Of a stretch of 64,000 bases of DNA, positions 1 through 64,000 are shown one piece after another. Both the position numbers and the translations under genes were made by a program. Within the stretch, counting starts at the first letter, position 1, and each line of letters begins with the position of its first letter. The notes under the pieces were generated by a model. It was not told the DNA's origin, did not search any database, and saw nothing but the letters and a program-made list of their open reading frames with translations. Origin of the DNA: Geodermatophilus siccatus (GTDB lineage Bacteria; Actinomycetota; Actinomycetes; Mycobacteriales; Geodermatophilaceae); contig NZ_FNHE01000009.1 in the NCBI RefSeq assembly GCF_900103785.1, positions 62,001 to 126,000 on the forward strand, written 5' to 3'.

Positions 1-458
1 ATCGCCGGCACGAACTTCAGGTCGGCGGCGCGGGCGGCACGCAGCCGGCGCTCGCCCATGATGAGCTCGTAGCCGCCCTCGGGGCGCTCGCGCACGACGA
101 TCGGCTGCAGCAGGCCGAACTCGCGGACGGAGTACGTGAGCTCCTCCAGCGCCTCGTCGTCGAAGACCTGACGAGGCTGCTTGGGGTTGGGGACGACGTC
201 GACCACCGCGACCTCGCGCAGCTGCGCGCCGGGGACGCCGACCGCGGCCTCGGCCTGCGCGGCGACCGTGGCCGCGGCCTGGGCCGCCGGGGGGAGCAGG
301 TGGACCGGGGGAGCGGGCGGCGCGGTCGGTGCGGCCTCGGGGTCAGCGGCCGGACCGGCACCGTCGTCCGCCAGGGGCAGCGGGCTCTGCTCGTCCTCCG
401 GGGCACTGGTGGGGATCAGCGCCGCCAGCCCGCGGCCCAGACCGCCACGCTTGCTCAT
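1..458 (-). CDS. parB: ParB chromosome-partitioning protein, N-terminal part (cut by window start)
   Basis: About 152 N-terminal codons are visible before the window edge. The protein opens with MSKRGGLGRGLAALIP, the typical actinobacterial ParB leader. A low-complexity Ala/Pro linker follows, then the conserved N-domain (NPKQPRQVFDDEALEELTYS, GLLQPIVVRERP). The edge falls just after GERRLRAA, which matches the GERRxR CTP-binding motif of ParB. ParB binds parS and slides as a CTP clamp to load condensin and engage ParA. Its ATG overlaps the parA stop as ATGA, so the two are translationally coupled. The helix-turn-helix and dimerisation domains lie outside the window. Confidence 0.95.
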   Translation of the reverse strand, partial: MSKRGGLGRGLAALIPTSAPEDEQSPLPLADDGAGPAADPEAAPTAPPAPPVHLLPPAAQAAATVAAQAEAAVGVPGAQLREVAVVDVVPNPKQPRQVFDDEALEELTYSVREFGLLQPIVVRERPEGGYELIMGERRLRAARAADLKFVPA

Positions 459-1513
459 GCTCGCTCCTCAGGAGACGGGGGGACGGGCACGGTTGCCGCG
501 TCGGTGTCGGGGAACGCCGTGCCCACGGGGGCGGCGACGGGTGTGCCGGGGGTCGGGCGCGAGGGCAGCGGCGGCAGGGCGACGCCGCGGTGGGCCAGCT
601 CGCGCGCGGCCTCCACGTAGCTGGTCGAGCCACGGGACCCGGGGTCGTAGGTGACCACCGACTGGCCGTAACCCGGAGCTTCCGAGACTCGCACGTTCCG
701 TGGGATGACGGTGTCCAGCACCAGGCTGCCGAAGTGGTTGCGCACCTCCTCGGCGACCTGGTCGGCGAGCTTCGTCCGCCCGTCGTACATCGTGAGCAGG
801 ATCGTCCGGACGGCGATCCCCGGGTTGAGGTGCCGGCGGACCAGGTCGATGTTGTTGAGCAGCTGCCCCAGGCCCTCGAGCGCGTAGTACTCGCACTGGA
901 TGGGGATCAGCACCTCGTCGCCGGCCACCAGCGCGTTGAGCGTGAGCAGCCCCAGGGACGGCGGGCAGTCGATGAGCACGTAGTGCGGGCGCTGCTCCGG
1001 CGCGAGCTCCTGCAGGTAGGTCTCGATCGCCCGGCGCAGCCGGTACTCGCGGGCGACGACGGAGACCAGCTCGATCTCGGCACCGGCCAGGTCGATGGTC
1101 GCCGGCACGCAGGAGAGCAGCGGCGTGGCCGTCGTCGGGTGCACCACCTCGGCGAGCGAGCTGTCGCCGACCAGGGCGTCGTAGACCGACGGCGTCCCCA
1201 CGCTGTGGTCGACGCCGAGGGCCGTGCTGGTGTTGCCCTGCGGGTCGAGGTCGATGACCAGCGTCCGCAGCCCGTACAGGGCCAGGGCGACCCCGAGGTT
1301 GACCGACGAGGTGGTCTTGCCGACGCCGCCCTTCTGGTTGGCGATGGTGATGACCCGGATGCGGCCCGGGGCGGGGAACGGCTCCTGGTCGGCCGCGTGC
1401 AGGACCTGGGTGGCCCGCAGCGCCTCCATCGCGATGGGGCTGTCGAACTCGACGGCGGGAGCCGACTGCTCGGCCGTGAGACTGCTCCGCAGCCGCTGGC
1501 CCGGGTCGGTCAT
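455..1513 (-). CDS. parA: ParA chromosome-partitioning ATPase
   Basis: This 352-residue protein has an approximately 50-residue N-terminal extension and then a deviant Walker A motif (KGGVGKTTSS, near residue 61), which defines ParA/MinD ATPases. Downstream motifs VIDLDPQGN and IDCPPSLGLLT are the signature A' and Walker B segments. ParA binds DNA non-specifically in the ATP dimer form and moves ParB-parS complexes apart. It lies first in the parAB pair on the minus strand. Two parS sites lie just upstream, between it and rsmG, as in other actinobacteria. Confidence 0.96.
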   Translation of the reverse strand: MTDPGQRLRSSLTAEQSAPAVEFDSPIAMEALRATQVLHAADQEPFPAPGRIRVITIANQKGGVGKTTSSVNLGVALALYGLRTLVIDLDPQGNTSTALGVDHSVGTPSVYDALVGDSSLAEVVHPTTATPLLSCVPATIDLAGAEIELVSVVAREYRLRRAIETYLQELAPEQRPHYVLIDCPPSLGLLTLNALVAGDEVLIPIQCEYYALEGLGQLLNNIDLVRRHLNPGIAVRTILLTMYDGRTKLADQVAEEVRNHFGSLVLDTVIPRNVRVSEAPGYGQSVVTYDPGSRGSTSYVEAARELAHRGVALPPLPSRPTPGTPVAAPVGTAFPDTDAATVPVPPSPEERA

Positions 1514-1535
1514 CTGAGGTCCTTCCTGCCGGTCC

Positions 1536-1549
1536 GTTTCACGTGGAAC
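1536..1549. other. parS: parS site 1 (one mismatch from palindrome)
   Basis: GTTTCACGTGGAAC matches the bacterial parS core GTTTCACGTGAAAC at 13 of 14 positions. It lies 23 bp upstream of the parA start, in the parA-rsmG gap. It is the expected ParB-binding centromere site. Confidence 0.93.
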
Positions 1550-1570
1550 GGACGCGGGAAGCCGTACGGG

Positions 1571-1584
1571 GTTCCACGTGGAAC
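1571..1584. other. parS: parS site 2
   Basis: GTTCCACGTGGAAC is a perfect 14-bp palindrome of the actinobacterial parS type. It lies 21 bp from site 1, on the same face of about two further helical turns, and ends just beyond the rsmG stop. Confidence 0.94.
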
Positions 1585-1589
1585 GCGCG

Positions 1590-2261
1590 TCACCGCGTCC
1601 CTCGCGTCATCACCACCACGGTAGTGGCAGCCTCCCCCAGCCCCGCACCGACAGCCCGTGCGTGGATCTCCCGCATCCCGGCCGCCTCCAGCTCGGGAAG
1701 CAGGGACGGCAACTCCTCCAGCGCGCGGGACCCGACGAGGGCGACCAGCTGGGCGCCCGGGCGCAGCAGCCCGCGGCACCACGCCACGAGCCGGGGGAGG
1801 GCCGCCACCGCCCGCGCCGTGACGACGTCCACCGGCCCGACCGCGGCGCGCACCGAGCGCTCCTCGGCCCGGCCGCGCACGACGCGCCACGGGGCGCCCA
1901 GGTCGGCGACGACCTCCTCGAGGAACTCCACCCGGCGGGCCATCGGCTCGAGGAGGGTGAGCCGCAGGTCCGGCCGGGCCAGCGCCAGGGGGATCCCGGG
2001 CAGGCCGGCACCGCTGCCGACGTCGACCACCCGGGCGTCGGCCGGGACGGCGTCGGCGACCGCGGCGCTGTTGAGGACGTGCCGCTCCCACAGCCGGGGC
2101 ACCTCCCGCGGGCCGATCAGCCCGCGGGTGACACCGTCGGTGGCCAGCCGGACGACGTAGCGCTCGGCGTCGGCCAGCGCCGGGCCGAACACCGAGCGGG
2201 CGACCTCCGGGGCCGGTGGGACGACTGGGGCACCGGTGCCGGACGAGGCGGGCTCGGTCAC
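1590..2261 (-). CDS. rsmG: 16S rRNA (guanine-N7) methyltransferase RsmG
   Basis: The 223-residue protein has the class I SAM-binding motif VVDVGSGAGLPGIPLALARP near residue 80, a LLEPMARRVEFL segment and TARAVAALPRLVAW. All are characteristic of RsmG (GidB), which methylates G527 of 16S rRNA. The GTG start (2261-2259) overlaps the jag stop as GTGA. The order jag-rsmG-parA-parB is the classic origin-proximal arrangement. Confidence 0.95.
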   Translation of the reverse strand: MTEPASSGTGAPVVPPAPEVARSVFGPALADAERYVVRLATDGVTRGLIGPREVPRLWERHVLNSAAVADAVPADARVVDVGSGAGLPGIPLALARPDLRLTLLEPMARRVEFLEEVVADLGAPWRVVRGRAEERSVRAAVGPVDVVTARAVAALPRLVAWCRGLLRPGAQLVALVGSRALEELPSLLPELEAAGMREIHARAVGAGLGEAATTVVVMTRGTR

Positions 2262-2902
2262 CGATCCGGCAGCACCACGACGCGACGGTTGGGCTCCTCG
2301 CCCTCCGACTCGCTGTGCACGCCGGCAACGCCGGCGATGACGTCGTGCACGACCTTGCGCTCGAACGGGTTCATCGCCGACAGCCGCTCCGGTTGCCCGC
2401 TGCTCGCGACGCGGCGCGCGGTCTCGGCCGCCAGCGAGGTGAGGTCGGCCCGGCGCCGGGCGCGGAACCCGCTGATGTCGAGCATGAGGCGGCTGCGGAC
2501 GCCGGTGGACTGGGCCACGGCGAGGCGGGTGAGCTCCTGCAGCGCCTCCAGGACGGCGCCGTCGGGACCGACGAGGTCCTTGAGGTCGCCGCCGACGATC
2601 GCCACCGAGGCCCGGTCACCCTCGACGTCGAGGTCGATGTCGCCGTCCACGTCGAGGATGTCGAGCAGCCGCTCGAGGTAGTCGCCGGCGACGTCACCCT
2701 CGCGGACCAGCAGGTCGTCGGTGCCCTCGTCGTCCCCGACCGGGTCCGCCGGCTCGACGACGGCGTCGGCGCCGTCCTCGTCCGGGTCGGGCAGGTCAGG
2801 CTGCGCCGGGACGGCGGCGTCGGCGGGTGGGCTCAGGACCGCGCCGGAGGTGGCCTCGCTGGTGGGGGCGGCCGGCTCGGTGGGGTGCTGTGGGGCGCTC
2901 AT
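2258..2902 (-). CDS. jag: Jag/KhpB RNA-binding protein (KH-R3H)
   Basis: This 214-residue protein has an acidic, Pro/Ala-rich N-terminal third. A KH-type domain follows (VAIVGGDLKDLVGPDGAVLEALQELT), with the GxxG-like loop region GPDG. It ends in an R3H domain (MNPFERKVVHDVIAGV, then the ESEGEEPNRRVVVLP tail). Jag/KhpB binds RNA and in other Gram-positives influences cell elongation. It lies between yidC and rsmG as in most Gram-positives, and its stop overlaps the rsmG GTG. Confidence 0.93.
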   Translation of the reverse strand: MSAPQHPTEPAAPTSEATSGAVLSPPADAAVPAQPDLPDPDEDGADAVVEPADPVGDDEGTDDLLVREGDVAGDYLERLLDILDVDGDIDLDVEGDRASVAIVGGDLKDLVGPDGAVLEALQELTRLAVAQSTGVRSRLMLDISGFRARRRADLTSLAAETARRVASSGQPERLSAMNPFERKVVHDVIAGVAGVHSESEGEEPNRRVVVLPDR

Positions 2903-2992
2903 GGCGTGTCCTCCAGTCGTGCGGGCGTCCGGGGTCGGCCCCGGTGGTCGATCACCGGCGCGGGCGCCCGCAGGGGCGCCGCACGCGCCGGC

Positions 2993-4147
2993 TCAGCGGC
3001 GCTTGCGCTTGCCGCGGTTGGCCGGTCCCTGGCTGCCGCGCGCACCGCCGGTGCGTGGGCGGCCCCCCGAGGAGCGGGCGGCGGCCGACGCGCCGCCGGA
3101 GCTCGCGGCGGTGGCGCCCGTCGCGGTGGGGGCGTCGTCGGCCGTGGTGTCGTGCGTCGTGGGCTCGCCGGCCGCGGTGTCGCCGGCCGTGTCGCCGGCC
3201 GTGGTGTCGCCGGTCGGGTTGGCCGTGTCGACCGTCGAGGCCGGGGCGGCGGTGCGGCCGTTCTTGGGGCGGACCGGCTTGGCGCCGGGCCGGGGGGCCA
3301 GCGCCTTGGGGTCGACGGCGGGCTTCTCCGCGGCGGCCCTGGCCTTGGCGGCGTCGGAGCCGGGCGGCGGCATCTTGCGCAGGATGAAGAACTGCTGGCC
3401 CAGCGTCCACAGGTTGTTGGTGAACCAGTAGAGGAGGACGCCGATCGGGAAGATGAAGCCGGAGACGAACAGGCCGATCGGCATCACGTAGAGCAGCATC
3501 TTCTGCACCATCGCGGCCTGGCCCTCGACCGGACCGGAGCGGCGCATGATCTGCTTCTGCGTGAAGAACGTCGTCAAGCTCATGATCAGGATGAGCACGA
3601 ACGCGACGACCCGGATGTTGGCGTAGCTGGCGACCTCGAGGATCGCCTGCTCCTTGGCCCCGCTCATCGAGAACGACGACGAGATCGGCGCCCCGAAGAA
3701 CGGCGCCACGGCCGCCTCGTTGGTGAGCGGCTCGTCCCAGCCGTAGAGGCCCTGGGCGTTCGGCGCCAGCCGGCGCAGCACGTGGAAGAGCGACAGGAAG
3801 ATCGGGATCTGCGGCAGGATCGGCAGGCAGCCGGCCAGCGGGCTGACGTTCCGCTCCTTCTGCAGCTTCTGCATCGCCACCGCGAAGCCCTGCCGGTCGC
3901 TGCCGTACTGCTTGCGCAGCCGCGTGATCTCCGGCTGGAGCTCCTGCATCGCCCGCTGCGACTTCACCTGCTTGACGAACAGCGGGAAGAGGATCACCCG
4001 GACGGTGACGACCAGGAAGACGATCGACAGCGCCCAGGCCAGGCCCGACAGGCCCGTCCCTGCCTCGGGGTCGTCGAACACGAGGCTCCACAGCGAGTGC
4101 CACCGGGCCAGGACCCACGAGATGGCGGTGTACAGCCAGTCAAGCAA
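2993..4147 (-). CDS. yidC: YidC/Oxa1 membrane protein insertase
   Basis: The predicted protein is 384 residues. A TTG start at 4147 is chosen because AGGAGGA sits about 8 nt upstream and the product then begins [13 protein letters not shown], a typical actinobacterial YidC N-terminus; a longer in-frame extension starting further upstream is Pro/Arg-rich and looks like yidD read in another frame. Membrane segments include [20 protein letters not shown], and the cytoplasmic loop has [19 protein letters not shown]. The last approximately 110 residues are Thr/Ala/Gly-rich and end in the basic tail NRGKRKRR, which may contact the ribosome. It overlaps yidD by 8 nt. Confidence 0.93.
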
Positions 4148-4475
4148 GGGGGGACTCCTCCTGCGGGGCCCGGCGGGGTGCCGACGGGACGGGTCGGTCG
4201 GGTGCGGGCGCGGTCGTGCGGGCCGGCGGCACCAGGTCGAGGCCACCAGGGTGCCAGGGGGCGCACTTGAGCAGCCGTCGCAGGGCCAGCCAGCTCCCGC
4301 GGCCGGCGCCGTGGACGGCGATCGCCTCGGCGGCGTAGGCGCTGCAGGTGGGCTGGAAGCGGCACCGCGGGGGGAACGCCGGGCTGATCGCCCGCTGGTA
4401 GAAGCCGACGACGGCCAGCAGCGCCCGGGCGACCGGGCGTCGTCCGTCGCGGGCGGCCGGCGGGTCGGCGGTCAC
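4140..4475 (-). CDS. yidD: Membrane protein insertion efficiency factor YidD
   Basis: This 111-residue protein contains the family hallmark: [20 protein letters not shown] followed by a YAAEAI segment and [14 protein letters not shown]. YidD is a small amphipathic protein that aids YidC-dependent membrane insertion. The GTG start overlaps the rnpA stop as GTGA, and its own stop lies inside the first codons of yidC, so rnpA-yidD-yidC are translationally coupled. The C-terminal extension after the conserved core is Pro/Ala-rich and variable. Confidence 0.94.
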
Positions 4476-4849
4476 GGGGTGCGGACCCGGAGGACGCGGT
4501 CGAGTCCGGCGGTCAGGTCGCGGCGCAGGTCCGCCGAGCTGGCGGTGGCCGCCTCCGGCCGGGCGCGGACCACCAGGTCCGCGGTGGGGGGCAGGCGGTC
4601 GAGCTGGTCGTGCACCACCGCTCGCAGCCGCCGGGTCACGCGGTGACGGACCACCGAGTTGCCCACGGCCTTGCCCACCACGAAGCCGGCCCGTGGACCA
4701 CCGACCGTCCCGGCGTCACCGGGGGTCGGGGTCACGGGCCGTTCGGGGAGGTAGTGGAGCACCATGGTCGGCCGTCCGGCACGCCTGCCGGACCGGACGA
4801 CCGCGGTGAACTCCGGACGCCGGCGCAGGCGTGCCTGCGCGGGCAGCAC
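4472..4849 (-). CDS. rnpA: Ribonuclease P protein component
   Basis: This 125-residue basic protein carries the RNase P protein signature: [24 protein letters not shown], here written in parts as [20 protein letters not shown]. RnpA assists the catalytic RNA in removing 5' leaders from pre-tRNAs. It has a GTG start, and the gap to the rpmH stop is only 1 nt, which is the universal rpmH-rnpA order. Confidence 0.95.
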
Positions 4850-4850
4850 C

Positions 4851-4988
4851 TCAGGCGGAGAGCTTCTCGCGACCCTTGCGCCGACGGCCGGCGATGATCG
4901 CCCGGCCCGCGCGGGTGCGCATCCGCAGCCGGAAGCCGTGGGTCTTGGACCGGCGGCGGTTGTTCGGCTGGAACGTGCGCTTGCTCAC
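4851..4988 (-). CDS. rpmH: 50S ribosomal protein L34
   Basis: A 45-residue, very basic protein read directly from the sequence: it begins [20 protein letters not shown] and ends [12 protein letters not shown], which is diagnostic of L34. The start is GTG at 4988, with a weak GGGAG upstream. It is the first gene of the minus-strand rpmH-rnpA-yidD-yidC-jag-rsmG-parAB run leaving the origin. Confidence 0.97.
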
Positions 4989-5578
4989 GAGGTACTCCCA
5001 CTACACGACATCGACGGGGCACGCCCACCGGGGGGAGGGCGCGCGACAGGGACGGGCACACGGCGGGAGCCGGTTCCCCGTCCACGGATCTCCCACCAGC
5101 ATAGCCGAGGGAGCGGGGGGACCGGCGGCCCGGCCGGACACCGACTCCCCAGGGTCTCCCATCGGGAGGGACGACGCGTGGTGCCGCGCCACGGACGGTC
5201 CGCGACACGCCCCGCGGCGCGCCGAGAGCTGTCCCCGGCCTCGTTGCCGGGCTGTGGACGAGGCTGTTAGCGTCGCCGTCGCTCCACACCGGACACCGAC
5301 GTCCGGCGCAGGGGCTGCCCCGCTGGTGTCGACCGACCACCACGCACTCCGGACAACCGCGACGACTCCCCTCTGACCAGCGGCGACACCCCCCAGCCCG
5401 GCGGAACGCGCGGGAGCCGGTGCGCATGTGTCGCCGATCGTGCACAGCCTGTGGACACCGGTGTGGACTCCGTGTGTCCGGATGTCCACAGTGGGGGACC
5501 GACCGGGGGACGACGGACCCGGCGACGGACGGCCGCCGCGGGGCCGACGACACACGGGAACCTGGGAGGACGAGGGCC
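4989..5578. promoter_or_regulatory. rpmH-dnaA divergent regulatory region with DnaA boxes
   Basis: This 590-bp region between divergent rpmH and dnaA has no convincing gene. It holds DnaA-box-like 9-mers relative to the high-GC consensus TTGTCCACA: TGTGGACGA at 5253-5261, TGTGGACAC at 5450-5458 and ATGTCCACA at 5482-5490, the first two on the minus strand. Their position upstream of dnaA suggests autoregulation or an extension of oriC; this is inferred. The dnaA ribosome-binding site GGGAGGA lies at 5564-5570. Confidence 0.7.
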
Positions 5579-7348
5579 ATGGCCGATGCCACGGTGGACC
5601 TGGCGACGGTCTGGGACCAGATCCGCGAGCGGCTGGCGACGAGCCTGTCCCCGCAGCAGAACGCGATGCTGAACCTCACCCGCCCGGTGGGGGTCTTCGA
5701 GGACACCGCGGTGCTGTCGGCACCCAACGAGTTCACCCAGACCGTGCTCGAGTCCCGGATGCGCCGGGTGCTGGCCGAGGCGCTGTCGGAGCACCTCGGC
5801 CGCGACATCCGCGTCGCCGTCCAGGTGGAGGACAGCCCGGCCGAGCCACCGGCCGCACCTGCACCCGAGGTGCCGACCCGCCGTCGGTGGTCGGTGGTCG
5901 AGGCGCAGCGGGCCGAGGAGGACCGGGAGACCCGCGACCGCGCCGACGACGGGCGCAGCGCGTTCGGCGTGCGAGCCGACGTCCGGCCCGCGTGGGAGGA
6001 CGACGGCAGGAGCACCTCCGACCCCCGACCGCCCGAGCGTGAGCCGGAGGAGTGGGCCCCCACCGACTGGAGCCCGCCGGCCCGGCGTCCGGCCGGCCGC
6101 GGCACCCGCGCCGCCGAGCGCGACTGGGGCGGGACCGACCTCGACGAGGACGGCGTGGCCGTGCTGCCCTTCGACCTCGACACCGGCGACGACGACGGCG
6201 GCGTCCCCGAGCCGCCCGCGCCGCCGTCCCGCGGCCGGCGCGGCGGGTCCCGAGGCGGAGGGGACGCCGTCCCGCTGTTCGGCGGTGACCGCCGGGCCCC
6301 GGCCGGCGGGCAGGACCCGGGGCTGAACCCCAAGTACGTCTTCGACAGTTTCGTCATCGGCAACAGCAACCGGTTCGCCCACGCGGCGGCCGTCGCGGTC
6401 GCCGAGGCGCCGGCCCGCGCCTACAACCCGCTGTTCATCTACGGCGACTCGGGGCTGGGCAAGACGCACCTGCTGCACGCCATCGGCCACTACGCGGCGC
6501 GGATGTTCCCCAACGTCCGGGTGCGCTACGTGAGCACCGAGGAGTTCACCAACGAGTTCATCAACCTGGTGCACTCCGGGCGGGCCGAGGACTTCCGCCG
6601 CCGCTACCGGGACATCGACTTCCTGCTCATCGACGACATCCAGTTCCTGGAGCGCGCCGAGCGGACGCAGGAGGAGTTCTTCCACACCTTCAACACGCTG
6701 CACAACGCCAGCAAGCAGATCGTCATCACCTCCGACCGGGCGCCGAAGAAGCTGACGACGCTCGAGGACCGGCTGCGCACGCGGTTCGAGTGGGGGCTGA
6801 TCACCGATGTCCAGGCGCCGGACCTGGAGACCCGCATCGCGATCCTGCGCAAGAAGGCCTACGGCGAGCGGCTGCAGGTGCCCGACCCGGTGCTGGAGTT
6901 CATCGCCAGCAAGGTGCAGACCAACATCCGCGAGCTCGAGGGCGCGCTCATCCGGGTCACCGCGTTCGCGTCGCTGAACAAGCAGCAGGTCGACCTGCCG
7001 CTGGCCGAGCTGGTGCTCAAGGACCTGATCAGCGACGAGCAGGGCCCGCAGATCACCGCGGCGATCATCATGGCCGCCACCGCCGAGTACTTCTCCGTGA
7101 CGATGGAGGAGCTGCAGGGCTCCAACCGCAGCCGCACGCTCGTCAACGCCCGCCAGATCGCCATGTACCTGTGCCGGGAGCTCACCGAGCTGTCCCTGCC
7201 GCGGATCGGGGCCTCCTTCGGCGGCAAGGACCACACCACGGTCATGCACGCCGTCAAGAAGATCACCAACCTGATGAGCGAGCGGCGGGCGACGTACACC
7301 CAGGTCACCGAGCTGACGGCCCGGATCAAGAGCCGCGCCCGGTCCTAG
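5579..7348 (+). CDS. dnaA: Chromosomal replication initiator DnaA
   Basis: The predicted protein is 589 residues. The ATG at 5579 is preceded by GGGAGGA and gives [19 protein letters not shown], a normal domain I; longer in-frame extensions upstream are rejected. Domain II is long, acidic and Pro/Arg-rich (about residues 85-245). The AAA+ domain has Walker [11 protein letters not shown] near residue 288, Walker [11 protein letters not shown] and sensor [10 protein letters not shown]. The C-terminal DNA-binding domain includes [20 protein letters not shown]. DnaA melts oriC and loads the replicative helicase. It is the pivot between the two outward-pointing gene sets. Confidence 0.97.
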
Positions 7349-8222
7349 CGGACGACATCTCCGGCAGCGCGTCGCCCCGCGCTGAGGACACCGTCGTCCC
7401 CCGGACGACACCGCGGTCACGTGTCGTCCCCGGCCGACCCGCGCTGCTGCCCACTCGCACCGGGTCGGACCCTGGTCGCTCCGCGCAGGTGGCGCGGCAT
7501 CACAGGCGGGCCCGGTGTGTCCGGTGGACGGCGACCTCGGTCGTCCACCTCGGTGTCCCCAGAGGGCCGCTCCGTGTCCACAGTCCTGTGGGCGGGCGGA
7601 TCGTCGTCGTCCCCGCGTCAGGCGTGCTGTGCAGGTCACTCGCACCGGTGACCCGGGTCGACTCGTCGACGAGTTGTCCCCAGCGATGTGCACAGGTTGG
7701 GGAGATCTCTCCTCGCCCGCTCACCCCCGGTCACGACGTGCCAGAGCTGCCCACCGCTCCATCCACCCCTGGGGATCCCGGCCGTCGACCTCCTGACCTG
7801 CGGGTTCACTCCATCGGGGACATCGGGCACCGGTCGCCGCGGCGCCGGGCACCCGGACCTGGGTACGGACTGGGGACGGACGCTGGGGGAACCGGGGGAC
7901 AGGACGTGGAGAGACGGCGGCCGGTGTGGGTGGACGTCGAGATGTCCACGTGTCGACACGGGAGTCCGCCTCACCACCCACAGTCGGCCAACATGTCGAC
8001 TTGGGCGCTGACCTGCACGGACGGCCTCGATCCCCAGGATCCACACCAGTGATGACGAAGATGAGGGAGATAGATCGAGGATTTCTCGAACCACACTCTG
8101 GGTGGGGAAGCTGCGCTGCGAGTGACCTGACCGAGGACAGCGGTTACCTGCATGTCCCTCCCAGAGGGCACGATGAGCACCGCACCACGAGGACACCGAC
8201 GACAGCTGGGGTGGATCAGGTC
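7349..8222. other. oriC: Presumed oriC (dnaA-dnaN intergenic region)
   Basis: An 874-bp gene-free stretch between dnaA and dnaN, the usual actinobacterial oriC position. DnaA-box-like 9-mers are present but mostly one or two mismatches from TTGTCCACA: TCGTCCACC 7541-7549, GTGTCCACA 7574-7582, TTGTCCCCA 7674-7682, ATGTGCACA 7686-7694 and ATGTCCACG 7942-7950. The segment near 8050-8092 (GATGACGAAGATGAGGGAGA and following) is conspicuously richer in A/T than its surroundings and could be the unwinding element. No boxes are perfect. The assignment rests on position plus clustering. Confidence 0.8.
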
Positions 8223-9386
8223 ATGAAGTTCCGGGTGGCACGTGAGGTGCTCGCCGATGCCGTCGCGTGGACGGCGCGCAGCCTGCCGCCCCGGCCGTCG
8301 GTGCCGGTGCTGGCCGGGATCATGCTCGAGGTCGACGGCAGCCAGTTGTCGGTGTCCGGCTTCGACTACGAGGTCTCCGCCCGCGCCGAGGTGGACGTGC
8401 AGGCCTCCGAGAGCGGCCGGGTGCTCGTGCCCGGCCGGCTGCTCGCCGAGATCACCCGCGCACTGCCACCGCACCCGGTCGACCTCACCGCCGAGGGCCC
8501 GCGCCTGTCGATCTCCTGCGGGAACGCGCGCTTCAGCCTGCCGACGCTGCCGGTCGAGGACTACCCGTCCCTGCCGGCCATGCCGTCGTCGGCCGGCGTC
8601 GTCGACAGCGACGTCTTCGCCGAGGCCGTCGGCCAGGTCGCCGTCGCCGCCGGGCGGGACGACACCCTCCCCATGCTCACCGGCGTCCGGCTGGAGATCG
8701 AGGACGACCTGGTGACGCTGGCGGCGACCGACCGCTACCGCCTCGCCGTCCGCGAGTTCGCCTGGCGGCCGGAGACCCCGGGTCTGACCGCGGCGGTGCT
8801 GGTGCCCGCGCGCACGCTGGCCGACGCGGCGAAGACGCTGACCAGCGGGCCGGAGATCACGCTCTCGCTGTCCTCGGGCGGCTCCGGCGAGGGCATCCTG
8901 GGGCTCTCCGGCAAGGACCGGCAGACCACCACCCGGCTGCTTGACGCCGAGTTCGTCAAGTACCGGGCGATCATGCCCAACGAGTCGGCCAGCAACGCCA
9001 CGCTGCCGGTCGGGCTGTTCACCGACGCCGCCAAGCGCGTCGCGCTGGTCGCCGAGCGGGGCACGCCGCTGCGCTGCGAGTTCACCCCCGGCCAGGTCAC
9101 CCTGCGCGCCGGCGGCACCGACGACGAGGGCCAGGCGGAGGAGCGCTGCGACGTCGAGTTCGAGGGGGAGCCGCTGACCATCGGCTTCAACCCGACGTTC
9201 CTGCTCGACGGGCTGGCCGCGGTGCACACGCCGCGCGCGCGGATGGACTTCACCAGCCCGCTCAAGCCCGCCGTCCTCTCCGGGGTGCCCGAGCCGGCGA
9301 CCGACGACGACGAGGCGGCCTCCCGGCCGGCCGAGCGGCCGGGCAGCTACCGGTACCTGATCATGCCGGTGCGGCTGCCGGGATAA
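8223..9386 (+). CDS. dnaN: DNA polymerase III beta sliding clamp
   Basis: The predicted protein is 387 residues, from ATG at 8223 (MKFRVAREVLADAVAWTARS). In-frame upstream codons extend into the origin region and are not accepted. The sequence shows the three-fold clamp architecture: N-domain ending near LPTLPVEDYPSLP, middle domain with GRDDTLPMLTGVRLE and TDRYRLAVREF, and C-terminal YRYLIMPVRLPG, the conserved clamp end. It tethers Pol III to DNA and follows oriC in the standard order. A strong hairpin follows the stop. Confidence 0.97.
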   Translation: MKFRVAREVLADAVAWTARSLPPRPSVPVLAGIMLEVDGSQLSVSGFDYEVSARAEVDVQASESGRVLVPGRLLAEITRALPPHPVDLTAEGPRLSISCGNARFSLPTLPVEDYPSLPAMPSSAGVVDSDVFAEAVGQVAVAAGRDDTLPMLTGVRLEIEDDLVTLAATDRYRLAVREFAWRPETPGLTAAVLVPARTLADAAKTLTSGPEITLSLSSGGSGEGILGLSGKDRQTTTRLLDAEFVKYRAIMPNESASNATLPVGLFTDAAKRVALVAERGTPLRCEFTPGQVTLRAGGTDDEGQAEERCDVEFEGEPLTIGFNPTFLLDGLAAVHTPRARMDFTSPLKPAVLSGVPEPATDDDEAASRPAERPGSYRYLIMPVRLPG

Positions 9387-9389
9387 GGA

Positions 9390-9438
9390 CCTCGTCCTCC
9401 CCACCCTTGGCAGGCTCAGGGTGGGACCCGGGACGAGG
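9390..9438 (+). terminator. Hairpin terminator after dnaN
   Basis: Two nested perfect arms: CCTCGTCC (9390-9397) pairs with GGACGAGG (9431-9438), and CCCACCCT (9400-9407) pairs with AGGGTGGG (9418-9425). It lies 3 nt after the dnaN stop. There is no U-tract, as is usual in high-GC actinobacteria. Confidence 0.75.
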
Positions 9439-9572
9439 CCGTTCCAGGACGTCGCCTCGGCTGCCGGCGGGGCCCGGGCGGCAGCGTCCGGCCGGACCGA
9501 GCACGATGGACTGCGGAGACGAGCCGGCCCGCCGACGGGCCGGCCGGACCACTGCGAGGAGAGGACTGCGTC

Positions 9573-10505
<933 letters not shown>

Positions 10506-10529
10506 CCGCGCTGCTGGGCCGGGCCTGAG

Positions 10530-11717
10530 GTGTACCTGCGCCACCTCCAGCTGGGCTCGTTCCGCAACTGGGACCGGGTGGACCTGGCCCTCCGCCCGGG
10601 GCCGACGGTCTTCGTCGGCCGCAACGGCGAGGGCAAGACCAACCTCGTCGAGGCGGTCGGCTACCTGGCCACGATGGGCAGTCACCGGGTCGCCGGTGAC
10701 GCCCCGCTGGTCCGGCAGGGCGCGTCCCAGGCGGTGGTCCGCGCGGCGCTGCGCCGGGAGGACCGCGAGCTGCTGGTCGAGATCGAGATCAACCCGGGCA
10801 GGGCCAACCGGGTGCGGGTCAACCGGGCGCCCCTGGCGCGGCCCCGGGAGCTGCTCGGGCTGGTGAAGTCCGTGCTGTTCGCGCCCGAGGACCTGGTGCT
10901 CGTCCGCGGCGACCCCGCCGAGCGGCGGCGGTTCCTCGACGACCTGCTGGTCAGCCGCACCCCGCGGCTGGCCGGCGTGCGCAGCGACTACGACCGGGTG
11001 CTCAAGCAGCGCAACGCCCTGCTCAAGACCGCCCGGATGGCCCGCGGCAACGCGCTGGCCACGCTCGACGTCTGGGACGGGCACCTCGTCGACCTCGGCG
11101 GGCAGCTGCTCGCCGCGCGGCTGCGGCTGGTCGCCGACCTGGCTCCGCACGTGACCCGCGCCTACGCCGGGGTCGCGGGTGCCGACGCCGCCGTCGCCGC
11201 GCTCGGCTACGCCAGCACCGTGCCGCTGGCCGGGGACGGGACGCCGGTACCGGAGGGGACGACGCTGCCCACGGCCGGGGAGTTCTCGGCCGCGCTGCGC
11301 GAGCGGGTGGCCGAGCGCCGCAACGAGGAGGTCGACCGCGGCATGACGCTGGTCGGCCCGCACCGCGACGACCTGGTCATCTCGCTGGGGTCGATGCCGG
11401 CGAAGGGCTTCGCCAGCCACGGGGAGTCCTGGTCGCTGGCCCTGGCACTGAAGCTGGGCTGTTTCGCGCTGCTGCGGGCCGACGGCGACGAGCCGATCCT
11501 CGTGCTCGACGACGTCTTCGCCACCCTCGACGCCGACCGCCGCGCGGCGCTGGCGGCCGTGGCCCGCTCGGCGGAGCAGTCCCTGGTGACCGCGGCGGTG
11601 CTGGACGACGTCCCGCCGGAGCTGCGCAGCACGGTGGTGCAGGTCGCCGGCGGGCAGGCGGTACCGCTCGACCCGGAGGCCGCCGAGGATGGGGCCGTGC
11701 GGGAGGAGGTCACGTGA
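10530..11717 (+). CDS. recF: DNA replication and repair protein RecF
   Basis: This 395-residue SMC-like ATPase starts at GTG 10530 (MYLRHLQLGSFRNWDRVDL). It has Walker A GRNGEGKTNLVEAV near residue 31, the middle VGPHRDDLVISL, a signature region around SHGESWSLALALKLGC and Walker B EPILVLDDVFATLD. RecF binds gaps and loads RecA with RecOR. Its TGA stop forms a GTGA overlap with the 26-codon mini-ORF at 11714. Confidence 0.95.
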   Translation: MYLRHLQLGSFRNWDRVDLALRPGPTVFVGRNGEGKTNLVEAVGYLATMGSHRVAGDAPLVRQGASQAVVRAALRREDRELLVEIEINPGRANRVRVNRAPLARPRELLGLVKSVLFAPEDLVLVRGDPAERRRFLDDLLVSRTPRLAGVRSDYDRVLKQRNALLKTARMARGNALATLDVWDGHLVDLGGQLLAARLRLVADLAPHVTRAYAGVAGADAAVAALGYASTVPLAGDGTPVPEGTTLPTAGEFSAALRERVAERRNEEVDRGMTLVGPHRDDLVISLGSMPAKGFASHGESWSLALALKLGCFALLRADGDEPILVLDDVFATLDADRRAALAAVARSAEQSLVTAAVLDDVPPELRSTVVQVAGGQAVPLDPEAAEDGAVREEVT

Positions 11718-11794
11718 CCGAGCTGGCGAGGTCACGCGGGGGTGCGGCACGGCCGGGCACGGGGACGACGAGCGTCGGCGAGGAGGAGCCGTGA
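11714..11794 (+). CDS. 26-codon coupled mini-ORF, copy A (repeat family)
   Basis: An 81-nt open frame beginning GTGACCGAGCTGGCG and ending in TGA. Its GTG overlaps the recF stop (GTGA) and its TGA overlaps the dciA GTG (GTGA). The product would be 26 residues, starting MTELARSRGGAARPGT and ending TSVGEEEP. The AGGAGGAG near its end serves as the dciA ribosome-binding site. The same-length element occurs twice more in this window at 39713-39793 (minus) and 63245-63325. Whether the peptide is made is unknown; it may be a mobile repeat that keeps reading-frame coupling. Confidence 0.5.
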   Translation: MTELARSRGGAARPGTGTTSVGEEEP

Positions 11795-12291
11795 CCGAGG
11801 AGCGGCCGGCGCGGCCCAGTGACATCGCGCGCGCGGCGCTGGAGGCGGCGCGCGCGGCCTCGGCGTCCCGGCCGCGCCCCACCCGGCGGCGGATCGCCGG
11901 GCCGAAGCGCAGCTGGAGCGGGCCCCGCCCGGGGGACGACGACCCGCAGCCGCTGGCCCGGCTGGTGGACCACCTCGTCGAGACCCAGGACTGGACCGAG
12001 CACACCAAGGTCGGCGCGGTCTTCGGCCGCTGGTCGGCGCTGGTCGGGCCGGAGATCGCCGCCCACTGCACGCCGCAGACGCTCACCGAGGGCGAGCTGC
12101 TGGTGGTCGCGGAGTCCACCGCGTGGGCCACCCAGCTGCGACTGCTGGCGCCGACGATCCTCGCCAAGCTGCACGCCACGGTCGGCGGGGACGTCGTGAG
12201 CCGGCTGCGCGTTGTCGGTCCGACGGCCCCGAGCTGGAAGAAGGGCCCCCGGTCGGTCCGCGGACGCGGGCCGCGGGACACGTACGGATAG
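11791..12291 (+). CDS. dciA: DciA-family (DUF721) protein
   Basis: A 166-residue protein starting at GTG 11791, with AGGAGGAG upstream. The core GAVFGRWSALVGPEIAAHC, followed by LTEGELLVVAESTAWATQLR, is the DUF721/DciA domain. DciA is the ancestral operator of the replicative helicase DnaB, and in actinobacteria it lies between recF and gyrB. The N-terminal 60 residues are Arg/Ala/Pro-rich and probably disordered. The tail is basic (SWKKGPRSVRGRGPRD). Confidence 0.88.
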   Translation: MTEERPARPSDIARAALEAARAASASRPRPTRRRIAGPKRSWSGPRPGDDDPQPLARLVDHLVETQDWTEHTKVGAVFGRWSALVGPEIAAHCTPQTLTEGELLVVAESTAWATQLRLLAPTILAKLHATVGGDVVSRLRVVGPTAPSWKKGPRSVRGRGPRDTYG

Positions 12292-12364
12292 GGGCCGCCG
12301 CCCGGGGTGGTGGCCCCGGGAGGACGGTGCACATGGGCACGGGGCAGATGGAGACGAGGCAGCG

Positions 12365-13309
12365 ATGAGCAGCCCGCGCGACCGCGACGGTTTCGAGGAG
12401 CGCCCCGACGAGGGCAGCGGCTGGCGCGAGCCCGGCCACCTCGGCGGGGACGGCGGGCAGCCCCCGGCCGACCGGCCCGAGCAGCCGCCGGCCGACCAGC
12501 CGCCGGCCGACCAGCCGCCGGCCGACCGGCCGGGCGGGAGCACCGCCTGGCAGCCGCCGGGCTGGGACCTGCCACCCGCCGCCCCCGACCGCCCGGCGCA
12601 GTCCCCGGCCGCCGGCCCGCAGACGGTGGGCGAGCAGCCCACCCGCGGCGGCCTCTTCGGCAGCCGGCGGCCCCGGCAGCCCAGTGAGCTCGAGCAGGTC
12701 TTCGCCTACCAGGGCGACGCCGTCGGCGCGCAGGGCTGGGCGGTGCAGCAGGGCTGGGCCATCTCCGACGGCACCGCACCGGAGGACGCCGTCCTCGCCG
12801 AGCTGGTGCGCACCGCGCCGGTCCGGGCGACGAAGGACCACCGGCCCGCCGGCGTCATGCGCGGCCGCTACGGCACGCTCGACCTGGTCGCCTTCGACGT
12901 GCTCTACGCCTCCGGCCGCTACGCCGTCCCCGAGTACGCGGTCACCGCCGCCCCGGTGCTGGGCGCGCTGCCGCCGCTGCGGCTGTCGCCGGCCCGCTTC
13001 TGGAAGCACCGCACCGGCGGGCTGGTCCAGGTGCCCAGCGGCGACCCCGCCTTCGACACCCGCTGGGTGCTGCTCGCCGCCGAGGACGGCCCGGCCGCCC
13101 GCGCGCTGGTCGGCGACGCCACGGTGCGCGGGCTGCTGCTGGGCACCGACGACGGCGACGAGTTCTGGACGGTGGCAGGGGCCGACGGAGGTGGGTTGGC
13201 GGGTGGCTACCTGGCCGCGATCCGTCCCGACGGGCACCGGCCGCAGCTGATCGAGCACCACGCCCGGCTGCTGACCGCGCTGGTCAGCGCCCTCGCCCCG
13301 GCCCTCTGA
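12365..13309 (+). CDS. Hypothetical protein with PPADQ repeats
   Basis: The predicted protein is 314 residues, from ATG 12365. The first approximately 110 residues are Pro/Gly/Asp-rich, with four imperfect PPADQ/PPADRP repeats near residues 38-58. The folded part (from about ELEQVFAYQGDAVGAQGWAV) contains WAISDGTAPEDAVLAEL, YGTLDLVAFDVLYASG and RTGGLVQVPSGDPAFDTRWV. These resemble actinobacterial proteins of unassigned function; no catalytic motif is evident. It lies 73 bp after dciA and 13 bp before the ABC exporter, so co-transcription is possible. Confidence 0.75.
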   Translation: MSSPRDRDGFEERPDEGSGWREPGHLGGDGGQPPADRPEQPPADQPPADQPPADRPGGSTAWQPPGWDLPPAAPDRPAQSPAAGPQTVGEQPTRGGLFGSRRPRQPSELEQVFAYQGDAVGAQGWAVQQGWAISDGTAPEDAVLAELVRTAPVRATKDHRPAGVMRGRYGTLDLVAFDVLYASGRYAVPEYAVTAAPVLGALPPLRLSPARFWKHRTGGLVQVPSGDPAFDTRWVLLAAEDGPAARALVGDATVRGLLLGTDDGDEFWTVAGADGGGLAGGYLAAIRPDGHRPQLIEHHARLLTALVSALAPAL

Positions 13310-13322
13310 GCCGCGCGAGTCC

Positions 13323-15098
13323 GTGGCCGAGGAGAGCACCTCCGCGGAGACCGCGGCTCGCGCGACCCTGCGGCAGCTGTGGCCCCTGGTCCGGCCGCAC
13401 CGCCGCCCGCTGGCCGCGGCCGCCGTCCTCTCGCTGGTCGCGGCCGCCGGTGCGCTGGCCCAGCCGGCGCTGGTCGCCCGGGTGATCGAGGCGGTGGGGG
13501 CCGGCCGGGCGCTGCTGCCCGCCGTCGGCCTGCTGGTGGTGGTCCTGCTGGCGTCCTCGGCGCTGGGTGCGGTGCAGGAGTACCTGCTGCAGCGCACGGC
13601 CGAGGGTGTCGTGCTCTCCACCCGGCGGACGCTGGCCGACCGGCTGCTGCGGCTGCCGATCGCCGAGTACGACCGGCGGCGCACCGGCGACCTCATGTCG
13701 CGGGTCGGCGCGGACACCACCCTGCTGCGCGCCACGGTGACCTCCGGGGTCGTCGAGGTCGCCGGCTCCGCGGTGGTCGCGGTGGGCGCGGTGGTGGCGA
13801 TGGCGCTGGTCGACGGGTGGCTGCTGCTGGTCACCGCGGGCTCGGTCGCCGTCGGCCTGGCGGTGGTGGTCTCGGTCGCCCGTGGCGTGCAGCGGCTCTC
13901 CCGCCAGGCGCAGGAGGAGGTCGGCGCGATGACCGCCGCGGTGGAGCGGGCGCTGTCGGCGGTGCGCACCATCCGGGCCAGCGGTGCGACCGCTCGCGAG
14001 GTGGACGTCGTCGCGGCCAGCGCCGGCCGGGCGTACGAGGCCGGCCTGCGGGTGGCCAGGCTGCAGGCGCTGGTCAGCCCGGCCGGGTCGATCGCGGTCC
14101 AGGGCGCGTTCCTCGCCGTCCTCGGCCTGGGCGGCTACCGGGTGGCGACGGGCTCGATCGCCGTCGCCGACCTGGTCGCGTTCATCCTCTACCTGTTCCT
14201 GCTGGTCATGCCGCTGGGCCAGGCGATCGGGGCCTGGACCCAGCTGCAGAGCGGGCTGGGCGCGCTGGCGCGGGTGCAGGAGGTGCTCGCGCTCCAGCCG
14301 GAGGACGACGCGCGGCCCGAGCGGGGTGGGGCGCTCGTCGTCGTCCCCGCGTCGCCGCCGTCCGCGGAGGTCCCGCTGCTGGAGCTGGACGACGTGTCGT
14401 TCCGCTACCCGGACGGCACCGACGTGCTGCACGGGGTCTCGTTCAGCGTGCCGGCCGGCAGCCGGGTGGCGCTGGTCGGGCCGTCGGGGGCGGGCAAGTC
14501 GACCGTGCTGGCGCTCGTCGAGGGCTTCTACCCGCTGACCGGCGGGGCGGTGCGGTGGGCCGGCACCGACGTGCGCGACCTGCCGCGGGCGGGCCTGCGC
14601 GCGCGGCTGGGCTACGTCGAGCAGGAGGCGCCGGTGCTGGCCGGGTCGGTGCGCGACAACCTGCTGCTGGCCGCGCCGGATGCGACCGACCTCGAGCTGT
14701 GGGCAGTGGTGGCCGACGTCGGGCTCACCGACGTGGTGCAGCGCTCGCCGCGCGGGCTCGACGTCCCGGTGGGGGACGACGGCGTGCTGCTGTCCGGCGG
14801 CGAGCGGCAGCGGCTGGCGATCGCGCGCTCGCTGCTGGCCCGCCCGGCGCTGCTGCTGCTCGACGAGCCGACCGCCAGTCTCGACGCCCGCAACGAGGCG
14901 CTGCTGCGCGACACCCTGGCCGCCGCCTCCGCCGACCGGGCGCTGCTGGTGGTCGCGCACCGGCTGTCGACCGTGCTCGACAGCGACCGGATCGTCGTCC
15001 TCGACGCCGGGCGGGTGGTCGCCAGCGGCACCCACGAGGAGCTGGTGGAGGCCAGCCCCCTCTACCGCGAACTGGCGGCCGCCCAGCTGCTGGTGTAG
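13323..15098 (+). CDS. ABC exporter, fused membrane and ATPase domains
   Basis: This 591-residue half-transporter has an N-terminal six-helix domain (about residues 20-320; for example AAAVLSLVAAAGALAQPALV, GSIAVADLVAFILYLFLLVM). The ATPase domain follows: Walker A GPSGAGKST, Q-loop VEQEAPVLAG, signature LSGGERQRLAIARS, Walker B ALLLLDEPTASLD and H-loop VVAHRLS. All residues required for ATP hydrolysis are present. A half-transporter of this type must dimerise. The substrate cannot be read from sequence. GTG start at 13323. Confidence 0.92.
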   Translation: MAEESTSAETAARATLRQLWPLVRPHRRPLAAAAVLSLVAAAGALAQPALVARVIEAVGAGRALLPAVGLLVVVLLASSALGAVQEYLLQRTAEGVVLSTRRTLADRLLRLPIAEYDRRRTGDLMSRVGADTTLLRATVTSGVVEVAGSAVVAVGAVVAMALVDGWLLLVTAGSVAVGLAVVVSVARGVQRLSRQAQEEVGAMTAAVERALSAVRTIRASGATAREVDVVAASAGRAYEAGLRVARLQALVSPAGSIAVQGAFLAVLGLGGYRVATGSIAVADLVAFILYLFLLVMPLGQAIGAWTQLQSGLGALARVQEVLALQPEDDARPERGGALVVVPASPPSAEVPLLELDDVSFRYPDGTDVLHGVSFSVPAGSRVALVGPSGAGKSTVLALVEGFYPLTGGAVRWAGTDVRDLPRAGLRARLGYVEQEAPVLAGSVRDNLLLAAPDATDLELWAVVADVGLTDVVQRSPRGLDVPVGDDGVLLSGGERQRLAIARSLLARPALLLLDEPTASLDARNEALLRDTLAAASADRALLVVAHRLSTVLDSDRIVVLDAGRVVASGTHEELVEASPLYRELAAAQLLV

Positions 15099-15100
15099 CG

Positions 15101-15163
15101 CGATGACCAGCTGACCTGGTCATCGCGGTTCCTGGCTCACCACCAGTGCTGGGCCAGGAACCA
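15101..15163. terminator. Double hairpin between convergent genes
   Basis: Two adjacent inverted repeats. GCGATGACCAG (15101-15111) pairs perfectly with CTGGTCATCGC (15117-15127) around a 5-nt loop. GGTTCCTGGC (15128-15137) pairs with GCCAGGAACC (15154-15163). They lie between the convergent ABC exporter and epimerase genes and could terminate transcription from both sides. Confidence 0.7.
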
Positions 15164-15191
15164 GAGCGGTGAGCCCAGCTGATCGTCGAGG

Positions 15192-16724
15192 TCACGCCGC
15201 GCGGGCGCGTCTCTGGCCCGCGGCGGCGGCCGTCCCCTGCTCCGCGGCGCGGCAGATGTTGCGCACCATCCCGCCGAAGATCGGGCCGTGGAAGGGCACC
15301 AGCACCCACCAGTAGAGGTTGCCGAAGAGCCCGTTCGGCTTGAAGGTCGCGCGTTGCCGCAGCCGGCTGCGTCCGTCCTCCTGTTCCACGTGGAACTCCA
15401 GCCAGGCCAGCCCGGGCAGCCGCATCTCGGCGCGCAGCCGCAGCAGCCGGCCCTCCTCGAGCGCCTCGACCCGCCAGAAGTCCAGGGCGTCGCCGACGTA
15501 GAGGTCCGACGGCGACCGGCGTCCCCGCCGCAGGCCGACCCCGCCGACGGCCCGGTCCAGCCAGCCGCGCACCTCCCAGGCCAGCGGGAACGAGTACCAG
15601 CCGGTCTCCCCGCCGATCCCCTCGACCACCCGCCACAGCGCCTCCGGTGAGGCGGAGGTCTCCCGGGTCTTCTCGTCGAGGTAGAGGGTGCCGCCGGCCC
15701 AGCGGGGGTCGGTGGGCAGCGGGTCCGACGGCGCCCCGGGTGTGGACGCCGAGGACCAGCGGGTGGCCACGGTCTGGTCCTTGACCCGCTGGATCGCCAG
15801 TCGCACCGCCTCGTCGAAGCCGAGCAGCCCCTCCGGCGGGTCCGGGACGTACTGCGCGATGTCGTGCTCGGCGCAGACGACGGTGTTGCGCAGCGACTCC
15901 ACCAGCGGACGGGCGATCGACGCCGGCACGGGCGTGACGACGCCGACCCAGTGGCTCGACAGGCCCGGGCTGAGCACCGGGACGGGCAGGATCCGCCGCC
16001 TGGGCAGCCGGGCCACCGCGGCGAAGCGCTGCATCATCTCCAGGTAGGTCATGACGTCGGGGCCGCCGATGTCGAAGCACCGGTGCACGTCGGCCGGCAG
16101 CGTCGCGCAGCCGACCAGGTAGCGCAGCACGTCGCGGATGGCGATCGGCTGGATCCGGCTGTGCACCCAGCGCGGCGTGACCATGACCGGCAGCCGCTCG
16201 GTCAGGTAGCGCAGCATCTCGAAGGACGCCGACCCCGAGCCGAGCACCACCGCGGCCCGCAGGACGACGGTCGGGACGCCGGAGCCGAGCAGGATCTCGG
16301 CGACCTCGGCGCGCGAGCGCAGGTGCGGGGAGAGCTCCTCGCCCCGGGGCTCCAGGCCGCCGAGGTAGACCAGCCGGCCCACGCCGGCCTCCCGCGCGGC
16401 GCGCGCCACCACCCGCGCCGTCCGCCGGTCGGTCTCCTCGAACTCCTTGCCGGTGCCCAGCGCGTGGACCAGGTAGTAGACGACGTCGACCCCGGCGCAG
16501 GCCGCCGCGACCGCCTCGGCGTCGCCCGCGTCGGCCCGGGCGATCTCGACCTGACCGGCCCACGGGTGGTCGCGCAGCCGCTCGGGCGATCGGGTCATCA
16601 CCCGCACCCGGTGCCCGGCGGCGAGCAGCTCGGGCACGAGCCGCCCGCCGATGTATCCGGTGGCCCCGGTGACGAGGCAGGTCTTCGCCGTGGGGGTGGA
16701 GGTGGTGCCGTCGGTCTCGGCCAT
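15192..16724 (-). CDS. NAD(P)-binding epimerase-like protein with DUF2867 C-terminal domain
   Basis: This 510-residue protein starts at ATG 16724 with MAETDGTTSTPTAKTCLVTG. The N-terminal Rossmann domain has TGATGYIGGRLVPELLAAGH, RADAGDAEAV and VVYYLVHALG, typical of atypical/extended SDR enzymes related to NmrA and complex I NDUFA9-type proteins. From about residue 350 (GGTLYLDEKTRETSASPEAL) a SRPBCC/DUF2867-like domain follows and ends LFGNLYWWVLVPFHGPIFGG. Substrate unknown. A perfect parS palindrome lies inside the gene (15383-15396), encoding the FHVE residues. Confidence 0.85.
   Translation of the reverse strand: MAETDGTTSTPTAKTCLVTGATGYIGGRLVPELLAAGHRVRVMTRSPERLRDHPWAGQVEIARADAGDAEAVAAACAGVDVVYYLVHALGTGKEFEETDRRTARVVARAAREAGVGRLVYLGGLEPRGEELSPHLRSRAEVAEILLGSGVPTVVLRAAVVLGSGSASFEMLRYLTERLPVMVTPRWVHSRIQPIAIRDVLRYLVGCATLPADVHRCFDIGGPDVMTYLEMMQRFAAVARLPRRRILPVPVLSPGLSSHWVGVVTPVPASIARPLVESLRNTVVCAEHDIAQYVPDPPEGLLGFDEAVRLAIQRVKDQTVATRWSSASTPGAPSDPLPTDPRWAGGTLYLDEKTRETSASPEALWRVVEGIGGETGWYSFPLAWEVRGWLDRAVGGVGLRRGRRSPSDLYVGDALDFWRVEALEEGRLLRLRAEMRLPGLAWLEFHVEQEDGRSRLRQRATFKPNGLFGNLYWWVLVPFHGPIFGGMVRNICRAAEQGTAAAAGQRRARAA
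15383..15396. other. parS: parS site 3 (inside a coding region)
   Basis: A perfect GTTCCACGTGGAAC palindrome, identical to site 2, embedded in the epimerase/DUF2867 gene and read there as part of the codons for E-F-H-V-E-Q. It is 13.8 kb from the parAB-proximal pair. Confidence 0.9.
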
Positions 16725-16856
16725 GTCCCGAGTGTCCGGCGGGAACGCCCCGCCCGCTCGGGTCGCGGACCACCCCTGCACCCGCCACGCTGGGCGCACG
16801 TCCCGGAGACCAACGGCGGTCCCGTCCACCGGCACGAGTCGAGCAGGGGGTCCCCC

Positions 16857-18272
16857 ATGGCCGACACCACCGCAGCACCCGACCGCACCCAGGACGGTCA
16901 ACCCACCCTCAAGCGGGTCATGGGACCCGGGTTGCTGCTGCTGTTCATCGTCGGCGACATCCTGGGCACCGGGATCTACGCGCTCACCGGGCAGGTCGCG
17001 GCCCAGGTGGGCGGTGTGGTCTGGTTGCCGTTCCTCGTCGCCTTCCTCGTCGCGCTGGTCACCGCGTTCAGCTACCTGGAGCTGGTGACGAAGTACCCGC
17101 AGGCGGCCGGGGCGGCGCTCTACACGCACAAGGCGTTCGGCATCCACTTCGTCACGTTCCTGGTCGCCTTCGCGGTGATGAGCAGCGGCATCACGTCGGC
17201 GTCGACGGCGGCGCGTGCGTTCAGCGCCAACTTCGCCGACGTGTTCGGCCTCAGCCTGGGCGAGGGCGTCGGCATCACCCTCATCGGCCTGGGGTTCATG
17301 GCGCTGGTCGCGCTGGTCAACCTCCGCGGCGTGGGCGAGAGCGTGAAGACCAACGTGCTGCTCACCTGCGTGGAGCTCACCGGTCTGCTCATCGTCATCG
17401 GGGTCGGCGTCTGGGCGCTGGGTATGGGGGAGGGGGACTTCTCCCGGGTGACCGAGTTCGACACCGGCGAGCGCTCGGTGCTCGGCGGGGTCATCGCCGC
17501 CACCGGCCTGGCCTTCTTCGCGATGGTCGGCTTCGAGGACTCGGTCAACATGGCCGAGGAGTGCAAGGAGCCGCGGCGGATCTTCCCCAAGGTGCTGCTG
17601 GCCGGGCTCTGCCTGACCGGGCTGATCTACGTGCTCGTGTCCATCTCGGCGATCGCGCTGGTGCCGGCCGACCAGCTCAGCGAGGGCGACACCCCCCTGC
17701 TGCAGGTGGTGGAGGCGGGCGCCCCGGGCTTCCCGATCGGCGTCTTCGGGGTCATCACGATGTTCGCCGTCGCCAACTCCGCGCTGATCAACATGCTCAT
17801 GGCCAGCCGGCTGGTCTACGGGATGAGCCGCCAGCACGTGCTGCCCCCGTTGCTCGGCCGGGTCCACCACCGCCGCCGCACCCCGACGACGGCCATCCTC
17901 TTCACCACCGCGCTCGCCTTCGGCCTGATCACCTTCGTCGGGGCGGTGCCCGCCCTCGGCGGCACCACGGCGCTGCTGCTGCTCATGGTGTTCACCGTCG
18001 TCAACGTGGCCGTCCTGGTGCTGCGCCGCGACCGCGTCGAGGCCGACCACTTCCGCACGCCGACGGTGCTCCCCGTCGTGGGCGCACTCGCCTGCGCGTA
18101 CCTCGCGACGCCGTGGGCCGGGCGGCCCACGGAGCAGTACCGGATCGCCGGGGTCCTGCTCGCGATCGGCGTCGTCCTCTGGGGCGTCACCGTGCTGATC
18201 AACCGGCGCACCGGCCCCGCCGTGCCGCCGCTGGACCCCGAGCGGTTCACCAAGGGCGGCCCGGTCAACTGA
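16857..18272 (+). CDS. APC-superfamily amino acid permease
   Basis: The predicted protein is 471 residues, from ATG 16857. It has about 12 membrane segments, beginning with LKRVMGPGLLLLFIVGDILG then TGIYALTGQVA. This GTGIY-type motif in TM1 is where APC transporters bind the substrate backbone. Other segments include AFFAMVGFEDSVNMAEECKE (TM6 region) and LLLLMVFTVVNVAVLVLRRD. It probably imports an amino acid or polyamine; the exact substrate is not readable. It is divergent from the epimerase gene, with 132 bp between starts. Confidence 0.9.
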   Translation: MADTTAAPDRTQDGQPTLKRVMGPGLLLLFIVGDILGTGIYALTGQVAAQVGGVVWLPFLVAFLVALVTAFSYLELVTKYPQAAGAALYTHKAFGIHFVTFLVAFAVMSSGITSASTAARAFSANFADVFGLSLGEGVGITLIGLGFMALVALVNLRGVGESVKTNVLLTCVELTGLLIVIGVGVWALGMGEGDFSRVTEFDTGERSVLGGVIAATGLAFFAMVGFEDSVNMAEECKEPRRIFPKVLLAGLCLTGLIYVLVSISAIALVPADQLSEGDTPLLQVVEAGAPGFPIGVFGVITMFAVANSALINMLMASRLVYGMSRQHVLPPLLGRVHHRRRTPTTAILFTTALAFGLITFVGAVPALGGTTALLLLMVFTVVNVAVLVLRRDRVEADHFRTPTVLPVVGALACAYLATPWAGRPTEQYRIAGVLLAIGVVLWGVTVLINRRTGPAVPPLDPERFTKGGPVN

Positions 18273-20672
<2,400 letters not shown>

Positions 20673-20740
20673 GGAAGGACCCCCTCGCCCCCCAGCCCGC
20701 TCGCAGGCTCGCGGCGGGGCCCTGCGAGGGGGCCGGCCGT
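20673..20740 (+). repeat. GC-rich hairpin repeat between gyrB and gyrA
   Basis: It begins 1 nt after the gyrB stop: GGAAGGACCCCCTCGCCC and so on to GGGGGCCGGCC. CCCCCTCGC (20680-20688) pairs with GCGAGGGGG (20724-20732), and the centre reads CTCGCAGGCTCGCGGCGGGG. It belongs to a family recurring at about 18274, 24151, 26821, 27001, 30281, 43691 and 52051. Its location right after stop codons suggests a terminator or mRNA-stability role, by inference. Confidence 0.75.
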
Positions 20741-20774
20741 CCCCCCTGCGCACCCACTCGTGGAGAACTGAACC

Positions 20775-23243
<2,469 letters not shown>

Positions 23244-23252
23244 TCTGTGGAC

Positions 23253-23309
23253 GACGACGGTGGAGGCGGGGTCGCCGGCCCCCGGGTCGGCAGCCCCGCC
23301 TCCGTCGTC
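23253..23309 (+). terminator. Hairpin terminator after gyrA
   Basis: GACGACGGTGGAGGCGGGG (23253-23271) can pair with CCCCGCCTCCGTCGTC (23294-23309) with one unpaired base. It starts 10 nt after the gyrA stop and precedes the DUF3566 gene. Confidence 0.75.
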
Positions 23310-23403
23310 CCAGCCATGATCGGCGCCCAGGCGCTCCCGGCCTCGCGCCGGGCACACCGGGTGCGAGGCAGCGGCGAGGGCCGCTGGGGAACGGGAGACT
23401 CGC

Positions 23404-24150
23404 ATGAGCGACCGGACGCAGGGTTCGGTGCGCACCGGGGAGACCACCCCGGCACAGGGGACGGCGACCGGTCAGCAGCCCGCGGTTGACGGCAAGCCCT
23501 CGGTGGGGTCGACGCAGACCATCCCCGGTGCGAACACCGCCCGGACGAAGGCCGTCGCCGCGGACAGTGAGGCCCCGGCCGCGGCCGGCCCGGCGTCGGG
23601 GACGCAGACCGCCGTCCCCCCGGCCACCGGTGCCCAGCCCGCCACCGGCACCCAGCCCGCCACCGGTGCCCAGCCCGCCACCGGCACCCAGGCCGCCACC
23701 GGCGCCCGGCCCGCCCCTGGTGCTCAGCCGGCCACCGGTGCCGCGAAGGCCTCCTCGGGCGACGGCGGCGGCAAGGCCGCCCGCGGTCCGCGTCGCGCCC
23801 GGCTGCAGCTGCGGCACATCGACACGTTCTCCGCGCTGAAGATCTCGCTGGTCCTGTCCATCGCGATGTTCTTCATCTGGATGGTCGCCGTGGGTCTGCT
23901 CTACGGCATCCTCTCCGGCCTCGGTGTCTTCGAGACCCTCAACGACCTGTTCGGCCAGCTCGGCAGCGCCTCGGGCGGTGACGGCGGCAGCGAGGTCATC
24001 ACCCCGGGCATCGTCTTCGGCGGCGCCGCGGTCATCGGGGCGATCAACATCGTGCTGATGACCGCGCTGTGCACCGTCGCGGCGTTCATCTACAACATGT
24101 GCTCCGACCTGGTCGGCGGCCTCGAGGTCACCCTCTCCGAGCGCGACTGA
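23404..24150 (+). CDS. DUF3566 membrane protein with PATG repeats
   Basis: This 248-residue protein has a long Ala/Pro/Thr-rich N-terminus with about eight tandem PATGxQ units (ATGAQPATGTQPATGAQ and onwards, residues 75-110). A conserved domain follows (LQLRHIDTFSALKISLVLSI) and two membrane spans. This is the actinobacterial family located immediately after gyrA (Rv0007-like); family members are linked to division-site or membrane functions but no activity is established here. Repeat number is likely variable between strains, by inference from the codon-level tandem structure. Confidence 0.85.
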   Translation: MSDRTQGSVRTGETTPAQGTATGQQPAVDGKPSVGSTQTIPGANTARTKAVAADSEAPAAAGPASGTQTAVPPATGAQPATGTQPATGAQPATGTQAATGARPAPGAQPATGAAKASSGDGGGKAARGPRRARLQLRHIDTFSALKISLVLSIAMFFIWMVAVGLLYGILSGLGVFETLNDLFGQLGSASGGDGGSEVITPGIVFGGAAVIGAINIVLMTALCTVAAFIYNMCSDLVGGLEVTLSERD

Positions 24151-24209
24151 GAGAGGACTCCCTGCTCCCCGCCACCCGCGAGCTCGCGGCGGGACCCTGC
24201 AGGGGGCGG
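24151..24209 (+). repeat. GC-rich hairpin repeat after the DUF3566 gene
   Basis: Same family as the gyrB-gyrA element: GAGGACTCCCTGCTCCCCG, then CGCGAGCTCGCGGCGGGACC and CTGCAGGGGGC. It starts immediately after the stop codon. Confidence 0.7.
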
Positions 24210-24287
24210 CGGTGCGCTGGAGGCGCCACGCCGGGTGACCCCCCTGCGGGCGGCACGGTGGGGCCAGGTACGCTGGTCGAGGTCCAC

Positions 24288-24361
24288 GGGCCTGTAGCTC
24301 AGGCGGTTAGAGCGCATCCCTGATAAGGATGAGGCCGGAGGTTCAAGTCCTCCCAGGCCCA
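24288..24361 (+). tRNA. ileT: tRNA-Ile (GAT)
   Basis: 74 nt. Acceptor arms GGGCCTG (24288-24294) and CAGGCCC (24354-24360), discriminator A. The anticodon loop CTGATAA gives GAT. D-arm TAGCTCAGGCGGTTAGAGC and T-arm GGTTCAAGTCC are canonical. The 3' CCA is not encoded. The tRNA-Ile / tRNA-Ala pair after gyrA is typical of actinobacteria and is not part of an rRNA operon here. Confidence 0.96.
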
Positions 24362-24455
24362 CCCGTGATCCGGAGCCACCGGCCCGACCCCGTCCCCGGG
24401 GTCGGGCCCCGGCCCCCTCCCGAGGAGGGGGGCTCCCCTCGAGGAGGTACCCCGC

Positions 24456-24599
24456 GTGCTGAGGAAGCTGGTCTTCGCGGCAGCCGCCGCCGGAGCCCTC
24501 GCCGCCGTCCGCCGGCGCTCGTCCGGCAGGGTGGAGGCCGACCTCTGGGCCGAGGCCACCCGCGGCCCGCAGGGGGTCAGCACGCCCACCACCCGCTGA
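24456..24599 (+). CDS. DLW-39-type small protein
   Basis: A 47-residue reading frame between tRNA-Ile and tRNA-Ala. GAGGAGG (24441-24447) precedes GTG 24456. The product starts MLRKLVFAAAAAGALAAVRR, a hydrophobic N-terminus, and carries the VEADLWAEAT motif with the DLW triplet that names this small actinobacterial family. Function is unknown; the N-terminus suggests membrane association. Its position next to these tRNAs is typical of the family. Confidence 0.8.
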   Translation: MLRKLVFAAAAAGALAAVRRRSSGRVEADLWAEATRGPQGVSTPTTR

Positions 24600-24628
24600 C
24601 CCGCCGGGGGGCTCCCACCTCCCACCTC

Positions 24629-24701
24629 GGGGACGTAGCTCAATTGGCAGAGCACCGCCTTTGCAAGGCGGGGGTTAGGGGTTCGATTCCCCTCGTCTCC
24701 A
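24629..24701 (+). tRNA. alaT: tRNA-Ala (TGC)
   Basis: 73 nt. Acceptor arms GGGGACG (24629-24635) and CGTCTCC (24694-24700) pair with one G-T pair. The anticodon loop TTTGCAA gives TGC. T-arm GGGGTTCGATTCCCC is canonical. CCA is not encoded. Confidence 0.96.
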
Positions 24702-24816
24702 CCCACTCCCCAGGACCTCCGGCACTGGACGTCCCGCCGCCCTCCGCGTATCGGTCGGCCAGGCCGCTGGCCCACGGCTCAGGGCGGGCCAGGGCCTCGT
24801 CCCGAGGAGGAGAGTC

Positions 24817-25311
24817 ATGGCTCGGAAGACCATCGACTGCCGGACGATGCCGAGCGAGAGCAACTGCACCGTCCAGATCGCCGGCGAGGAGGACGAGGTC
24901 CTCGAGCTCGCCGTCCAGCACGCGGTGTCGGTGCACGGGCACGCGGACGACCGGGAGTTGCGCGACGGGCTGCGTGCCGCGCTGCGGGACGAGGAGGCCC
25001 TCCACCTGGAGGAGGGCGCCTTCGTCCAGCTGATCGAGTTCCACGCCCGAGACCTCGACGGGGTCCGCGCGCTCGGCGAGGAGTGGCGGGAGCGGATGGG
25101 CCGCGAGACGACGGCCCGCTGGATCGTGTTCACGGCGGATCGCGACCGGGCCGACACCTACCTCCAGTTCGTGGCGTTCCCCGACCACGCCTCCGCGATG
25201 CGCAACTCCGAGCACCCGGTGACCACGGAGATCTCGAAGCGGATGCAGGAGGTCACCGAGGGGGAGGCGAGCTTCCGCGACCTCGACGTCGTCCACCTCA
25301 TGCGCATCTGA
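24817..25311 (+). CDS. DUF1059-like domain fused to a second small domain
   Basis: This 164-residue protein starts at ATG 24817 after CGAGGAGGAG. The first approximately 60 residues (MARKTIDCRTMPSESNCTVQ, then LAVQHAVSVHGH) match the DUF1059 small-protein family, which normally stands alone. The remaining approximately 100 residues contain GAFVQLIEFHARDLDG, ARWIVFTADRDR and TYLQFVAFPDHASAM, reminiscent of a ferredoxin-like dimeric barrel, and end EASFRDLDVVHLMRI. It is a two-domain fusion of unknown function. It has its own promoter region after tRNA-Ala, with no tight operon. Confidence 0.75.
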   Translation: MARKTIDCRTMPSESNCTVQIAGEEDEVLELAVQHAVSVHGHADDRELRDGLRAALRDEEALHLEEGAFVQLIEFHARDLDGVRALGEEWRERMGRETTARWIVFTADRDRADTYLQFVAFPDHASAMRNSEHPVTTEISKRMQEVTEGEASFRDLDVVHLMRI

Positions 25312-25375
25312 CCGCAGTACCGGCCGTCCGCTCCCCGTGCCTCGCGGGGAGCGGGCCAGTGGGAGAGTGGACGTC

Positions 25376-25909
25376 GTGACTGAAGCGACTCCTGCACGCC
25401 GCGCCGTCCTGCACACCAACCACGGCGACATCACCGTCGACCTGTTCCCCGACCACGCACCCAAGACGGTCGCGAACTTCGCCGACCTCGCCGAGGGTCG
25501 CCGGGAGTGGACCCACCCGCAGACCCGCGCGAAGACCACCGACCGCCTCTACGACGGCACCGTCTTCCACCGGATCATCGACGGCTTCATGATCCAGGGC
25601 GGTGACCCGCTGGGTCAGGGCATCGGCGGTCCGGGCTACCAGTTCGGCGACGAGATCCACCCCGACCTGGCCTTCACCAAGCCCTACCTGCTGGCCATGG
25701 CCAACGCCGGGCCCGGCACCAACGGCTCGCAGTTCTTCATCACCGTCGCGCCGACCACCTGGCTGACCGGCAAGCACACCATCTTCGGCGAGGTGGCCGA
25801 CCAGGCCAGCCGGGACGTCGTCGACCGCATCGCCAAGGTGCGGACCGGCCGTGGCGACCGCCCGGTGGAGGACGTCGTCCTGCAGTCGGTCGAGGTGCAG
25901 CGCAGCTGA
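25376..25909 (+). CDS. ppiA: Peptidyl-prolyl cis-trans isomerase, cyclophilin type
   Basis: A 177-residue cyclophilin starting at GTG 25376. Active-site residues: GTVFHRIIDGFMIQGGDP (catalytic Arg and Phe), LAMANAGPGTNGSQFFIT, and TWLTGKHTIFGEV. It accelerates proline isomerisation, probably in the cytoplasm, as there is no signal peptide. It is followed with overlap by the rhomboid gene. The origin-proximal ppiA position matches mycobacterial Rv0009. Confidence 0.94.
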   Translation: MTEATPARRAVLHTNHGDITVDLFPDHAPKTVANFADLAEGRREWTHPQTRAKTTDRLYDGTVFHRIIDGFMIQGGDPLGQGIGGPGYQFGDEIHPDLAFTKPYLLAMANAGPGTNGSQFFITVAPTTWLTGKHTIFGEVADQASRDVVDRIAKVRTGRGDRPVEDVVLQSVEVQRS

Positions 25910-26799
25910 CCACGAGCCCGGACGACGGGGGCGCCGGCCAGCCGCAGCCGGCGCCCCCGCCACCCAGTTGCTACCGGCACCCGGACCGGCCCACCCGCAT
26001 CGCCTGCACCCGCTGCGGCCGACCCATCTGCCCGGAGTGCATGACCCCCGCTTCGGTCGGCTTCCAGTGCCCGGACGACGTCCGGGCCGGCAACGCCGGT
26101 GTGCGCCGTCCCCGCCAGGCCCCGCTGCTGCAGCGGGCCGGACGGCGCTTCGGCGCGGTCACGGTCACGCTCATCGCGCTCAACCTGGTGGTCTTCGTGG
26201 TGACCGCGGTCTCCGCCGGCCTGGCCGGTGCCAACCCGCTGGACAACCAGTTCTCGCCGCTGTTCGTGCAGCTGGCGCAGATCCCGGTCCTCGTCGAGCT
26301 GGGCGAGGACTGGCGGCTGGTCACCGCGGCCTTCCTGCACATCGGGATCCTGCACCTGGTGCTCAACATGCTGGCGCTGCTGGTCTTCGGCTCCGAGCTC
26401 GAACGCCAGCTGGGCCGGTGGCGCTACCTCGCCGTGTACCTCGTCTCCCTGCTCGGCGGAGCGGTCGCGCTCCAGCTGTTCGGTGAGCCGGGGCGCCCGG
26501 TCGCCGGGGCCTCGGCCGCGATCTACGGCCTGCTCGGCGGCCTGGCCGTGGTCATGATCGCCCGCCGGGAGGACCTCCGCGGGCTGCTCACCCTGCTGGC
26601 GATCAACGTGCTCATCAGCTTCCTGCCCGGCGTCTCCCTGCTGGGGCACCTGGGCGGCCTGGTGGCCGGCTTCGTCGCCACCGGGCTGGTCGTGCTGGCC
26701 CGTCGGCGCACCGAGCTGCAGGTGCTGGGCCTGATGCTGCTGACGGCGGCGCTCGTGGTGGTCGCGCTGACCGTCCCCACCCTCGTCGTCCTCGCGTGA
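25906..26799 (+). CDS. Rhomboid intramembrane serine protease with zinc ribbon, probable CTG start
   Basis: The 297-residue reading is set by an N-terminal zinc ribbon (CYRHPDRPTRIACTRCGRPI, then CPECM, with paired Cys) that must be coding but has no ATG, GTG or TTG upstream in frame. CTG at 25906 gives LTTSPDDGG, overlaps the ppiA stop as CTGA, and has GAGGTG 10-15 nt upstream. Six or so membrane spans follow. Rhomboid motifs: FLHIGILHLVLNMLALLVFG (HxxxN) and the catalytic serine in VAGASAAIYGLLGG (GxSx), with His in LLGHLGGLVAGF. It cleaves substrates inside the membrane. Confidence 0.88.
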   Translation: MTTSPDDGGAGQPQPAPPPPSCYRHPDRPTRIACTRCGRPICPECMTPASVGFQCPDDVRAGNAGVRRPRQAPLLQRAGRRFGAVTVTLIALNLVVFVVTAVSAGLAGANPLDNQFSPLFVQLAQIPVLVELGEDWRLVTAAFLHIGILHLVLNMLALLVFGSELERQLGRWRYLAVYLVSLLGGAVALQLFGEPGRPVAGASAAIYGLLGGLAVVMIARREDLRGLLTLLAINVLISFLPGVSLLGHLGGLVAGFVATGLVVLARRRTELQVLGLMLLTAALVVVALTVPTLVVLA

Positions 26800-26820
26800 G
26801 GACCCACCCTTCCCCCGTGG

Positions 26821-26879
26821 AGGACCCCCTTGCCCCCCGCCACTCGCAGGCTCGCGACGGGACCCTGCACGAGGGCCGT
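26821..26879 (+). repeat. GC-rich hairpin repeat after the rhomboid gene
   Basis: AGGACCCCCTTGCCCCCCGC, then CACTCGCAGGCTCGCGACGG and GACCCTGCACGAGGGCC. Same family as after gyrB. It lies between the convergent rhomboid and PH-domain genes. Confidence 0.75.
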
Positions 26880-26922
26880 CGAGGCTCGGCGCGGGGCCCT
26901 GGAAGGTGGCCGTCCCGGTCCG

Positions 26923-27381
26923 TCACCAGGGCCGCAGCGCGCGCAGCGCCCGGGCGACGTCGCCGGGGTCGGCGCCGAGGTCCCGGCGGCCGAGCAGTAC
27001 AAGGACCCCGTCCTCCTCACCACTCGCAGGCTCGCGGCGAGCCTCTGGACGGGGCCGGCCGTCGCCGTCCGGTCCGGCGGCGGTGTCCAGCTCCAGCAGC
27101 CGGGAGCGCAGCCCCCACCGGCGGGCGTCGCGCACCCGCACCTGCAGCCGGGCCCACGGCAGCACGGTCGTGCCGCCCAGCCGGCGGACGGCGACGCCCT
27201 CCGGACCGGCGGCCAGCCGCGGGCGCAGCACCCGGTCGCGTGCGGACAGGGCGAGCAGCAGGACGGCGGCCGCGCCGACCAGCACCCGGCCGAGCGGGTC
27301 CAGGACCACCGTGACCAGGCCCAGGACGACGCCGGCCGCCGCCAGGACCGCCGTCTCCCCGGTGCGCGGCGACCACTCCAC
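26923..27381 (-). CDS. PH-domain membrane protein carrying an in-frame repeat insertion
   Basis: A 152-residue protein with two N-terminal membrane segments (ETAVLAAAGVVLGLVTVVLD, GRVLVGAAAVLLLALSA) and a bacterial PH-like domain (RLAAGPEGVAVRRLGGTTVL, PWARLQVRVRDARRWGLRS). It is the homologue type of Rv0010c beside crgA. Residues about 108-128 (GRPRPEARREPASGEEDGVL) are encoded by a copy of the GC-rich hairpin repeat (27001-27060) read on the opposite strand, so the C-terminal part has been lengthened by a repeat insertion without frame loss. GTG start. Function unknown. Confidence 0.8.
   Translation of the reverse strand: MEWSPRTGETAVLAAAGVVLGLVTVVLDPLGRVLVGAAAVLLLALSARDRVLRPRLAAGPEGVAVRRLGGTTVLPWARLQVRVRDARRWGLRSRLLELDTAAGPDGDGRPRPEARREPASGEEDGVLVLLGRRDLGADPGDVARALRALRPW
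27001..27060 (+). repeat. GC-rich hairpin repeat inside the PH-domain gene
   Basis: AAGGACCCCGTCCTCCTCAC, then CACTCGCAGGCTCGCGGCGA, then CTCTGGACGGGGCCGGCC. It aligns along its whole length with the intergenic copy at 26821-26879 only 180 bp away, but here it lies within an open reading frame. Confidence 0.8.
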
Positions 27382-27482
27382 GCCGTCCAGCCTCCCAGGC
27401 GACCGCGGCCGCTCCTATGCGTGGACGTCCTACGATCGCGCCACGGTGGGTGGAACGCCGCCCACGTCGACGAGGAGTGGTC

Positions 27483-28643
27483 ATGCGAGATGCCGTCATC
27501 TGCGCCGCGGTGCGCACCCCGGTGGGCAAGCGGGGCGGTGGGCTGTCCGGAGTGCACGCCGTGGACCTGTCGGCCACCGTGCTGGACGCGCTGGTCGAGC
27601 GCACCGGCCTCGACCCGGCCGTGGTCGAGGACGTGTTCTGGGGCTGCGTGAGCCAGGTCGGCGAGCAGACCTTCAACATCGCCCGCAACGCCATCCTGGC
27701 CGCGGGCTGGCCGGAGTCGGTGCCCGGGGCGACGATCGACCGGCAGTGCGGCTCCTCGCAGCAGGCGGTGGCCTTCGCCGCCGCCACGGTCATCAGCGGG
27801 CAGGCCGACGTCGTGGTCGCCGGTGGTGTCGAGTCGATGAGCCGGGTGCCGATGGGAGCCGCCCGCGCGGACGGCCTGGCGGGCAAGCCGTTGGGGCCGC
27901 GCTTCCTCGAGCGCTACGGCGGGGTCTTCCCCAACCAGGGCATCGGCGCGGAGATGATCGCCGAGCGCTGGGGCTTCTCCCGCACCCAGCTCGACGAGTA
28001 CTCCCTCGCCTCGCACGAGAAGGCGGCCAAGGCGCAGGCCGACGGCGCCTTCGAGGAGGAGATCGTCCCGGTGACCACGCCGGACGGCACCGTGGTCAGC
28101 GCCGACGAGGGGATCCGGCCCGGCGGCACCCTGGAGAAGCTGGCCACGCTGAAGACCCCGTTCAAGGAGGACGGCGTCATCAGCGCCGGCAACGCCAGCC
28201 AGATCTCCGACGGGTCGGCCGCGCTGCTGGTCACCACCTCGGAGAGGGCCCGGGAGCTCGGCCTGCGCCCGCTGGTGCGCGTCCACACGACGGTCATGGC
28301 GGGCGACGACCCGGTCATCATGCTGACCGCCCCCATCCCGGCCACCCACAAGGTGCTGCAGCGCTCGGGCCTGTCGGTCGACGACATCGGGGTGTTCGAG
28401 GTCAACGAGGCGTTCGCGCCGGTGCCGCTGGCCTGGCAGGTCGAGACCGGGGCCGACGCCGACCGGCTCAACCCGCGGGGCGGCGCGATCGCGCTGGGTC
28501 ACCCGCTGGGCGGGTCCGGCGCCCGGATCATGACGACGCTCGTCCACACCATGCAGGCCACCGGCGCCCGCTACGGCCTGCAGACGATGTGCGAGGGCGG
28601 CGGGATGGCGAACGCGACCGTCCTGGAGCTGCTTCCCTCCTGA
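27483..28643 (+). CDS. Acetyl-CoA acetyltransferase / thiolase
   Basis: A 386-residue thiolase. ATG 27483 is preceded by GAGGAG at 27472-27477. The nucleophilic cysteine lies in TIDRQCGSSQQAVAFAA (about residue 87), the loop histidine in NPRGGAIALGHPLGGSGA, and the second catalytic cysteine in TMCEGGGMANATVLELL. It condenses or cleaves acyl-CoA at the beta position (fatty-acid oxidation or acetoacetyl-CoA formation); direction and chain length cannot be read. It stands alone with a terminator hairpin just after it. Confidence 0.92.
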   Translation: MRDAVICAAVRTPVGKRGGGLSGVHAVDLSATVLDALVERTGLDPAVVEDVFWGCVSQVGEQTFNIARNAILAAGWPESVPGATIDRQCGSSQQAVAFAAATVISGQADVVVAGGVESMSRVPMGAARADGLAGKPLGPRFLERYGGVFPNQGIGAEMIAERWGFSRTQLDEYSLASHEKAAKAQADGAFEEEIVPVTTPDGTVVSADEGIRPGGTLEKLATLKTPFKEDGVISAGNASQISDGSAALLVTTSERARELGLRPLVRVHTTVMAGDDPVIMLTAPIPATHKVLQRSGLSVDDIGVFEVNEAFAPVPLAWQVETGADADRLNPRGGAIALGHPLGGSGARIMTTLVHTMQATGARYGLQTMCEGGGMANATVLELLPS

Positions 28644-29025
28644 TCCACAGGCCCCTGTCGACGGCCCCCGGTCCCCCGTGGCCCGGGGGCCGTCGTCGTC
28701 CCGGGGGACGGCGTCGTGGGAGATCGGGATTCGCCGTGGTCAGGCCGCGTGTCGCGCTACCACAGGGCGGGTAGGACGGCGAACGCAGGGCTGCCGCCAT
28801 GTCGACTCGTCCACAGTTGTGTGCACAGCTGGGGATGGACTCACAGGGCTGTAGTTACTCGGGTGCCCTTCTCGTCACTCCCGTCCCACCCGTGATGAAC
28901 CCGCAGCTCAGCGCGGCGCGGTCGAACAGGCGTTCTCCACACGTCGTGGACAACCCTGGGGGTTCAGCGCTTTGTCGACCTGTGGACAGCGTCGAGCCGC
29001 TGTGCACAACGCTGCGTGTGGACAA
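28641..29025. promoter_or_regulatory. Cluster of DnaA-box-like sequences in a convergent gap
   Basis: In the 510-bp gap between the thiolase and crgA ends I see TGATCCACA 28641-28649, TCGTCCACA 28807-28815, CGTGGACAA 28945-28953, TGTGGACAG 28981-28989, TGTGCACAA 29001-29009 and TGTGGACAA 29017-29025. The last is a perfect complement of TTGTCCACA, and the others differ from a consensus DnaA box at one position. A TGTGCACA palindrome at 28820-28827 adds to the set. Four boxes lie within 81 bp on one strand. No gene is seen in the gap. A DnaA-titration or second initiation site is possible by inference. Confidence 0.65.
28659..28695 (+). terminator. Hairpin terminator after the thiolase gene
   Basis: CGACGGCCCCCGG (28659-28671) pairs perfectly with CCGGGGGCCGTCG (28683-28695) over an 11-nt loop, 16 nt after the stop. 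Confidence 0.8.
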
Positions 29026-29050
29026 CACTGTGTGTATCCAGTCGGTGACA

Positions 29051-29090
29051 GACGAGAGGCCCCCGTCCCGGGTGGGACGAGGGCCTCGTC
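29051..29090. terminator. Bidirectional hairpin terminator between thiolase and crgA
   Basis: GACGAGAGGCCCCCGTCCC pairs with GGGACGAGGGCCTCGTC, with small bulges. It lies beyond the DnaA-box cluster on the crgA side, 64 nt from the crgA stop. Confidence 0.7.
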
Positions 29091-29153
29091 GGCGGGTGGC
29101 AACCCCTCCTGCGCACCGCCCCGGACGTGGGAGGGCGGGCAGGAGGGTGCTCC

Positions 29154-29426
29154 TCAGCGCCAGCGCATCGACATGACCAGACCGGCCACCATGAGGCCGA
29201 AGCCGATCAGGAAGTTCCAGGCGTTGAGCGCCGACATGAACGGGATCCGGTCGCCGGCGACGTAGAACACGACGATCCACAGCAGCCCCAGCAGCATGAG
29301 CGTGACCATGAGCGGGGCGTACCAGCGCGGGCTGGGCTGGAGGGCCCGCGCGCTCGTCGTCCCGGACTGCAGGGTGCCCTGCGGCGGCGTGTAGACCGAC
29401 TTCTTGCGCACCTTGGACTTGGGCAC
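29154..29426 (-). CDS. crgA: Cell division protein CrgA
   Basis: A 90-residue protein from GTG 29426: MPKSKVRKKSVYTPPQ, then two membrane spans (WYAPLMVTLMLLGLLWIVVF and WNFLIGFGLMVAGLVMSMRW). CrgA is an actinobacterial divisome protein that bridges FtsZ/FtsI with PBPs and helps position PknA targets. The neighbouring PH-domain, ppiA and pabA-pknB genes match the mycobacterial Rv0009-Rv0015c order. It is divergent from the DUF881 gene, with 68 bp between starts. Confidence 0.95.
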   Translation of the reverse strand: MPKSKVRKKSVYTPPQGTLQSGTTSARALQPSPRWYAPLMVTLMLLGLLWIVVFYVAGDRIPFMSALNAWNFLIGFGLMVAGLVMSMRWR

Positions 29427-29494
29427 CGATGGACTCCCTCCGGGGCCGGTCCCTCGCGACCGGCCGTGACGGTTCCCCAGCCTAAGCTGCAGAT

Positions 29495-30262
29495 GTGGCA
29501 CCAGCCCGCACCCTGCGCCCACGGATGACCCGTGGGGGTGCCGCGTGGGCCGCCCTGGTGCCCGTGGTGGCGCTGGCGGCCGGGCTGCTGTTCGCGACGT
29601 CCAGCCAGACCGCCCAGGGCACGGACCTGCGCGGCGGGGAGGCCACCGAGCTCTCCGCCCTCATCCCCGCCCGGGAGGACGTCGTCGCCCAGCAGGAGGC
29701 GCAGCTGGCGGCGCTGCAGGCCCAGGTGCAGGCCCTCACCGACCAGGCCGCGTCCCGCGACGGCGACGTGGCGGCCGCCCGCGACGCCGGGGAGGCCGGC
29801 GTCCTCTCGGCCGGCCTGGTGGCCCTCACCGGTCCCGGTGTGGAGATCACCCTGGACGACGCCCCGCGGCGGCCCGACGGCTCGCTGCCCATCGGCGCCC
29901 AGCCCGACGACGTCGTCATCCACCAGTCCGACGTGCAGGCCGTCGTGAACGCCGTGTGGGCCTCCGGCGCGGACGCGGTGGCCATCATGGACCAGCGGCT
30001 GATCGCGACCAGCGCCGTCCGCTGCGTCGGCAACGTCCTGCTGCTGCACGGCCGCACCTGGTCGCCGCCGTTCGTGGTCACCGCCATCGGCGACGCCGAC
30101 GCGATCCGCGCCCAGCTGGCCGCCTCCCCGCAGGTGCAGGTCTTCCAGCAGGCGGTCGAGGACTACGGCCTGGGCTTCGCCGTCCAGGCGCGCGGCGAGC
30201 TCACGCTGCCGGCCTACGACGGCCAGCCGGCGATGGAGTACGCCACAGCCGCTGCCGGCTGA
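29495..30262 (+). CDS. DUF881 family exported protein
   Basis: This 255-residue protein has one N-terminal membrane anchor (AAWALVPVVALAAGLL region, near residues 17-35). An Ala/Gln-rich coiled-coil (VVAQQEAQLAALQAQVQALT) and the DUF881 domain follow: GLVALTGPGVEITLDDAP, VIHQSDVQAVVNAVWASGAD, and RCVGNVLLLHGRTWSPPFVV. This family lies beside crgA in many actinobacteria; it is predicted to act outside the membrane but has no known activity. GTG start at 29495. Confidence 0.88.
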   Translation: MAPARTLRPRMTRGGAAWAALVPVVALAAGLLFATSSQTAQGTDLRGGEATELSALIPAREDVVAQQEAQLAALQAQVQALTDQAASRDGDVAAARDAGEAGVLSAGLVALTGPGVEITLDDAPRRPDGSLPIGAQPDDVVIHQSDVQAVVNAVWASGADAVAIMDQRLIATSAVRCVGNVLLLHGRTWSPPFVVTAIGDADAIRAQLAASPQVQVFQQAVEDYGLGFAVQARGELTLPAYDGQPAMEYATAAAG

Positions 30263-30280
30263 GGCCCCGTTCACGGCCCC

Positions 30281-30337
30281 GGCCCCGTGCAGGGGCCCGC
30301 TGCGAGCTCGCGAGCGTGAGGAGGATGGCGTCCTTTT
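30281..30337 (-). repeat. GC-rich hairpin repeat before pabA
   Basis: GGCCCCGTGCAGGGGCCCGC, then TGCGAGCTCGCGAGCGTGAG and GATGGCGTCCTTTT. This is the repeat family in inverse orientation, ending just before the pabA start. Confidence 0.65.
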
Positions 30338-30351
30338 GGTACACAGGGACC

Positions 30352-31008
30352 GTGAGCCGACCCGTCCTCGTCGTCGACAACTTCGACAGCTTCGTCTACA
30401 ACCTGGTGCAGTACCTGGGCCAGTTGGGCGTCGAGTGCGTCGTCCGGCGCAACGACGCCGTCACCGTCGACGAGCTGCCCGGCCTCGACGTCGCCGGGGT
30501 GCTGCTCTCCCCGGGGCCGGGGACGCCGGCCGACGCCGGGGTGACCGTGCCGATGGTGCGGGCCGCCGCCGAGGCCGGGACGCCGGTCCTGGGCGTGTGC
30601 CTGGGCCACCAGGCGATCGGTGAGGCGTTCGGTGCGGAGGTCGTCCGCGCACCCGAGCTGCTGCACGGCAAGACCAGCCAGGTGGTCCACGAGGGCGCCG
30701 GCGTGCTGGCCGGGCTGCCCTCCCCGTTCACCGCCACCCGCTACCACTCGCTGGCCGTCGACCGCGACACCGTGCCCGCCGAGCTCGAGATCACCGGGAC
30801 GACGCCCTCGGGCATCGTCATGGCGCTGCGGCACCGGGAGCTGCCCATCGAGGGCGTGCAGTTCCACCCCGAGTCGGTGCTCACCGAGGGCGGCCACCGG
30901 ATGCTCGCCACCTGGCTGGAGGCCTGCGGCGTGGCGCCCGACCCCGCCACCGTGGAGGCGGCCAGCGCCGCGGCCCACCGGCTCACCACGGTCGCCACGA
31001 CGGCCTGA
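30352..31008 (+). CDS. pabA: Aminodeoxychorismate/anthranilate synthase glutamine amidotransferase
   Basis: A 218-residue class I amidotransferase: VLVVDNFDSFVYNLVQYLGQ, LLSPGPGTPADAG, the nucleophile in GVCLGHQAIGEAFG, and the His-Glu pair in EGVQFHPESVLTEGG. It supplies ammonia from glutamine to chorismate in folate or tryptophan synthesis. No large subunit is nearby, so PabA or TrpG cannot be separated; I use pabA because this is the mycobacterial pabA (Rv0013) position. GTG 30352 is chosen; ATG 30325 in the repeat (MASFWYTG) is an alternative in-frame start. Confidence 0.88.
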   Translation: MSRPVLVVDNFDSFVYNLVQYLGQLGVECVVRRNDAVTVDELPGLDVAGVLLSPGPGTPADAGVTVPMVRAAAEAGTPVLGVCLGHQAIGEAFGAEVVRAPELLHGKTSQVVHEGAGVLAGLPSPFTATRYHSLAVDRDTVPAELEITGTTPSGIVMALRHRELPIEGVQFHPESVLTEGGHRMLATWLEACGVAPDPATVEAASAAAHRLTTVATTA

Positions 31009-31021
31009 GCGGCCCTCGACG

Positions 31022-31059
31022 CAGCAGGGCCCCTCCCCGCACGGGAAGGGGCCCTGCTG
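31022..31059. terminator. Terminator between convergent pabA and pknB
   Basis: CAGCAGGGCCCCTCCCC (31022-31038) pairs with GGGAAGGGGCCCTGCTG (31043-31059) with one mismatch and a 4-nt loop. It is 3 nt from the pknB stop, so it could end transcription from both directions. Confidence 0.85.
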
Positions 31060-31062
31060 TCG

Positions 31063-33000
31063 TCAGCGCGGCGGCTCGGCCGTCGTGGGCGGCACCCGGA
31101 CGACCACCGCGATCGGTTCGTTCGCGGCCGCCTGGCTACCGGCTCCCGGTCGGGTGCCCAGGATCGCGGTCACCTGCGACAAGTTGGTGACCACGGCCCC
31201 CTGCTCGTCGATCACGCTGACGTCGGTGAAGCCGGCGGCGCGCAGTGCGTCGCGGGCCGCCGTGGCAGAGTTCTGGGTCGTCACATCCGGCACGGTGAGC
31301 AGCGGGTCCTCGGCCGGCTCCGACGGGCCGCTGGAGACCTGCAGGGTGATCGGGTCGTCCGCGGAGGCCTGCTCGCCGGCGGAGGGGTCGGTCTCGATGA
31401 CCGTGCCCTCGGGCTGCTGGGACTCGACCTGCTCGGCGGTGACGTTGGTGAAGCCCGCGCTCCGCAGCGTCTGGGTGGCCGCCGCCTGCTGCTGGCCGGT
31501 GACGTCGGGCACCTCGGCGTCGCCGTCGGACACCTGCAGGGTCACGGTGGTGCTCGGGTCGACCGACTGCCCCTCGCCGGGGCTGACGTCGACGACCTGG
31601 TCGGCGGGCTTCAGCGAGTCGATCTCCTCCGTCTCCACGCTGTCGAAGCCCGCGTTCTGCAGGGTGTTCTCGGCGCGGTCGACGTCCAGGCCGATCACGG
31701 CCGGGACCTCGACGGTGCCCGGCCCGACGCCGACGGTGAGGCGGACCGCGCTGCCCGGGTCGACCTGGGTGCCGCTGGACGGATCGGTGCCCAGGACGGT
31801 GCCCTCCTGGGACTCGTCCTGGGTGACCTGCTGGGTCACCTCGCCGACGGTCAGCCCGGCGTCGGTGAGCTGCTGCTCGGCCGCGGCCTGCTGCTGCCCG
31901 ACCACGTTGGGCACCGGCACCTGCGTGGCCGTGGGCTCGGCCGCCGGCTGGTCGTCGCCGGAGTTGACCAGCAGCGCCACCCCGACGACGGCGCCGAGGA
32001 TCAGCACGCCGGCGATGACCGCGGCGATGATCCGGTTGCGCCGGCGCTTGCCGACGTCGTCGTCCTCGTCGTCCCAGCCGCCGTCGCCGTACCCGCCGGG
32101 CGGGGCGCCGATGATGGCGGTCTTCTCGGCGTCGCCCATCACCGGCGTGGCCTCGACCCGCTGGCCGGCCAGGGCCCGCAGCAGGTCGTTGCGCATGTCC
32201 GCGGCCGACTGGTAGCGGTTCGCCGGGTTCTTGCTCAGCGCCTTGAGCAGGATGGCGTCGAGGTCGGCCGGGATCGCCGGGTTGACCGACGACGGCAGCT
32301 TCGGGTCCTCGCGCACGTGCTGGTAGGCCACCGAGACCGGCGAGTCGCCGGTGAACGGCGGCGCTCCGGTGACCAGCTCGTAGAGCAGGCAGCCGACCGA
32401 GTAGACGTCCGAGCGGGCGTCGACGCTCTCGCCGCGGGCCTGCTCGGGGGAGAGGTACTGGGCGGTCCCTATCACCGCGGCCGTGGAGGTCATGGTCGCG
32501 GCCGAGTCCGACACCGCGCGGGCGATGCCGAAGTCCATGACCTTGACGGTGCCCTGGGGGGTGACCATCACGTTCCCGGGCTTCACGTCGCGGTGCACGA
32601 TGCCGTTGCGGTGGCTGAAGTCCAGCGCGGCGCAGATGTCGGCGGCGAAGGTCATCGCCCGCTCCGGGGAGAGCACGCCCTCCCGGCGCAGCACGTCGCG
32701 CAGGGTCTCGCCCTCGACGTACTCCATGACGATGTACGGGGTCGCGCCGCTCGACGTCCGGTCCTCGCCGGTGTCGTAGACCGAGACGATCGCCGGGTGG
32801 TTCAGCGAGGCCGCCGCCTGCGCCTCGCGGCGGAACCGGACCTGGAAGGAGGGGTCGCGCGCGAGGTCGCTGCGCAGGACCTTGACCGCCACCTCGCGGC
32901 CGAGGCGCAGGTCGCGGCCGCGGTGCACCTCGGCCATGCCACCGCGACCGAGCACCCCGCCGATCTCGTAGCGCTCACCGAGCACCTGGGGCGTGGTCAT
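31063..33000 (-). CDS. pknB: Serine/threonine kinase PknB with PASTA domains
   Basis: The predicted protein is 645 residues, from ATG 33000. The kinase domain (1-280) has the glycine loop VLGRGGMAEVHRG, lysine in EVAVKVLRSDL, catalytic loop IVHRDVKPGNVM, DFG in KVMDFGIARAV and the activation loop ATMTSTAAVIGTAQYLSPEQ with two Thr sites. One membrane span (RIIAAVIAGVLILGAVVGVA) precedes four extracellular PASTA units, each starting like VPNVVGQQQAAAEQQL. It senses peptidoglycan fragments and phosphorylates division and wall substrates, including FHA partners. It shares the operon with pknA, pbpA, rodA, pstP and fha genes. Confidence 0.96.
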   Translation of the reverse strand: MTTPQVLGERYEIGGVLGRGGMAEVHRGRDLRLGREVAVKVLRSDLARDPSFQVRFRREAQAAASLNHPAIVSVYDTGEDRTSSGATPYIVMEYVEGETLRDVLRREGVLSPERAMTFAADICAALDFSHRNGIVHRDVKPGNVMVTPQGTVKVMDFGIARAVSDSAATMTSTAAVIGTAQYLSPEQARGESVDARSDVYSVGCLLYELVTGAPPFTGDSPVSVAYQHVREDPKLPSSVNPAIPADLDAILLKALSKNPANRYQSAADMRNDLLRALAGQRVEATPVMGDAEKTAIIGAPPGGYGDGGWDDEDDDVGKRRRNRIIAAVIAGVLILGAVVGVALLVNSGDDQPAAEPTATQVPVPNVVGQQQAAAEQQLTDAGLTVGEVTQQVTQDESQEGTVLGTDPSSGTQVDPGSAVRLTVGVGPGTVEVPAVIGLDVDRAENTLQNAGFDSVETEEIDSLKPADQVVDVSPGEGQSVDPSTTVTLQVSDGDAEVPDVTGQQQAAATQTLRSAGFTNVTAEQVESQQPEGTVIETDPSAGEQASADDPITLQVSSGPSEPAEDPLLTVPDVTTQNSATAARDALRAAGFTDVSVIDEQGAVVTNLSQVTAILGTRPGAGSQAAANEPIAVVVRVPPTTAEPPR

Positions 33001-33127
33001 CGGAGGTCCTCTCGGGCGGTGCGGTCCTGCGTCCGGGCGGGACCCCGCGGGGCGCAGTGGACGGGTGGGCCGGCGGGCAGCGTAACCGCTGCGACCGCCA
33101 GGACCCGGACGGCGCGAGGGGAGCGGC

Positions 33128-34963
33128 TCACGCCGTCGGACCTGCTTCCCCAGCCACCGGCTGGCGGTTCTGCGCGTTGCCGGCCGGTGGCTCGGCCGTG
33201 TCACGTGGGGGCACGGTCGCCGTCGGCGTGTTGCCGGGCAGCGTGGTCTGTGTCGGCTGTGCGGTGGGGGTGGACGTGGCGCCGCCACCCGTCGGCCGGG
33301 GGTTGCCGGTGGGCCAGGTGTTCCCGTCGGGGTCCCCGCCGTCGTTCCCGCTGTCCTCGTCGCCGCCGGGATCGCTGGCCGTCGTCGGGGCCGGAGCAGC
33401 GGTCGTCCGGGGCGGGGCCTGGGTGGTGGGGGCCGCAGGAGCCTCGTCGTCCCCGGTGCCGGTGCCCCCGTCGCCGGTGTCGGGCGCGTAGCCCGCAGCG
33501 GCGTAGAAGAGGGTCACGGTGTCGCCGGGCGAGACGTCGGTGTTCGCCGGGTCGGTGGTGACGACGTCGCCCTCGTCCAGCGGCTGACCGAGCGCGGCCA
33601 GCTGCGCGGCACTGGCCTCCTCGGTCTCGACCTGCAGGCCCGCGGCACGCAGGAGGTCCGCGACGTCGTCGACGTCGTCCCCGACGTAGTCGTCGGTCGC
33701 GACGAAGAACGCCCCCGGCGCCGCGCTGGAGGCCGTGCTCGGTGCCGCGGTGGTGGGGGCGGCGTCGGTGCCCGTCGAGCCGTCGTCCCCGCCGCCCGCG
33801 AGGGCCCACAGCCCGCCGCCCACCAGCGCGAGCAGCAGCAGGCCGGCGACCAGCCACACCCAGGGCTTGCGGCGGCGGTCGTCGTCCGCGGGCGGCGCGG
33901 TGTGCCGGCCGCGCTCGTCGTCGTCCTCGGTGCGGCGCAGGGGCGGCATGGCGCCCGCCGAGGTGCGTGCCCCGGTGACGGCGGCCCCGCCGGCGGACGC
34001 GGCGCCCAGCACCTGGGTGCGCGAGTCGGCGAGGTCGTCGACGACCTCGGTCTGCGCCGTGGGCGCGGCGCCCACCGGGTACGGCGGCGTCGTGGCGGAC
34101 CCGGCGGCCCGGTGGGCGGGGGAGGTGCCGTTGCCGGAGGCCACCGATCGGATCGCGGCGGCGAAGGCGGCGCCGTCGGGGAAGCGGTCGGCCGGGTCCT
34201 TGGCCAGAGCGCGCTCGATCAGCAGCCGCACCGCCGGGGGCACGTTCGCCGGCAGGGGCGGCGGCTGGCGGTTGATGTGCGCCAGCGCCACCGCGACCTG
34301 CGACGTCCCGTCGAACGGCCGGCCGCCGGTCAGGCACTCGTATCCGACGACACCGAGGGAGTAGACGTCGGAGGCGGCGGTGACCTCGAAGCCCTGCGCC
34401 TGCTCGGGGGAGAGGTACTGGGCGGTGCCGACGACCATGCCGGTGCGGGTCAGCGGTGTGGCGTCGCGGGCCCGGGCGATGCCGAAGTCGGTCAGCTTCA
34501 CCACGCCGTCGGGGCGCACGATGAGGTTGCCCGGCTTGATGTCGCGGTGGACGACGCCGGCGTGGTGGGCCGCCGAGAGCCCGTCGGCGGCCTGGCCGAG
34601 GACGTGCAGCGTCCAGTCGACCGGGAGCTTGCCCTCCTCGTGCAGGATCGTGACCAGCGGCTTGCCCTCGACCAGCTCCATGACGAGGAAGGCCAGCCGG
34701 GCGCCGCGCTCGTCCTCGGTCTCGCCGTAGTCGTAGACCGAGGCGATGTTGGGGTGGGACAGCGCCGCGGTGTGCCGCGCCTCGTTGCGGAAGCGGGCCA
34801 CGAAGCTCGGGTCGCCGGTGAACTCGCTGCGGAGCACCTTGGCGGCGACCTCGCGGTCGAGGACGCGGTCGCGGGCACGCCACACCTCGCCCATGCCGCC
34901 CGTGGCGATGGGTGCGGTGATCTCGTAGCGCCCGGCGAGGATCGTCCCGGTCGACAGTGTCAT
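33128..34963 (-). CDS. pknA: Serine/threonine kinase PknA-like, with an ectodomain
   Basis: A 611-residue kinase from ATG 34963: APIATGGMGEVWRARDRVL, VVHRDIKPGNLIVRPD, DFGIARARD and the activation-loop TGMVVGTAQYLSPEQ. After a low-complexity linker and one span (WVWLVAGLLLLALVGGGLWA) comes an ectodomain with a PASTA-like unit (VGDDVDDVADLLRAAGLQVE, ending DTVTLFYAAAGY). About 120 Thr/Pro/Gly-rich residues follow. Its mycobacterial counterpart lacks PASTA, so the extracellular part is an extension. Stop and start overlap with pbpA (TGATG). Confidence 0.92.
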   Translation of the reverse strand: MTLSTGTILAGRYEITAPIATGGMGEVWRARDRVLDREVAAKVLRSEFTGDPSFVARFRNEARHTAALSHPNIASVYDYGETEDERGARLAFLVMELVEGKPLVTILHEEGKLPVDWTLHVLGQAADGLSAAHHAGVVHRDIKPGNLIVRPDGVVKLTDFGIARARDATPLTRTGMVVGTAQYLSPEQAQGFEVTAASDVYSLGVVGYECLTGGRPFDGTSQVAVALAHINRQPPPLPANVPPAVRLLIERALAKDPADRFPDGAAFAAAIRSVASGNGTSPAHRAAGSATTPPYPVGAAPTAQTEVVDDLADSRTQVLGAASAGGAAVTGARTSAGAMPPLRRTEDDDERGRHTAPPADDDRRRKPWVWLVAGLLLLALVGGGLWALAGGGDDGSTGTDAAPTTAAPSTASSAAPGAFFVATDDYVGDDVDDVADLLRAAGLQVETEEASAAQLAALGQPLDEGDVVTTDPANTDVSPGDTVTLFYAAAGYAPDTGDGGTGTGDDEAPAAPTTQAPPRTTAAPAPTTASDPGGDEDSGNDGGDPDGNTWPTGNPRPTGGGATSTPTAQPTQTTLPGNTPTATVPPRDTAEPPAGNAQNRQPVAGEAGPTA

Positions 34964-36405
34964 CAGCCGCCCTGCCCGTCGAGGTAGGCCTGCATGACGT
35001 CCCGGGCGATGGGGGCGGAGACGTCGCCGCCCGTGCCGCCGCCGTTGGCCACGAAGACCGCCACGGCGATCTGCGGGTCGTCGGCCGGCGCGAACCCGAT
35101 GAACCAGTTGTGGTCGGGGCCGGCGTTCTCCGCCGTCCCGGTCTTGCCCGCGACGGTGGCGCCGGGGATCCGCGCGCGCCGGCCGCTGCCGTTCTCCACG
35201 ACGCTGGTCATCATCTCGGTCAGCTGGTCGGCGACGTCGGCCGAGACCGGCTCGCTGAGCTCCTCGGGGTCGGTCTGGTCGATGACCGACAGGTCCGGGG
35301 CACGCACCTGGTCGACGAGGTAGGGGCTCATCAGCGTCCCGTCGTTGGCCACCGCGGAGGCGATCATCGCCGCCTGCAGCGGGGTGAGCTGCACGTCCTG
35401 CTGACCGATCGAGCTGACCCCGAGCGCCGCGTCGGTCTCGATCTCCCCGAGCGTGCTCTCCGACACGGGCAGCGGGATCTCGAGGGGGTCGCCGCCGATG
35501 CCGAACGCCTCGGCCATCTCCCGCACCCGGTCCTCGCCGAGGTCGATGCCCAGCTGGGCGAAGGCGGTGTTGCAGGAGATGGTCAGCGCCTCGAGCAGGC
35601 TCTGCCGGCCGCTGGGGTCGCAGGCCGAGCCGCCGAAGTTCTCCAGCGCCGTCCTGGTGCCGGGCAGGACGAGCTCCTGCGGCGCCGGGATGACGGTGTC
35701 GGGCGTGTACTGGCCGCTGGACAGCGCCGCGGCGGAGACGACCACCTTGAAGATCGACCCCGGCTCGTAACGGGCGTTGATCGCCCGGTTGAGCCGGGGG
35801 TCGATCTCCATGCCGTCGAGCTGCGCGGCGTAGTCGCGGATCGCGGCCGGCTCGTGGCTGGAGAGCTGGTTCGGGTCGTACGTCGGGGTGCTCGCCATGC
35901 CCAGCACCGCCCCGGTCGAGGGGTCGAGGGCGACGACCGCGCCGGTGACGCCCTCGAGCCCGGCCATCGCCGTCTCCTGCACCGCGGGGTCCAGGGTCAG
36001 GACGACGTCACCGCCGGCGGGGTCGCGTCCGGTGAACAGGTCGGCCAGGCGCCGGGTGAACAGCCGGGCGTCGTCGCCGGAGAGCACGTCGTCGGCCGCC
36101 CGCTCCATCTGGGCGTTGCCGTAGACCAGCGAGTAGTAGCCGGTGACCGGTGCGTACACCGGGCCGTTCGCGTACTGCCGCAGGTAGGTGAGCTGGTCGT
36201 CGGTCGGGACCGAGTTGGCGACCTCGGTGCCGCCGGCGACGATCGAGCCCCGCTCGCTGTCGTACTCCTCGACGAGCACGCGGGTGTTGCGGCCGTCGGA
36301 GCGCAGCTCGTCGGAACGGACCACCTGGATGACGTTGACGTTGACGATCAGCAGCGTGAACAGCACGAGCACGCTGATCGCCACGCGGCGCAGGGGGGCG
36401 TTCAC
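34963..36405 (-). CDS. pbpA: Penicillin-binding protein 2-type transpeptidase PbpA
   Basis: A 480-residue class B PBP: an N-terminal signal anchor (VAISVLVLFTLLIVNVNVIQ), dimerisation domain, then transpeptidase motifs SxxK (YEPGSIFKVV), SxN (LTISCNTAFAQLG) and KTG (VAGKTGTAENAGPDHNW). It cross-links peptidoglycan during elongation or septation with RodA. GTG start overlaps the rodA stop as GTGA. An intact active site is visible. Confidence 0.95.
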   Translation of the reverse strand: MNAPLRRVAISVLVLFTLLIVNVNVIQVVRSDELRSDGRNTRVLVEEYDSERGSIVAGGTEVANSVPTDDQLTYLRQYANGPVYAPVTGYYSLVYGNAQMERAADDVLSGDDARLFTRRLADLFTGRDPAGGDVVLTLDPAVQETAMAGLEGVTGAVVALDPSTGAVLGMASTPTYDPNQLSSHEPAAIRDYAAQLDGMEIDPRLNRAINARYEPGSIFKVVVSAAALSSGQYTPDTVIPAPQELVLPGTRTALENFGGSACDPSGRQSLLEALTISCNTAFAQLGIDLGEDRVREMAEAFGIGGDPLEIPLPVSESTLGEIETDAALGVSSIGQQDVQLTPLQAAMIASAVANDGTLMSPYLVDQVRAPDLSVIDQTDPEELSEPVSADVADQLTEMMTSVVENGSGRRARIPGATVAGKTGTAENAGPDHNWFIGFAPADDPQIAVAVFVANGGGTGGDVSAPIARDVMQAYLDGQGG

Positions 36406-37819
36406 GTCTGCACCACCTCGGTCGGGGCGTCACCGAGCGCGGGCTTGGGCGGCCCGGTGGGGGCGGCCGGGCGGCGCGCGGCGTCGCTGATCCGCACCAG
36501 GACGGCGACCAGGACGAAGTTGGCCACCAGCGACGAGCCGCCGTAGGCGAGGAAGGGCGTGGTCAGTCCGGTCAGCGGCAGCAGGCCGGTGACCCCGCCG
36601 AGGACGACGAACACCTGCCAGGCGATGGCGAAGGACAGGCCGGCCGCCAGCAGCTTGCCGAACGCGTCGCGGCAGATCAGCGACGTGCGCAGCCCGCGCT
36701 CGACCAGCACCAGGTAGACGATGATCACCGCGACCAGGCCGAACAGGCCCAGCTCCTCGCCGACCGCGGCGGCGATGAAGTCGCTCTTGGCCACCGGCAC
36801 CTGGTCGGGGCGGCCACCGCCGAGCCCGGCGCCGAACAGCCCGCCGGTGCCCAGGCCGAACAGCGCCTGGGCCACCTGGAAGCCGGAGCCGTCGTAGTAC
36901 TCGAAGGGGTCCAGCCAGGAGTCGACGCGCTGCTGCACGTGGCCGAAGAGCTGGTAGGCGACGAGTGCGCCCCCGGCGAACAGGCCCAGGCCGATGAGCA
37001 GCCAGCTGGCCCGCTCGGTGGCCACGTAGAGCATGACGACGAAGATGCCGAACAGCAGCAGCGAGCTGCCCAGGTCGCGCTCGAAGACCAGCACGAGGAT
37101 CGACAGCCCCCAGGCGACCAGGACCGGGCCGAGGTCGCGGCCGCGGGGCAGCTCCAGGCCCATGACGCGGCGGCTGGCCAGCGCCAGGACGTCGCGCTTG
37201 TCGACGAGGTAGGCGGCGAAGAAGACCGTCAGGCAGATCTTGGCGAACTCGCCGGGCTGGATGCTGAAGCCGGCCACCCGGATCCAGATCTTGGCGCCGT
37301 TGACCTCCGAGAGGGACGACGGCAGCAGCGCCGGGATGGCCAGCAGCACCAGGCCGACGAGGGCCAGCGTGTAGGCGAACCGGGACAGCAGCCGGTGGTC
37401 GCGCAGCACCAGCAGCACGCCGACGAACAGGACCAGGCCCAGCGTGGCCCACACCAGCTGGACGGGGGCGTCCTCCCGGCTGAGCGCGCTGTCGGCCTGC
37501 TGGGCGGCCAGGTCGAGGCGGTGGATGAAGGACAGCCCGAGGCCCACCAGCAGGGCGACCGCGGGCAGCAGCAGCGGGTCGGCGTAGGGCGCCCACCGGC
37601 GGACGACGAGGTGGGCGACGGTCCACAGCGCGGCGAACCACACCCCGAAGGTCGCCAGCTCGGTGGTCAGCGAGCCGGTGACCGTGAGGTCGACGATCGC
37701 CTGCGCGACCAGCGTGATCAGGACGGCGAAGCCGAGCAGGGCCAGCTCGGTGTTGCGGCGCTTGGGCGGGTTCGCCGCCCCCGGCGCCGCGGCGCGGGGG
37801 TCGGTCGTGGGGCCGGACG

Positions 37820-37823
<4 letters not shown>
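36402..37823 (-). CDS. rodA: RodA/FtsW glycosyltransferase (SEDS family)
   Basis: The predicted protein is 473 residues, with GTG start at 37823 overlapping the pstP stop (GTGA). About ten to twelve membrane spans. SEDS signatures: GFSIQPGEFAKICLTVFFAA (conserved Glu/Lys region), FERDLGSSLLLFGIFVVML and TTPFLAYGGSSLVANF. It polymerises lipid II together with the adjacent PBP. The N-terminal 20 residues are Pro/Ala-rich and cytoplasmic. Confidence 0.95.
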
Positions 37824-39223
<1,400 letters not shown>

Positions 39224-39251
39224 CGGGGTCGGCTCCCCCGGGGGCGGCGGG

Positions 39252-39716
39252 TCACGAGCGCAGCTCCAGCGCGGTCTGCCCGATGCGGATCGGCTGACCC
39301 GGCGCGACGAGCAGCGGCCCCTGGACGCGCTGCTGGTCGAGGTAGGTGCCGTTGGTGGAGCCCAGGTCCTCGACGTACCACTGGCCGCCGCGGTTGGTCA
39401 GCCGGGCGTGCCGGGAGCTGGCGAAGTCGTCGGTGAGCACCAGGGTCGAGTCGTCGGCGCGGCCGATGAGGATCGGCTGGTCGCCCAGCGTGATCTTCGT
39501 GCCGGTGAGCGGGCCGGCGGTGACGACGAGGGTCTTGGGGGCGCCGCGGGTCTTCTTCTTCCCCGGGGCGGCGGCCCGCGGCGGTACCGAGGCCACCCGT
39601 CCGGCGCGGCCGCCGAACAGGTCGGCCCGGACCACCCGGAAGGCGGCGAAGATGAACAGCCACAACAGCAGGAGGAAGCCGAAGCGGAAGATCTGCAGGA
39701 CGATCTCGGCCGTCAC
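39252..39716 (-). CDS. fhaB: FHA-domain protein FhaB
   Basis: A 154-residue protein with an N-terminal membrane segment (IVLQIFRFGFLLLLWLFIFA) and a C-terminal FHA domain: ILIGRADDSTLVLTDDFASS RHARL in parts, then YVEDLGSTNGTYLDQQ. GR, SSRH and NGT residues that bind phosphothreonine are intact. It lies between pstP and the mini-ORF copy B, whose TGA overlaps its GTG start. Confidence 0.94.
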   Translation of the reverse strand: MTAEIVLQIFRFGFLLLLWLFIFAAFRVVRADLFGGRAGRVASVPPRAAAPGKKKTRGAPKTLVVTAGPLTGTKITLGDQPILIGRADDSTLVLTDDFASSRHARLTNRGGQWYVEDLGSTNGTYLDQQRVQGPLLVAPGQPIRIGQTALELRS

Positions 39717-39793
39717 GCGTCCGCCTCGCTGGCGCTCGTCGGCCGCGTGCCGGGGCGTGCTCTGCTCATGCGTGACCTCGCGAGCTCGGTCAC
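39713..39793 (-). CDS. 26-codon coupled mini-ORF, copy B (repeat family)
   Basis: An 81-nt frame on the minus strand, from GTG 39793 (overlapping the fhaA stop as GTGA) to TGA 39713 (overlapping the fhaB GTG). The 26-residue reading starts MTELARSRMSRARPGT and ends PTSASEADA. Exactly the same length as copies A and C. See the finding on this element. Confidence 0.5.
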   Translation of the reverse strand: MTELARSRMSRARPGTRPTSASEADA

Positions 39794-40599
39794 GTCCCGT
39801 CCTGCCGGTAGACCAGCACCGAGTGTCCGATGCGGATGACGTCGCCGTCGGCGAGCGGCTGGCGGGTGATCCGCCGGCCGTTGACCAGGGTGCCGTTGGT
39901 CGAGCCGAGGTCCTCGGCGATCGCCGTCCCGTTGTCCAGGACGACGTCGACGTGCTTGCGGCTCACGCCGGTGTCGGGCAGCCGGATGTCGGCGTCCGTG
40001 CCGCGGCCGATCACGTTGCGCCCCGTCGTCAGCTCGTGCCGCGTGCCGGGGCCGTCGACCAGCAGGACGTGGGTGACGCCGGGCTTGGCGCCGGCGCGGC
40101 CGACCACCGTGGAGGGCGCCTGCCGGCCGGTGTCGGTGGCCATGCGGCCCTGCAGCGGGGGCAGCGGGGGGACGGCGCCGCTGCGGGGGCCGACCGGCTC
40201 GTCGAGGCGCGGGCCCGGCTTCGCCGACGGGTCGGCGACGTGCGAGCTGACCTCGAAGACGCCCGTGGGCAGCTGCTCGTCGCGCTCCAGACGCACCTGG
40301 ACGGTGTCGAAGACCTGGTAGCCCTCGCCCTCGATGTGCTCGGTGACCATGTCGGCGAGCTGGGCGGCCAGCTGCTCGGACCACTCGGCGAGGTGGTCGT
40401 GGTCGGTGGGGCCCAGCCGGACGTCGTAGATGTTGGGCGCGAGGACCCGGCCCTCGCCCATCACCGCGCGCTGCTCGTCGGCCTCGCGGGTCAGGGCCTT
40501 GGCGATCTCGGCCGGGTGCACCTTGCCCTTGAAGATCCGGGCGAAGGCCAGTCCGACCATGCCCTCGAGTCGCCGCTCGAAGCGCTGCAGCACACCCAC
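39790..40599 (-). CDS. fhaA: FHA-domain protein FhaA (DUF3662-FHA)
   Basis: The predicted protein is 269 residues. GTG 40599 gives VGVLQRFERRLEGMVG; a longer in-frame start at 40686 is rejected because it adds an untypical Arg/Asp-rich leader. The N-terminal DUF3662 domain (FARIFKGKVHPAEIAKALTR, PNIYDVRLGPTDHDH) is followed by a linker and a C-terminal FHA domain (NVIGRGTDADIRLPDTGVSR, then DLGSTNGTLVNGRR). FhaA binds phosphorylated MviN-type and PknB targets in other actinobacteria. It is the promoter-proximal gene of the fhaA-fhaB-pstP-rodA-pbpA-pknA-pknB operon. Confidence 0.94.
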   Translation of the reverse strand: MGVLQRFERRLEGMVGLAFARIFKGKVHPAEIAKALTREADEQRAVMGEGRVLAPNIYDVRLGPTDHDHLAEWSEQLAAQLADMVTEHIEGEGYQVFDTVQVRLERDEQLPTGVFEVSSHVADPSAKPGPRLDEPVGPRSGAVPPLPPLQGRMATDTGRQAPSTVVGRAGAKPGVTHVLLVDGPGTRHELTTGRNVIGRGTDADIRLPDTGVSRKHVDVVLDNGTAIAEDLGSTNGTLVNGRRITRQPLADGDVIRIGHSVLVYRQDGT

Positions 40600-40775
40600 A
40601 GTCGCTCCCTTGCGCTCGCGCGGTCGTCCGGTCTGCCACCGATGATCGTAGCCGTCCGCGGAGCGGCCAGCCGTGGACCGACTCACGTTCCGGGGAGCGC
40701 GGCAGACCCCCTGGGAGGACGACCGACCCCCTGCCCGGGTCGTGCCACGGGGGCTGCTACTGTCGTTCCTCGCCA

Positions 40776-40858
40776 GGGCAAGTGGCGGAATGGCAGACGC
40801 GCACGGTTCAGGTCCGTGTGTCCGGAAGGACGTGGGGGTTCAACTCCCCCCTTGCCCA
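40776..40858 (+). tRNA. leuT: tRNA-Leu (CAG)
   Basis: 83 nt with a long variable arm (TGTCCGGAAGGACGT region). Acceptor arms GGGCAAG (40776-40782) and CTTGCCC (40851-40857), discriminator A. The anticodon loop TTCAGGT gives CAG. T-arm GGGGGTTCAACTCCCCC. Following CA suggests incomplete encoding of CCA. It is downstream of fhaA in the opposite direction, as in mycobacteria. Confidence 0.95.
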
Positions 40859-40861
40859 CAC

Positions 40862-40906
40862 CGACAGCGAGGCCCCGGGGGGATCCCCGGGGCCTCGCCG
40901 CTGTCG
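40862..40906 (+). terminator. Strong hairpin between tRNA-Leu and the GGDEF-EAL gene
   Basis: GCGAGGCCCCGGGG (40867-40880) pairs perfectly with CCCCGGGGCCTCGC (40885-40898) over a GGAT loop, and CGACA (40862-40866) pairs with TGTCG (40902-40906) across a 3-nt bulge. It lies between convergent transcription units. Confidence 0.85.
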
Positions 40907-40931
40907 TGGTCCGGCCGTCCCGACTGGCGGT

Positions 40932-43607
40932 TCAGCGATCGGCGGGGACGGCGCCCACGGTCGGCCGGCGCAGGGCCGCTGCGTCGGCCGGGGGCAGGGG
41001 GCGGGACAGCAGGTAGCCCTGCGCCTGGTCACACGACTGGCCCCTGAGCCACTCGACCTGCTCGACCTCCTCCACGCCCTCGGCCACCACGGTGAGCCCG
41101 AAGGTGTGCGCGGCGCGGATCATGAGGGCCACGAGCTCCGGGTGCCCGGGCTGCGTCGAGGCGACGAAGCTGCGGTCGATCTTGAGGGTGTCCACCGGCA
41201 TGTTCCCCAGCTGACCGATCGAGGTGTAGCCGGTGCCGAAGTCGTCGATCGCGATCGTGATGCCCTGCTCCCGCAGCGCGGCGAGGTGGCTGAACGCCAC
41301 GGGCTCGTTGACCAGCACGGTCTCGGTGACCTCCAGGACGAGCAGCCGGGGCGGGAGGCCGGACGCCGCCAGGGCGTCCGCGACGTCCTGGAGGATGCGC
41401 CGGTCGGCGAGGTGGCGGCCGGAGACGTTCACCGCGACGGTGGGCTCGGGCTCGCCGGGCTCGACCGGGGCCTCGACCCGCCACTCCGCCAGCTGGCGGG
41501 TCGCCTCGTGCAGGACCCAGCGGTCCAGCTCGCAGACCAGGCTGCTCTCCTCGGCCACGGGGATGAAGTCGTTGGGCGGCACCATCCCCGCGCCCGGTCG
41601 CTCCCAGCGCACCAGGGCCTCGTAGCCCTTCAGCCGGCCGGCGGACAGGTCGAGCACGGGCTGGTAGTGCAGCCGCATCTCGCCGGCGGCCAGGCCGGCG
41701 GCGATCGCGGCCTCCATCTCGGAGCGGGCGCTCAGCTGCAGGCGCAGCGCCTCGTCGAACATCTCCGCCCGGCCACGTCCACGGTCCTTGGCGCGGTAGG
41801 CGGCGGTGTCGGCCTCGGCGATGAGCGCGTCGGCGTCGGTGTCCGCGTCGCGGCAGACGGCGATCCCGACGCTGGCGCCGATCCGCACCTGGGAACCGTC
41901 GGCGGTGATCGGCTCGCTGACCGATCCGATCAGCCGCTCCGCGAGGCCCTGGAGGTCGCGCTCGGACCCGCTCTCCTCGACGAGGACGACGAACTCGTCC
42001 CCACCCAGCCGGCAGACGACGTCCCCGGGACGGACGGTGCTCCTCAGCCGGCGCGCGACCTCCTGCAGCACCTCGTCCCCGGCCGCGTGGCCGTGCCCGT
42101 CGTTGACCGCCTTGAAGCCGTCGAGGTCGACGAACAGCAGGCCGGTCATGGAGCCGGAGCGCCGACCGCGGTGCAGCGCGGCCGTGACCAGGGACAGTGC
42201 CTGCGCCCGGTTGGGCAGCTCGGTGAGGGGGTCGTGCGCGGCCTGGTGCGCCAGCGCGGACTGCAGGCTGTCCCGCTGGCGGATGGCGCTGACGAGCTGC
42301 TCGACGGACGCGTGGAGCAGCTGCCCGAGCGACCCGGGAAGGGGCTCGTCCAGGACGGGGTGGGACAGGTCGCCGCGGGCGATGGCCCGCGCCTGGTGCT
42401 GGATGCGGCGCAGCCCGGCGACGGCCGAGGCGAGGGCCCGGGAGACGGTGCGCACCTCGCGGGGGCCGACGCTCTCCACGTCCACCAGGCTCCCCTGGAT
42501 GATGCGCTCGGCCCGGTCGGCGACCAGGCCGAGGGCGCGGGAGATGCGGTGCCCGACCCACAGCGCGCCGAGCAGCGAGGCCAGGACGAGCCCGGCACCG
42601 AGACCCAGGATGAGGTCGCGGTGGCCCGTGGCCCGGTCCCGGTCCGCGGCGGCCAGGTCCCGGGCCCGCTCCACGGCACTGTCCAGGAGGCCGGTCAGGG
42701 CGGTGTCGCGGGTCGAGGTCCCGATCACCAGCTGCACCAGGTCGGGGAGGGGCAGCGGAGCCGCGGTGGTGCCGCCGGCCTGGGTGGCCAGCACGCCGTC
42801 GACCGTGGTCACCTCCGGGGAGGTGCTGATCTCCTGCCACTCCGCACGCAGGGGGGCCTGGGAGAGCTGGCTCATCACCTGCTGGGCGTCGGTGTAGGCC
42901 GCCCAGTCGGCCTGCCAGTCCTGCCGGAAGTCGGCCGACCGGTCCCAGTCGAGCTGGGCGCCGAAGAAGTTCGGCATCTGCCGGATGGCCGCGGTGACGA
43001 GCTCTCCCACCAGCTGCACGTCGCGGGTGGCCGTCAGCGTGGCGACGGGGACCTGCTCGGCCGCGGCCGCGGCGACCGCCTCCTGCTGCGCGGAGCCCAG
43101 GTCGTCGAGGAGCGCCAGGTACCGGTCGTAGAGGAGGTCCACGCGCAGGTCGTGCGCGTCGACGTGGGCGCGCAGCTCCGCGACCTCACGGGCGGCGCCG
43201 CCCAGAGCGGACGAGCGGGCGGGATCCGCCGGTGCCGAGCCCAGGACGTCGTCGGTCACCCCCCGGCTCTGCTGCAGCAGGGTCAGGGTCAGCCGGCGCT
43301 GGGTGGCCACCTGCTCGACGGGCACCCCGAGCTCGGCTGCGCTGGCCGGGTCCTCGATGACCGTCAGGGACAGCGAGGGGATCATCTCGTGCGCCACCCC
43401 GCTGCGGACGGCGTCCAGCTGCGCGACGGCACCCACGGCCGCGGCGGCGCGCGCGGCGCTGTCGGCGTCGACCACGACGGACCGGACCATCACCGCGGTC
43501 AGCCCGGCGACGCCGAGCAGCGGGACGAACACCAGCGCGGTGAGGTACAGCCACAGGGGAGCGCCGCGCCGGGCAGCGTGCTCGGCCATCGGGCGGGTGG
43601 AGCTCAT
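40932..43607 (-). CDS. Membrane GGDEF-EAL cyclic-di-GMP protein
   Basis: An 891-residue protein. N-terminal span (PLWLYLTALVFVPLLGVAGL), an extracytoplasmic sensor part (about residues 45-320), a second span (LILGLGAGLVLASLLGALWV), and a HAMP-like segment (ISRALGLVADRAERIIQG). The GGDEF domain has CRLGGDEFVVLVEE and FVDLDGFKAVNDGHGHAAGD, all residues intact. The EAL domain has YEALVRWERP, VTETVLVNE, IDDFGTGYTSIGQLG and LKIDRSFV. Both cyclase and phosphodiesterase active sites look complete, so the net direction cannot be read. The regulator ligand is unknown. Confidence 0.94.
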   Translation of the reverse strand: MSSTRPMAEHAARRGAPLWLYLTALVFVPLLGVAGLTAVMVRSVVVDADSAARAAAAVGAVAQLDAVRSGVAHEMIPSLSLTVIEDPASAAELGVPVEQVATQRRLTLTLLQQSRGVTDDVLGSAPADPARSSALGGAAREVAELRAHVDAHDLRVDLLYDRYLALLDDLGSAQQEAVAAAAAEQVPVATLTATRDVQLVGELVTAAIRQMPNFFGAQLDWDRSADFRQDWQADWAAYTDAQQVMSQLSQAPLRAEWQEISTSPEVTTVDGVLATQAGGTTAAPLPLPDLVQLVIGTSTRDTALTGLLDSAVERARDLAAADRDRATGHRDLILGLGAGLVLASLLGALWVGHRISRALGLVADRAERIIQGSLVDVESVGPREVRTVSRALASAVAGLRRIQHQARAIARGDLSHPVLDEPLPGSLGQLLHASVEQLVSAIRQRDSLQSALAHQAAHDPLTELPNRAQALSLVTAALHRGRRSGSMTGLLFVDLDGFKAVNDGHGHAAGDEVLQEVARRLRSTVRPGDVVCRLGGDEFVVLVEESGSERDLQGLAERLIGSVSEPITADGSQVRIGASVGIAVCRDADTDADALIAEADTAAYRAKDRGRGRAEMFDEALRLQLSARSEMEAAIAAGLAAGEMRLHYQPVLDLSAGRLKGYEALVRWERPGAGMVPPNDFIPVAEESSLVCELDRWVLHEATRQLAEWRVEAPVEPGEPEPTVAVNVSGRHLADRRILQDVADALAASGLPPRLLVLEVTETVLVNEPVAFSHLAALREQGITIAIDDFGTGYTSIGQLGNMPVDTLKIDRSFVASTQPGHPELVALMIRAAHTFGLTVVAEGVEEVEQVEWLRGQSCDQAQGYLLSRPLPPADAAALRRPTVGAVPADR

Positions 43608-43690
43608 GCCGATCCGGTCGGCCCGTCCCGCGCGGTGGTTGACCGCGGTTCACCCGTGCGGGTGACGTGGCCGCCGGGGAGTGCGGCCCG

Positions 43691-43748
43691 GCGCGAGCCG
43701 ACGGCCGGCGCTCGCGGCGGCCCCCTGCAGGGGGGCAGGGGGTCCTTT
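43691..43748 (-). repeat. GC-rich hairpin repeat after the SnoaL gene (divergent copy)
   Basis: GCGCGAGCCGACGGCCGGCG, then CTCGCGGCGGCCCCCTGCAG and GGGGGCAGGGGGTCCTTT. Resembles the inverse orientation of the repeat family and sits beside the stop of the SnoaL-like gene. It is the least certain copy. Confidence 0.5.
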
Positions 43749-43749
43749 C

Positions 43750-44136
43750 TCAGGCGGTGCCGCCGCGCTCCTGGATGAAGGCCGCGGAGTCGTAGTAGGT
43801 GCGGACGCCGGTGAGCCGTTCCTCGTCGCCCTCGATGACGGTCACCCCGCGGTACCGGAACGGCTTGCCGCTGCGCAGGGTGCCGGTCGAGGTCCACTCC
43901 AGGGCGGCGCTGTCCTCACCGACGACGCTGTGCGTGAAGGTCGTCTCCAGGGCGCCGAAGACGTTGCGGTAGTCCTCCCAGAAGGTCTTCGCGCCGTCCT
44001 TGCCCGTCGTCCGGTGGTGCTCGTCCAGCTTCACCAGCTCGGCGTCGTCCCCGGTGAGGTCCACCATGGGCTGGACGTCGCGGTCGCTGTCGATGCGGTG
44101 CAGCGCGTCGGTGAAGCGCTCGGTCATCGTGTGCAT
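43750..44136 (-). CDS. SnoaL-like / NTF2-fold protein
   Basis: A 128-residue protein from ATG 44136 (a second ATG lies three codons on). Pattern MTERFTDALHRIDSDRDVQP, DDAELVKLDEHHRTTG, FWEDYRNVFGALETTF and EWTSTGTLRSGKPFRYRG fits the NTF2-like/SnoaL fold, often ligand-binding or isomerase enzymes. No specific active site can be assigned. Confidence 0.7.
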   Translation of the reverse strand: MHTMTERFTDALHRIDSDRDVQPMVDLTGDDAELVKLDEHHRTTGKDGAKTFWEDYRNVFGALETTFTHSVVGEDSAALEWTSTGTLRSGKPFRYRGVTVIEGDEERLTGVRTYYDSAAFIQERGGTA

Positions 44137-44205
44137 CGGTCCCCCGGGGTGCGGCGTGGGCGGTCGGGGTCGCTGTACCCACTCCAGGGACCGTCACCCC
44201 TGCCG

Positions 44206-44667
44206 TCAGGTCAACCGGCGGCGGTCGTCGTCGCCGCGTCCCCGGCCGAGCGTCTGGGCGAGCAGCACCGCACCCCAGGGGCCGATGACCCAGATCGGCC
44301 AGAAGTAGCGGAACTCGCCGGAGCCGATCACCGTGGCGAGCCAGACGGTGAGCACGATGACGGCGGTCACGGCCCAGTTGCGCCAGGCCGCCTCGCGGGT
44401 GGGCCCGCCGCTCCAGCCGCCGTGGTGCCAGCCGTGCGCCGCAGCGGGCTGCGGCTGGACCGGAGCGGGCGCCGGTGGCTGTGCGGCCGGGCGCGGCAGG
44501 TCGGCGGTGAGCTCCTCGAGCTCGCCGTAGGTGCGGGCGGCGTAGGCACGGGCCAGGCGCTCGTCGTACTCGGCGACGGTGAGCCGCCCGGCGCTCATCT
44601 GCTCACCGAGCTGGGCGGCCACGGCGGCGCGGTCGGCGTCAGCGGCGCGCAGGTGCGGCTCGGGCAT
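44206..44667 (-). CDS. DUF1707 and SHOCT-like membrane protein
   Basis: A 153-residue protein: the N-terminal DUF1707-type domain (RAADADRAAVAAQLGEQMSA, LTVAEYDERLARAYAARTYG, ELEELTADLP). A Pro/His-rich linker follows, then two membrane spans (WAVTAVIVLTVWLATVIGSG, YFWPIWVIGPWGAVLLAQTL). Such proteins are common, uncharacterised actinobacterial membrane proteins. It is divergent from the GNAT gene, with a parS site in the gap. Confidence 0.85.
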   Translation of the reverse strand: MPEPHLRAADADRAAVAAQLGEQMSAGRLTVAEYDERLARAYAARTYGELEELTADLPRPAAQPPAPAPVQPQPAAAHGWHHGGWSGGPTREAAWRNWAVTAVIVLTVWLATVIGSGEFRYFWPIWVIGPWGAVLLAQTLGRGRGDDDRRRLT

Positions 44668-44740
44668 CGGGGTGGCCTCCTCGGGTCGGGGCTCCAGTCT
44701 TCCGCCGGGGCGGGCCCGGCGGTACTGACGGACGTCACCG

Positions 44741-44754
44741 GTTCCACGTGGAAC
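44741..44754. other. parS: parS site 4
   Basis: A perfect GTTCCACGTGGAAC palindrome in the gap between the divergent DUF1707 and GNAT genes, 43 kb from the parAB sites. Confidence 0.9.
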
Positions 44755-44773
44755 GCGTCAGTACGGTCGGGCC

Positions 44774-45241
44774 GTGCCCGACGTGCGACTCGTCCCGGCC
44801 GCCTGGGACGACCCCGACGTCCAGCGGCTGACCGCCGCCCAGCAGGCCGAGCTGCGGGCGCGCTACGAGGGCGGTCAGGAGCCCGGGACGCCGCCCTCGG
44901 CCGCGGACGTCGCCGTCGTCCTGGTCGCCCGCGACGCCGGCGGCGAGGCGGTCGGGTGCGGCGCGCTGCGCCCGCTGGGGGACGACGTCGCCGAGATCAA
45001 ACGGATGTACGTCCTGCCGGCGGCGCGGGGGCGGGGCCTGTCGAAGCTGGTGCTCGCCGGGCTGGAGGCGGCCGCGCGAGACCGCGGCTGGACCACGCTG
45101 CGGCTGGAGACCGGTCCGCGGCAGCCGGAGGCCGTCGCGCTGTACGAGGGTGCGGGCTACCGGCCGATCCCTGCCTTCGGCCCCTACGTGGACGACGCCG
45201 ACGACTCGCTGTTCTACGAGCGCGTGCTCGACCCGGCCTGA
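44774..45241 (+). CDS. GNAT-family N-acetyltransferase
   Basis: A 155-residue protein from GTG 44774. The acetyl-CoA-binding core is KRMYVLPAARGRGLSKLVLA (RxxGxG-like), then ARDRGWTTLRLETGPRQPEA and VALYEGAGYRPIPAFG. Substrate unknown. Confidence 0.88.
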   Translation: MPDVRLVPAAWDDPDVQRLTAAQQAELRARYEGGQEPGTPPSAADVAVVLVARDAGGEAVGCGALRPLGDDVAEIKRMYVLPAARGRGLSKLVLAGLEAAARDRGWTTLRLETGPRQPEAVALYEGAGYRPIPAFGPYVDDADDSLFYERVLDPA

Positions 45242-45294
45242 TCCGGCTCCTCGACTCGCCGCCCCGACGGGCCCGGTGTGGTGGGGTGGAGCCC

Positions 45295-46212
45295 ATGAGC
45301 GCTGCCTGGCCCGCGACCGAGCCCACCGAGGTCGAGATCACCGCCGGCGACGCCCGGCTGGCCGTCGACCTGCGCGGCGGCGCCATGCGCACGCTGACCG
45401 TCGGCGACCGCGAACTGCTCGACGGCTACCCCGCGGGCGCGGTGCCCGGCGGCAGCCGCGGCCGGGTGCTGCTGCCCTGGCCCAACCGCGTCCGCGACGG
45501 CCGGTGGAGCTGGGGCGGCCGCGACCTGCAGCTGGAGCTGGCCGGCCCGGACAAGCCCACCGCCATGCACGGCCTGGTCGGCTGGCAGCCCTGGAGCGTC
45601 CTGGAGAGCGGGGACGGCGCGGTGACCGTCGGCACCGTCGTCGAGCCCCGTTCCGGCTACCCGTTCCGGCTGGCCGCCGCGATCGACCACACCCTTGAGC
45701 CCGGCCGGCTCGCCGTGACGATGCGGGTGCGCAACGCCGGCGCCGAGCCGGCCCCCTTCGGCGCCGGCTTCCACCCGTACCTCGCCGTCGGCGCGCAGGA
45801 GGACGGCGGGATCGCCGACGCCGAGCTGGAGCTGCCCGCCCGCACCGAGCTGGTGGTCGACGACGGCGGGCTCCCGACGGGCGAGCGGCGTCCCTTCGCC
45901 GGGGCGATCGGCCGGATCGGCGACCGCTCCCTGGACACCCCGGTCACCGACCTCGACCGCGACGCCGACGGCTGGGCCCGCGTGCGGCTGCGCAGCGCGG
46001 CGCTGGGCAGCCTCGAGCTCGCCGTCGACGGCTCCTGGTCGTGGCTGCAGGTCTTCACCGGCGACACGCTCAGCGTCGGGCAGCGCCGGCGCAGCGTCGC
46101 CGTCGAGCCGATGACCTGCCCGCCGAACGCACTGGCCGACCACGTCGACCTCGTCGTCCTCGACCCGGGCGCCGAGTGGTCCGGCACCTGGACCCTCACC
46201 TGGGAGGTGTGA
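45295..46212 (+). CDS. Aldose 1-epimerase family protein
   Basis: A 305-residue protein. The galactose-mutarotase fold shows GRVLLPWPNRVRDGRWSWGG, TAMHGLVGWQPWSVLE (catalytic His pattern), GFHPYLAVG and the C-terminal SVAVEPMTCPPNALADH. It interconverts alpha and beta hexose anomers; the exact sugar is not shown. ATG 45295 is chosen. A 1-nt gap leads to the MOSC gene, so co-transcription is likely. Confidence 0.9.
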   Translation: MSAAWPATEPTEVEITAGDARLAVDLRGGAMRTLTVGDRELLDGYPAGAVPGGSRGRVLLPWPNRVRDGRWSWGGRDLQLELAGPDKPTAMHGLVGWQPWSVLESGDGAVTVGTVVEPRSGYPFRLAAAIDHTLEPGRLAVTMRVRNAGAEPAPFGAGFHPYLAVGAQEDGGIADAELELPARTELVVDDGGLPTGERRPFAGAIGRIGDRSLDTPVTDLDRDADGWARVRLRSAALGSLELAVDGSWSWLQVFTGDTLSVGQRRRSVAVEPMTCPPNALADHVDLVVLDPGAEWSGTWTLTWEV

Positions 46213-46213
46213 C

Positions 46214-46927
46214 GTGCGGGTCGCCGAGCTGTGGCGGTACCCGGTCAAGTCGCTGCAGGGCGAGCGGCTGACCGGCGCCGAGGTCGGTCCGGAGGGGCTG
46301 GCCGGCGACCGGCAGTGGGCGCTGTTCGACGTCGACAGCGGCTTCGGGCTGACCGCCCGACGGGTGCCCGACCTGCTGTTCCTCTCCGGCCGGCTGCGCG
46401 CGGACGGCCACGTCGAGGTGGTGCTGCCGGACGGGACCGTCACCTCCGACGACGCCGTGCTGTCGGACCGGCTGGGCCGATCGGTGGTGCTGCGGGCCGC
46501 GGCGGACGCGCCCGGCGAGCGCCGGTACGAGAACCCCCACGAGGTCGGCGAGGCCGGCGAGTACGACTGGGACGCCTTCTCCGGCGCCCGCGGCGCCTTC
46601 CACGACAGCTCCCGCACCCGGGTGTCGCTGGTCTCCACCGGCACGCTGGGCACCTGGGACCGGCGGCGGTTCCGCGCCAACGTCGTCCTCGAGGGGGCGG
46701 GGGAGGACGCACTGGTCGGCCGGCGGGTGCGGCTGGGCGGCGCCGAGCTGGACGTCGTCAAGCAGGTGGACCGCTGCGTCATGGTGACCCGGCCGCAGCC
46801 CGGCGGGATCGGCCGCGACAACGGCGTCCTCAAGACCATCCACCGCGAGCGGGACGGCCGCCTCGCGGTGGGGGCGCTGGTCGTCCGGGCCGGCACGGTC
46901 GCGGTGGGCGACGAGCTGACAGCATGA
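46214..46927 (+). CDS. MOSC-domain protein
   Basis: A 237-residue protein with N-terminal MOSC motif MRVAELWRYPVKSLQGERLT and C-terminal MOSC domain: FRANVVLEGAGEDALVGRRV, VKQVDRCVMVTRPQPGG (with the conserved Cys of MOSC) and VRAGTVAVGDEL. The family handles sulfur or molybdenum-cofactor related chemistry (for example N-hydroxylated substrate reduction) in other organisms; function here is not assigned. GTG start directly after the epimerase gene. Confidence 0.9.
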   Translation: MRVAELWRYPVKSLQGERLTGAEVGPEGLAGDRQWALFDVDSGFGLTARRVPDLLFLSGRLRADGHVEVVLPDGTVTSDDAVLSDRLGRSVVLRAAADAPGERRYENPHEVGEAGEYDWDAFSGARGAFHDSSRTRVSLVSTGTLGTWDRRRFRANVVLEGAGEDALVGRRVRLGGAELDVVKQVDRCVMVTRPQPGGIGRDNGVLKTIHRERDGRLAVGALVVRAGTVAVGDELTA

Positions 46928-47148
46928 GCCGCGTGCGCACCGTGGAACTGCGGCCGGGCGAGGAGTCCATCCGGCTGGGTCAGCTGCTCAAGCTGGTGGA
47001 CGCCGTCCCGACCGGCGCCCAGGTGAAGGACGTGCTGCTCACCGGCACGGTCCGGGTCAACGGCGAGCCCGAGGAGCGTCGCGGCCGGCAGGTCCGCAGG
47101 GGTGACGTGGTCAGCGTGGAGGGCATGGAGGACGTGCGCGTCGGCTGA
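46924..47148 (+). CDS. S4-type RNA-binding protein
   Basis: A 74-residue protein overlapping the MOSC stop as ATGA. It is a small S4/YbcJ-type domain: IRLGQLLKLVDAVPTGAQVK, VLLTGTVRVNGEPEERRGRQ and VRRGDVVSVEG. Such proteins bind structured RNA or ribosomes; the target is not known here. Confidence 0.88.
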   Translation: MSRVRTVELRPGEESIRLGQLLKLVDAVPTGAQVKDVLLTGTVRVNGEPEERRGRQVRRGDVVSVEGMEDVRVG

Positions 47149-47222
47149 CAGCCGCGGGAGCATCGCAGCGAGCGAGGAGCGGATCGAGGCGTGGGAGCCG
47201 ACCCGTGTCATCGTCGGCTGAG

Positions 47223-47246
47223 CGGCCATCTCCGCGGGGATGGCCG
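47223..47246. terminator. Short hairpin downstream of the S4 gene
   Basis: CGGCCATC (47223-47230) and GATGGCCG (47239-47246) pair perfectly around an 8-nt loop, about 75 nt after the S4 stop and just before parS site 5. Confidence 0.5.
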
Positions 47247-47258
47247 GGGGTGAGCGGG

Positions 47259-47272
47259 GTTCCACGTGGAAC
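47259..47272. other. parS: parS site 5
   Basis: A perfect GTTCCACGTGGAAC palindrome, 15 bp upstream of the aminotransferase start. It is 2.5 kb from site 4. Confidence 0.9.
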
Positions 47273-47287
47273 TGACAGGCTGACCCC

Positions 47288-48499
47288 ATGACGCGCGCGC
47301 CGTACCTGTCGTCCCGGCTGCAGGGCTTCGGGACGACGGTCTTCGCCGAGATGAGTGCGCTCGCCGTCGCCACGGGCTCGATCAACCTCGGGCAGGGCTT
47401 CCCCGACTACCCGGGCCCGCCGGAGGTGCTCGAGGTCGCCCGCTCGGCGATCGGCACCGCGCACGACCAGTACCCCCCGGGCCCCGGCATCCCGGAGCTG
47501 CGGACCGCGGTGGCCGAGCACGTGCACCGCTTCGGCGGCCACGCCCACGACCCGGACACCGAGGTGCTGGTCACCGCGGGTGCGACCGAGGCGCTGACCG
47601 CCGCGCTGCTGGCCCTGCTCGAGCCCGGCGACGAGGTCGTCCTGTTCGAGCCGATGTACGACAGCTACGCGGCGGGCATCGCGATGGCCGGCGGGGTCGC
47701 CCGGCCGGTGCCGCTGCGGCCCCCGCCGTCCGGCACCGGGCCGTGGACCTTCGACCCCGCCGAGCTGCGCGCGGCGGTCACCCCGCGGGCGCGGCTGCTG
47801 CTGCTCAACACGCCGCACAACCCCACCGGCAAGGTCTTCACCCGCGCGGAGCTCGGCACGCTGGCGGCGCTGGCCATGGAGCACGAGCTGCTGGTGCTCG
47901 CCGACGAGGTCTACGAGCACCTGGTCTTCACCGGCGCCCGGCACGCCTCCCTGTCCACCGTGCCCGGCATGCGCGAGCGGACCCTCGTCGTGGGCAGCGC
48001 CGGCAAGACCTTCAACGTCACCGGCTGGAAGGTCGGCTGGATCTGCGGGCCGGCGCCGCTGGTGTCCGCCGTCCGCACGGCCAAGCAGTTCCTCACCTAC
48101 GTCAACGGCGGGCCGTTCCAGCCGGCGGTCGCGGCCGGGCTGCGGCTGCCCGACGAGTACTTCGCCGGCATCGCGCGGGACCTGGAGCACCGCCGCGACG
48201 TGCTGGTCGAGGGGCTGACCGCCGCGGGCCTGCCGGTGGTGTGCCCGGAGGCGACGTACTTCGCCACGGTCGACGTCCGGCCGGTGCAGCCCGACGGGGA
48301 CGGCCTGGCGTTCTGCCGGGCACTGCCCGAGCGCGCGGGGGTGGTGGCCGTCCCGACGGTGGTCTTCTACTCGTCGGAGCACGCCCACCTGGGCCGCCAC
48401 CTCGTGCGCTTCGCGTTCTGCAAGGGTGACGCCGTGCTGGCCGAGGCGGTCGACAGGCTGGGCGGGATGGGTCGGGCGGGTGTGGGAGGTCAGCCATGA
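47288..48499 (+). CDS. Class I/II aminotransferase (YbdL/glutamine-transaminase type)
   Basis: A 403-residue PLP enzyme: GSINLGQGFPDYPGPPEVLE, VTAGATEALTAALLALL, LLLNTPHNPTGKVFTRAEL, DEVYEHLVFTG and the lysine in VGSAGKTFNVTGWKVGWICG. It matches the YbdL/KAT group that transaminates glutamine, methionine or kynurenine. The next gene is a nitrilase overlapping by ATGA, which matches the transaminase plus omega-amidase pair that disposes of alpha-ketoglutaramate and recycles methionine in other organisms. The substrate is inference. Confidence 0.9.
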   Translation: MTRAPYLSSRLQGFGTTVFAEMSALAVATGSINLGQGFPDYPGPPEVLEVARSAIGTAHDQYPPGPGIPELRTAVAEHVHRFGGHAHDPDTEVLVTAGATEALTAALLALLEPGDEVVLFEPMYDSYAAGIAMAGGVARPVPLRPPPSGTGPWTFDPAELRAAVTPRARLLLLNTPHNPTGKVFTRAELGTLAALAMEHELLVLADEVYEHLVFTGARHASLSTVPGMRERTLVVGSAGKTFNVTGWKVGWICGPAPLVSAVRTAKQFLTYVNGGPFQPAVAAGLRLPDEYFAGIARDLEHRRDVLVEGLTAAGLPVVCPEATYFATVDVRPVQPDGDGLAFCRALPERAGVVAVPTVVFYSSEHAHLGRHLVRFAFCKGDAVLAEAVDRLGGMGRAGVGGQP

Positions 48500-49254
48500 G
48501 GTTCGCGGTGGTCCAGCACGACATCGTCTGGGAGGACCGGGCGGCGAACTTCGCGCGCCTGGCGCCGCTGGTCGCGCGAGCGGCCGGCGCCGGGGCGGAG
48601 TTCGTGCTGCTCAGCGAGACGTTCTCGACCGGCTTCTCGATGACGCCGGGGATAGGGGAGCCCGAGGGAGGCCCGTCGGCGCAGTTCCTCCAGGAGCGGG
48701 CCGCCGAGCACGGCGTCTGGGTGGCGGGCAGCTGCCCGGAGATCGCCCCGGACGGCGACCTGCCCTACAACTCCTTCGTGCTGGCCGGCCCCGACGGCAC
48801 GGTGCACCGCTACCGCAAGCTGCACCCGTTCACCCACGGCGGCGAGCACGAGCGCTTCCGGGCCGGGGAGAAGCCGGTGACCGTGGAGGTCGGCGGCCTC
48901 CGGGTGACCCCGTTCGTCTGCTACGACCTGCGCTTCGCCGACGTCTTCTGGTCCGCCGCGCTCGACACCGACGTCTACCTGGTGACGGCGAACTGGCCGG
49001 CCGCCCGCCGGCTGCACTGGCAGACGCTGCTGCAGGCCCGGGCGATCGAGAACCAGGCCTACGTGGTGGGCTGCAACCGCGTCGGCACAGCGGGCGGCGG
49101 CACCGAGCACACCGGCGACAGCCGCATCGTCAGCCCGATGGGCGAGCTGCTGGCGACGGCCGCGGGCGTGGAGACGGTGCTGGTGGCCGACGTCGACCCC
49201 GCCGAGGTGACCGCTACGCGCGAGCGGCTGCAGTTCCTCGCCGACCGGCGCTGA
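48496..49254 (+). CDS. Carbon-nitrogen hydrolase (nitrilase/omega-amidase type)
   Basis: A 252-residue nitrilase-fold protein overlapping the aminotransferase stop (ATGA). Catalytic triad: Glu in AEFVLLSETFSTGFSM, Lys in VHRYRKLHPFTHGGEHE and Cys in TPFVCYDLRFADVFW. The GGxEHTGDSRI and SPMGELLATA segments resemble YafV/NIT2 omega-amidase. It probably deaminates 2-oxoglutaramate made by the upstream transaminase; this is inferred from pairing and motifs. Confidence 0.9.
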   Translation: MRFAVVQHDIVWEDRAANFARLAPLVARAAGAGAEFVLLSETFSTGFSMTPGIGEPEGGPSAQFLQERAAEHGVWVAGSCPEIAPDGDLPYNSFVLAGPDGTVHRYRKLHPFTHGGEHERFRAGEKPVTVEVGGLRVTPFVCYDLRFADVFWSAALDTDVYLVTANWPAARRLHWQTLLQARAIENQAYVVGCNRVGTAGGGTEHTGDSRIVSPMGELLATAAGVETVLVADVDPAEVTATRERLQFLADRR

Positions 49255-49279
49255 CGGCAGAGCCTCCCGACCGGCGGGC

Positions 49280-50290
49280 CTAGCCGATGCGCTCCTGGCC
49301 GATGCGCTCCTGGCCGAGGCGGTCCTGAGCGGTGCGCTCCTGGTCCCGGCGGTCCTGGTCGACGTCGACCCGCTCGCGGCGCACCTGGTCGCGGACCTGC
49401 TGCTGCTCCTGCACCCACTCGGTGCGCAGCCGCACCCGCTCCACCGGCACGACCTCGGTGCCGATGACCGGTCGCTCGGTGTGCAGCACGATCGTCTCCG
49501 GCAGTCCGCCGGTGCCGACCGCGTCGAGAGCGCCGGCCGTCGCGGGGGCGCCGTCGTCCAGGGGGACCTCCTCGATCCGGATCTCCTCGCGGCGGATGGG
49601 GACGGTGACCTGCACCTCCTCGGTGACCACGTACTTGACCACCCGCACCCGCTTGGCGGCGTAGCGCTCGGTGGCCACCCGCAGCTGCTCCTCGCTGCGG
49701 GTCATGGCGCCGTCCCTGGCCGGCGGGGTCGGCACGGCGGCGACCGGCACGGTCGCGTCCCCGGCAGCCGCCCGGTCGGTGCCGACGGTGTCCTGCCGCG
49801 GGCCGCCCGCGCCGGGGTCGACCGGCACCCGGGAGAGGTCACGGGTGGTGGAGTCGTCGCCGGCGGGAGCCGTCGTCGTCCCGGCCGGCGCGGGACCCGC
49901 GGTCGTCGTGCCGGCCGTCCCCCCGGCCGTCGTCGTGCCGGCAGCGTCCCCGGCCGTCGTCGTCCCAGCCGGGGACGTCCCGGCGTCCAGGCCGTAGTGC
50001 TGGCGCAGCAGCGCCTCGGCCTCGGGGTCGAGGTGCTGGTCGGAGACCGACGGAGCGGTGCGGACGGCCTCCTTGGTGACCGGCAGCCGCACGGCGCCCC
50101 CGGTGAAGGTGGCCTCGGTCGCGGGCACGACGGAGTGCCGAGTGCCGAACAGCCCGGTGGAGATCGCCACCCAGGTGGGGGCGCCGGTGCGGTCGTCGGT
50201 GAAGAAGTGCTCGACCGTGCCGATCTTCTCGCCGTCCGGGCCGTAGGCAGCGCTGCCGATCGCCGCGGACAGTTCTCGTTCGCTCAACAC
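49280..50290 (-). CDS. PRC-barrel and DUF2382 stress protein with Thr-Thr-Thr repeats
   Basis: The predicted protein is 336 residues. The N-terminal PRC-barrel-like domain (AYGPDGEKIGTVEHFFTDDR, APTWVAISTGLFGTRHSVVP) is followed by tandem AGTTTAG units near residues 103-140 and a C-terminal DUF2382-like domain (KRVRVVKYVVTEEVQVTVPI, RREEIRIEEVP). Such proteins are found in stress-related loci of actinobacteria. It ends with GQERIGQERIG, a short tandem duplication at DNA level. GTG start. Confidence 0.85.
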   Translation of the reverse strand: MLSERELSAAIGSAAYGPDGEKIGTVEHFFTDDRTGAPTWVAISTGLFGTRHSVVPATEATFTGGAVRLPVTKEAVRTAPSVSDQHLDPEAEALLRQHYGLDAGTSPAGTTTAGDAAGTTTAGGTAGTTTAGPAPAGTTTAPAGDDSTTRDLSRVPVDPGAGGPRQDTVGTDRAAAGDATVPVAAVPTPPARDGAMTRSEEQLRVATERYAAKRVRVVKYVVTEEVQVTVPIRREEIRIEEVPLDDGAPATAGALDAVGTGGLPETIVLHTERPVIGTEVVPVERVRLRTEWVQEQQQVRDQVRRERVDVDQDRRDQERTAQDRLGQERIGQERIG

Positions 50291-50421
50291 CGGGTCGGCT
50301 CCCCTCGTCCGCGCAGGGCCCCCACGGGACCTGCCGGGTCCAGCGTGCCCACCCGGGACACCGGCCGAACATGGGTCGTTGCGCGGCGACCGCGCTGTGC
50401 TGACCTGCGCGTCCGCCTACC

Positions 50422-52017
50422 GTGACACCTGTGACCACCGTGCACGTCGAGGTCGAGCGCAAGTTCGAGGCCGACGAGACCTTCGCCCTCCCGGATCTCA
50501 CCGGCGTGGGAGGGGTCGCCGCGGTCGGCGACCCGGACGAGCAGTCGCTCGAGGCCACCTACTACGACACCCCCGACCTGCGGCTGCTGCGCTCCCGCGT
50601 GACGCTGCGGCGGCGCACCGGCGGAGCCGACGCCGGCTGGCACGTGAAGCTCCCGGGGGCGGACGGCGCCCGGCGCGAGCTGCACCAGCCACTGGGCCGG
50701 GCGGCCCGCACCGCCCCGCGCGCCGTCGTCGCCCCCCTGCTCGGTCTGCTGGGCACCGCCGCGGCCGAGCCGGTCGCCACCCTCTCCACCCGCCGGGTGG
50801 TGCACCGGCTGCTGGACGAGGACGGACGGGTGCTGGCCGAGGTGGCCGACGACGCCGTCGTCGGCACGGCGCTCGCGACCGCACCCGGCGAGCCGGCCAC
50901 CGTCACCACCTGGCGGGAGGTCGAGGTCGAGCTGGTCGACGGCGACGAGACGCTGCTCCAGGCGGTCGCCGAGCGGCTCGTCGCGGCCGGCGCCCGACCC
51001 GCCGCCGTCCCCTCCAAGGTCGCGCGGGTGCTCGACGGGCGGCTGCCGGCGCCGGCGCCCCCCGCTCCGGAGCCGGCCGAGGCCGGGGCGACGGCGAAGA
51101 AGGGCAAGAAGGCGCGGAAGGACAAGGGCCCGGTCCGCACGGCCGGCGAGGTGGTCCTCGGCGCGGTGGCCGGGCAGCTCCGGGCGCTGCGGGACGCCGA
51201 CCTGGCGGTGCGCACCGAGCAGCCGGAGGGCGTGCACGACCTGCGGGTGGCCTGTCGCCGGCTGCGGAGCATCCTCGCCGCGTTCCGCCCCGTGCTGGAC
51301 CGCGAGCACACCGACCCGCTGCGCGCCGAGCTGCAGTGGGTGGGCGCGCAGCTCTCCGGCGCCCGGGACACCGAGGTGGCGCTGTCCCACCTGCGCGAGC
51401 TGGTGGTCGCCCAGCCGGTCGAGCTGGTGCTCGGGCCGGTCGCCGCCCGCCTGCGGCAGACCGAGGTCAAGGACCACCAGACCGGGGCCCGCCGGGTCAC
51501 CCGCACGCTCACCGACCGGCGCTACCTGCGGCTGCTCGACGCCCTCGACGCGCTGCTGGCCGAGCCGCCGCTCACCGAGCTGGCCGCCGCGCCCGCCCGC
51601 GAGCAGCTGACCGACGCCGTCCGGCGCACCGGGAAGCGGCTGCGCCGCGCCGTCGCGGCGGCCCGTGAGGTGGAGGGGGAGCAGCGGCACGAGCGCCTGC
51701 ACGAGGTCCGCAAGGCCGCCAAGCGGGTGCGCTACACCGCGGAGGTGGCCGAGGCCGAGGTCGGCGAGCCGGCCGGCGCGCTCATCGTCTGCACCAAGCA
51801 GGTGCAGGACCTCCTCGGGGCGGCCCAGGACACCGTCGTCACCCGGGACGTCGCTGTGCGGGTCGGGCGGGCCGCCTTCGCCGCGGGCGAGAACGCCTGG
51901 ACCTACGGCCGGCTGCACGGCCTCGAGGAGGCCCGGGCCGCGGCCGCCGAGGCGGAGTTCTGGGCACTGGAGCCCGGCCTGCGCCGCGCGGTCAAGACGG
52001 TGGCCGGGCTAGCCTGA
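50422..52017 (+). CDS. CYTH-CHAD domain protein
   Basis: A 531-residue two-domain protein. CYTH domain (first 205 residues): VEVERKFEADETF (ExExK motif), then RRRTGGADAGWHVKLPGADG. After a linker rich in Lys, a CHAD domain (His-rich helices): GVHDLRVACRRLRSILAAFR, ARDTEVALSHLRELV and LHEVRKAAKRVRYTAEVAEA. CYTH enzymes bind triphosphates or polyphosphate, and CHAD binds polyphosphate. The start at 50422 has no strong ribosome site; GTG 50431 is an alternative. Confidence 0.92.
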   Translation: MTPVTTVHVEVERKFEADETFALPDLTGVGGVAAVGDPDEQSLEATYYDTPDLRLLRSRVTLRRRTGGADAGWHVKLPGADGARRELHQPLGRAARTAPRAVVAPLLGLLGTAAAEPVATLSTRRVVHRLLDEDGRVLAEVADDAVVGTALATAPGEPATVTTWREVEVELVDGDETLLQAVAERLVAAGARPAAVPSKVARVLDGRLPAPAPPAPEPAEAGATAKKGKKARKDKGPVRTAGEVVLGAVAGQLRALRDADLAVRTEQPEGVHDLRVACRRLRSILAAFRPVLDREHTDPLRAELQWVGAQLSGARDTEVALSHLRELVVAQPVELVLGPVAARLRQTEVKDHQTGARRVTRTLTDRRYLRLLDALDALLAEPPLTELAAAPAREQLTDAVRRTGKRLRRAVAAAREVEGEQRHERLHEVRKAAKRVRYTAEVAEAEVGEPAGALIVCTKQVQDLLGAAQDTVVTRDVAVRVGRAAFAAGENAWTYGRLHGLEEARAAAAEAEFWALEPGLRRAVKTVAGLA

Positions 52018-52050
52018 GCGAGGCCCCCACCCCTGCCGGGTCCCGCCGCT

Positions 52051-52108
52051 GGCCCCGTCCAGGGCACCGCCCCGAGCGTGCGAAGGGCGGGTAGGACGGG
52101 GTCCTTCC
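52051..52108 (-). repeat. GC-rich hairpin repeat before the phosphoesterase gene
   Basis: GGCCCCGTCCAGGGCACCGC, then CCCGAGCGTGCGAAGGGCGG and GTAGGACGGGGTCCTTCC. Aligns with the inverse of the copy in the PH-domain gene (27001-27060). Confidence 0.7.
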
Positions 52109-52545
52109 ATGGTGGGGGGCGAGGAGGTCCTTCCGCTGTCCCTCATCGGCCTGCTCGGGTTCGCCACCGTCGTCCTCCTGGCCGTGCTGCTGCTGCACGG
52201 CTACCTGTGGTGGCGGCTGGTCCGCAGCACCACCCCGCCCGGCCGGACCCGGCGGCTGCTGACGCTGGGCGTGGTCGTCCTCGCCGTGCTGCCGATGGGA
52301 GCGGTCCTGCTGCGGCGCGAGGACTCCGCGCTGAGCACCGTGGTGCAGTGGGTCGGCTTCAGCTGGCTGGGCACCGCGTTCTACCTCTTCCTGACCCTGC
52401 TCGCCCTCGAGCCGGTGAGGCCGGTCCTGCGGCGCCGGTCCCGGGGCGCGGCGAGCCCGACGAGGTTCGCCGAGGACGAGCCGCTCGTCGCGAGCGGGGC
52501 CCGGAGGGCTCCGCGCAGCGACGACGCGGCGGCTCAGCCCGGACC

Positions 52546-52569
52546 GGGGACGGCACCTGGCCGCGGTGC
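52546..52569 (-). repeat. 24-nt segment of the tandem-array unit inside the phosphoesterase gene
   Basis: These 24 bases are the exact reverse complement of 54824-54847, the first bases of the 89-bp tandem array. Here they lie in the low-complexity linker of the phosphoesterase frame. Confidence 0.75.
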
Positions 52570-53114
52570 CGCCCGGCAGGACGACGGGGTTGCAGACCTG
52601 TCGCGGAGGCTGCTCCTGGCCCGCGGGCTCGCGGTGACGGCGGGAGCGGTCGCGCTGGGCACCGCCGGCACGGGCGCCTACCTCGCCAACAGCGCCCCCG
52701 TGGTCCGCCGGGTGCCGATCACGCTCGCCGGCCTGGACCCGGCCCTCGAGGGGCTGCGGATCGTCACCTTCTCCGACGGCCACCTGTCGGCCCTGTACGG
52801 CGGACGGCGCTTCGAGCGGCTGGTCGAGATCGTCAACGCCCAGCGGCCCGACGTCGTGGCGATCGTGGGCGACCTGGTCGACGGCGAGCTCAGCGAGCTG
52901 CGCGAGGAGGTGGCCCCGCTGGCCGACCTGGTCAGCGAGCAGGGCGTCTACTTCGTGACCGGCAACCACGAGTACTTCGTCGACACGACCGCGTGGCTGC
53001 GCCACCTGCCGACCCTGGGGGTGCAGGTGCTGCGCAACGAGCGGGTGCCGATCGTGCGCGGCGGCGCGTCGGTCGACCTGGCCGGCATCGACGACCGGAC
53101 GGCGATCAGCTCCG

Positions 53115-53416
53115 GCGTCCCCGGCCCGCAACACGAGGGAGAAGCCGTGCAGATCCTCGGCCTCATCGCGGTCGGCCTGGTCATCGGGGCCCTGGCCCGG
53201 CTGCTCCAGCCCGGACGCCAGCGGATGAGCGTCCTCGCCACGGTGCTGCTCGGCGTCGCCGGAGCGGTCCTCGGCGGTCTCCTCGCCGACTGGCTGGACG
53301 TCGGCTCGATCACCGAGCTGAACTTCTGGGGCTTCCTCTTCGCCGTCCTCGCCGCCGTGCTGCTGGTCGGCGTCGCCGAGGGCGTGGCCGCAGCCCGCAA
53401 CCGCGCCGTCCGCTGA
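53115..53416 (+). repeat. 302-bp exact duplication, copy 1
   Basis: From GCGTCCCCGGCCCGCAAC to the stop TGA, read base for base as the same as 53483-53784. Period 368 bp. This copy is attached to the truncated phosphoesterase. Confidence 0.9.
53147..53416 (+). CDS. GlsB/YeaQ-type membrane protein, copy 1
   Basis: An 89-residue frame from GTG 53147 with GAGGGAGA upstream, identical to copy 2. It reads MQILGLIAVGLVIGALARLL, then SVLATVLLGVAGAVLGGLLA and three membrane spans. The family (transglycosylase-associated / GlsB) is small and stress-linked. Here the gene is also read through from the truncated phosphoesterase. Confidence 0.7.
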   Translation: MQILGLIAVGLVIGALARLLQPGRQRMSVLATVLLGVAGAVLGGLLADWLDVGSITELNFWGFLFAVLAAVLLVGVAEGVAAARNRAVR

Positions 53417-53482
53417 CCACTGGTCCCCGGGGGGCTCGGAGCTCGACGGAGCCCCCCGGGGGCAGCCGGCTGGACGGCGCCC

Positions 53483-53784
53483 GCGTCCCCGGCCCGCAAC
53501 ACGAGGGAGAAGCCGTGCAGATCCTCGGCCTCATCGCGGTCGGCCTGGTCATCGGGGCCCTGGCCCGGCTGCTCCAGCCCGGACGCCAGCGGATGAGCGT
53601 CCTCGCCACGGTGCTGCTCGGCGTCGCCGGAGCGGTCCTCGGCGGTCTCCTCGCCGACTGGCTGGACGTCGGCTCGATCACCGAGCTGAACTTCTGGGGC
53701 TTCCTCTTCGCCGTCCTCGCCGCCGTGCTGCTGGTCGGCGTCGCCGAGGGCGTGGCCGCAGCCCGCAACCGCGCCGTCCGCTGA
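53483..53784 (+). repeat. 302-bp exact duplication, copy 2
   Basis: Same 302 bases as 53115-53416. The 66 bp between the copies (53417-53482) resemble, imperfectly, the sequence after copy 2, including a 3' end of an MBL-type gene in reverse. Confidence 0.9.
53515..53784 (+). CDS. GlsB/YeaQ-type membrane protein, copy 2
   Basis: An 89-residue protein from GTG 53515 with GAGGGAGA upstream, identical to copy 1, which also has its own ribosome site. It has three hydrophobic spans (ILGLIAVGLVIGALARLL, LATVLLGVAGAVLGGLLADW, FWGFLFAVLAAVLLVGVAEG). It likely represents the original stand-alone gene. Confidence 0.85.
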   Translation: MQILGLIAVGLVIGALARLLQPGRQRMSVLATVLLGVAGAVLGGLLADWLDVGSITELNFWGFLFAVLAAVLLVGVAEGVAAARNRAVR

Positions 53785-53802
53785 GCCCGGTCCCCGCAGG
53801 GC

Positions 53803-54441
53803 TCAGAGCTCGACCGACTCCCCCGGGGCCAGGCGGCTGTACGGGGTCGGCGTCCCCGGGCCCCGCTCACCGAGCAGGCCCCCGACCAACCCCAGCCCGG
53901 TGTCGTTGAGCAGTCCGTCGTGGACGGCGTACGCCTGGTCGGCGTCCACGGCCCGCACGTAGTCGATCACCTCGGCGGTCTTCGACCAGGGCGCGTGCAC
54001 CGGCAGCAGCAGCGTGGCCACCGGCTCGCTGGGGACGGTGAAGGCGTCACCCGGGTGGAACACCACCCCACCGACCAGGAACCCCACGTTGCCCACCCGC
54101 GGGAGCTCCGGGTGGATCACCGCGTGCAGCTCCCCGTGCACGGTGACGTCGAAGCCGGCGACGGTGAGCGCGTCGCCGTCCCCCACCACGTGCACCCGGC
54201 CCGCCGCGCCGTCGAGATGTCCGGCCACCGACCCGTTGGTCCACACCTCCAGGGCGGGGTCGGCGTCCATGGCCGCGCGCAGCACGTCGGGCGCGAAGTG
54301 GTCCACGTGCTCGTGGGTCACCAGGACCGCGGTCGCCCCCTGCAGCACCGACGGGTCGGTGAACACCCCCGGGTCGATGACGAGCCGCCGGTCGTCCTCG
54401 CTGAGGACGACACAGGCATGGCCGTGCTTCGTCAGCTCCAT
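53803..54441 (-). CDS. MBL-fold metal-dependent hydrolase (UlaG/YtkL type)
   Basis: A 212-residue protein from ATG 54441 (MELTKHGHACVVLSEDDRRL); an ATG three codons upstream is also in frame. Metal motif: THEHVDHFAPDVLRAA (HxHxDH), with HGELHAVIHPELPRVGNVGF, FHPGDAF and LPVHAPWSKTAEVIDY. It resembles the beta-lactamase-fold hydrolases of the UlaG/YtkL group; substrate unknown. It is convergent with glsB copy 2. Confidence 0.9.
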   Translation of the reverse strand: MELTKHGHACVVLSEDDRRLVIDPGVFTDPSVLQGATAVLVTHEHVDHFAPDVLRAAMDADPALEVWTNGSVAGHLDGAAGRVHVVGDGDALTVAGFDVTVHGELHAVIHPELPRVGNVGFLVGGVVFHPGDAFTVPSEPVATLLLPVHAPWSKTAEVIDYVRAVDADQAYAVHDGLLNDTGLGLVGGLLGERGPGTPTPYSRLAPGESVEL

Positions 54442-54568
54442 GTCCCGCATCCTGCCCCCGGCCGGCGAGACCCGCCCGGCCCGCCTCCGGGTGAGCCGCT
54501 CACCCGTCCGGGTGAGGGGACCCCTGTCGACGCTGACCCTGTCCTGGCGCGCTGCCGACACCCTGGGC

Positions 54569-54796
54569 ATGAGCGCCCCCACCCTCGCCGCCGCCACCGT
54601 CGTCGCCGCCCGCAGCCGCCCGCACGGCCCGACGGCCGCCCTGTGGCACGCCGTCGAGCTGCACCGACCGACCGCCGAGGTCGACGGCGCCTGCGAGCTC
54701 ACCCTCTGCGGCTCGCTGGCCCGCGTCGACGTCGAGCAGCCGTGGCCCGCCCCGGCCCGCGACGTCTGCCCCGCCTGCGTCGTCCTCAGCCGCTGA
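54569..54796 (+). CDS. Small Cys-pair protein, function unknown
   Basis: A 75-residue frame from ATG 54569 (MSAPTLAAATVVAARSRPHG). Two Cys pairs are suggestive of zinc binding: CELTLCG near residue 44 and CPACVVLSR at the C-terminus. I do not recognise the family. The 89-bp tandem array starts 28 bp after the stop. Confidence 0.6.
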   Translation: MSAPTLAAATVVAARSRPHGPTAALWHAVELHRPTAEVDGACELTLCGSLARVDVEQPWPAPARDVCPACVVLSR

Positions 54797-54823
54797 CACG
54801 GTGACACTGCGATCCTCCGGATC

Positions 54824-55190
54824 GCACCGCGGCCAGGTGCCGTCCCCGACCGCCGTGGAGCCCAGCCCGTCCCTGCTCGGGGGAGCCTCCGGCCCCCCGC
54901 TCCCAGGGACCCGCACCGCGGCCAGGTGCCGTCCCCGACCGCCGTGGAGCCCAGCCCGTCCCTGCTCGGGGGAGCCTCCGGCCCCCCGCTCCCAGGGACC
55001 CGCCCCGCGGCCAGGTGCCGTCCCCGACCGCCGTGGAGCCCAGCCGGCCACTCGTCGGGGACCCTCCGGGCCCCACTCCTCAAGGCCGCCATACCCGCGG
55101 CCGGGGTGCCGTCCCCGACCGCCGTGGAGCCCGGCCGGCCACTCGTCGGGGACCCTCCGGGCCCCACTCCTCCCGGCCGTCCCCGCGGCC
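54824..55190. repeat. 89-bp tandem repeat array, four units
   Basis: Units start at about 54824, 54913, 55002 and 55092, with spacings of 89, 89 and 90 bp and a partial start near 55180. Each begins like CACCGCGGCCAGGTGCCGTC, then CCCGACCGCCGTGGAGCCC. Units 1-2 carry CCTGCTCGGGGGAGCCTCCG in the middle, whereas units 3-4 carry CCACTCGTCGGGGACCCTCC. It lies between the small Cys-pair gene and the LuxR gene end. It is not CRISPR: no unique spacers. Confidence 0.85.
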
Positions 55191-55219
55191 ACCCTCAGCA
55201 GGCTCTGGCCGGGACCGCG

Positions 55220-57769
55220 CTAGGCGGGCTCCTCGGCCAGCTCGGCCCGCAGCCGGGCCAGCAGGTCCGACCGGGTGCCCGCGCCCAGCCGCTGGCGCAT
55301 CCGGGAGACGTGGTGCTCCACCGTCTTCGCGGAGATGTAGAGCCGCCCGCCGATCTCGCGGTAGGTCTGCCCGGCCACGACCAGCCGGGCCACCTCCCGC
55401 TCCCGGTCGCTGAGCGTCCCGGTGCCCACCGCCGGGGGCGAGGGCTGGGAGGTGCCGTGTCCGGCCGGCCGCGGCACCGGCACCGCCGGTGCGGTCTCGC
55501 AGCCGGCGCTGTCGGCCAGTGACCGGGCGCAGGCCAGCAGCACCGAGCGGGCCCGCTGCTCGGTCGCCCGCGCCGCGGCCTGGCCGGCCAGCCGCGACCC
55601 GTCCCAGCCCAGCCCCACCGCGGTGAGCTGCTCGGCCGCGGCCACCACCTCGTCGGGGTCGACCTCCCCCGACAGCACCTGCAGCCAGGTCCGCCCGGCC
55701 CGCGCCACCGTGGCCGCGTAGGGGCTGGTCCGTGCCGCCGCGACCAGCGCCGCCGCGTGCGGCCGCAGCCCCTCGGGGTCGTCGGCCAGGATCGCCGCCT
55801 GCGCGCCGCTCCAGTGCAGCGAGGTCGCCCACAGCTCCGGGTCGCCCAGTCGCGCCAGCAACGCCTGGGCCTCGGCCAGGTGCGGGCGCAGCCGGTCGCC
55901 GTCCCGCAGCCGTGCCGCGGCCACCACCAGCTCGCCCAGCGGCAGCAGGGTGAACAGGTCCACCGGGTGGCGGACCACCGCCTCGCGCGCCCGCACCCAC
56001 GCGCGCACCAGGGCCGGCAGGTCGCTGCTGCGCCGCGCCAGCCCCACCTCCAGGGCCTGCAGGACGACGTCGTCGCGCGGCTCGAGCGGGCTGCCGCCCT
56101 CCTGCGCCCGCGCCATCTGCTCCCGCGCCTGGGTGAACCGGCCGGCCAGCATCGCGATCCAGGCCAGCAGCAGCCGGTGCCGGCGCCGGCACGGGGGGCC
56201 ACCGAGGTCGGCGTCGACCGCCCGCTGCAGCACCGACTCGGCCACGCCCAGCTCCCCGCTGTGCAGCGCGACCAGTGCGGCGAGCGCGGCGGGGGAGTCG
56301 ACGAGCAGCGCGGTGCGGCCCACCGGCTCGAGCAGCGCGGCGGCGCGGGTCAGCGTCGACAGCGCGGCGGCGATGTCCGCGGCGGCGCCGTCCCCTGTGC
56401 GCAGCGACTGGAGCACCCCCTGCGCGGTCAGCTCCTCGCTCACCGACAGCACCGTGGGCACCTCGCAGGCGGTGCGCGCCGCCTCGAGGGCGGCGGCTGC
56501 CGCGGCGGGCTCGCCGGTCGCCAGCAGCGCCAGCGCCGCCGACCCCGCGCGCTCGGCCCCGGCCAGCCGGCACAGCCCCGCGGCGCGGGACAGCAGCCCC
56601 CGCTGGGCCAGGACGGCCGCGGTCACGCCGGCCGCTCGCGCCCGGTCCGGGGCGGTCTCGTCGGCCAGCGCGGTGTCGGCCCACTGCAGCGCGCCGTCGA
56701 GGTCCCCGGCCAGCGCGGCGGCCTGCGCGCGCCGGCCGGCCAGCGACGCCACCGGCGCCCCGCTGCGCGCCGCCTCGCCGAGCAGCTCCGCGGCCAGTGC
56801 CGGGTCGTCGGTGAGCGCCGCCTCGCCGTGCCGCTCGAGCAGCCGGGCGGCGTGCCGGTCCCGCACCCGCTCGGCGGCCAGCCGCCGGGCCAGCTCGACC
56901 GGTTCGTCACCGCGCTCGACCAGCAGCGCCAGCAGCTGGCGGCGGACCCGCCGCGTCACGTCGGGCGGGGTGACCGCCAGCAGCGCCCGGGCCGCCAGCG
57001 GCACCACCTCGCCGGTGCCCAGCAGCAGCCCGGTGGCCCGGCCGGCCTCCAGCAGGTCGACCGCCCGGTCCGGCGACACCCCGAGCAGCTCGCCCAGCAC
57101 GTCCTCGTCCAGCGGTGCCCCGGCCGCGAGGGCGTGCAGCAGCGCGCGGGTCTCCTCCGCCACGGCCGCCAGGTCGGCCCGGACCCGGTCGGTGACCTCG
57201 TCGGGCACCACGAGCCGCCCCGGCTGCCCGGGGACGCCGCCGCGTCGGCCCAGCGCACGCAGCAGCGGGACGGCGAACGCGGGCAGCCCGCCGGTCTGGG
57301 TCAGGACGGCGTCGGCGAGCGGGGGCGCCAGGGCCTCGCCCAGCAGCTCCCGGGCCCACTCGCGCAGCCGGGCCCGGTCGGCGTGCCCGAGGACGACGGT
57401 GCGCCGGGCGGGACCGACCTCGGCCAGCAGCGCGCCCAGTGGGGCCGGCCGCGGCCACGGGCGCTGCGCCAGCACCACGCGGGCGGCCGGTGAGCGCAGC
57501 AGCGCGCCCAGGCGGGCCACGTCGGCGTCGGACAGGTGGTGCGCGTCGTCGACGAGGACCACCACGGGTCCGGGCAGCGCGGCCGGGTCCTCCGGGACGG
57601 CGTCCAGCACCGCCAGCCCGGCCCGCTCGTGCGCCGTCGCCAGCTCGGCCAGCAGCAGCGACTTCCCGGTCCCCCCGGGGCCCACCACGGTCACGACGGC
57701 GGGCACCCGGCCGGTGGAGGCGGTCAGCTCGCGCACCAGCTCCGGGCCCCACCCGGTCGCCGCGCTCAC
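55220..57769 (-). CDS. LuxR-family transcriptional regulator with N-terminal ATPase (LAL-type)
   Basis: An 849-residue regulator. GTG 57769 overlaps the Hsp70-like stop (GTGA). Walker A GPGGTGKSLLLAEL near residue 32 and a Walker-B-like VVVLVDDAHHL are followed by helical repeats through about residue 740, and a C-terminal HTH: LSDREREVARLVVAGQTYRE, then ISAKTVEHHVSRMRQRLG. This is the large ATP-binding LuxR (MalT-like) layout. The inducing signal is unknown. It is co-translated with the Hsp70-like protein. Confidence 0.92.
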   Translation of the reverse strand: MSAATGWGPELVRELTASTGRVPAVVTVVGPGGTGKSLLLAELATAHERAGLAVLDAVPEDPAALPGPVVVLVDDAHHLSDADVARLGALLRSPAARVVLAQRPWPRPAPLGALLAEVGPARRTVVLGHADRARLREWARELLGEALAPPLADAVLTQTGGLPAFAVPLLRALGRRGGVPGQPGRLVVPDEVTDRVRADLAAVAEETRALLHALAAGAPLDEDVLGELLGVSPDRAVDLLEAGRATGLLLGTGEVVPLAARALLAVTPPDVTRRVRRQLLALLVERGDEPVELARRLAAERVRDRHAARLLERHGEAALTDDPALAAELLGEAARSGAPVASLAGRRAQAAALAGDLDGALQWADTALADETAPDRARAAGVTAAVLAQRGLLSRAAGLCRLAGAERAGSAALALLATGEPAAAAAALEAARTACEVPTVLSVSEELTAQGVLQSLRTGDGAAADIAAALSTLTRAAALLEPVGRTALLVDSPAALAALVALHSGELGVAESVLQRAVDADLGGPPCRRRHRLLLAWIAMLAGRFTQAREQMARAQEGGSPLEPRDDVVLQALEVGLARRSSDLPALVRAWVRAREAVVRHPVDLFTLLPLGELVVAAARLRDGDRLRPHLAEAQALLARLGDPELWATSLHWSGAQAAILADDPEGLRPHAAALVAAARTSPYAATVARAGRTWLQVLSGEVDPDEVVAAAEQLTAVGLGWDGSRLAGQAAARATEQRARSVLLACARSLADSAGCETAPAVPVPRPAGHGTSQPSPPAVGTGTLSDREREVARLVVAGQTYREIGGRLYISAKTVEHHVSRMRQRLGAGTRSDLLARLRAELAEEPA

Positions 57770-59739
57770 GCCGGCCCCTCTGCCGAGGCAGCCGGTTCGG
57801 TCGCAGGGGCGTCGGTCGCAGGGGCGTCGGTCGAGGGGGCGTCGGTCGGCTCGGGCACCGGCGCCGGCGTCGGGTCCACGGGGGCCTGGGAGGCCGGCGG
57901 CTGCTGGGCCGGCGGGTCCGGCGTGAAGGGAGCAGGGACCGGCGGCCGGGACACGGGCGGTCGGGAGACCGGCGGCTGGGCGGCCGTCGGTGGGGGGACC
58001 GGGGGCGGCGAGGTGGTCGGCTGCCCGTTCCCGGTCGGCTCCTCGACGACGGGAGCCGGGACGGACGGGGACGGTCGCCCCGCCGTCCCGGGCGCCGGGG
58101 CACCCGGTGACGCCGTGCCGGACGGGGTCCCGCCGGCGGCGGCCCGGGAGGGGCTGGGGGCGGACGCCGTGGTCCCGGGTGCGGTGCGGTCCCTCGTCGA
58201 CGCCGCGCTGCCGGAGGCGGACGGCGTGCTGCTGCGGGCCGCGGTGGCGATGGCGGCGGCCAGGCTGGTCCGGGGGGAGCCCGTGGGGTCGGCCGCCGTC
58301 CGCGACGCGCCGCCCCCGGAGCTCTCCGCGGCTCGTGCGGTGGAGCCGCCCACGGCCTTCTCGGCGGCACGCGCGGTGGAGCCGCCGCCCACGATGGCCG
58401 TCCCGCGGGCGATGACGCTGCCGTCGTCGGCCCCGGAGGCGGACTGTCCCGTGGGGCCGGGCGGCAGGACGGCGTCGAACAGCCCGGCCGCCGCGGGCCC
58501 CAGCAGGAGCAGCCCGAGCGCGAGGCCGGCCACGACCGCGCCGCGGCGCACCCGCCCGCTCCGCCGCGCGGCAGGCCCGGTGGCCGCGCGGGTAGGGGAC
58601 CCCGGACGGTGCCGCCCCCGAGGCGTGCGCGGCCGAGGGAGCACCGGCTGCGGGTCCACGGCGTCGGACGGCACGTCCGGCAGCTCGGTGGGCGGCGCGG
58701 CGGCGGGTGCCTCTCGCGGCAGGGCCTCGGCTGCCAGCGCCTCGGCCGCCAGCGCGGCCGCACCGAGGGCAGGGGTCAGTGCGGGGTCCCCGCTCACGAC
58801 CAGCGGCCGGCCCAGCTCGTCGGAGAGGACCTCGGCGACCAGCGGCACCCGCACGCCGCCACCGGCCAGCACCACGGCGTCCAGGTCGGCGGGCTCCAGG
58901 CCCGCGGCCGCCACCGTGGCGGCGAGCGCCTCGGCCGACTCCCGCACCGGCCCGGCCAGCACCTCGTCGAGCTCCTCGCGGGTGAGCCGGACCGGTCCGT
59001 CCGGCCCGTCGGTCCCGATCCGGACCACGGTGGCCGTCGACAGCGCCTCCTTGGCCGCCCGGCAGGCTCCCCGCAGCGCCCGGGCGTCCCCGGGGGGTGC
59101 GCCCAGGCAGTCGAGGACGTGGGCGAGGACCTCGTCGTCGACGTCCCGCCCACCCCAGGGCAGCGGCGCCGGCGGGGCGGCGAGGTGCACCAGCGGCCGC
59201 TCCGGGCCGGGGCCCACCACGGCGGTGTCCAGCGACCCGGCGCCCAGGTCGTAGACGGCGACCGTCGGCTCGGGCGCCAGGTCCCCGGCCGCGACGTGCG
59301 CGGCGACGGCCGCGACGGCGGAGGACACCAGGGAGAAGCGCGGGACGCCGGCGGCGGTGAGCGCGCCGGCCAGGGCGGTGCAGCGGTGGCCGGCCCAGGA
59401 CGGCGGCACGGTCACCACCGTCCACGCGTCGGGCCGGCCCTCCTGCTCGGCGGCGAGCCCCCGCACGTGCTGGACGACGTCGGCCACCAGCTCGGCGGCC
59501 GGTACCGCGCGACCTGCGGCGTACACCGGCACCGGGTCGCCCACCCGCGCCACCAGGGGCGCGCGGCCCGCCGTCCCGTCGGCCGGGACGAGGGCGACCC
59601 GCCCGTCGTCCCCGACCGCTGCCGCGACCGGTCCCTCGCCGAGCGGCAGCGGCACCGCCGTGCCGTCCGGCCCGCAGACCGCCGCGGAGACCGCACCGCC
59701 CCCGACGTCGATCCCCACCCCGTACTCGCCGATGCGCAC
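57766..59739 (-). CDS. Hsp70-like actin-fold protein with membrane anchor and PT-rich tail
   Basis: The predicted protein is 657 residues. GTG 59739 gives VRIGEYGVGIDVGGGAVSAA, the phosphate-1 loop. Further ATPase motifs: VTVPPSWAGHRCTALAGAL, VAVYDLGAGSLDTAVVG and DAVVLAGGGVRVPLVAEVLS. There is no chaperone substrate-binding domain. After about residue 420 comes one membrane span (GAVVAGLALGLLLLGPAAAG) and a long Ser/Thr/Pro-rich region (for example PPVSRPPVSRPPVPAP) that would lie outside. It probably senses or links rather than folds; this is inferred. It is divergent from the IniB-like gene. Confidence 0.88.
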   Translation of the reverse strand: MRIGEYGVGIDVGGGAVSAAVCGPDGTAVPLPLGEGPVAAAVGDDGRVALVPADGTAGRAPLVARVGDPVPVYAAGRAVPAAELVADVVQHVRGLAAEQEGRPDAWTVVTVPPSWAGHRCTALAGALTAAGVPRFSLVSSAVAAVAAHVAAGDLAPEPTVAVYDLGAGSLDTAVVGPGPERPLVHLAAPPAPLPWGGRDVDDEVLAHVLDCLGAPPGDARALRGACRAAKEALSTATVVRIGTDGPDGPVRLTREELDEVLAGPVRESAEALAATVAAAGLEPADLDAVVLAGGGVRVPLVAEVLSDELGRPLVVSGDPALTPALGAAALAAEALAAEALPREAPAAAPPTELPDVPSDAVDPQPVLPRPRTPRGRHRPGSPTRAATGPAARRSGRVRRGAVVAGLALGLLLLGPAAAGLFDAVLPPGPTGQSASGADDGSVIARGTAIVGGGSTARAAEKAVGGSTARAAESSGGGASRTAADPTGSPRTSLAAAIATAARSSTPSASGSAASTRDRTAPGTTASAPSPSRAAAGGTPSGTASPGAPAPGTAGRPSPSVPAPVVEEPTGNGQPTTSPPPVPPPTAAQPPVSRPPVSRPPVPAPFTPDPPAQQPPASQAPVDPTPAPVPEPTDAPSTDAPATDAPATEPAASAEGPA

Positions 59740-60029
59740 AGGCCCCCCTGACCACACGAGTCCCCGGGTCCGACTGCGGACCGGTCGGGGTCGCATCGCA
59801 ACGTATGTCCCTGACGTCCGCCCTGTCCCGCGTGTCACGGGCGCCGCTCCGCAGCGCACGGTGAGGAGGGGGCGACACCCCGCAGCCCCTAACGGAGCGT
59901 CAGCGGTCATCCCCCATACGGGTCCGGCGATGGGGGGCGTCTCCCCGATGCCGGGGAACGGCGGCCGGGCGTGGACTGCGCCGCAACAGCCGGCCGACGG
60001 TGGGCGGCTCGAGACCCAGGAGTGCAGCC
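59740..60029. promoter_or_regulatory. Divergent control region of the ini-like module
   Basis: A 290-bp gap between the Hsp70-like and IniB-like starts. It contains an inverted repeat CCCCCAT (59911-59917) / ATGGGGG (59930-59936) with a 12-nt spacer, a possible operator for the adjacent LuxR-type regulator; this link is inference. A GAGACCCAGGAG stretch precedes the IniB-like ATG. No gene is seen. Confidence 0.5.
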
Positions 60030-61304
60030 ATGTCGACCGTCGCGAGCACGCTGCTCGACTTCATCCTCGACCTGTTCCGCGACCCGGAGAAGGCCGCGGC
60101 CTACGAGGCCGACCCGCAGGCCGCGCTGGACGCGGCCGGCCTGTCCGACAGCACGCCGGCGGACGTGGCCGACCTCGCGCCGATGGTGTCGGACTACGCC
60201 ACCGTCGGCGGCTGGAGCGGCGGTGGCTCCCACGGGGGCGGTTCCCACGGGGGCGGTTCCCACGGCGGCGGCCGGGACGACCACGACTCCGGTGGGGGTG
60301 GCCGCGGGGACTCCTGCGACGCCGACGAGGACCGGGGCGGACACCACCACCCGAGGCCGGTCGACGACGACGAGGACGAGCACTCCTCCGGCGGCGTCGC
60401 GCCGGTGGACCGCGACGAGTGCGACGACGACGAGGACGAGGGCCAGGCCGGGAGCGGCCACTCCCACGCCCCCGCGCCGGCCGGGGGCACCGAGACGGTG
60501 GTCATCACCCACCTGCAGGAGGTGCACTACTCGCACACCGAGACGACCGTCGAGATCGACGCCTCGCACAGCATCTGGGTCAGCGGCGACGCCCAGGCGA
60601 TCTTCGGCGACGTCCGGGGCGACGTCACGCAGATCGACAACGAGGGCGGCATCGTCGCCGGTGACGACGTCGAGGACTCCTCGGTCGACAACAGCGACCA
60701 CTCGGTGAGCGACTCCTACGACACCGATGTCGACGTGGACGTCGACATCGACGACAGCCCCGTCAACACCGGTGGCGACCAGGCCGTGGACAGCTTCAAC
60801 GGCAACGAGGACAACGACGTCGTCGCCGACCGCGGCGGCCAGGTCGGCGACAACACCTCCGTGCGGGTGGACGACGTGACCGTGGTCGAGGACTCGGAGA
60901 ACGTCGGCAACGACAACTCGGTGCGGATCGACGACTCGTTCAACGGCAACGACCTCTCGCAGGACAACGACGGGGTCGACGACTCGTTCAACGGCAACGA
61001 GGACATCGGGAACGACCACTCGGACAACTCCGAGACGGACAACAGCGTCAACGACTCGTTCAACGGCAACGACCTGTCCGACGACGACGGCGTGGACGAC
61101 TCGTTCAACGGGTCGCTGAACGGCAACGACCTGTCCGACGACGACGGGGTCGACAGCTCGTTCAACGGCAACGACCTGTCGGACAACTCCGAGACCGACA
61201 ACAGCGTCGAGGACACCGGCAACAGCTACACCGAGAACTCGGTCGACGTCGACGAGGACTACCACGTCGACGCGCAGGACACGGGGGACGTCACGGTCGG
61301 CTGA
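60030..61304 (+). CDS. IniB-like protein with His/Gly and Asp-rich repeats
   Basis: A 424-residue protein from ATG 60030. Residues 1-57 (MSTVASTLLDFILDLFRDPE, PQAALDAAGLSDSTP) match the IniB N-terminal domain. Residues 62-82 are GSHGG repeats, 92-141 are an Asp/Glu/His-rich stretch with three Cys, and 255-395 contain six F-N-G-N/S units (near 255, 303, 319, 343, 358 and 377), with DSFNGNDLSDDDGVDDSF as the pattern. No signal peptide is obvious. The protein is strongly acidic and probably binds cations. It precedes two dynamin-like genes as IniB does IniA/IniC. Confidence 0.8.
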   Translation: MSTVASTLLDFILDLFRDPEKAAAYEADPQAALDAAGLSDSTPADVADLAPMVSDYATVGGWSGGGSHGGGSHGGGSHGGGRDDHDSGGGGRGDSCDADEDRGGHHHPRPVDDDEDEHSSGGVAPVDRDECDDDEDEGQAGSGHSHAPAPAGGTETVVITHLQEVHYSHTETTVEIDASHSIWVSGDAQAIFGDVRGDVTQIDNEGGIVAGDDVEDSSVDNSDHSVSDSYDTDVDVDVDIDDSPVNTGGDQAVDSFNGNEDNDVVADRGGQVGDNTSVRVDDVTVVEDSENVGNDNSVRIDDSFNGNDLSQDNDGVDDSFNGNEDIGNDHSDNSETDNSVNDSFNGNDLSDDDGVDDSFNGSLNGNDLSDDDGVDSSFNGNDLSDNSETDNSVEDTGNSYTENSVDVDEDYHVDAQDTGDVTVG

Positions 61305-61317
61305 CCCCCGCGGTACA

Positions 61318-61357
61318 CCGGGTCCCGGTCGCTGCACGGGGGGCGACCGGGACCCGG
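61318..61357 (+). terminator. Hairpin between the IniB-like gene and the first dynamin-like gene
   Basis: CCGGGTCCCGGTCGC (61318-61332) pairs perfectly with GCGACCGGGACCCGG (61343-61357) over a 10-nt loop, 14 nt after the IniB-like stop. A 15-bp stem; may be a terminator or attenuator lowering expression of the downstream GTPases. Confidence 0.75.
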
Positions 61358-61424
61358 CTGTCCGCGGTTGTCCCCCGCAGGGAGCCCCGGGTGGTAGGAC
61401 CGGGACGTCAGGAGGTGTGTGCCC

Positions 61425-63248
61425 GTGGGAACGTCAGCGCAGCTGCTCGACCGGGCGGGAGCGCTCGCGGAGGTCTGCGGGCGGCCGGACCTGCAGCGCC
61501 GGCTGCTCCAGGCCCGGGCCCGCAGCGCCGACCCGCGGGTCCGCGTCCTCGTCGTCGGCGAGCCCAAGCAGGGCAAGAGCTCGCTGGTCAACGGCCTGGT
61601 CGGCGCCCCGGTCTGCCCGGTGGCCGACGACGTGGCCACCGTCGTCCCCACCGTGGTGCGCGCCGGGGAGGCGCCGCGCGCCAGCCTGGTCCTGGCCACG
61701 GGGCCGGGTGGGATCGGTGGTGGCTCGCCGGACGACGACGGGCCGACCGAGCGGGTGCCGGTCCCGGTCGACCAGGTGGCCGCCCGCGTCACCGGCGAGG
61801 GGACCGACCGGCTGGTGCAGGCCGAGGTGGAGCTGCCCCGCCGGCTGCTCGACGGGCTGGAGCTGGTCGACACCGCCGGCGTGGGCGGCGTGGGCGCGCA
61901 GCGGGCGCTGCGCACCGTCGACCTGCTGCCCACCGCGGACGCCGTCCTGGTGGTGTCCGACGCCAGCCAGGAGTTCACCGCCCCGGAGATGGCCTTCCTC
62001 GAGCAGGCCGCCGCCCTGTGCCCGACGGTCGTCTGCGTGCTGACCAAGACCGACGCCTGCCCGCACTGGCGCGAGGTGGCCGAGCTCGACCGGGGCCACC
62101 TCGCCCGCCGGGGCATCGAGGCGCCGCTGTTCGCCGTGTCCGCCGCCCTCGCCCAGCTGGCGGTGCAGCACCGCGACCGGGAGCTGCACGAGGAGTCCGG
62201 GATCGGCGCCCTGGTCACCCACCTGCGCCGCGAGGTCGTCGACCGCGCTGAGGTGCTCACCCGCCGCGCGCTGGTGCACGACCTGCGCGCGGTCACCGAG
62301 CACCTCTCCCTGGCGGTGCGCACCGAGCTGGCCGGCCTGGAGGACCCGTCCGCACGCGAGGAGCTGGTGCGCGGGCTCGAGCAGGCCCGGGCCGCCGCCG
62401 ACGACCTGCGCCGCCGCTCGTCCCGCTGGCAGCAGGTGCTCACCGACGGCGTCACCGACCTCGTGGCCGACATCGACTTCGACCTGCGCGACCGCTCCCG
62501 GGTGGTGGTCCGCGAGGCCGAGGAGGCGATCGACGCCCAGGACCCCGGCCCGATGTGGCCCGAGCTGTCCGAGTGGCTGGACCGGCGCATCGCCGCTGCG
62601 GTCGCCGACAGCTACGTCTGGGCCGAGCAGCGTTCGGAGTGGCTCGCCGAGCGGGTCATCGAGCAGTTCGCCCGGGACGGCGGCGGTGCGGTCCCCGCGT
62701 TGACCGTCGGCGCCGCCGGTGAGGCGCTGGCCGGCCTGGTGGAGCTGCCGACGGTCGACGACGGCGCGATGACGCTGCGCGAGCGGACCCTCATCGGGCT
62801 GCGCGGCTCCTACACCGGCGTCCTCATGACCGGGCTGGTCACCAGCCTGGCCGGGATGGCGATCATCAACCCGGTCTCGCTGGCCGCGGGCATCCTGCTC
62901 GGGCGCAAGGCCTACCGCGACGACCAGCAGCAGCGCCTGCAGCGACGCCGGTCGGAGGCCAAGGCCGTGGTCCGGCGGCACCTCGACGAGGTGGTGTTCC
63001 AGGTCGCCAAGCACCTCAAGGACCGGCTCCGCACCGTCTCCCGCACCCTGCGCGACCTGATCACCGACACCGCCGAGGAGATGTCCCGGTCGCTGGCCGA
63101 CGCGGTCGCCGCCGCCCAGCGCGCCACCCGGGAGGCCACCGCCGAGCGCGACGCCCGCATCCGCTCGCTGCGCCAGCGGCGCGACCAGCTCGACCGGCTG
63201 GCCGCCGACGTCCGCGCCCTGGAGCGGGCCGCGGTGGCGGCTCCGTGA
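61425..63248 (+). CDS. Dynamin-like GTPase (IniA-type)
   Basis: The predicted protein is 607 residues. GTG 61425 is chosen because GGAGG (61411-61415) is 9 nt away; GTG 61419 is also in frame. GTPase motifs: VVGEPKQGKSSLVNGL (G1), LVDTAGVGGVGAQRALR (G3) and VLTKTDACPHW (G4). Helical middle domain, then a hydrophobic segment (LMTGLVTSLAGMAIINPVSL) suited to membrane insertion, then a coiled-coil end (AERDARIRSLRQRRDQLDRL). Dynamin-like proteins remodel or repair membranes. Its stop overlaps mini-ORF C. Confidence 0.9.
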   Translation: MGTSAQLLDRAGALAEVCGRPDLQRRLLQARARSADPRVRVLVVGEPKQGKSSLVNGLVGAPVCPVADDVATVVPTVVRAGEAPRASLVLATGPGGIGGGSPDDDGPTERVPVPVDQVAARVTGEGTDRLVQAEVELPRRLLDGLELVDTAGVGGVGAQRALRTVDLLPTADAVLVVSDASQEFTAPEMAFLEQAAALCPTVVCVLTKTDACPHWREVAELDRGHLARRGIEAPLFAVSAALAQLAVQHRDRELHEESGIGALVTHLRREVVDRAEVLTRRALVHDLRAVTEHLSLAVRTELAGLEDPSAREELVRGLEQARAAADDLRRRSSRWQQVLTDGVTDLVADIDFDLRDRSRVVVREAEEAIDAQDPGPMWPELSEWLDRRIAAAVADSYVWAEQRSEWLAERVIEQFARDGGGAVPALTVGAAGEALAGLVELPTVDDGAMTLRERTLIGLRGSYTGVLMTGLVTSLAGMAIINPVSLAAGILLGRKAYRDDQQQRLQRRRSEAKAVVRRHLDEVVFQVAKHLKDRLRTVSRTLRDLITDTAEEMSRSLADAVAAAQRATREATAERDARIRSLRQRRDQLDRLAADVRALERAAVAAP

Positions 63249-63325
63249 CCGAGCTCGCGAGTCCACGCGTGGGCAGGGCACCGTCGGTCACGACGCCGAC
63301 GAGCGCCAGCGAGGAGGCCTCGTGA
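63245..63325 (+). CDS. 26-codon coupled mini-ORF, copy C (repeat family)
   Basis: An 81-nt frame starting GTGACCGAGCTCGCGAGTCC. Its GTG overlaps the IniA-like stop and its TGA (63323-63325) overlaps the IniC-like GTG. The product would begin MTELASPRVGRAPS and end PTSASEEAS. Same length as copies A and B. Carries GAGGAGG near its end as ribosome site for the next gene. Confidence 0.5.
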   Translation: MTELASPRVGRAPSVTTPTSASEEAS

Positions 63326-64000
63326 CCGGACCGGCGAGGTCCGGCGCGGAGGCGGGCAGCACCGCCCTGGACGCCGTCCGCGCGCTGCTCGACGACGCGG
63401 TGGCGCACTACGCCGACGTCCCCGCGGCCGCTGCCCGGCTCGAGGCCCAGCGGCGGCGGCTGGACGAGCCGCTGCGCCTGGCCCTGGTCGGCCGGGTGAA
63501 GTCGGGCAAGTCGACGCTGCTCAACGCCCTGGTCGGCGCCCGGGTCGCGCCCACCGACGCCGGTGAGTGCACCCGGGTGGTCACCCTCTACCGGCACGGC
63601 GCCACCCCGCGCGTGGAGCTGCACGGCACCGACGGCGGACGGCGGACCCTGCCGGTGCGCCGCGCGGACGGCGGACTGCGGCTGGAGCTCGGCGGCACCC
63701 CGCCGGAGGAGATCGCGCAGCTGGTCGTGGACTGGCCGACCGACGACCTGCTGCGGGCGACCGTCGTCGACACCCCGGGGATCGCGTCGCTGTCCACCGG
63801 CACGAGCGCACGCACGCACGGCTTCCTCGGCGCCGACGACGGCGTGGCCGGTGCCGACGCGATCGTCTTCCTCACCCGTCAGCCGCAGCCCGAGGACGTC
63901 GCCGTCCTGGCCGCCTTCCAGGCCGGCACCGGCGGGGAGGGGGCGCTGACGACGACGATCACCGTCCTGTCCCGCGCCGACGAGGTCGGAGCCGGGCGTC
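63322..64000 (+). CDS. Dynamin-like GTPase (IniC-type), N-terminal part (cut by window end)
   Basis: Starts at GTG 63322 (MTGPARSGAEAGSTALDAVR); 226 codons visible. G1 is LALVGRVKSGKSTLLNALVG, G2 region is PTDAGECTRVVTLYRHG, and G3 is ATVVDTPGIASLSTGTS. A dynamin-superfamily GTPase domain different from its upstream partner, as IniA and IniC differ. The end and membrane region are outside the window. Confidence 0.88.
   Translation, partial: MTGPARSGAEAGSTALDAVRALLDDAVAHYADVPAAAARLEAQRRRLDEPLRLALVGRVKSGKSTLLNALVGARVAPTDAGECTRVVTLYRHGATPRVELHGTDGGRRTLPVRRADGGLRLELGGTPPEEIAQLVVDWPTDDLLRATVVDTPGIASLSTGTSARTHGFLGADDGVAGADAIVFLTRQPQPEDVAVLAAFQAGTGGEGALTTTITVLSRADEVGAGR

Follow-up and report, generated by a model that had tools for sequence, protein, structure and literature searches.

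Three mini-ORFs of the same length lie wedged between neighbouring genes in the window, the whole 64,000 nt stretch of Geodermatophilus siccatus DNA analysed here (NZ_FNHE01000009.1, positions 62,001-126,000, forward strand), which raises the question of what they are and what places them so precisely at gene starts. A sequence-only reading had located them at 11714-11794 (+), 39713-39793 (-) and 63245-63325 (+), and these positions proved exact. Each copy spans 81 nt from GTGA to GTGA and keeps, as had been claimed, an open frame of 26 codons. The parts of the three copies are listed below; the matches given are to the three bases (flank) that follow the right GTGA.

11714..11717 (+): copy 1, left NTGA; recF stop overlapping the former dciA start, now the mini-ORF start
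11718..11794 (+): copy 1, 77-bp body (element positions 5-81), ending in GTGA, the dciA start
11750..11756 (+): copy 1, candidate guide segment (positions 37-43), CGG C CGG; flank CCG; reverse-complement match full, same-sense match 2/3
11780..11786 (+): copy 1, element-carried SD-like GAGGAGG
39790..39793 (-): copy 2, left NTGA, at the fhaA stop
39713..39789 (-): copy 2, body, ending in GTGA, the fhaB start
39751..39757 (-): copy 2, candidate guide segment (positions 37-43), CGC C CCG; flank CGG; reverse-complement match full, same-sense match 2/3
63245..63248 (+): copy 3, left NTGA, at the IniA-like stop
63249..63325 (+): copy 3, body, ending in GTGA, the start of the IniC-like gene
63281..63287 (+): copy 3, candidate guide segment (positions 37-43), CCG T CGG; flank CCG; full match of both segments

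Within the window, the three copies are the only exact matches to the 17-nt start motif; at 3 mismatches there are 7 matches against 4.48 expected, which would not stand out alone. At gathering thresholds, Rfam recognised nothing in the window but three tRNAs.

A dispersed element at gene starts

Across the whole genome, the start motif was found 96 times with up to 2 mismatches, compared with 15 times for a reversed control, and a sequence profile search (E<=0.01) recovered 82 copies. Profile searches of 24 congeners gave between 4 and 94 copies per genome. The three mini-ORFs are thereby confirmed as copies of a dispersed 77-bp element that, in soil bacteria of the Geodermatophilus type, occupies dozens of start sites of genes. 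The length of 81 nt is shared by 55 of the 74 own-genome copies with a recognised right end, the remaining 19 measuring 75-108 nt. The GTGA previously described at both ends is usual (left 66/82, right 69/82). However, it is not universal: ATGA stands at 7/82 left and 5/82 right ends, and 8/82 copies have no recognised right end. Tandem copies are present with a spacing of 76-77 nt, and some copies occupy start codons without overlapping an upstream stop. Inspection of the partial profile matches revealed no longer, autonomous version.

Empty sites and the insertion target

Empty orthologous sites in congeners support the suggestion, made from the sequence, of a mobile repeat adapted to gene or operon junctions. 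At the recF/dciA junction, no copy is present at any of the 25 loci shown from 24 congeners. The dciA start reads NTGA in 18 of these loci and GTGNCTGA in the other 7 (read by inspection). At iniA/iniC, all 10 copy-free congeners shown have NTGA at the start. The insertion target is an NTGA containing a start codon.

Two further sites separate target from element. At C20:647415 the empty site is ATGA in four congeners, and the two occupied genomes have ATGA on the left and GTGA on the right. Since ATGA is kept on the left, the right GTGA was most simply brought by the element, contrary to the proposal that a target GTGA is duplicated on insertion; this is the one informative site that speaks on its origin. 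The heterotypic site C30:27935 is GTGAC when empty (two congeners); when occupied, its left ends are G (T in one congener) and C follows its right ends. Target sequence therefore lies left of TGA, element sequence from position 5 onward, and target sequence again past the right GTGA, the insertion point being resolved to within TGA rather than to one bond. An SD-like GAGGAGG and a fresh GTGA come with the right end, which leaves the gene downstream with both a ribosome-binding site and a start. The original start now opens a short frame, which in most cases terminates at the new start with a -4 overlap.

Resemblance to MIRUs

Mycobacterial interspersed repetitive units (MIRUs), reportedly going back to Supply et al. 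in 1997, have long been in use for typing. The sequence-only reading knew of no description of the present element, and a search of the openly licensed literature found none for the genus, for MIRU-like repeats elsewhere or for the sequence itself. The architecture, however, is of the MIRU type, as set out in the relevant passages of PMC12548453. According to the MIRU passages of PMC3914561, PMC12065434 and PMC12548453, MIRUs measure 46-101 bp, occupy 41 loci in one genome, vary in tandem copy number and are apparently mobile; they insert at start codons, whereby an internal ORF becomes coupled at -4 nt to the gene that follows. The 77-bp unit falls within this size range, and its 82 copies, tandem pairs, start-codon insertion and internal ORF overlapping the downstream start by 4 nt are all alike, although frame-breaking length variants exist here. 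Apparent mobility is likewise shared, seen here as empty orthologous sites and variable copy number. The likeness spans two genera and is one of architecture.

The middle of the element often matches its target

The main tests used 109 distinct Geodermatophilaceae sites and took as target the trinucleotide at positions 82-84, right of the insertion point. A set of 111 sites, which adds L182 (Pseudonocardia) and L195 (Solihabitans), gave the same outcome in the main tests. Positions 41-43 are the full reverse complement of the target in 59/109 sites (permutation mean 15.8), and positions 37-39 are a full same-sense copy of it in 55/109 (permutation mean 13.1); the maximum for either segment among 5000 permutations was 28. 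At least one segment matches in 77 sites and neither in 32. Moreover, the excess over expectation is 43.1 and 41.8 for these two windows, whereas the next best of the 2,556 windows tested reached 15.1. With the reverse-complement segment held fixed, the same-sense segment still tracks the flank at 82 and 83 (0/4000) and at 84 (90/4000). With the same-sense segment fixed, the reverse-complement segment tracks it at 83 and 84 (0/4000) and marginally at 82 (228/4000). The middle of the element therefore carries a same-sense and a reverse-complement copy of its target far above chance, each largely independently linked to that target. This match is the new part, the architecture being already known from MIRUs; target-matching guide segments receive no mention in the MIRU passages of the three papers cited above.

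Young copies match in part. In the 111-site set, full matches occur in the youngest third at only 19/37 (reverse complement) and 21/37 (same-sense); some near-pristine copies already match unusual targets (CCT, GCC, TCG, GTG, CCC). Several rare targets have matching rare guides (111- and 112-site sets, partly of mixed families). A closer inspection of 24 chosen sites, enriched for unusual targets, found a readable empty congener at 19; its trinucleotide was the same as in the occupied genome at 12 and different at 7 (read by inspection). In other families the rule is weak, with 18/56 same-sense matches (mean 11.5, reached in 77/5000 permutations) and 16/56 reverse-complement matches (mean 13.0, reached in 861/5000).

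Origin of the match

We give even chances to the reading that this is a non-autonomous MIRU-type 77-bp element in which segments 37-39 and 41-43 act as guides, directing insertion by a trans-acting enzyme. A nucleic-acid copy of the element would pair with both target strands beside NTGA, and a putative recombinase supplied in trans would join the element at the paired site. Insertions away from start codons would be lost; those at start codons may be the ones seen because there the SD and GTGA that the element brings make good the damage. Against this reading stand the searches that turned up no enzyme (below), the weak rule in other families, the joint changes at sites 69 and 74, the limited share of full matches in the youngest third, the 7 sites whose empty congeners differ, the 32 sites that match with neither segment and a link between the two segments at 84. 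More tentatively, the element could amount to a dual-strand guide with two ends, of which an RNA or single-stranded copy directs the recombinase to gene starts that are then repaired. MIRU-type repeats would, if so, be guide-directed start-codon transposons with a natural diversity of reprogrammed guides. Should the guides direct insertion, the element would be a programmable integration system that is both new and very small, and that spares the gene on whose start codon it lands. The MIRU passages of the same papers give no explanation of MIRU movement; a soil genus whose genomes carry as many as 94 copies, with clean empty sites and target-matching guides, makes such movement testable.

Alternatively, selection on mRNA structure may produce the match once the element is in place: pairing of positions 41-51 with 74-84 would shut the downstream start codon, leaving it to be opened only by ribosomes that finish the mini-ORF (translational coupling). 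The right end (74-76) does pair with 49-51, as position 5 does with 18, and the stem pairs 76-49, 75-50 and 74-51 covary in the 111-site set. In the same set the 41-51/74-84 duplex is stronger with real than with permuted flanks (mean -11.52 vs -10.04 kcal/mol). A default consensus structure of 26 copies showed weak end-to-end pairing and almost no covariation. At sites 69 and 74, some orthologous copies that have partly decayed show joint changes in guide and flank, suggesting upkeep once inserted; at site 69 the change falls on a synonymous position, the third of codon 2. Such co-change, together with the weak rule in the 56 copies outside the family, keeps hairpin upkeep a serious rival, albeit one that we consider unlikely. 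It leaves the same-sense copy unexplained, which tracks the flank even when 41-43 is held fixed and which, at site 22, is kept by three occupied genomes with the hairpin incompletely paired. A match is already present in some pristine copies, and with divergence it shows a weak negative trend rather than growth (Spearman -0.18, p 0.057; 112 sites of mixed families, overlapping the later set and thus no independent replication).

It is less probable still, and in our view doubtful, that templated mutation (quasi-palindrome correction or replication template switching) has perfected inverted repeats that have no function. Such a process makes arbitrary sequences mutually complementary and could account for the localised co-changes at 38, 42 and 83 in the old copies at sites 69 and 74. 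However, once the flank is fixed, segments 37-39 and 41-43 are linked at 84 (9/4000) but not at 82 (462/4000) or 83 (2146/4000), the wrong order for a correction chain; the arms are three bases long, and here too the matching pristine copies count against it.

That an ordinary MIRU-like repeat merely reflects common gene starts (GTGACC, GTGAGC) and two subfamilies is very improbable. The flanks are mostly CCG and GCG, and two subclasses account for part of the signal at position 82; yet a match at 83-84 survives in 71 and 62 of the 109 sites when subclass and base 82 are held constant (means 38.6 and 34.5; 0/5000 permutations), by which this explanation is already disfavoured, and the rare targets with matching rare guides also stand against it. 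A translated micropeptide under selection, for which a dN/dS comparison across copies had been suggested, can practically be dismissed: most 81-nt copies keep the 26-codon frame open, but in-frame pN/pS is 1.48 (0.86 and 0.77 in shifted frames), third positions show no excess of variation, and frame-breaking lengths are tolerated, 8/19 length variants keeping the frame, about as chance would have it.

Candidate enzymes and related systems

The 77-bp element contains no recombinase gene. In its guide-like segments, which covary with both target strands (in Geodermatophilaceae; weakly in other families), it resembles the bridge RNA of IS110/IS1111. There, however, a left guide reads the left target and a right guide the right target, whereas here both segments read 82-84. 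IS110, whose recombinase is of the DEDD type, scored over the cut-off in 18/26 genomes of the genus and is broken in the own genome; its presence is not tied to copy number (by inspection). No match was found in 7/26, among them the 52-copy G016, and the 94-copy G012 has only an IS110 fragment below the cut-off. None of the 30 fetched IS110 loci carries an element copy at E<=1e-4.

IS200/IS605 and REP/RAYT elements insert beside a fixed tetranucleotide without target duplication, and their junctions base-pair in cis with internal segments. Both features recur here, the former at C20:647415 and C30:27935. Unlike in those systems, a Y1 HUH transposase (PF01797) was detected in 0/26 genomes of the genus (5/14 control genomes were positive), and the pairing spans the insertion point. 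A further difference lies in replication orientation, for which the bias here is only mild, with the leading orientation at 46/71 sites in genome G041.

Nature and distribution of the element

The repeat is well supported as a mobile element of the MIRU type. In PMC12548453, MIRUs are described as mobile and located at start codons, with an internal ORF coupled at -4 nt, an architecture equal to that of the Geodermatophilus element; PMC3914561 and PMC12065434 give lengths of 46-101 bp and 41 loci. The three copies reported by the sequence-only reading were recovered at the positions claimed, each 81 nt from GTGA to GTGA with an open frame of 26 codons:

11714-11794, plus strand: copy between recF and dciA
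39713-39793, minus strand: copy between fhaA and fhaB
63245-63325, plus strand: copy between iniA and iniC

With up to two mismatches, the motif GTGACSGAGCTSGCGAG has 96 matches (44 + 52) in the genome of G. siccatus (GCF_900103785.1), as against 15 for the reversed control. A profile built from the sequences of 26 copies found 82 copies in these 5.2 Mb; counts per genome in 24 congeners ranged from 4 to 94 (E<=0.01). An exact 22-mer scan returned at least 112 stretches; among the matches listed most were from Geodermatophilus, Blastococcus and Modestobacter, with others in Pseudonocardia, Kutzneria, Sciscionella, Solihabitans, Nocardioides and further genera. Order-wide, 91 of 397 genomes had a match at E<=1e-5, 72 of them in the family of G. 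siccatus (manual count). A single 22-mer in a Woesearchaeota MAG record (L152) lacks the remainder of the element and is probably chance or contamination. The genome G167, of another family (f15), contains 55 matches at E<=0.001, an expansion of a diverged subtype (GTGAGCGAGCTTGCGAGCGAACCATTCAACACAGC..), and some of its copies have GCGAGC or GCGGGC at the left end in place of GTGAGC:

L349, L360, L366, L370, L374, L377, L488-L523: diverged-subtype loci in G167

At four loci (L153, L116, L166, L266) 2-4 almost identical units stand in tandem; as markers of variable number, these arrays would probably suit the typing of Geodermatophilaceae strains.

Anatomy of the element

Positions are numbered 1-81, with GTGA at 1-4 and 78-81 and target bases from 82 onwards. 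Two subclasses occur, GTGACC..GGTCAC and GTGAGC..GCTCAC, and positions 5 and 18 pair in 152 of 157 further copies from mixed families (94 C-G, 58 G-C). GAGGAGG lies at 67-73, upstream of the right GTGA. The right end was recognised in 74 of the 82 G. siccatus copies, 55 being 81 nt long and 19 between 75 and 108 nt; it opens a frame of at least 100 codons in 65/74, compared with 48% of 268 control GTGAS sites in the window. A longer variant, about 105-108 nt if complete, has an extra G/C-rich hairpin-like stretch (e.g. CTCCCGCTTGCGGGGGAC) in its right half and is a second subtype:

C20:564405-564506 of G. siccatus (L021, L089); L100; L174; G041 at site 59: longer variant

A micropeptide under selection, the other possibility raised from sequence, was not borne out. 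The frame is kept in 8 of the 19 length variants, approximately the third expected by chance, and pN/pS is 1.48 in frame (0.86 and 0.77 in the shifted frames), so the frame looks inherited rather than selected as a peptide. At L016/L090 (C14:4511), L154 and L162 the left half of the element seems continuous with a gene's reading frame, as though the mini-ORF had become the new N-terminus of a protein.

Insertion at start codons

The sequence-only reading had suggested checking whether flanking genes overlap directly by GTGA in copy-free relatives. At iniA/iniC, of 12 congeners listed, G013 has three tandem copies, G003 a shortened copy and the other 10 none, all 10 with NTGA, a tetranucleotide holding a start codon. 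The recF/dciA junction is free of copies at 25 loci from 24 congeners (G021 left out): by manual reading the dciA start is NTGA at 18 loci (e.g. GAGGAGGTGAC-GTGACCGAGGAG in G013) and GTGNCTGA at seven. Four of 24 congeners listed have a full copy at fhaA/fhaB, in the same place in G003, whereas in G012, G022 and G023 a spacer precedes the copy, which lies at the start codon of fhaB; a stop overlap is therefore not needed. Since several other congeners retain shortened GTGA[GC]CGA.. remnants, this junction seems to be a repeated target of insertion followed by decay:

L241, L242, L245, L247, L250, L257: remnants at the fhaA/fhaB junction (window 39713-39793)

Twenty-four G. siccatus sites, hand-picked mostly for unusual targets, were examined, 23 being comparable with G003, G009, G013, G016 and G041. 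At C20:647415 four empty congeners have ATGA, and both occupied genomes have ATGA on the left and GTGA on the right. At C30:27935 two empty congeners have GTGAC, and occupied copies carry G at left ends and C at right ends; G009 has T in the left end with a compensating A18. Together these sites indicate that the left N belongs to the target, position 5 to the element and position 82 to the target. These alignments narrow the junction bond to the TGA.

Covariation between internal segments and the flank

There is good statistical support for segments that match the target in Geodermatophilaceae. When 202 aligned copies from mixed families were scanned for mutual information, internal-flank pairs were among the strongest, along with 5-18; position 37 is identical to 82, and 43-82, 42-83 and 41-84 are complementary. 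At 112 distinct mixed-family sites, 66 reverse-complement (41-43) and 58 same-sense (37-39) full matches to 82-84 were found (permutation means 16.6 and 13.3). The set was then rebuilt, with some overlap, from 109 distinct Geodermatophilaceae sites and gave 59 and 55, with 37 matching in both segments and 77 in either (over 5000 permutations the means were 15.8 and 13.1, and both counts peaked at 28). The excess over expectation was 43.1 and 41.8 for these two segments; the next best of 2,556 window pairs reached 15.1. Holding subclass and base 82 constant left matches at 83-84 in 71 and 62 of 109 sites (means 38.6, 34.5; 0/5000).

In conditional permutations each segment tracked the flank while the other was fixed, with 0/4000 at 82, 0/4000 at 83 and 90/4000 at 84 for the same-sense segment, and 0/4000 at 83 and at 84 with a marginal 228/4000 at 82 for the reverse complement. 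Given the flank, the segments are unlinked at 82 (462/4000) and 83 (2146/4000) and linked at 84 (9/4000). Further covarying pairs are 76-49, 75-50, 74-51 and, weakly, 0-23; the weaker single pairs are no proof alone, because permuted z reached 5.08 in that test (60 permutations, z inflated by near-invariant columns).

Origin of the match

Among single explanations guide-directed insertion ranks first, with roughly an even chance of being correct. The chief rival is that upkeep of an mRNA hairpin after insertion makes the guides match the flank. A match that preceded insertion would be favoured by the empty sites, which by manual reading have the same trinucleotide as the G. siccatus copy at 12 of 19 readable sites, and by rare targets already matched in some copies nearly free of other divergence. 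At site 77 three empty congeners have GTC (guide GTC C GAC). Flank GCA and guide GCA C TGC occur together in G003, G013 and G016 at site 50, with GCA in empty G041; at this site G000 has flank CCA and guide CCA C CGG, with CCA in empty G009. Against this, seven of the 19 empty sites differ, guide and flank changed jointly in decayed orthologues at sites 69 and 74, the flank changed without the guide at site 27, and only about half of the youngest third are full matches (19/37 and 21/37). Moreover, the rule is weak (same-sense, 77/5000) or absent (reverse-complement, 861/5000) in 56 copies of other families.

Guide-directed insertion would resemble the action of IS110 bridge RNAs, in whose loop, according to PMC11208160 and PMC11208158, the 5′ side pairs with the bottom strand and the 3′ side with the top strand, the core being read by both. 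The likeness is in two-strand target reading; in contrast to the bridge RNAs, both segments of the element would be directed at one and the same base triplet, to the right of the insertion point.

Candidate enzymes

No Y1 transposase was found in 26 genomes. In 18 of these, IS110 recombinases score above the cut-off, that of G. siccatus being broken; seven had no match, including G016 (52 copies) and G022 (32 copies), and in G012 (94 copies) there is a fragment below the cut-off. The element was absent at E<=1e-4 from all 30 IS110 loci fetched. Replication orientation is mildly biased, with copies leading at 46 of 71 sites in G041 and 11 of 15 in G014, taking the record start as origin and half its length as terminus.
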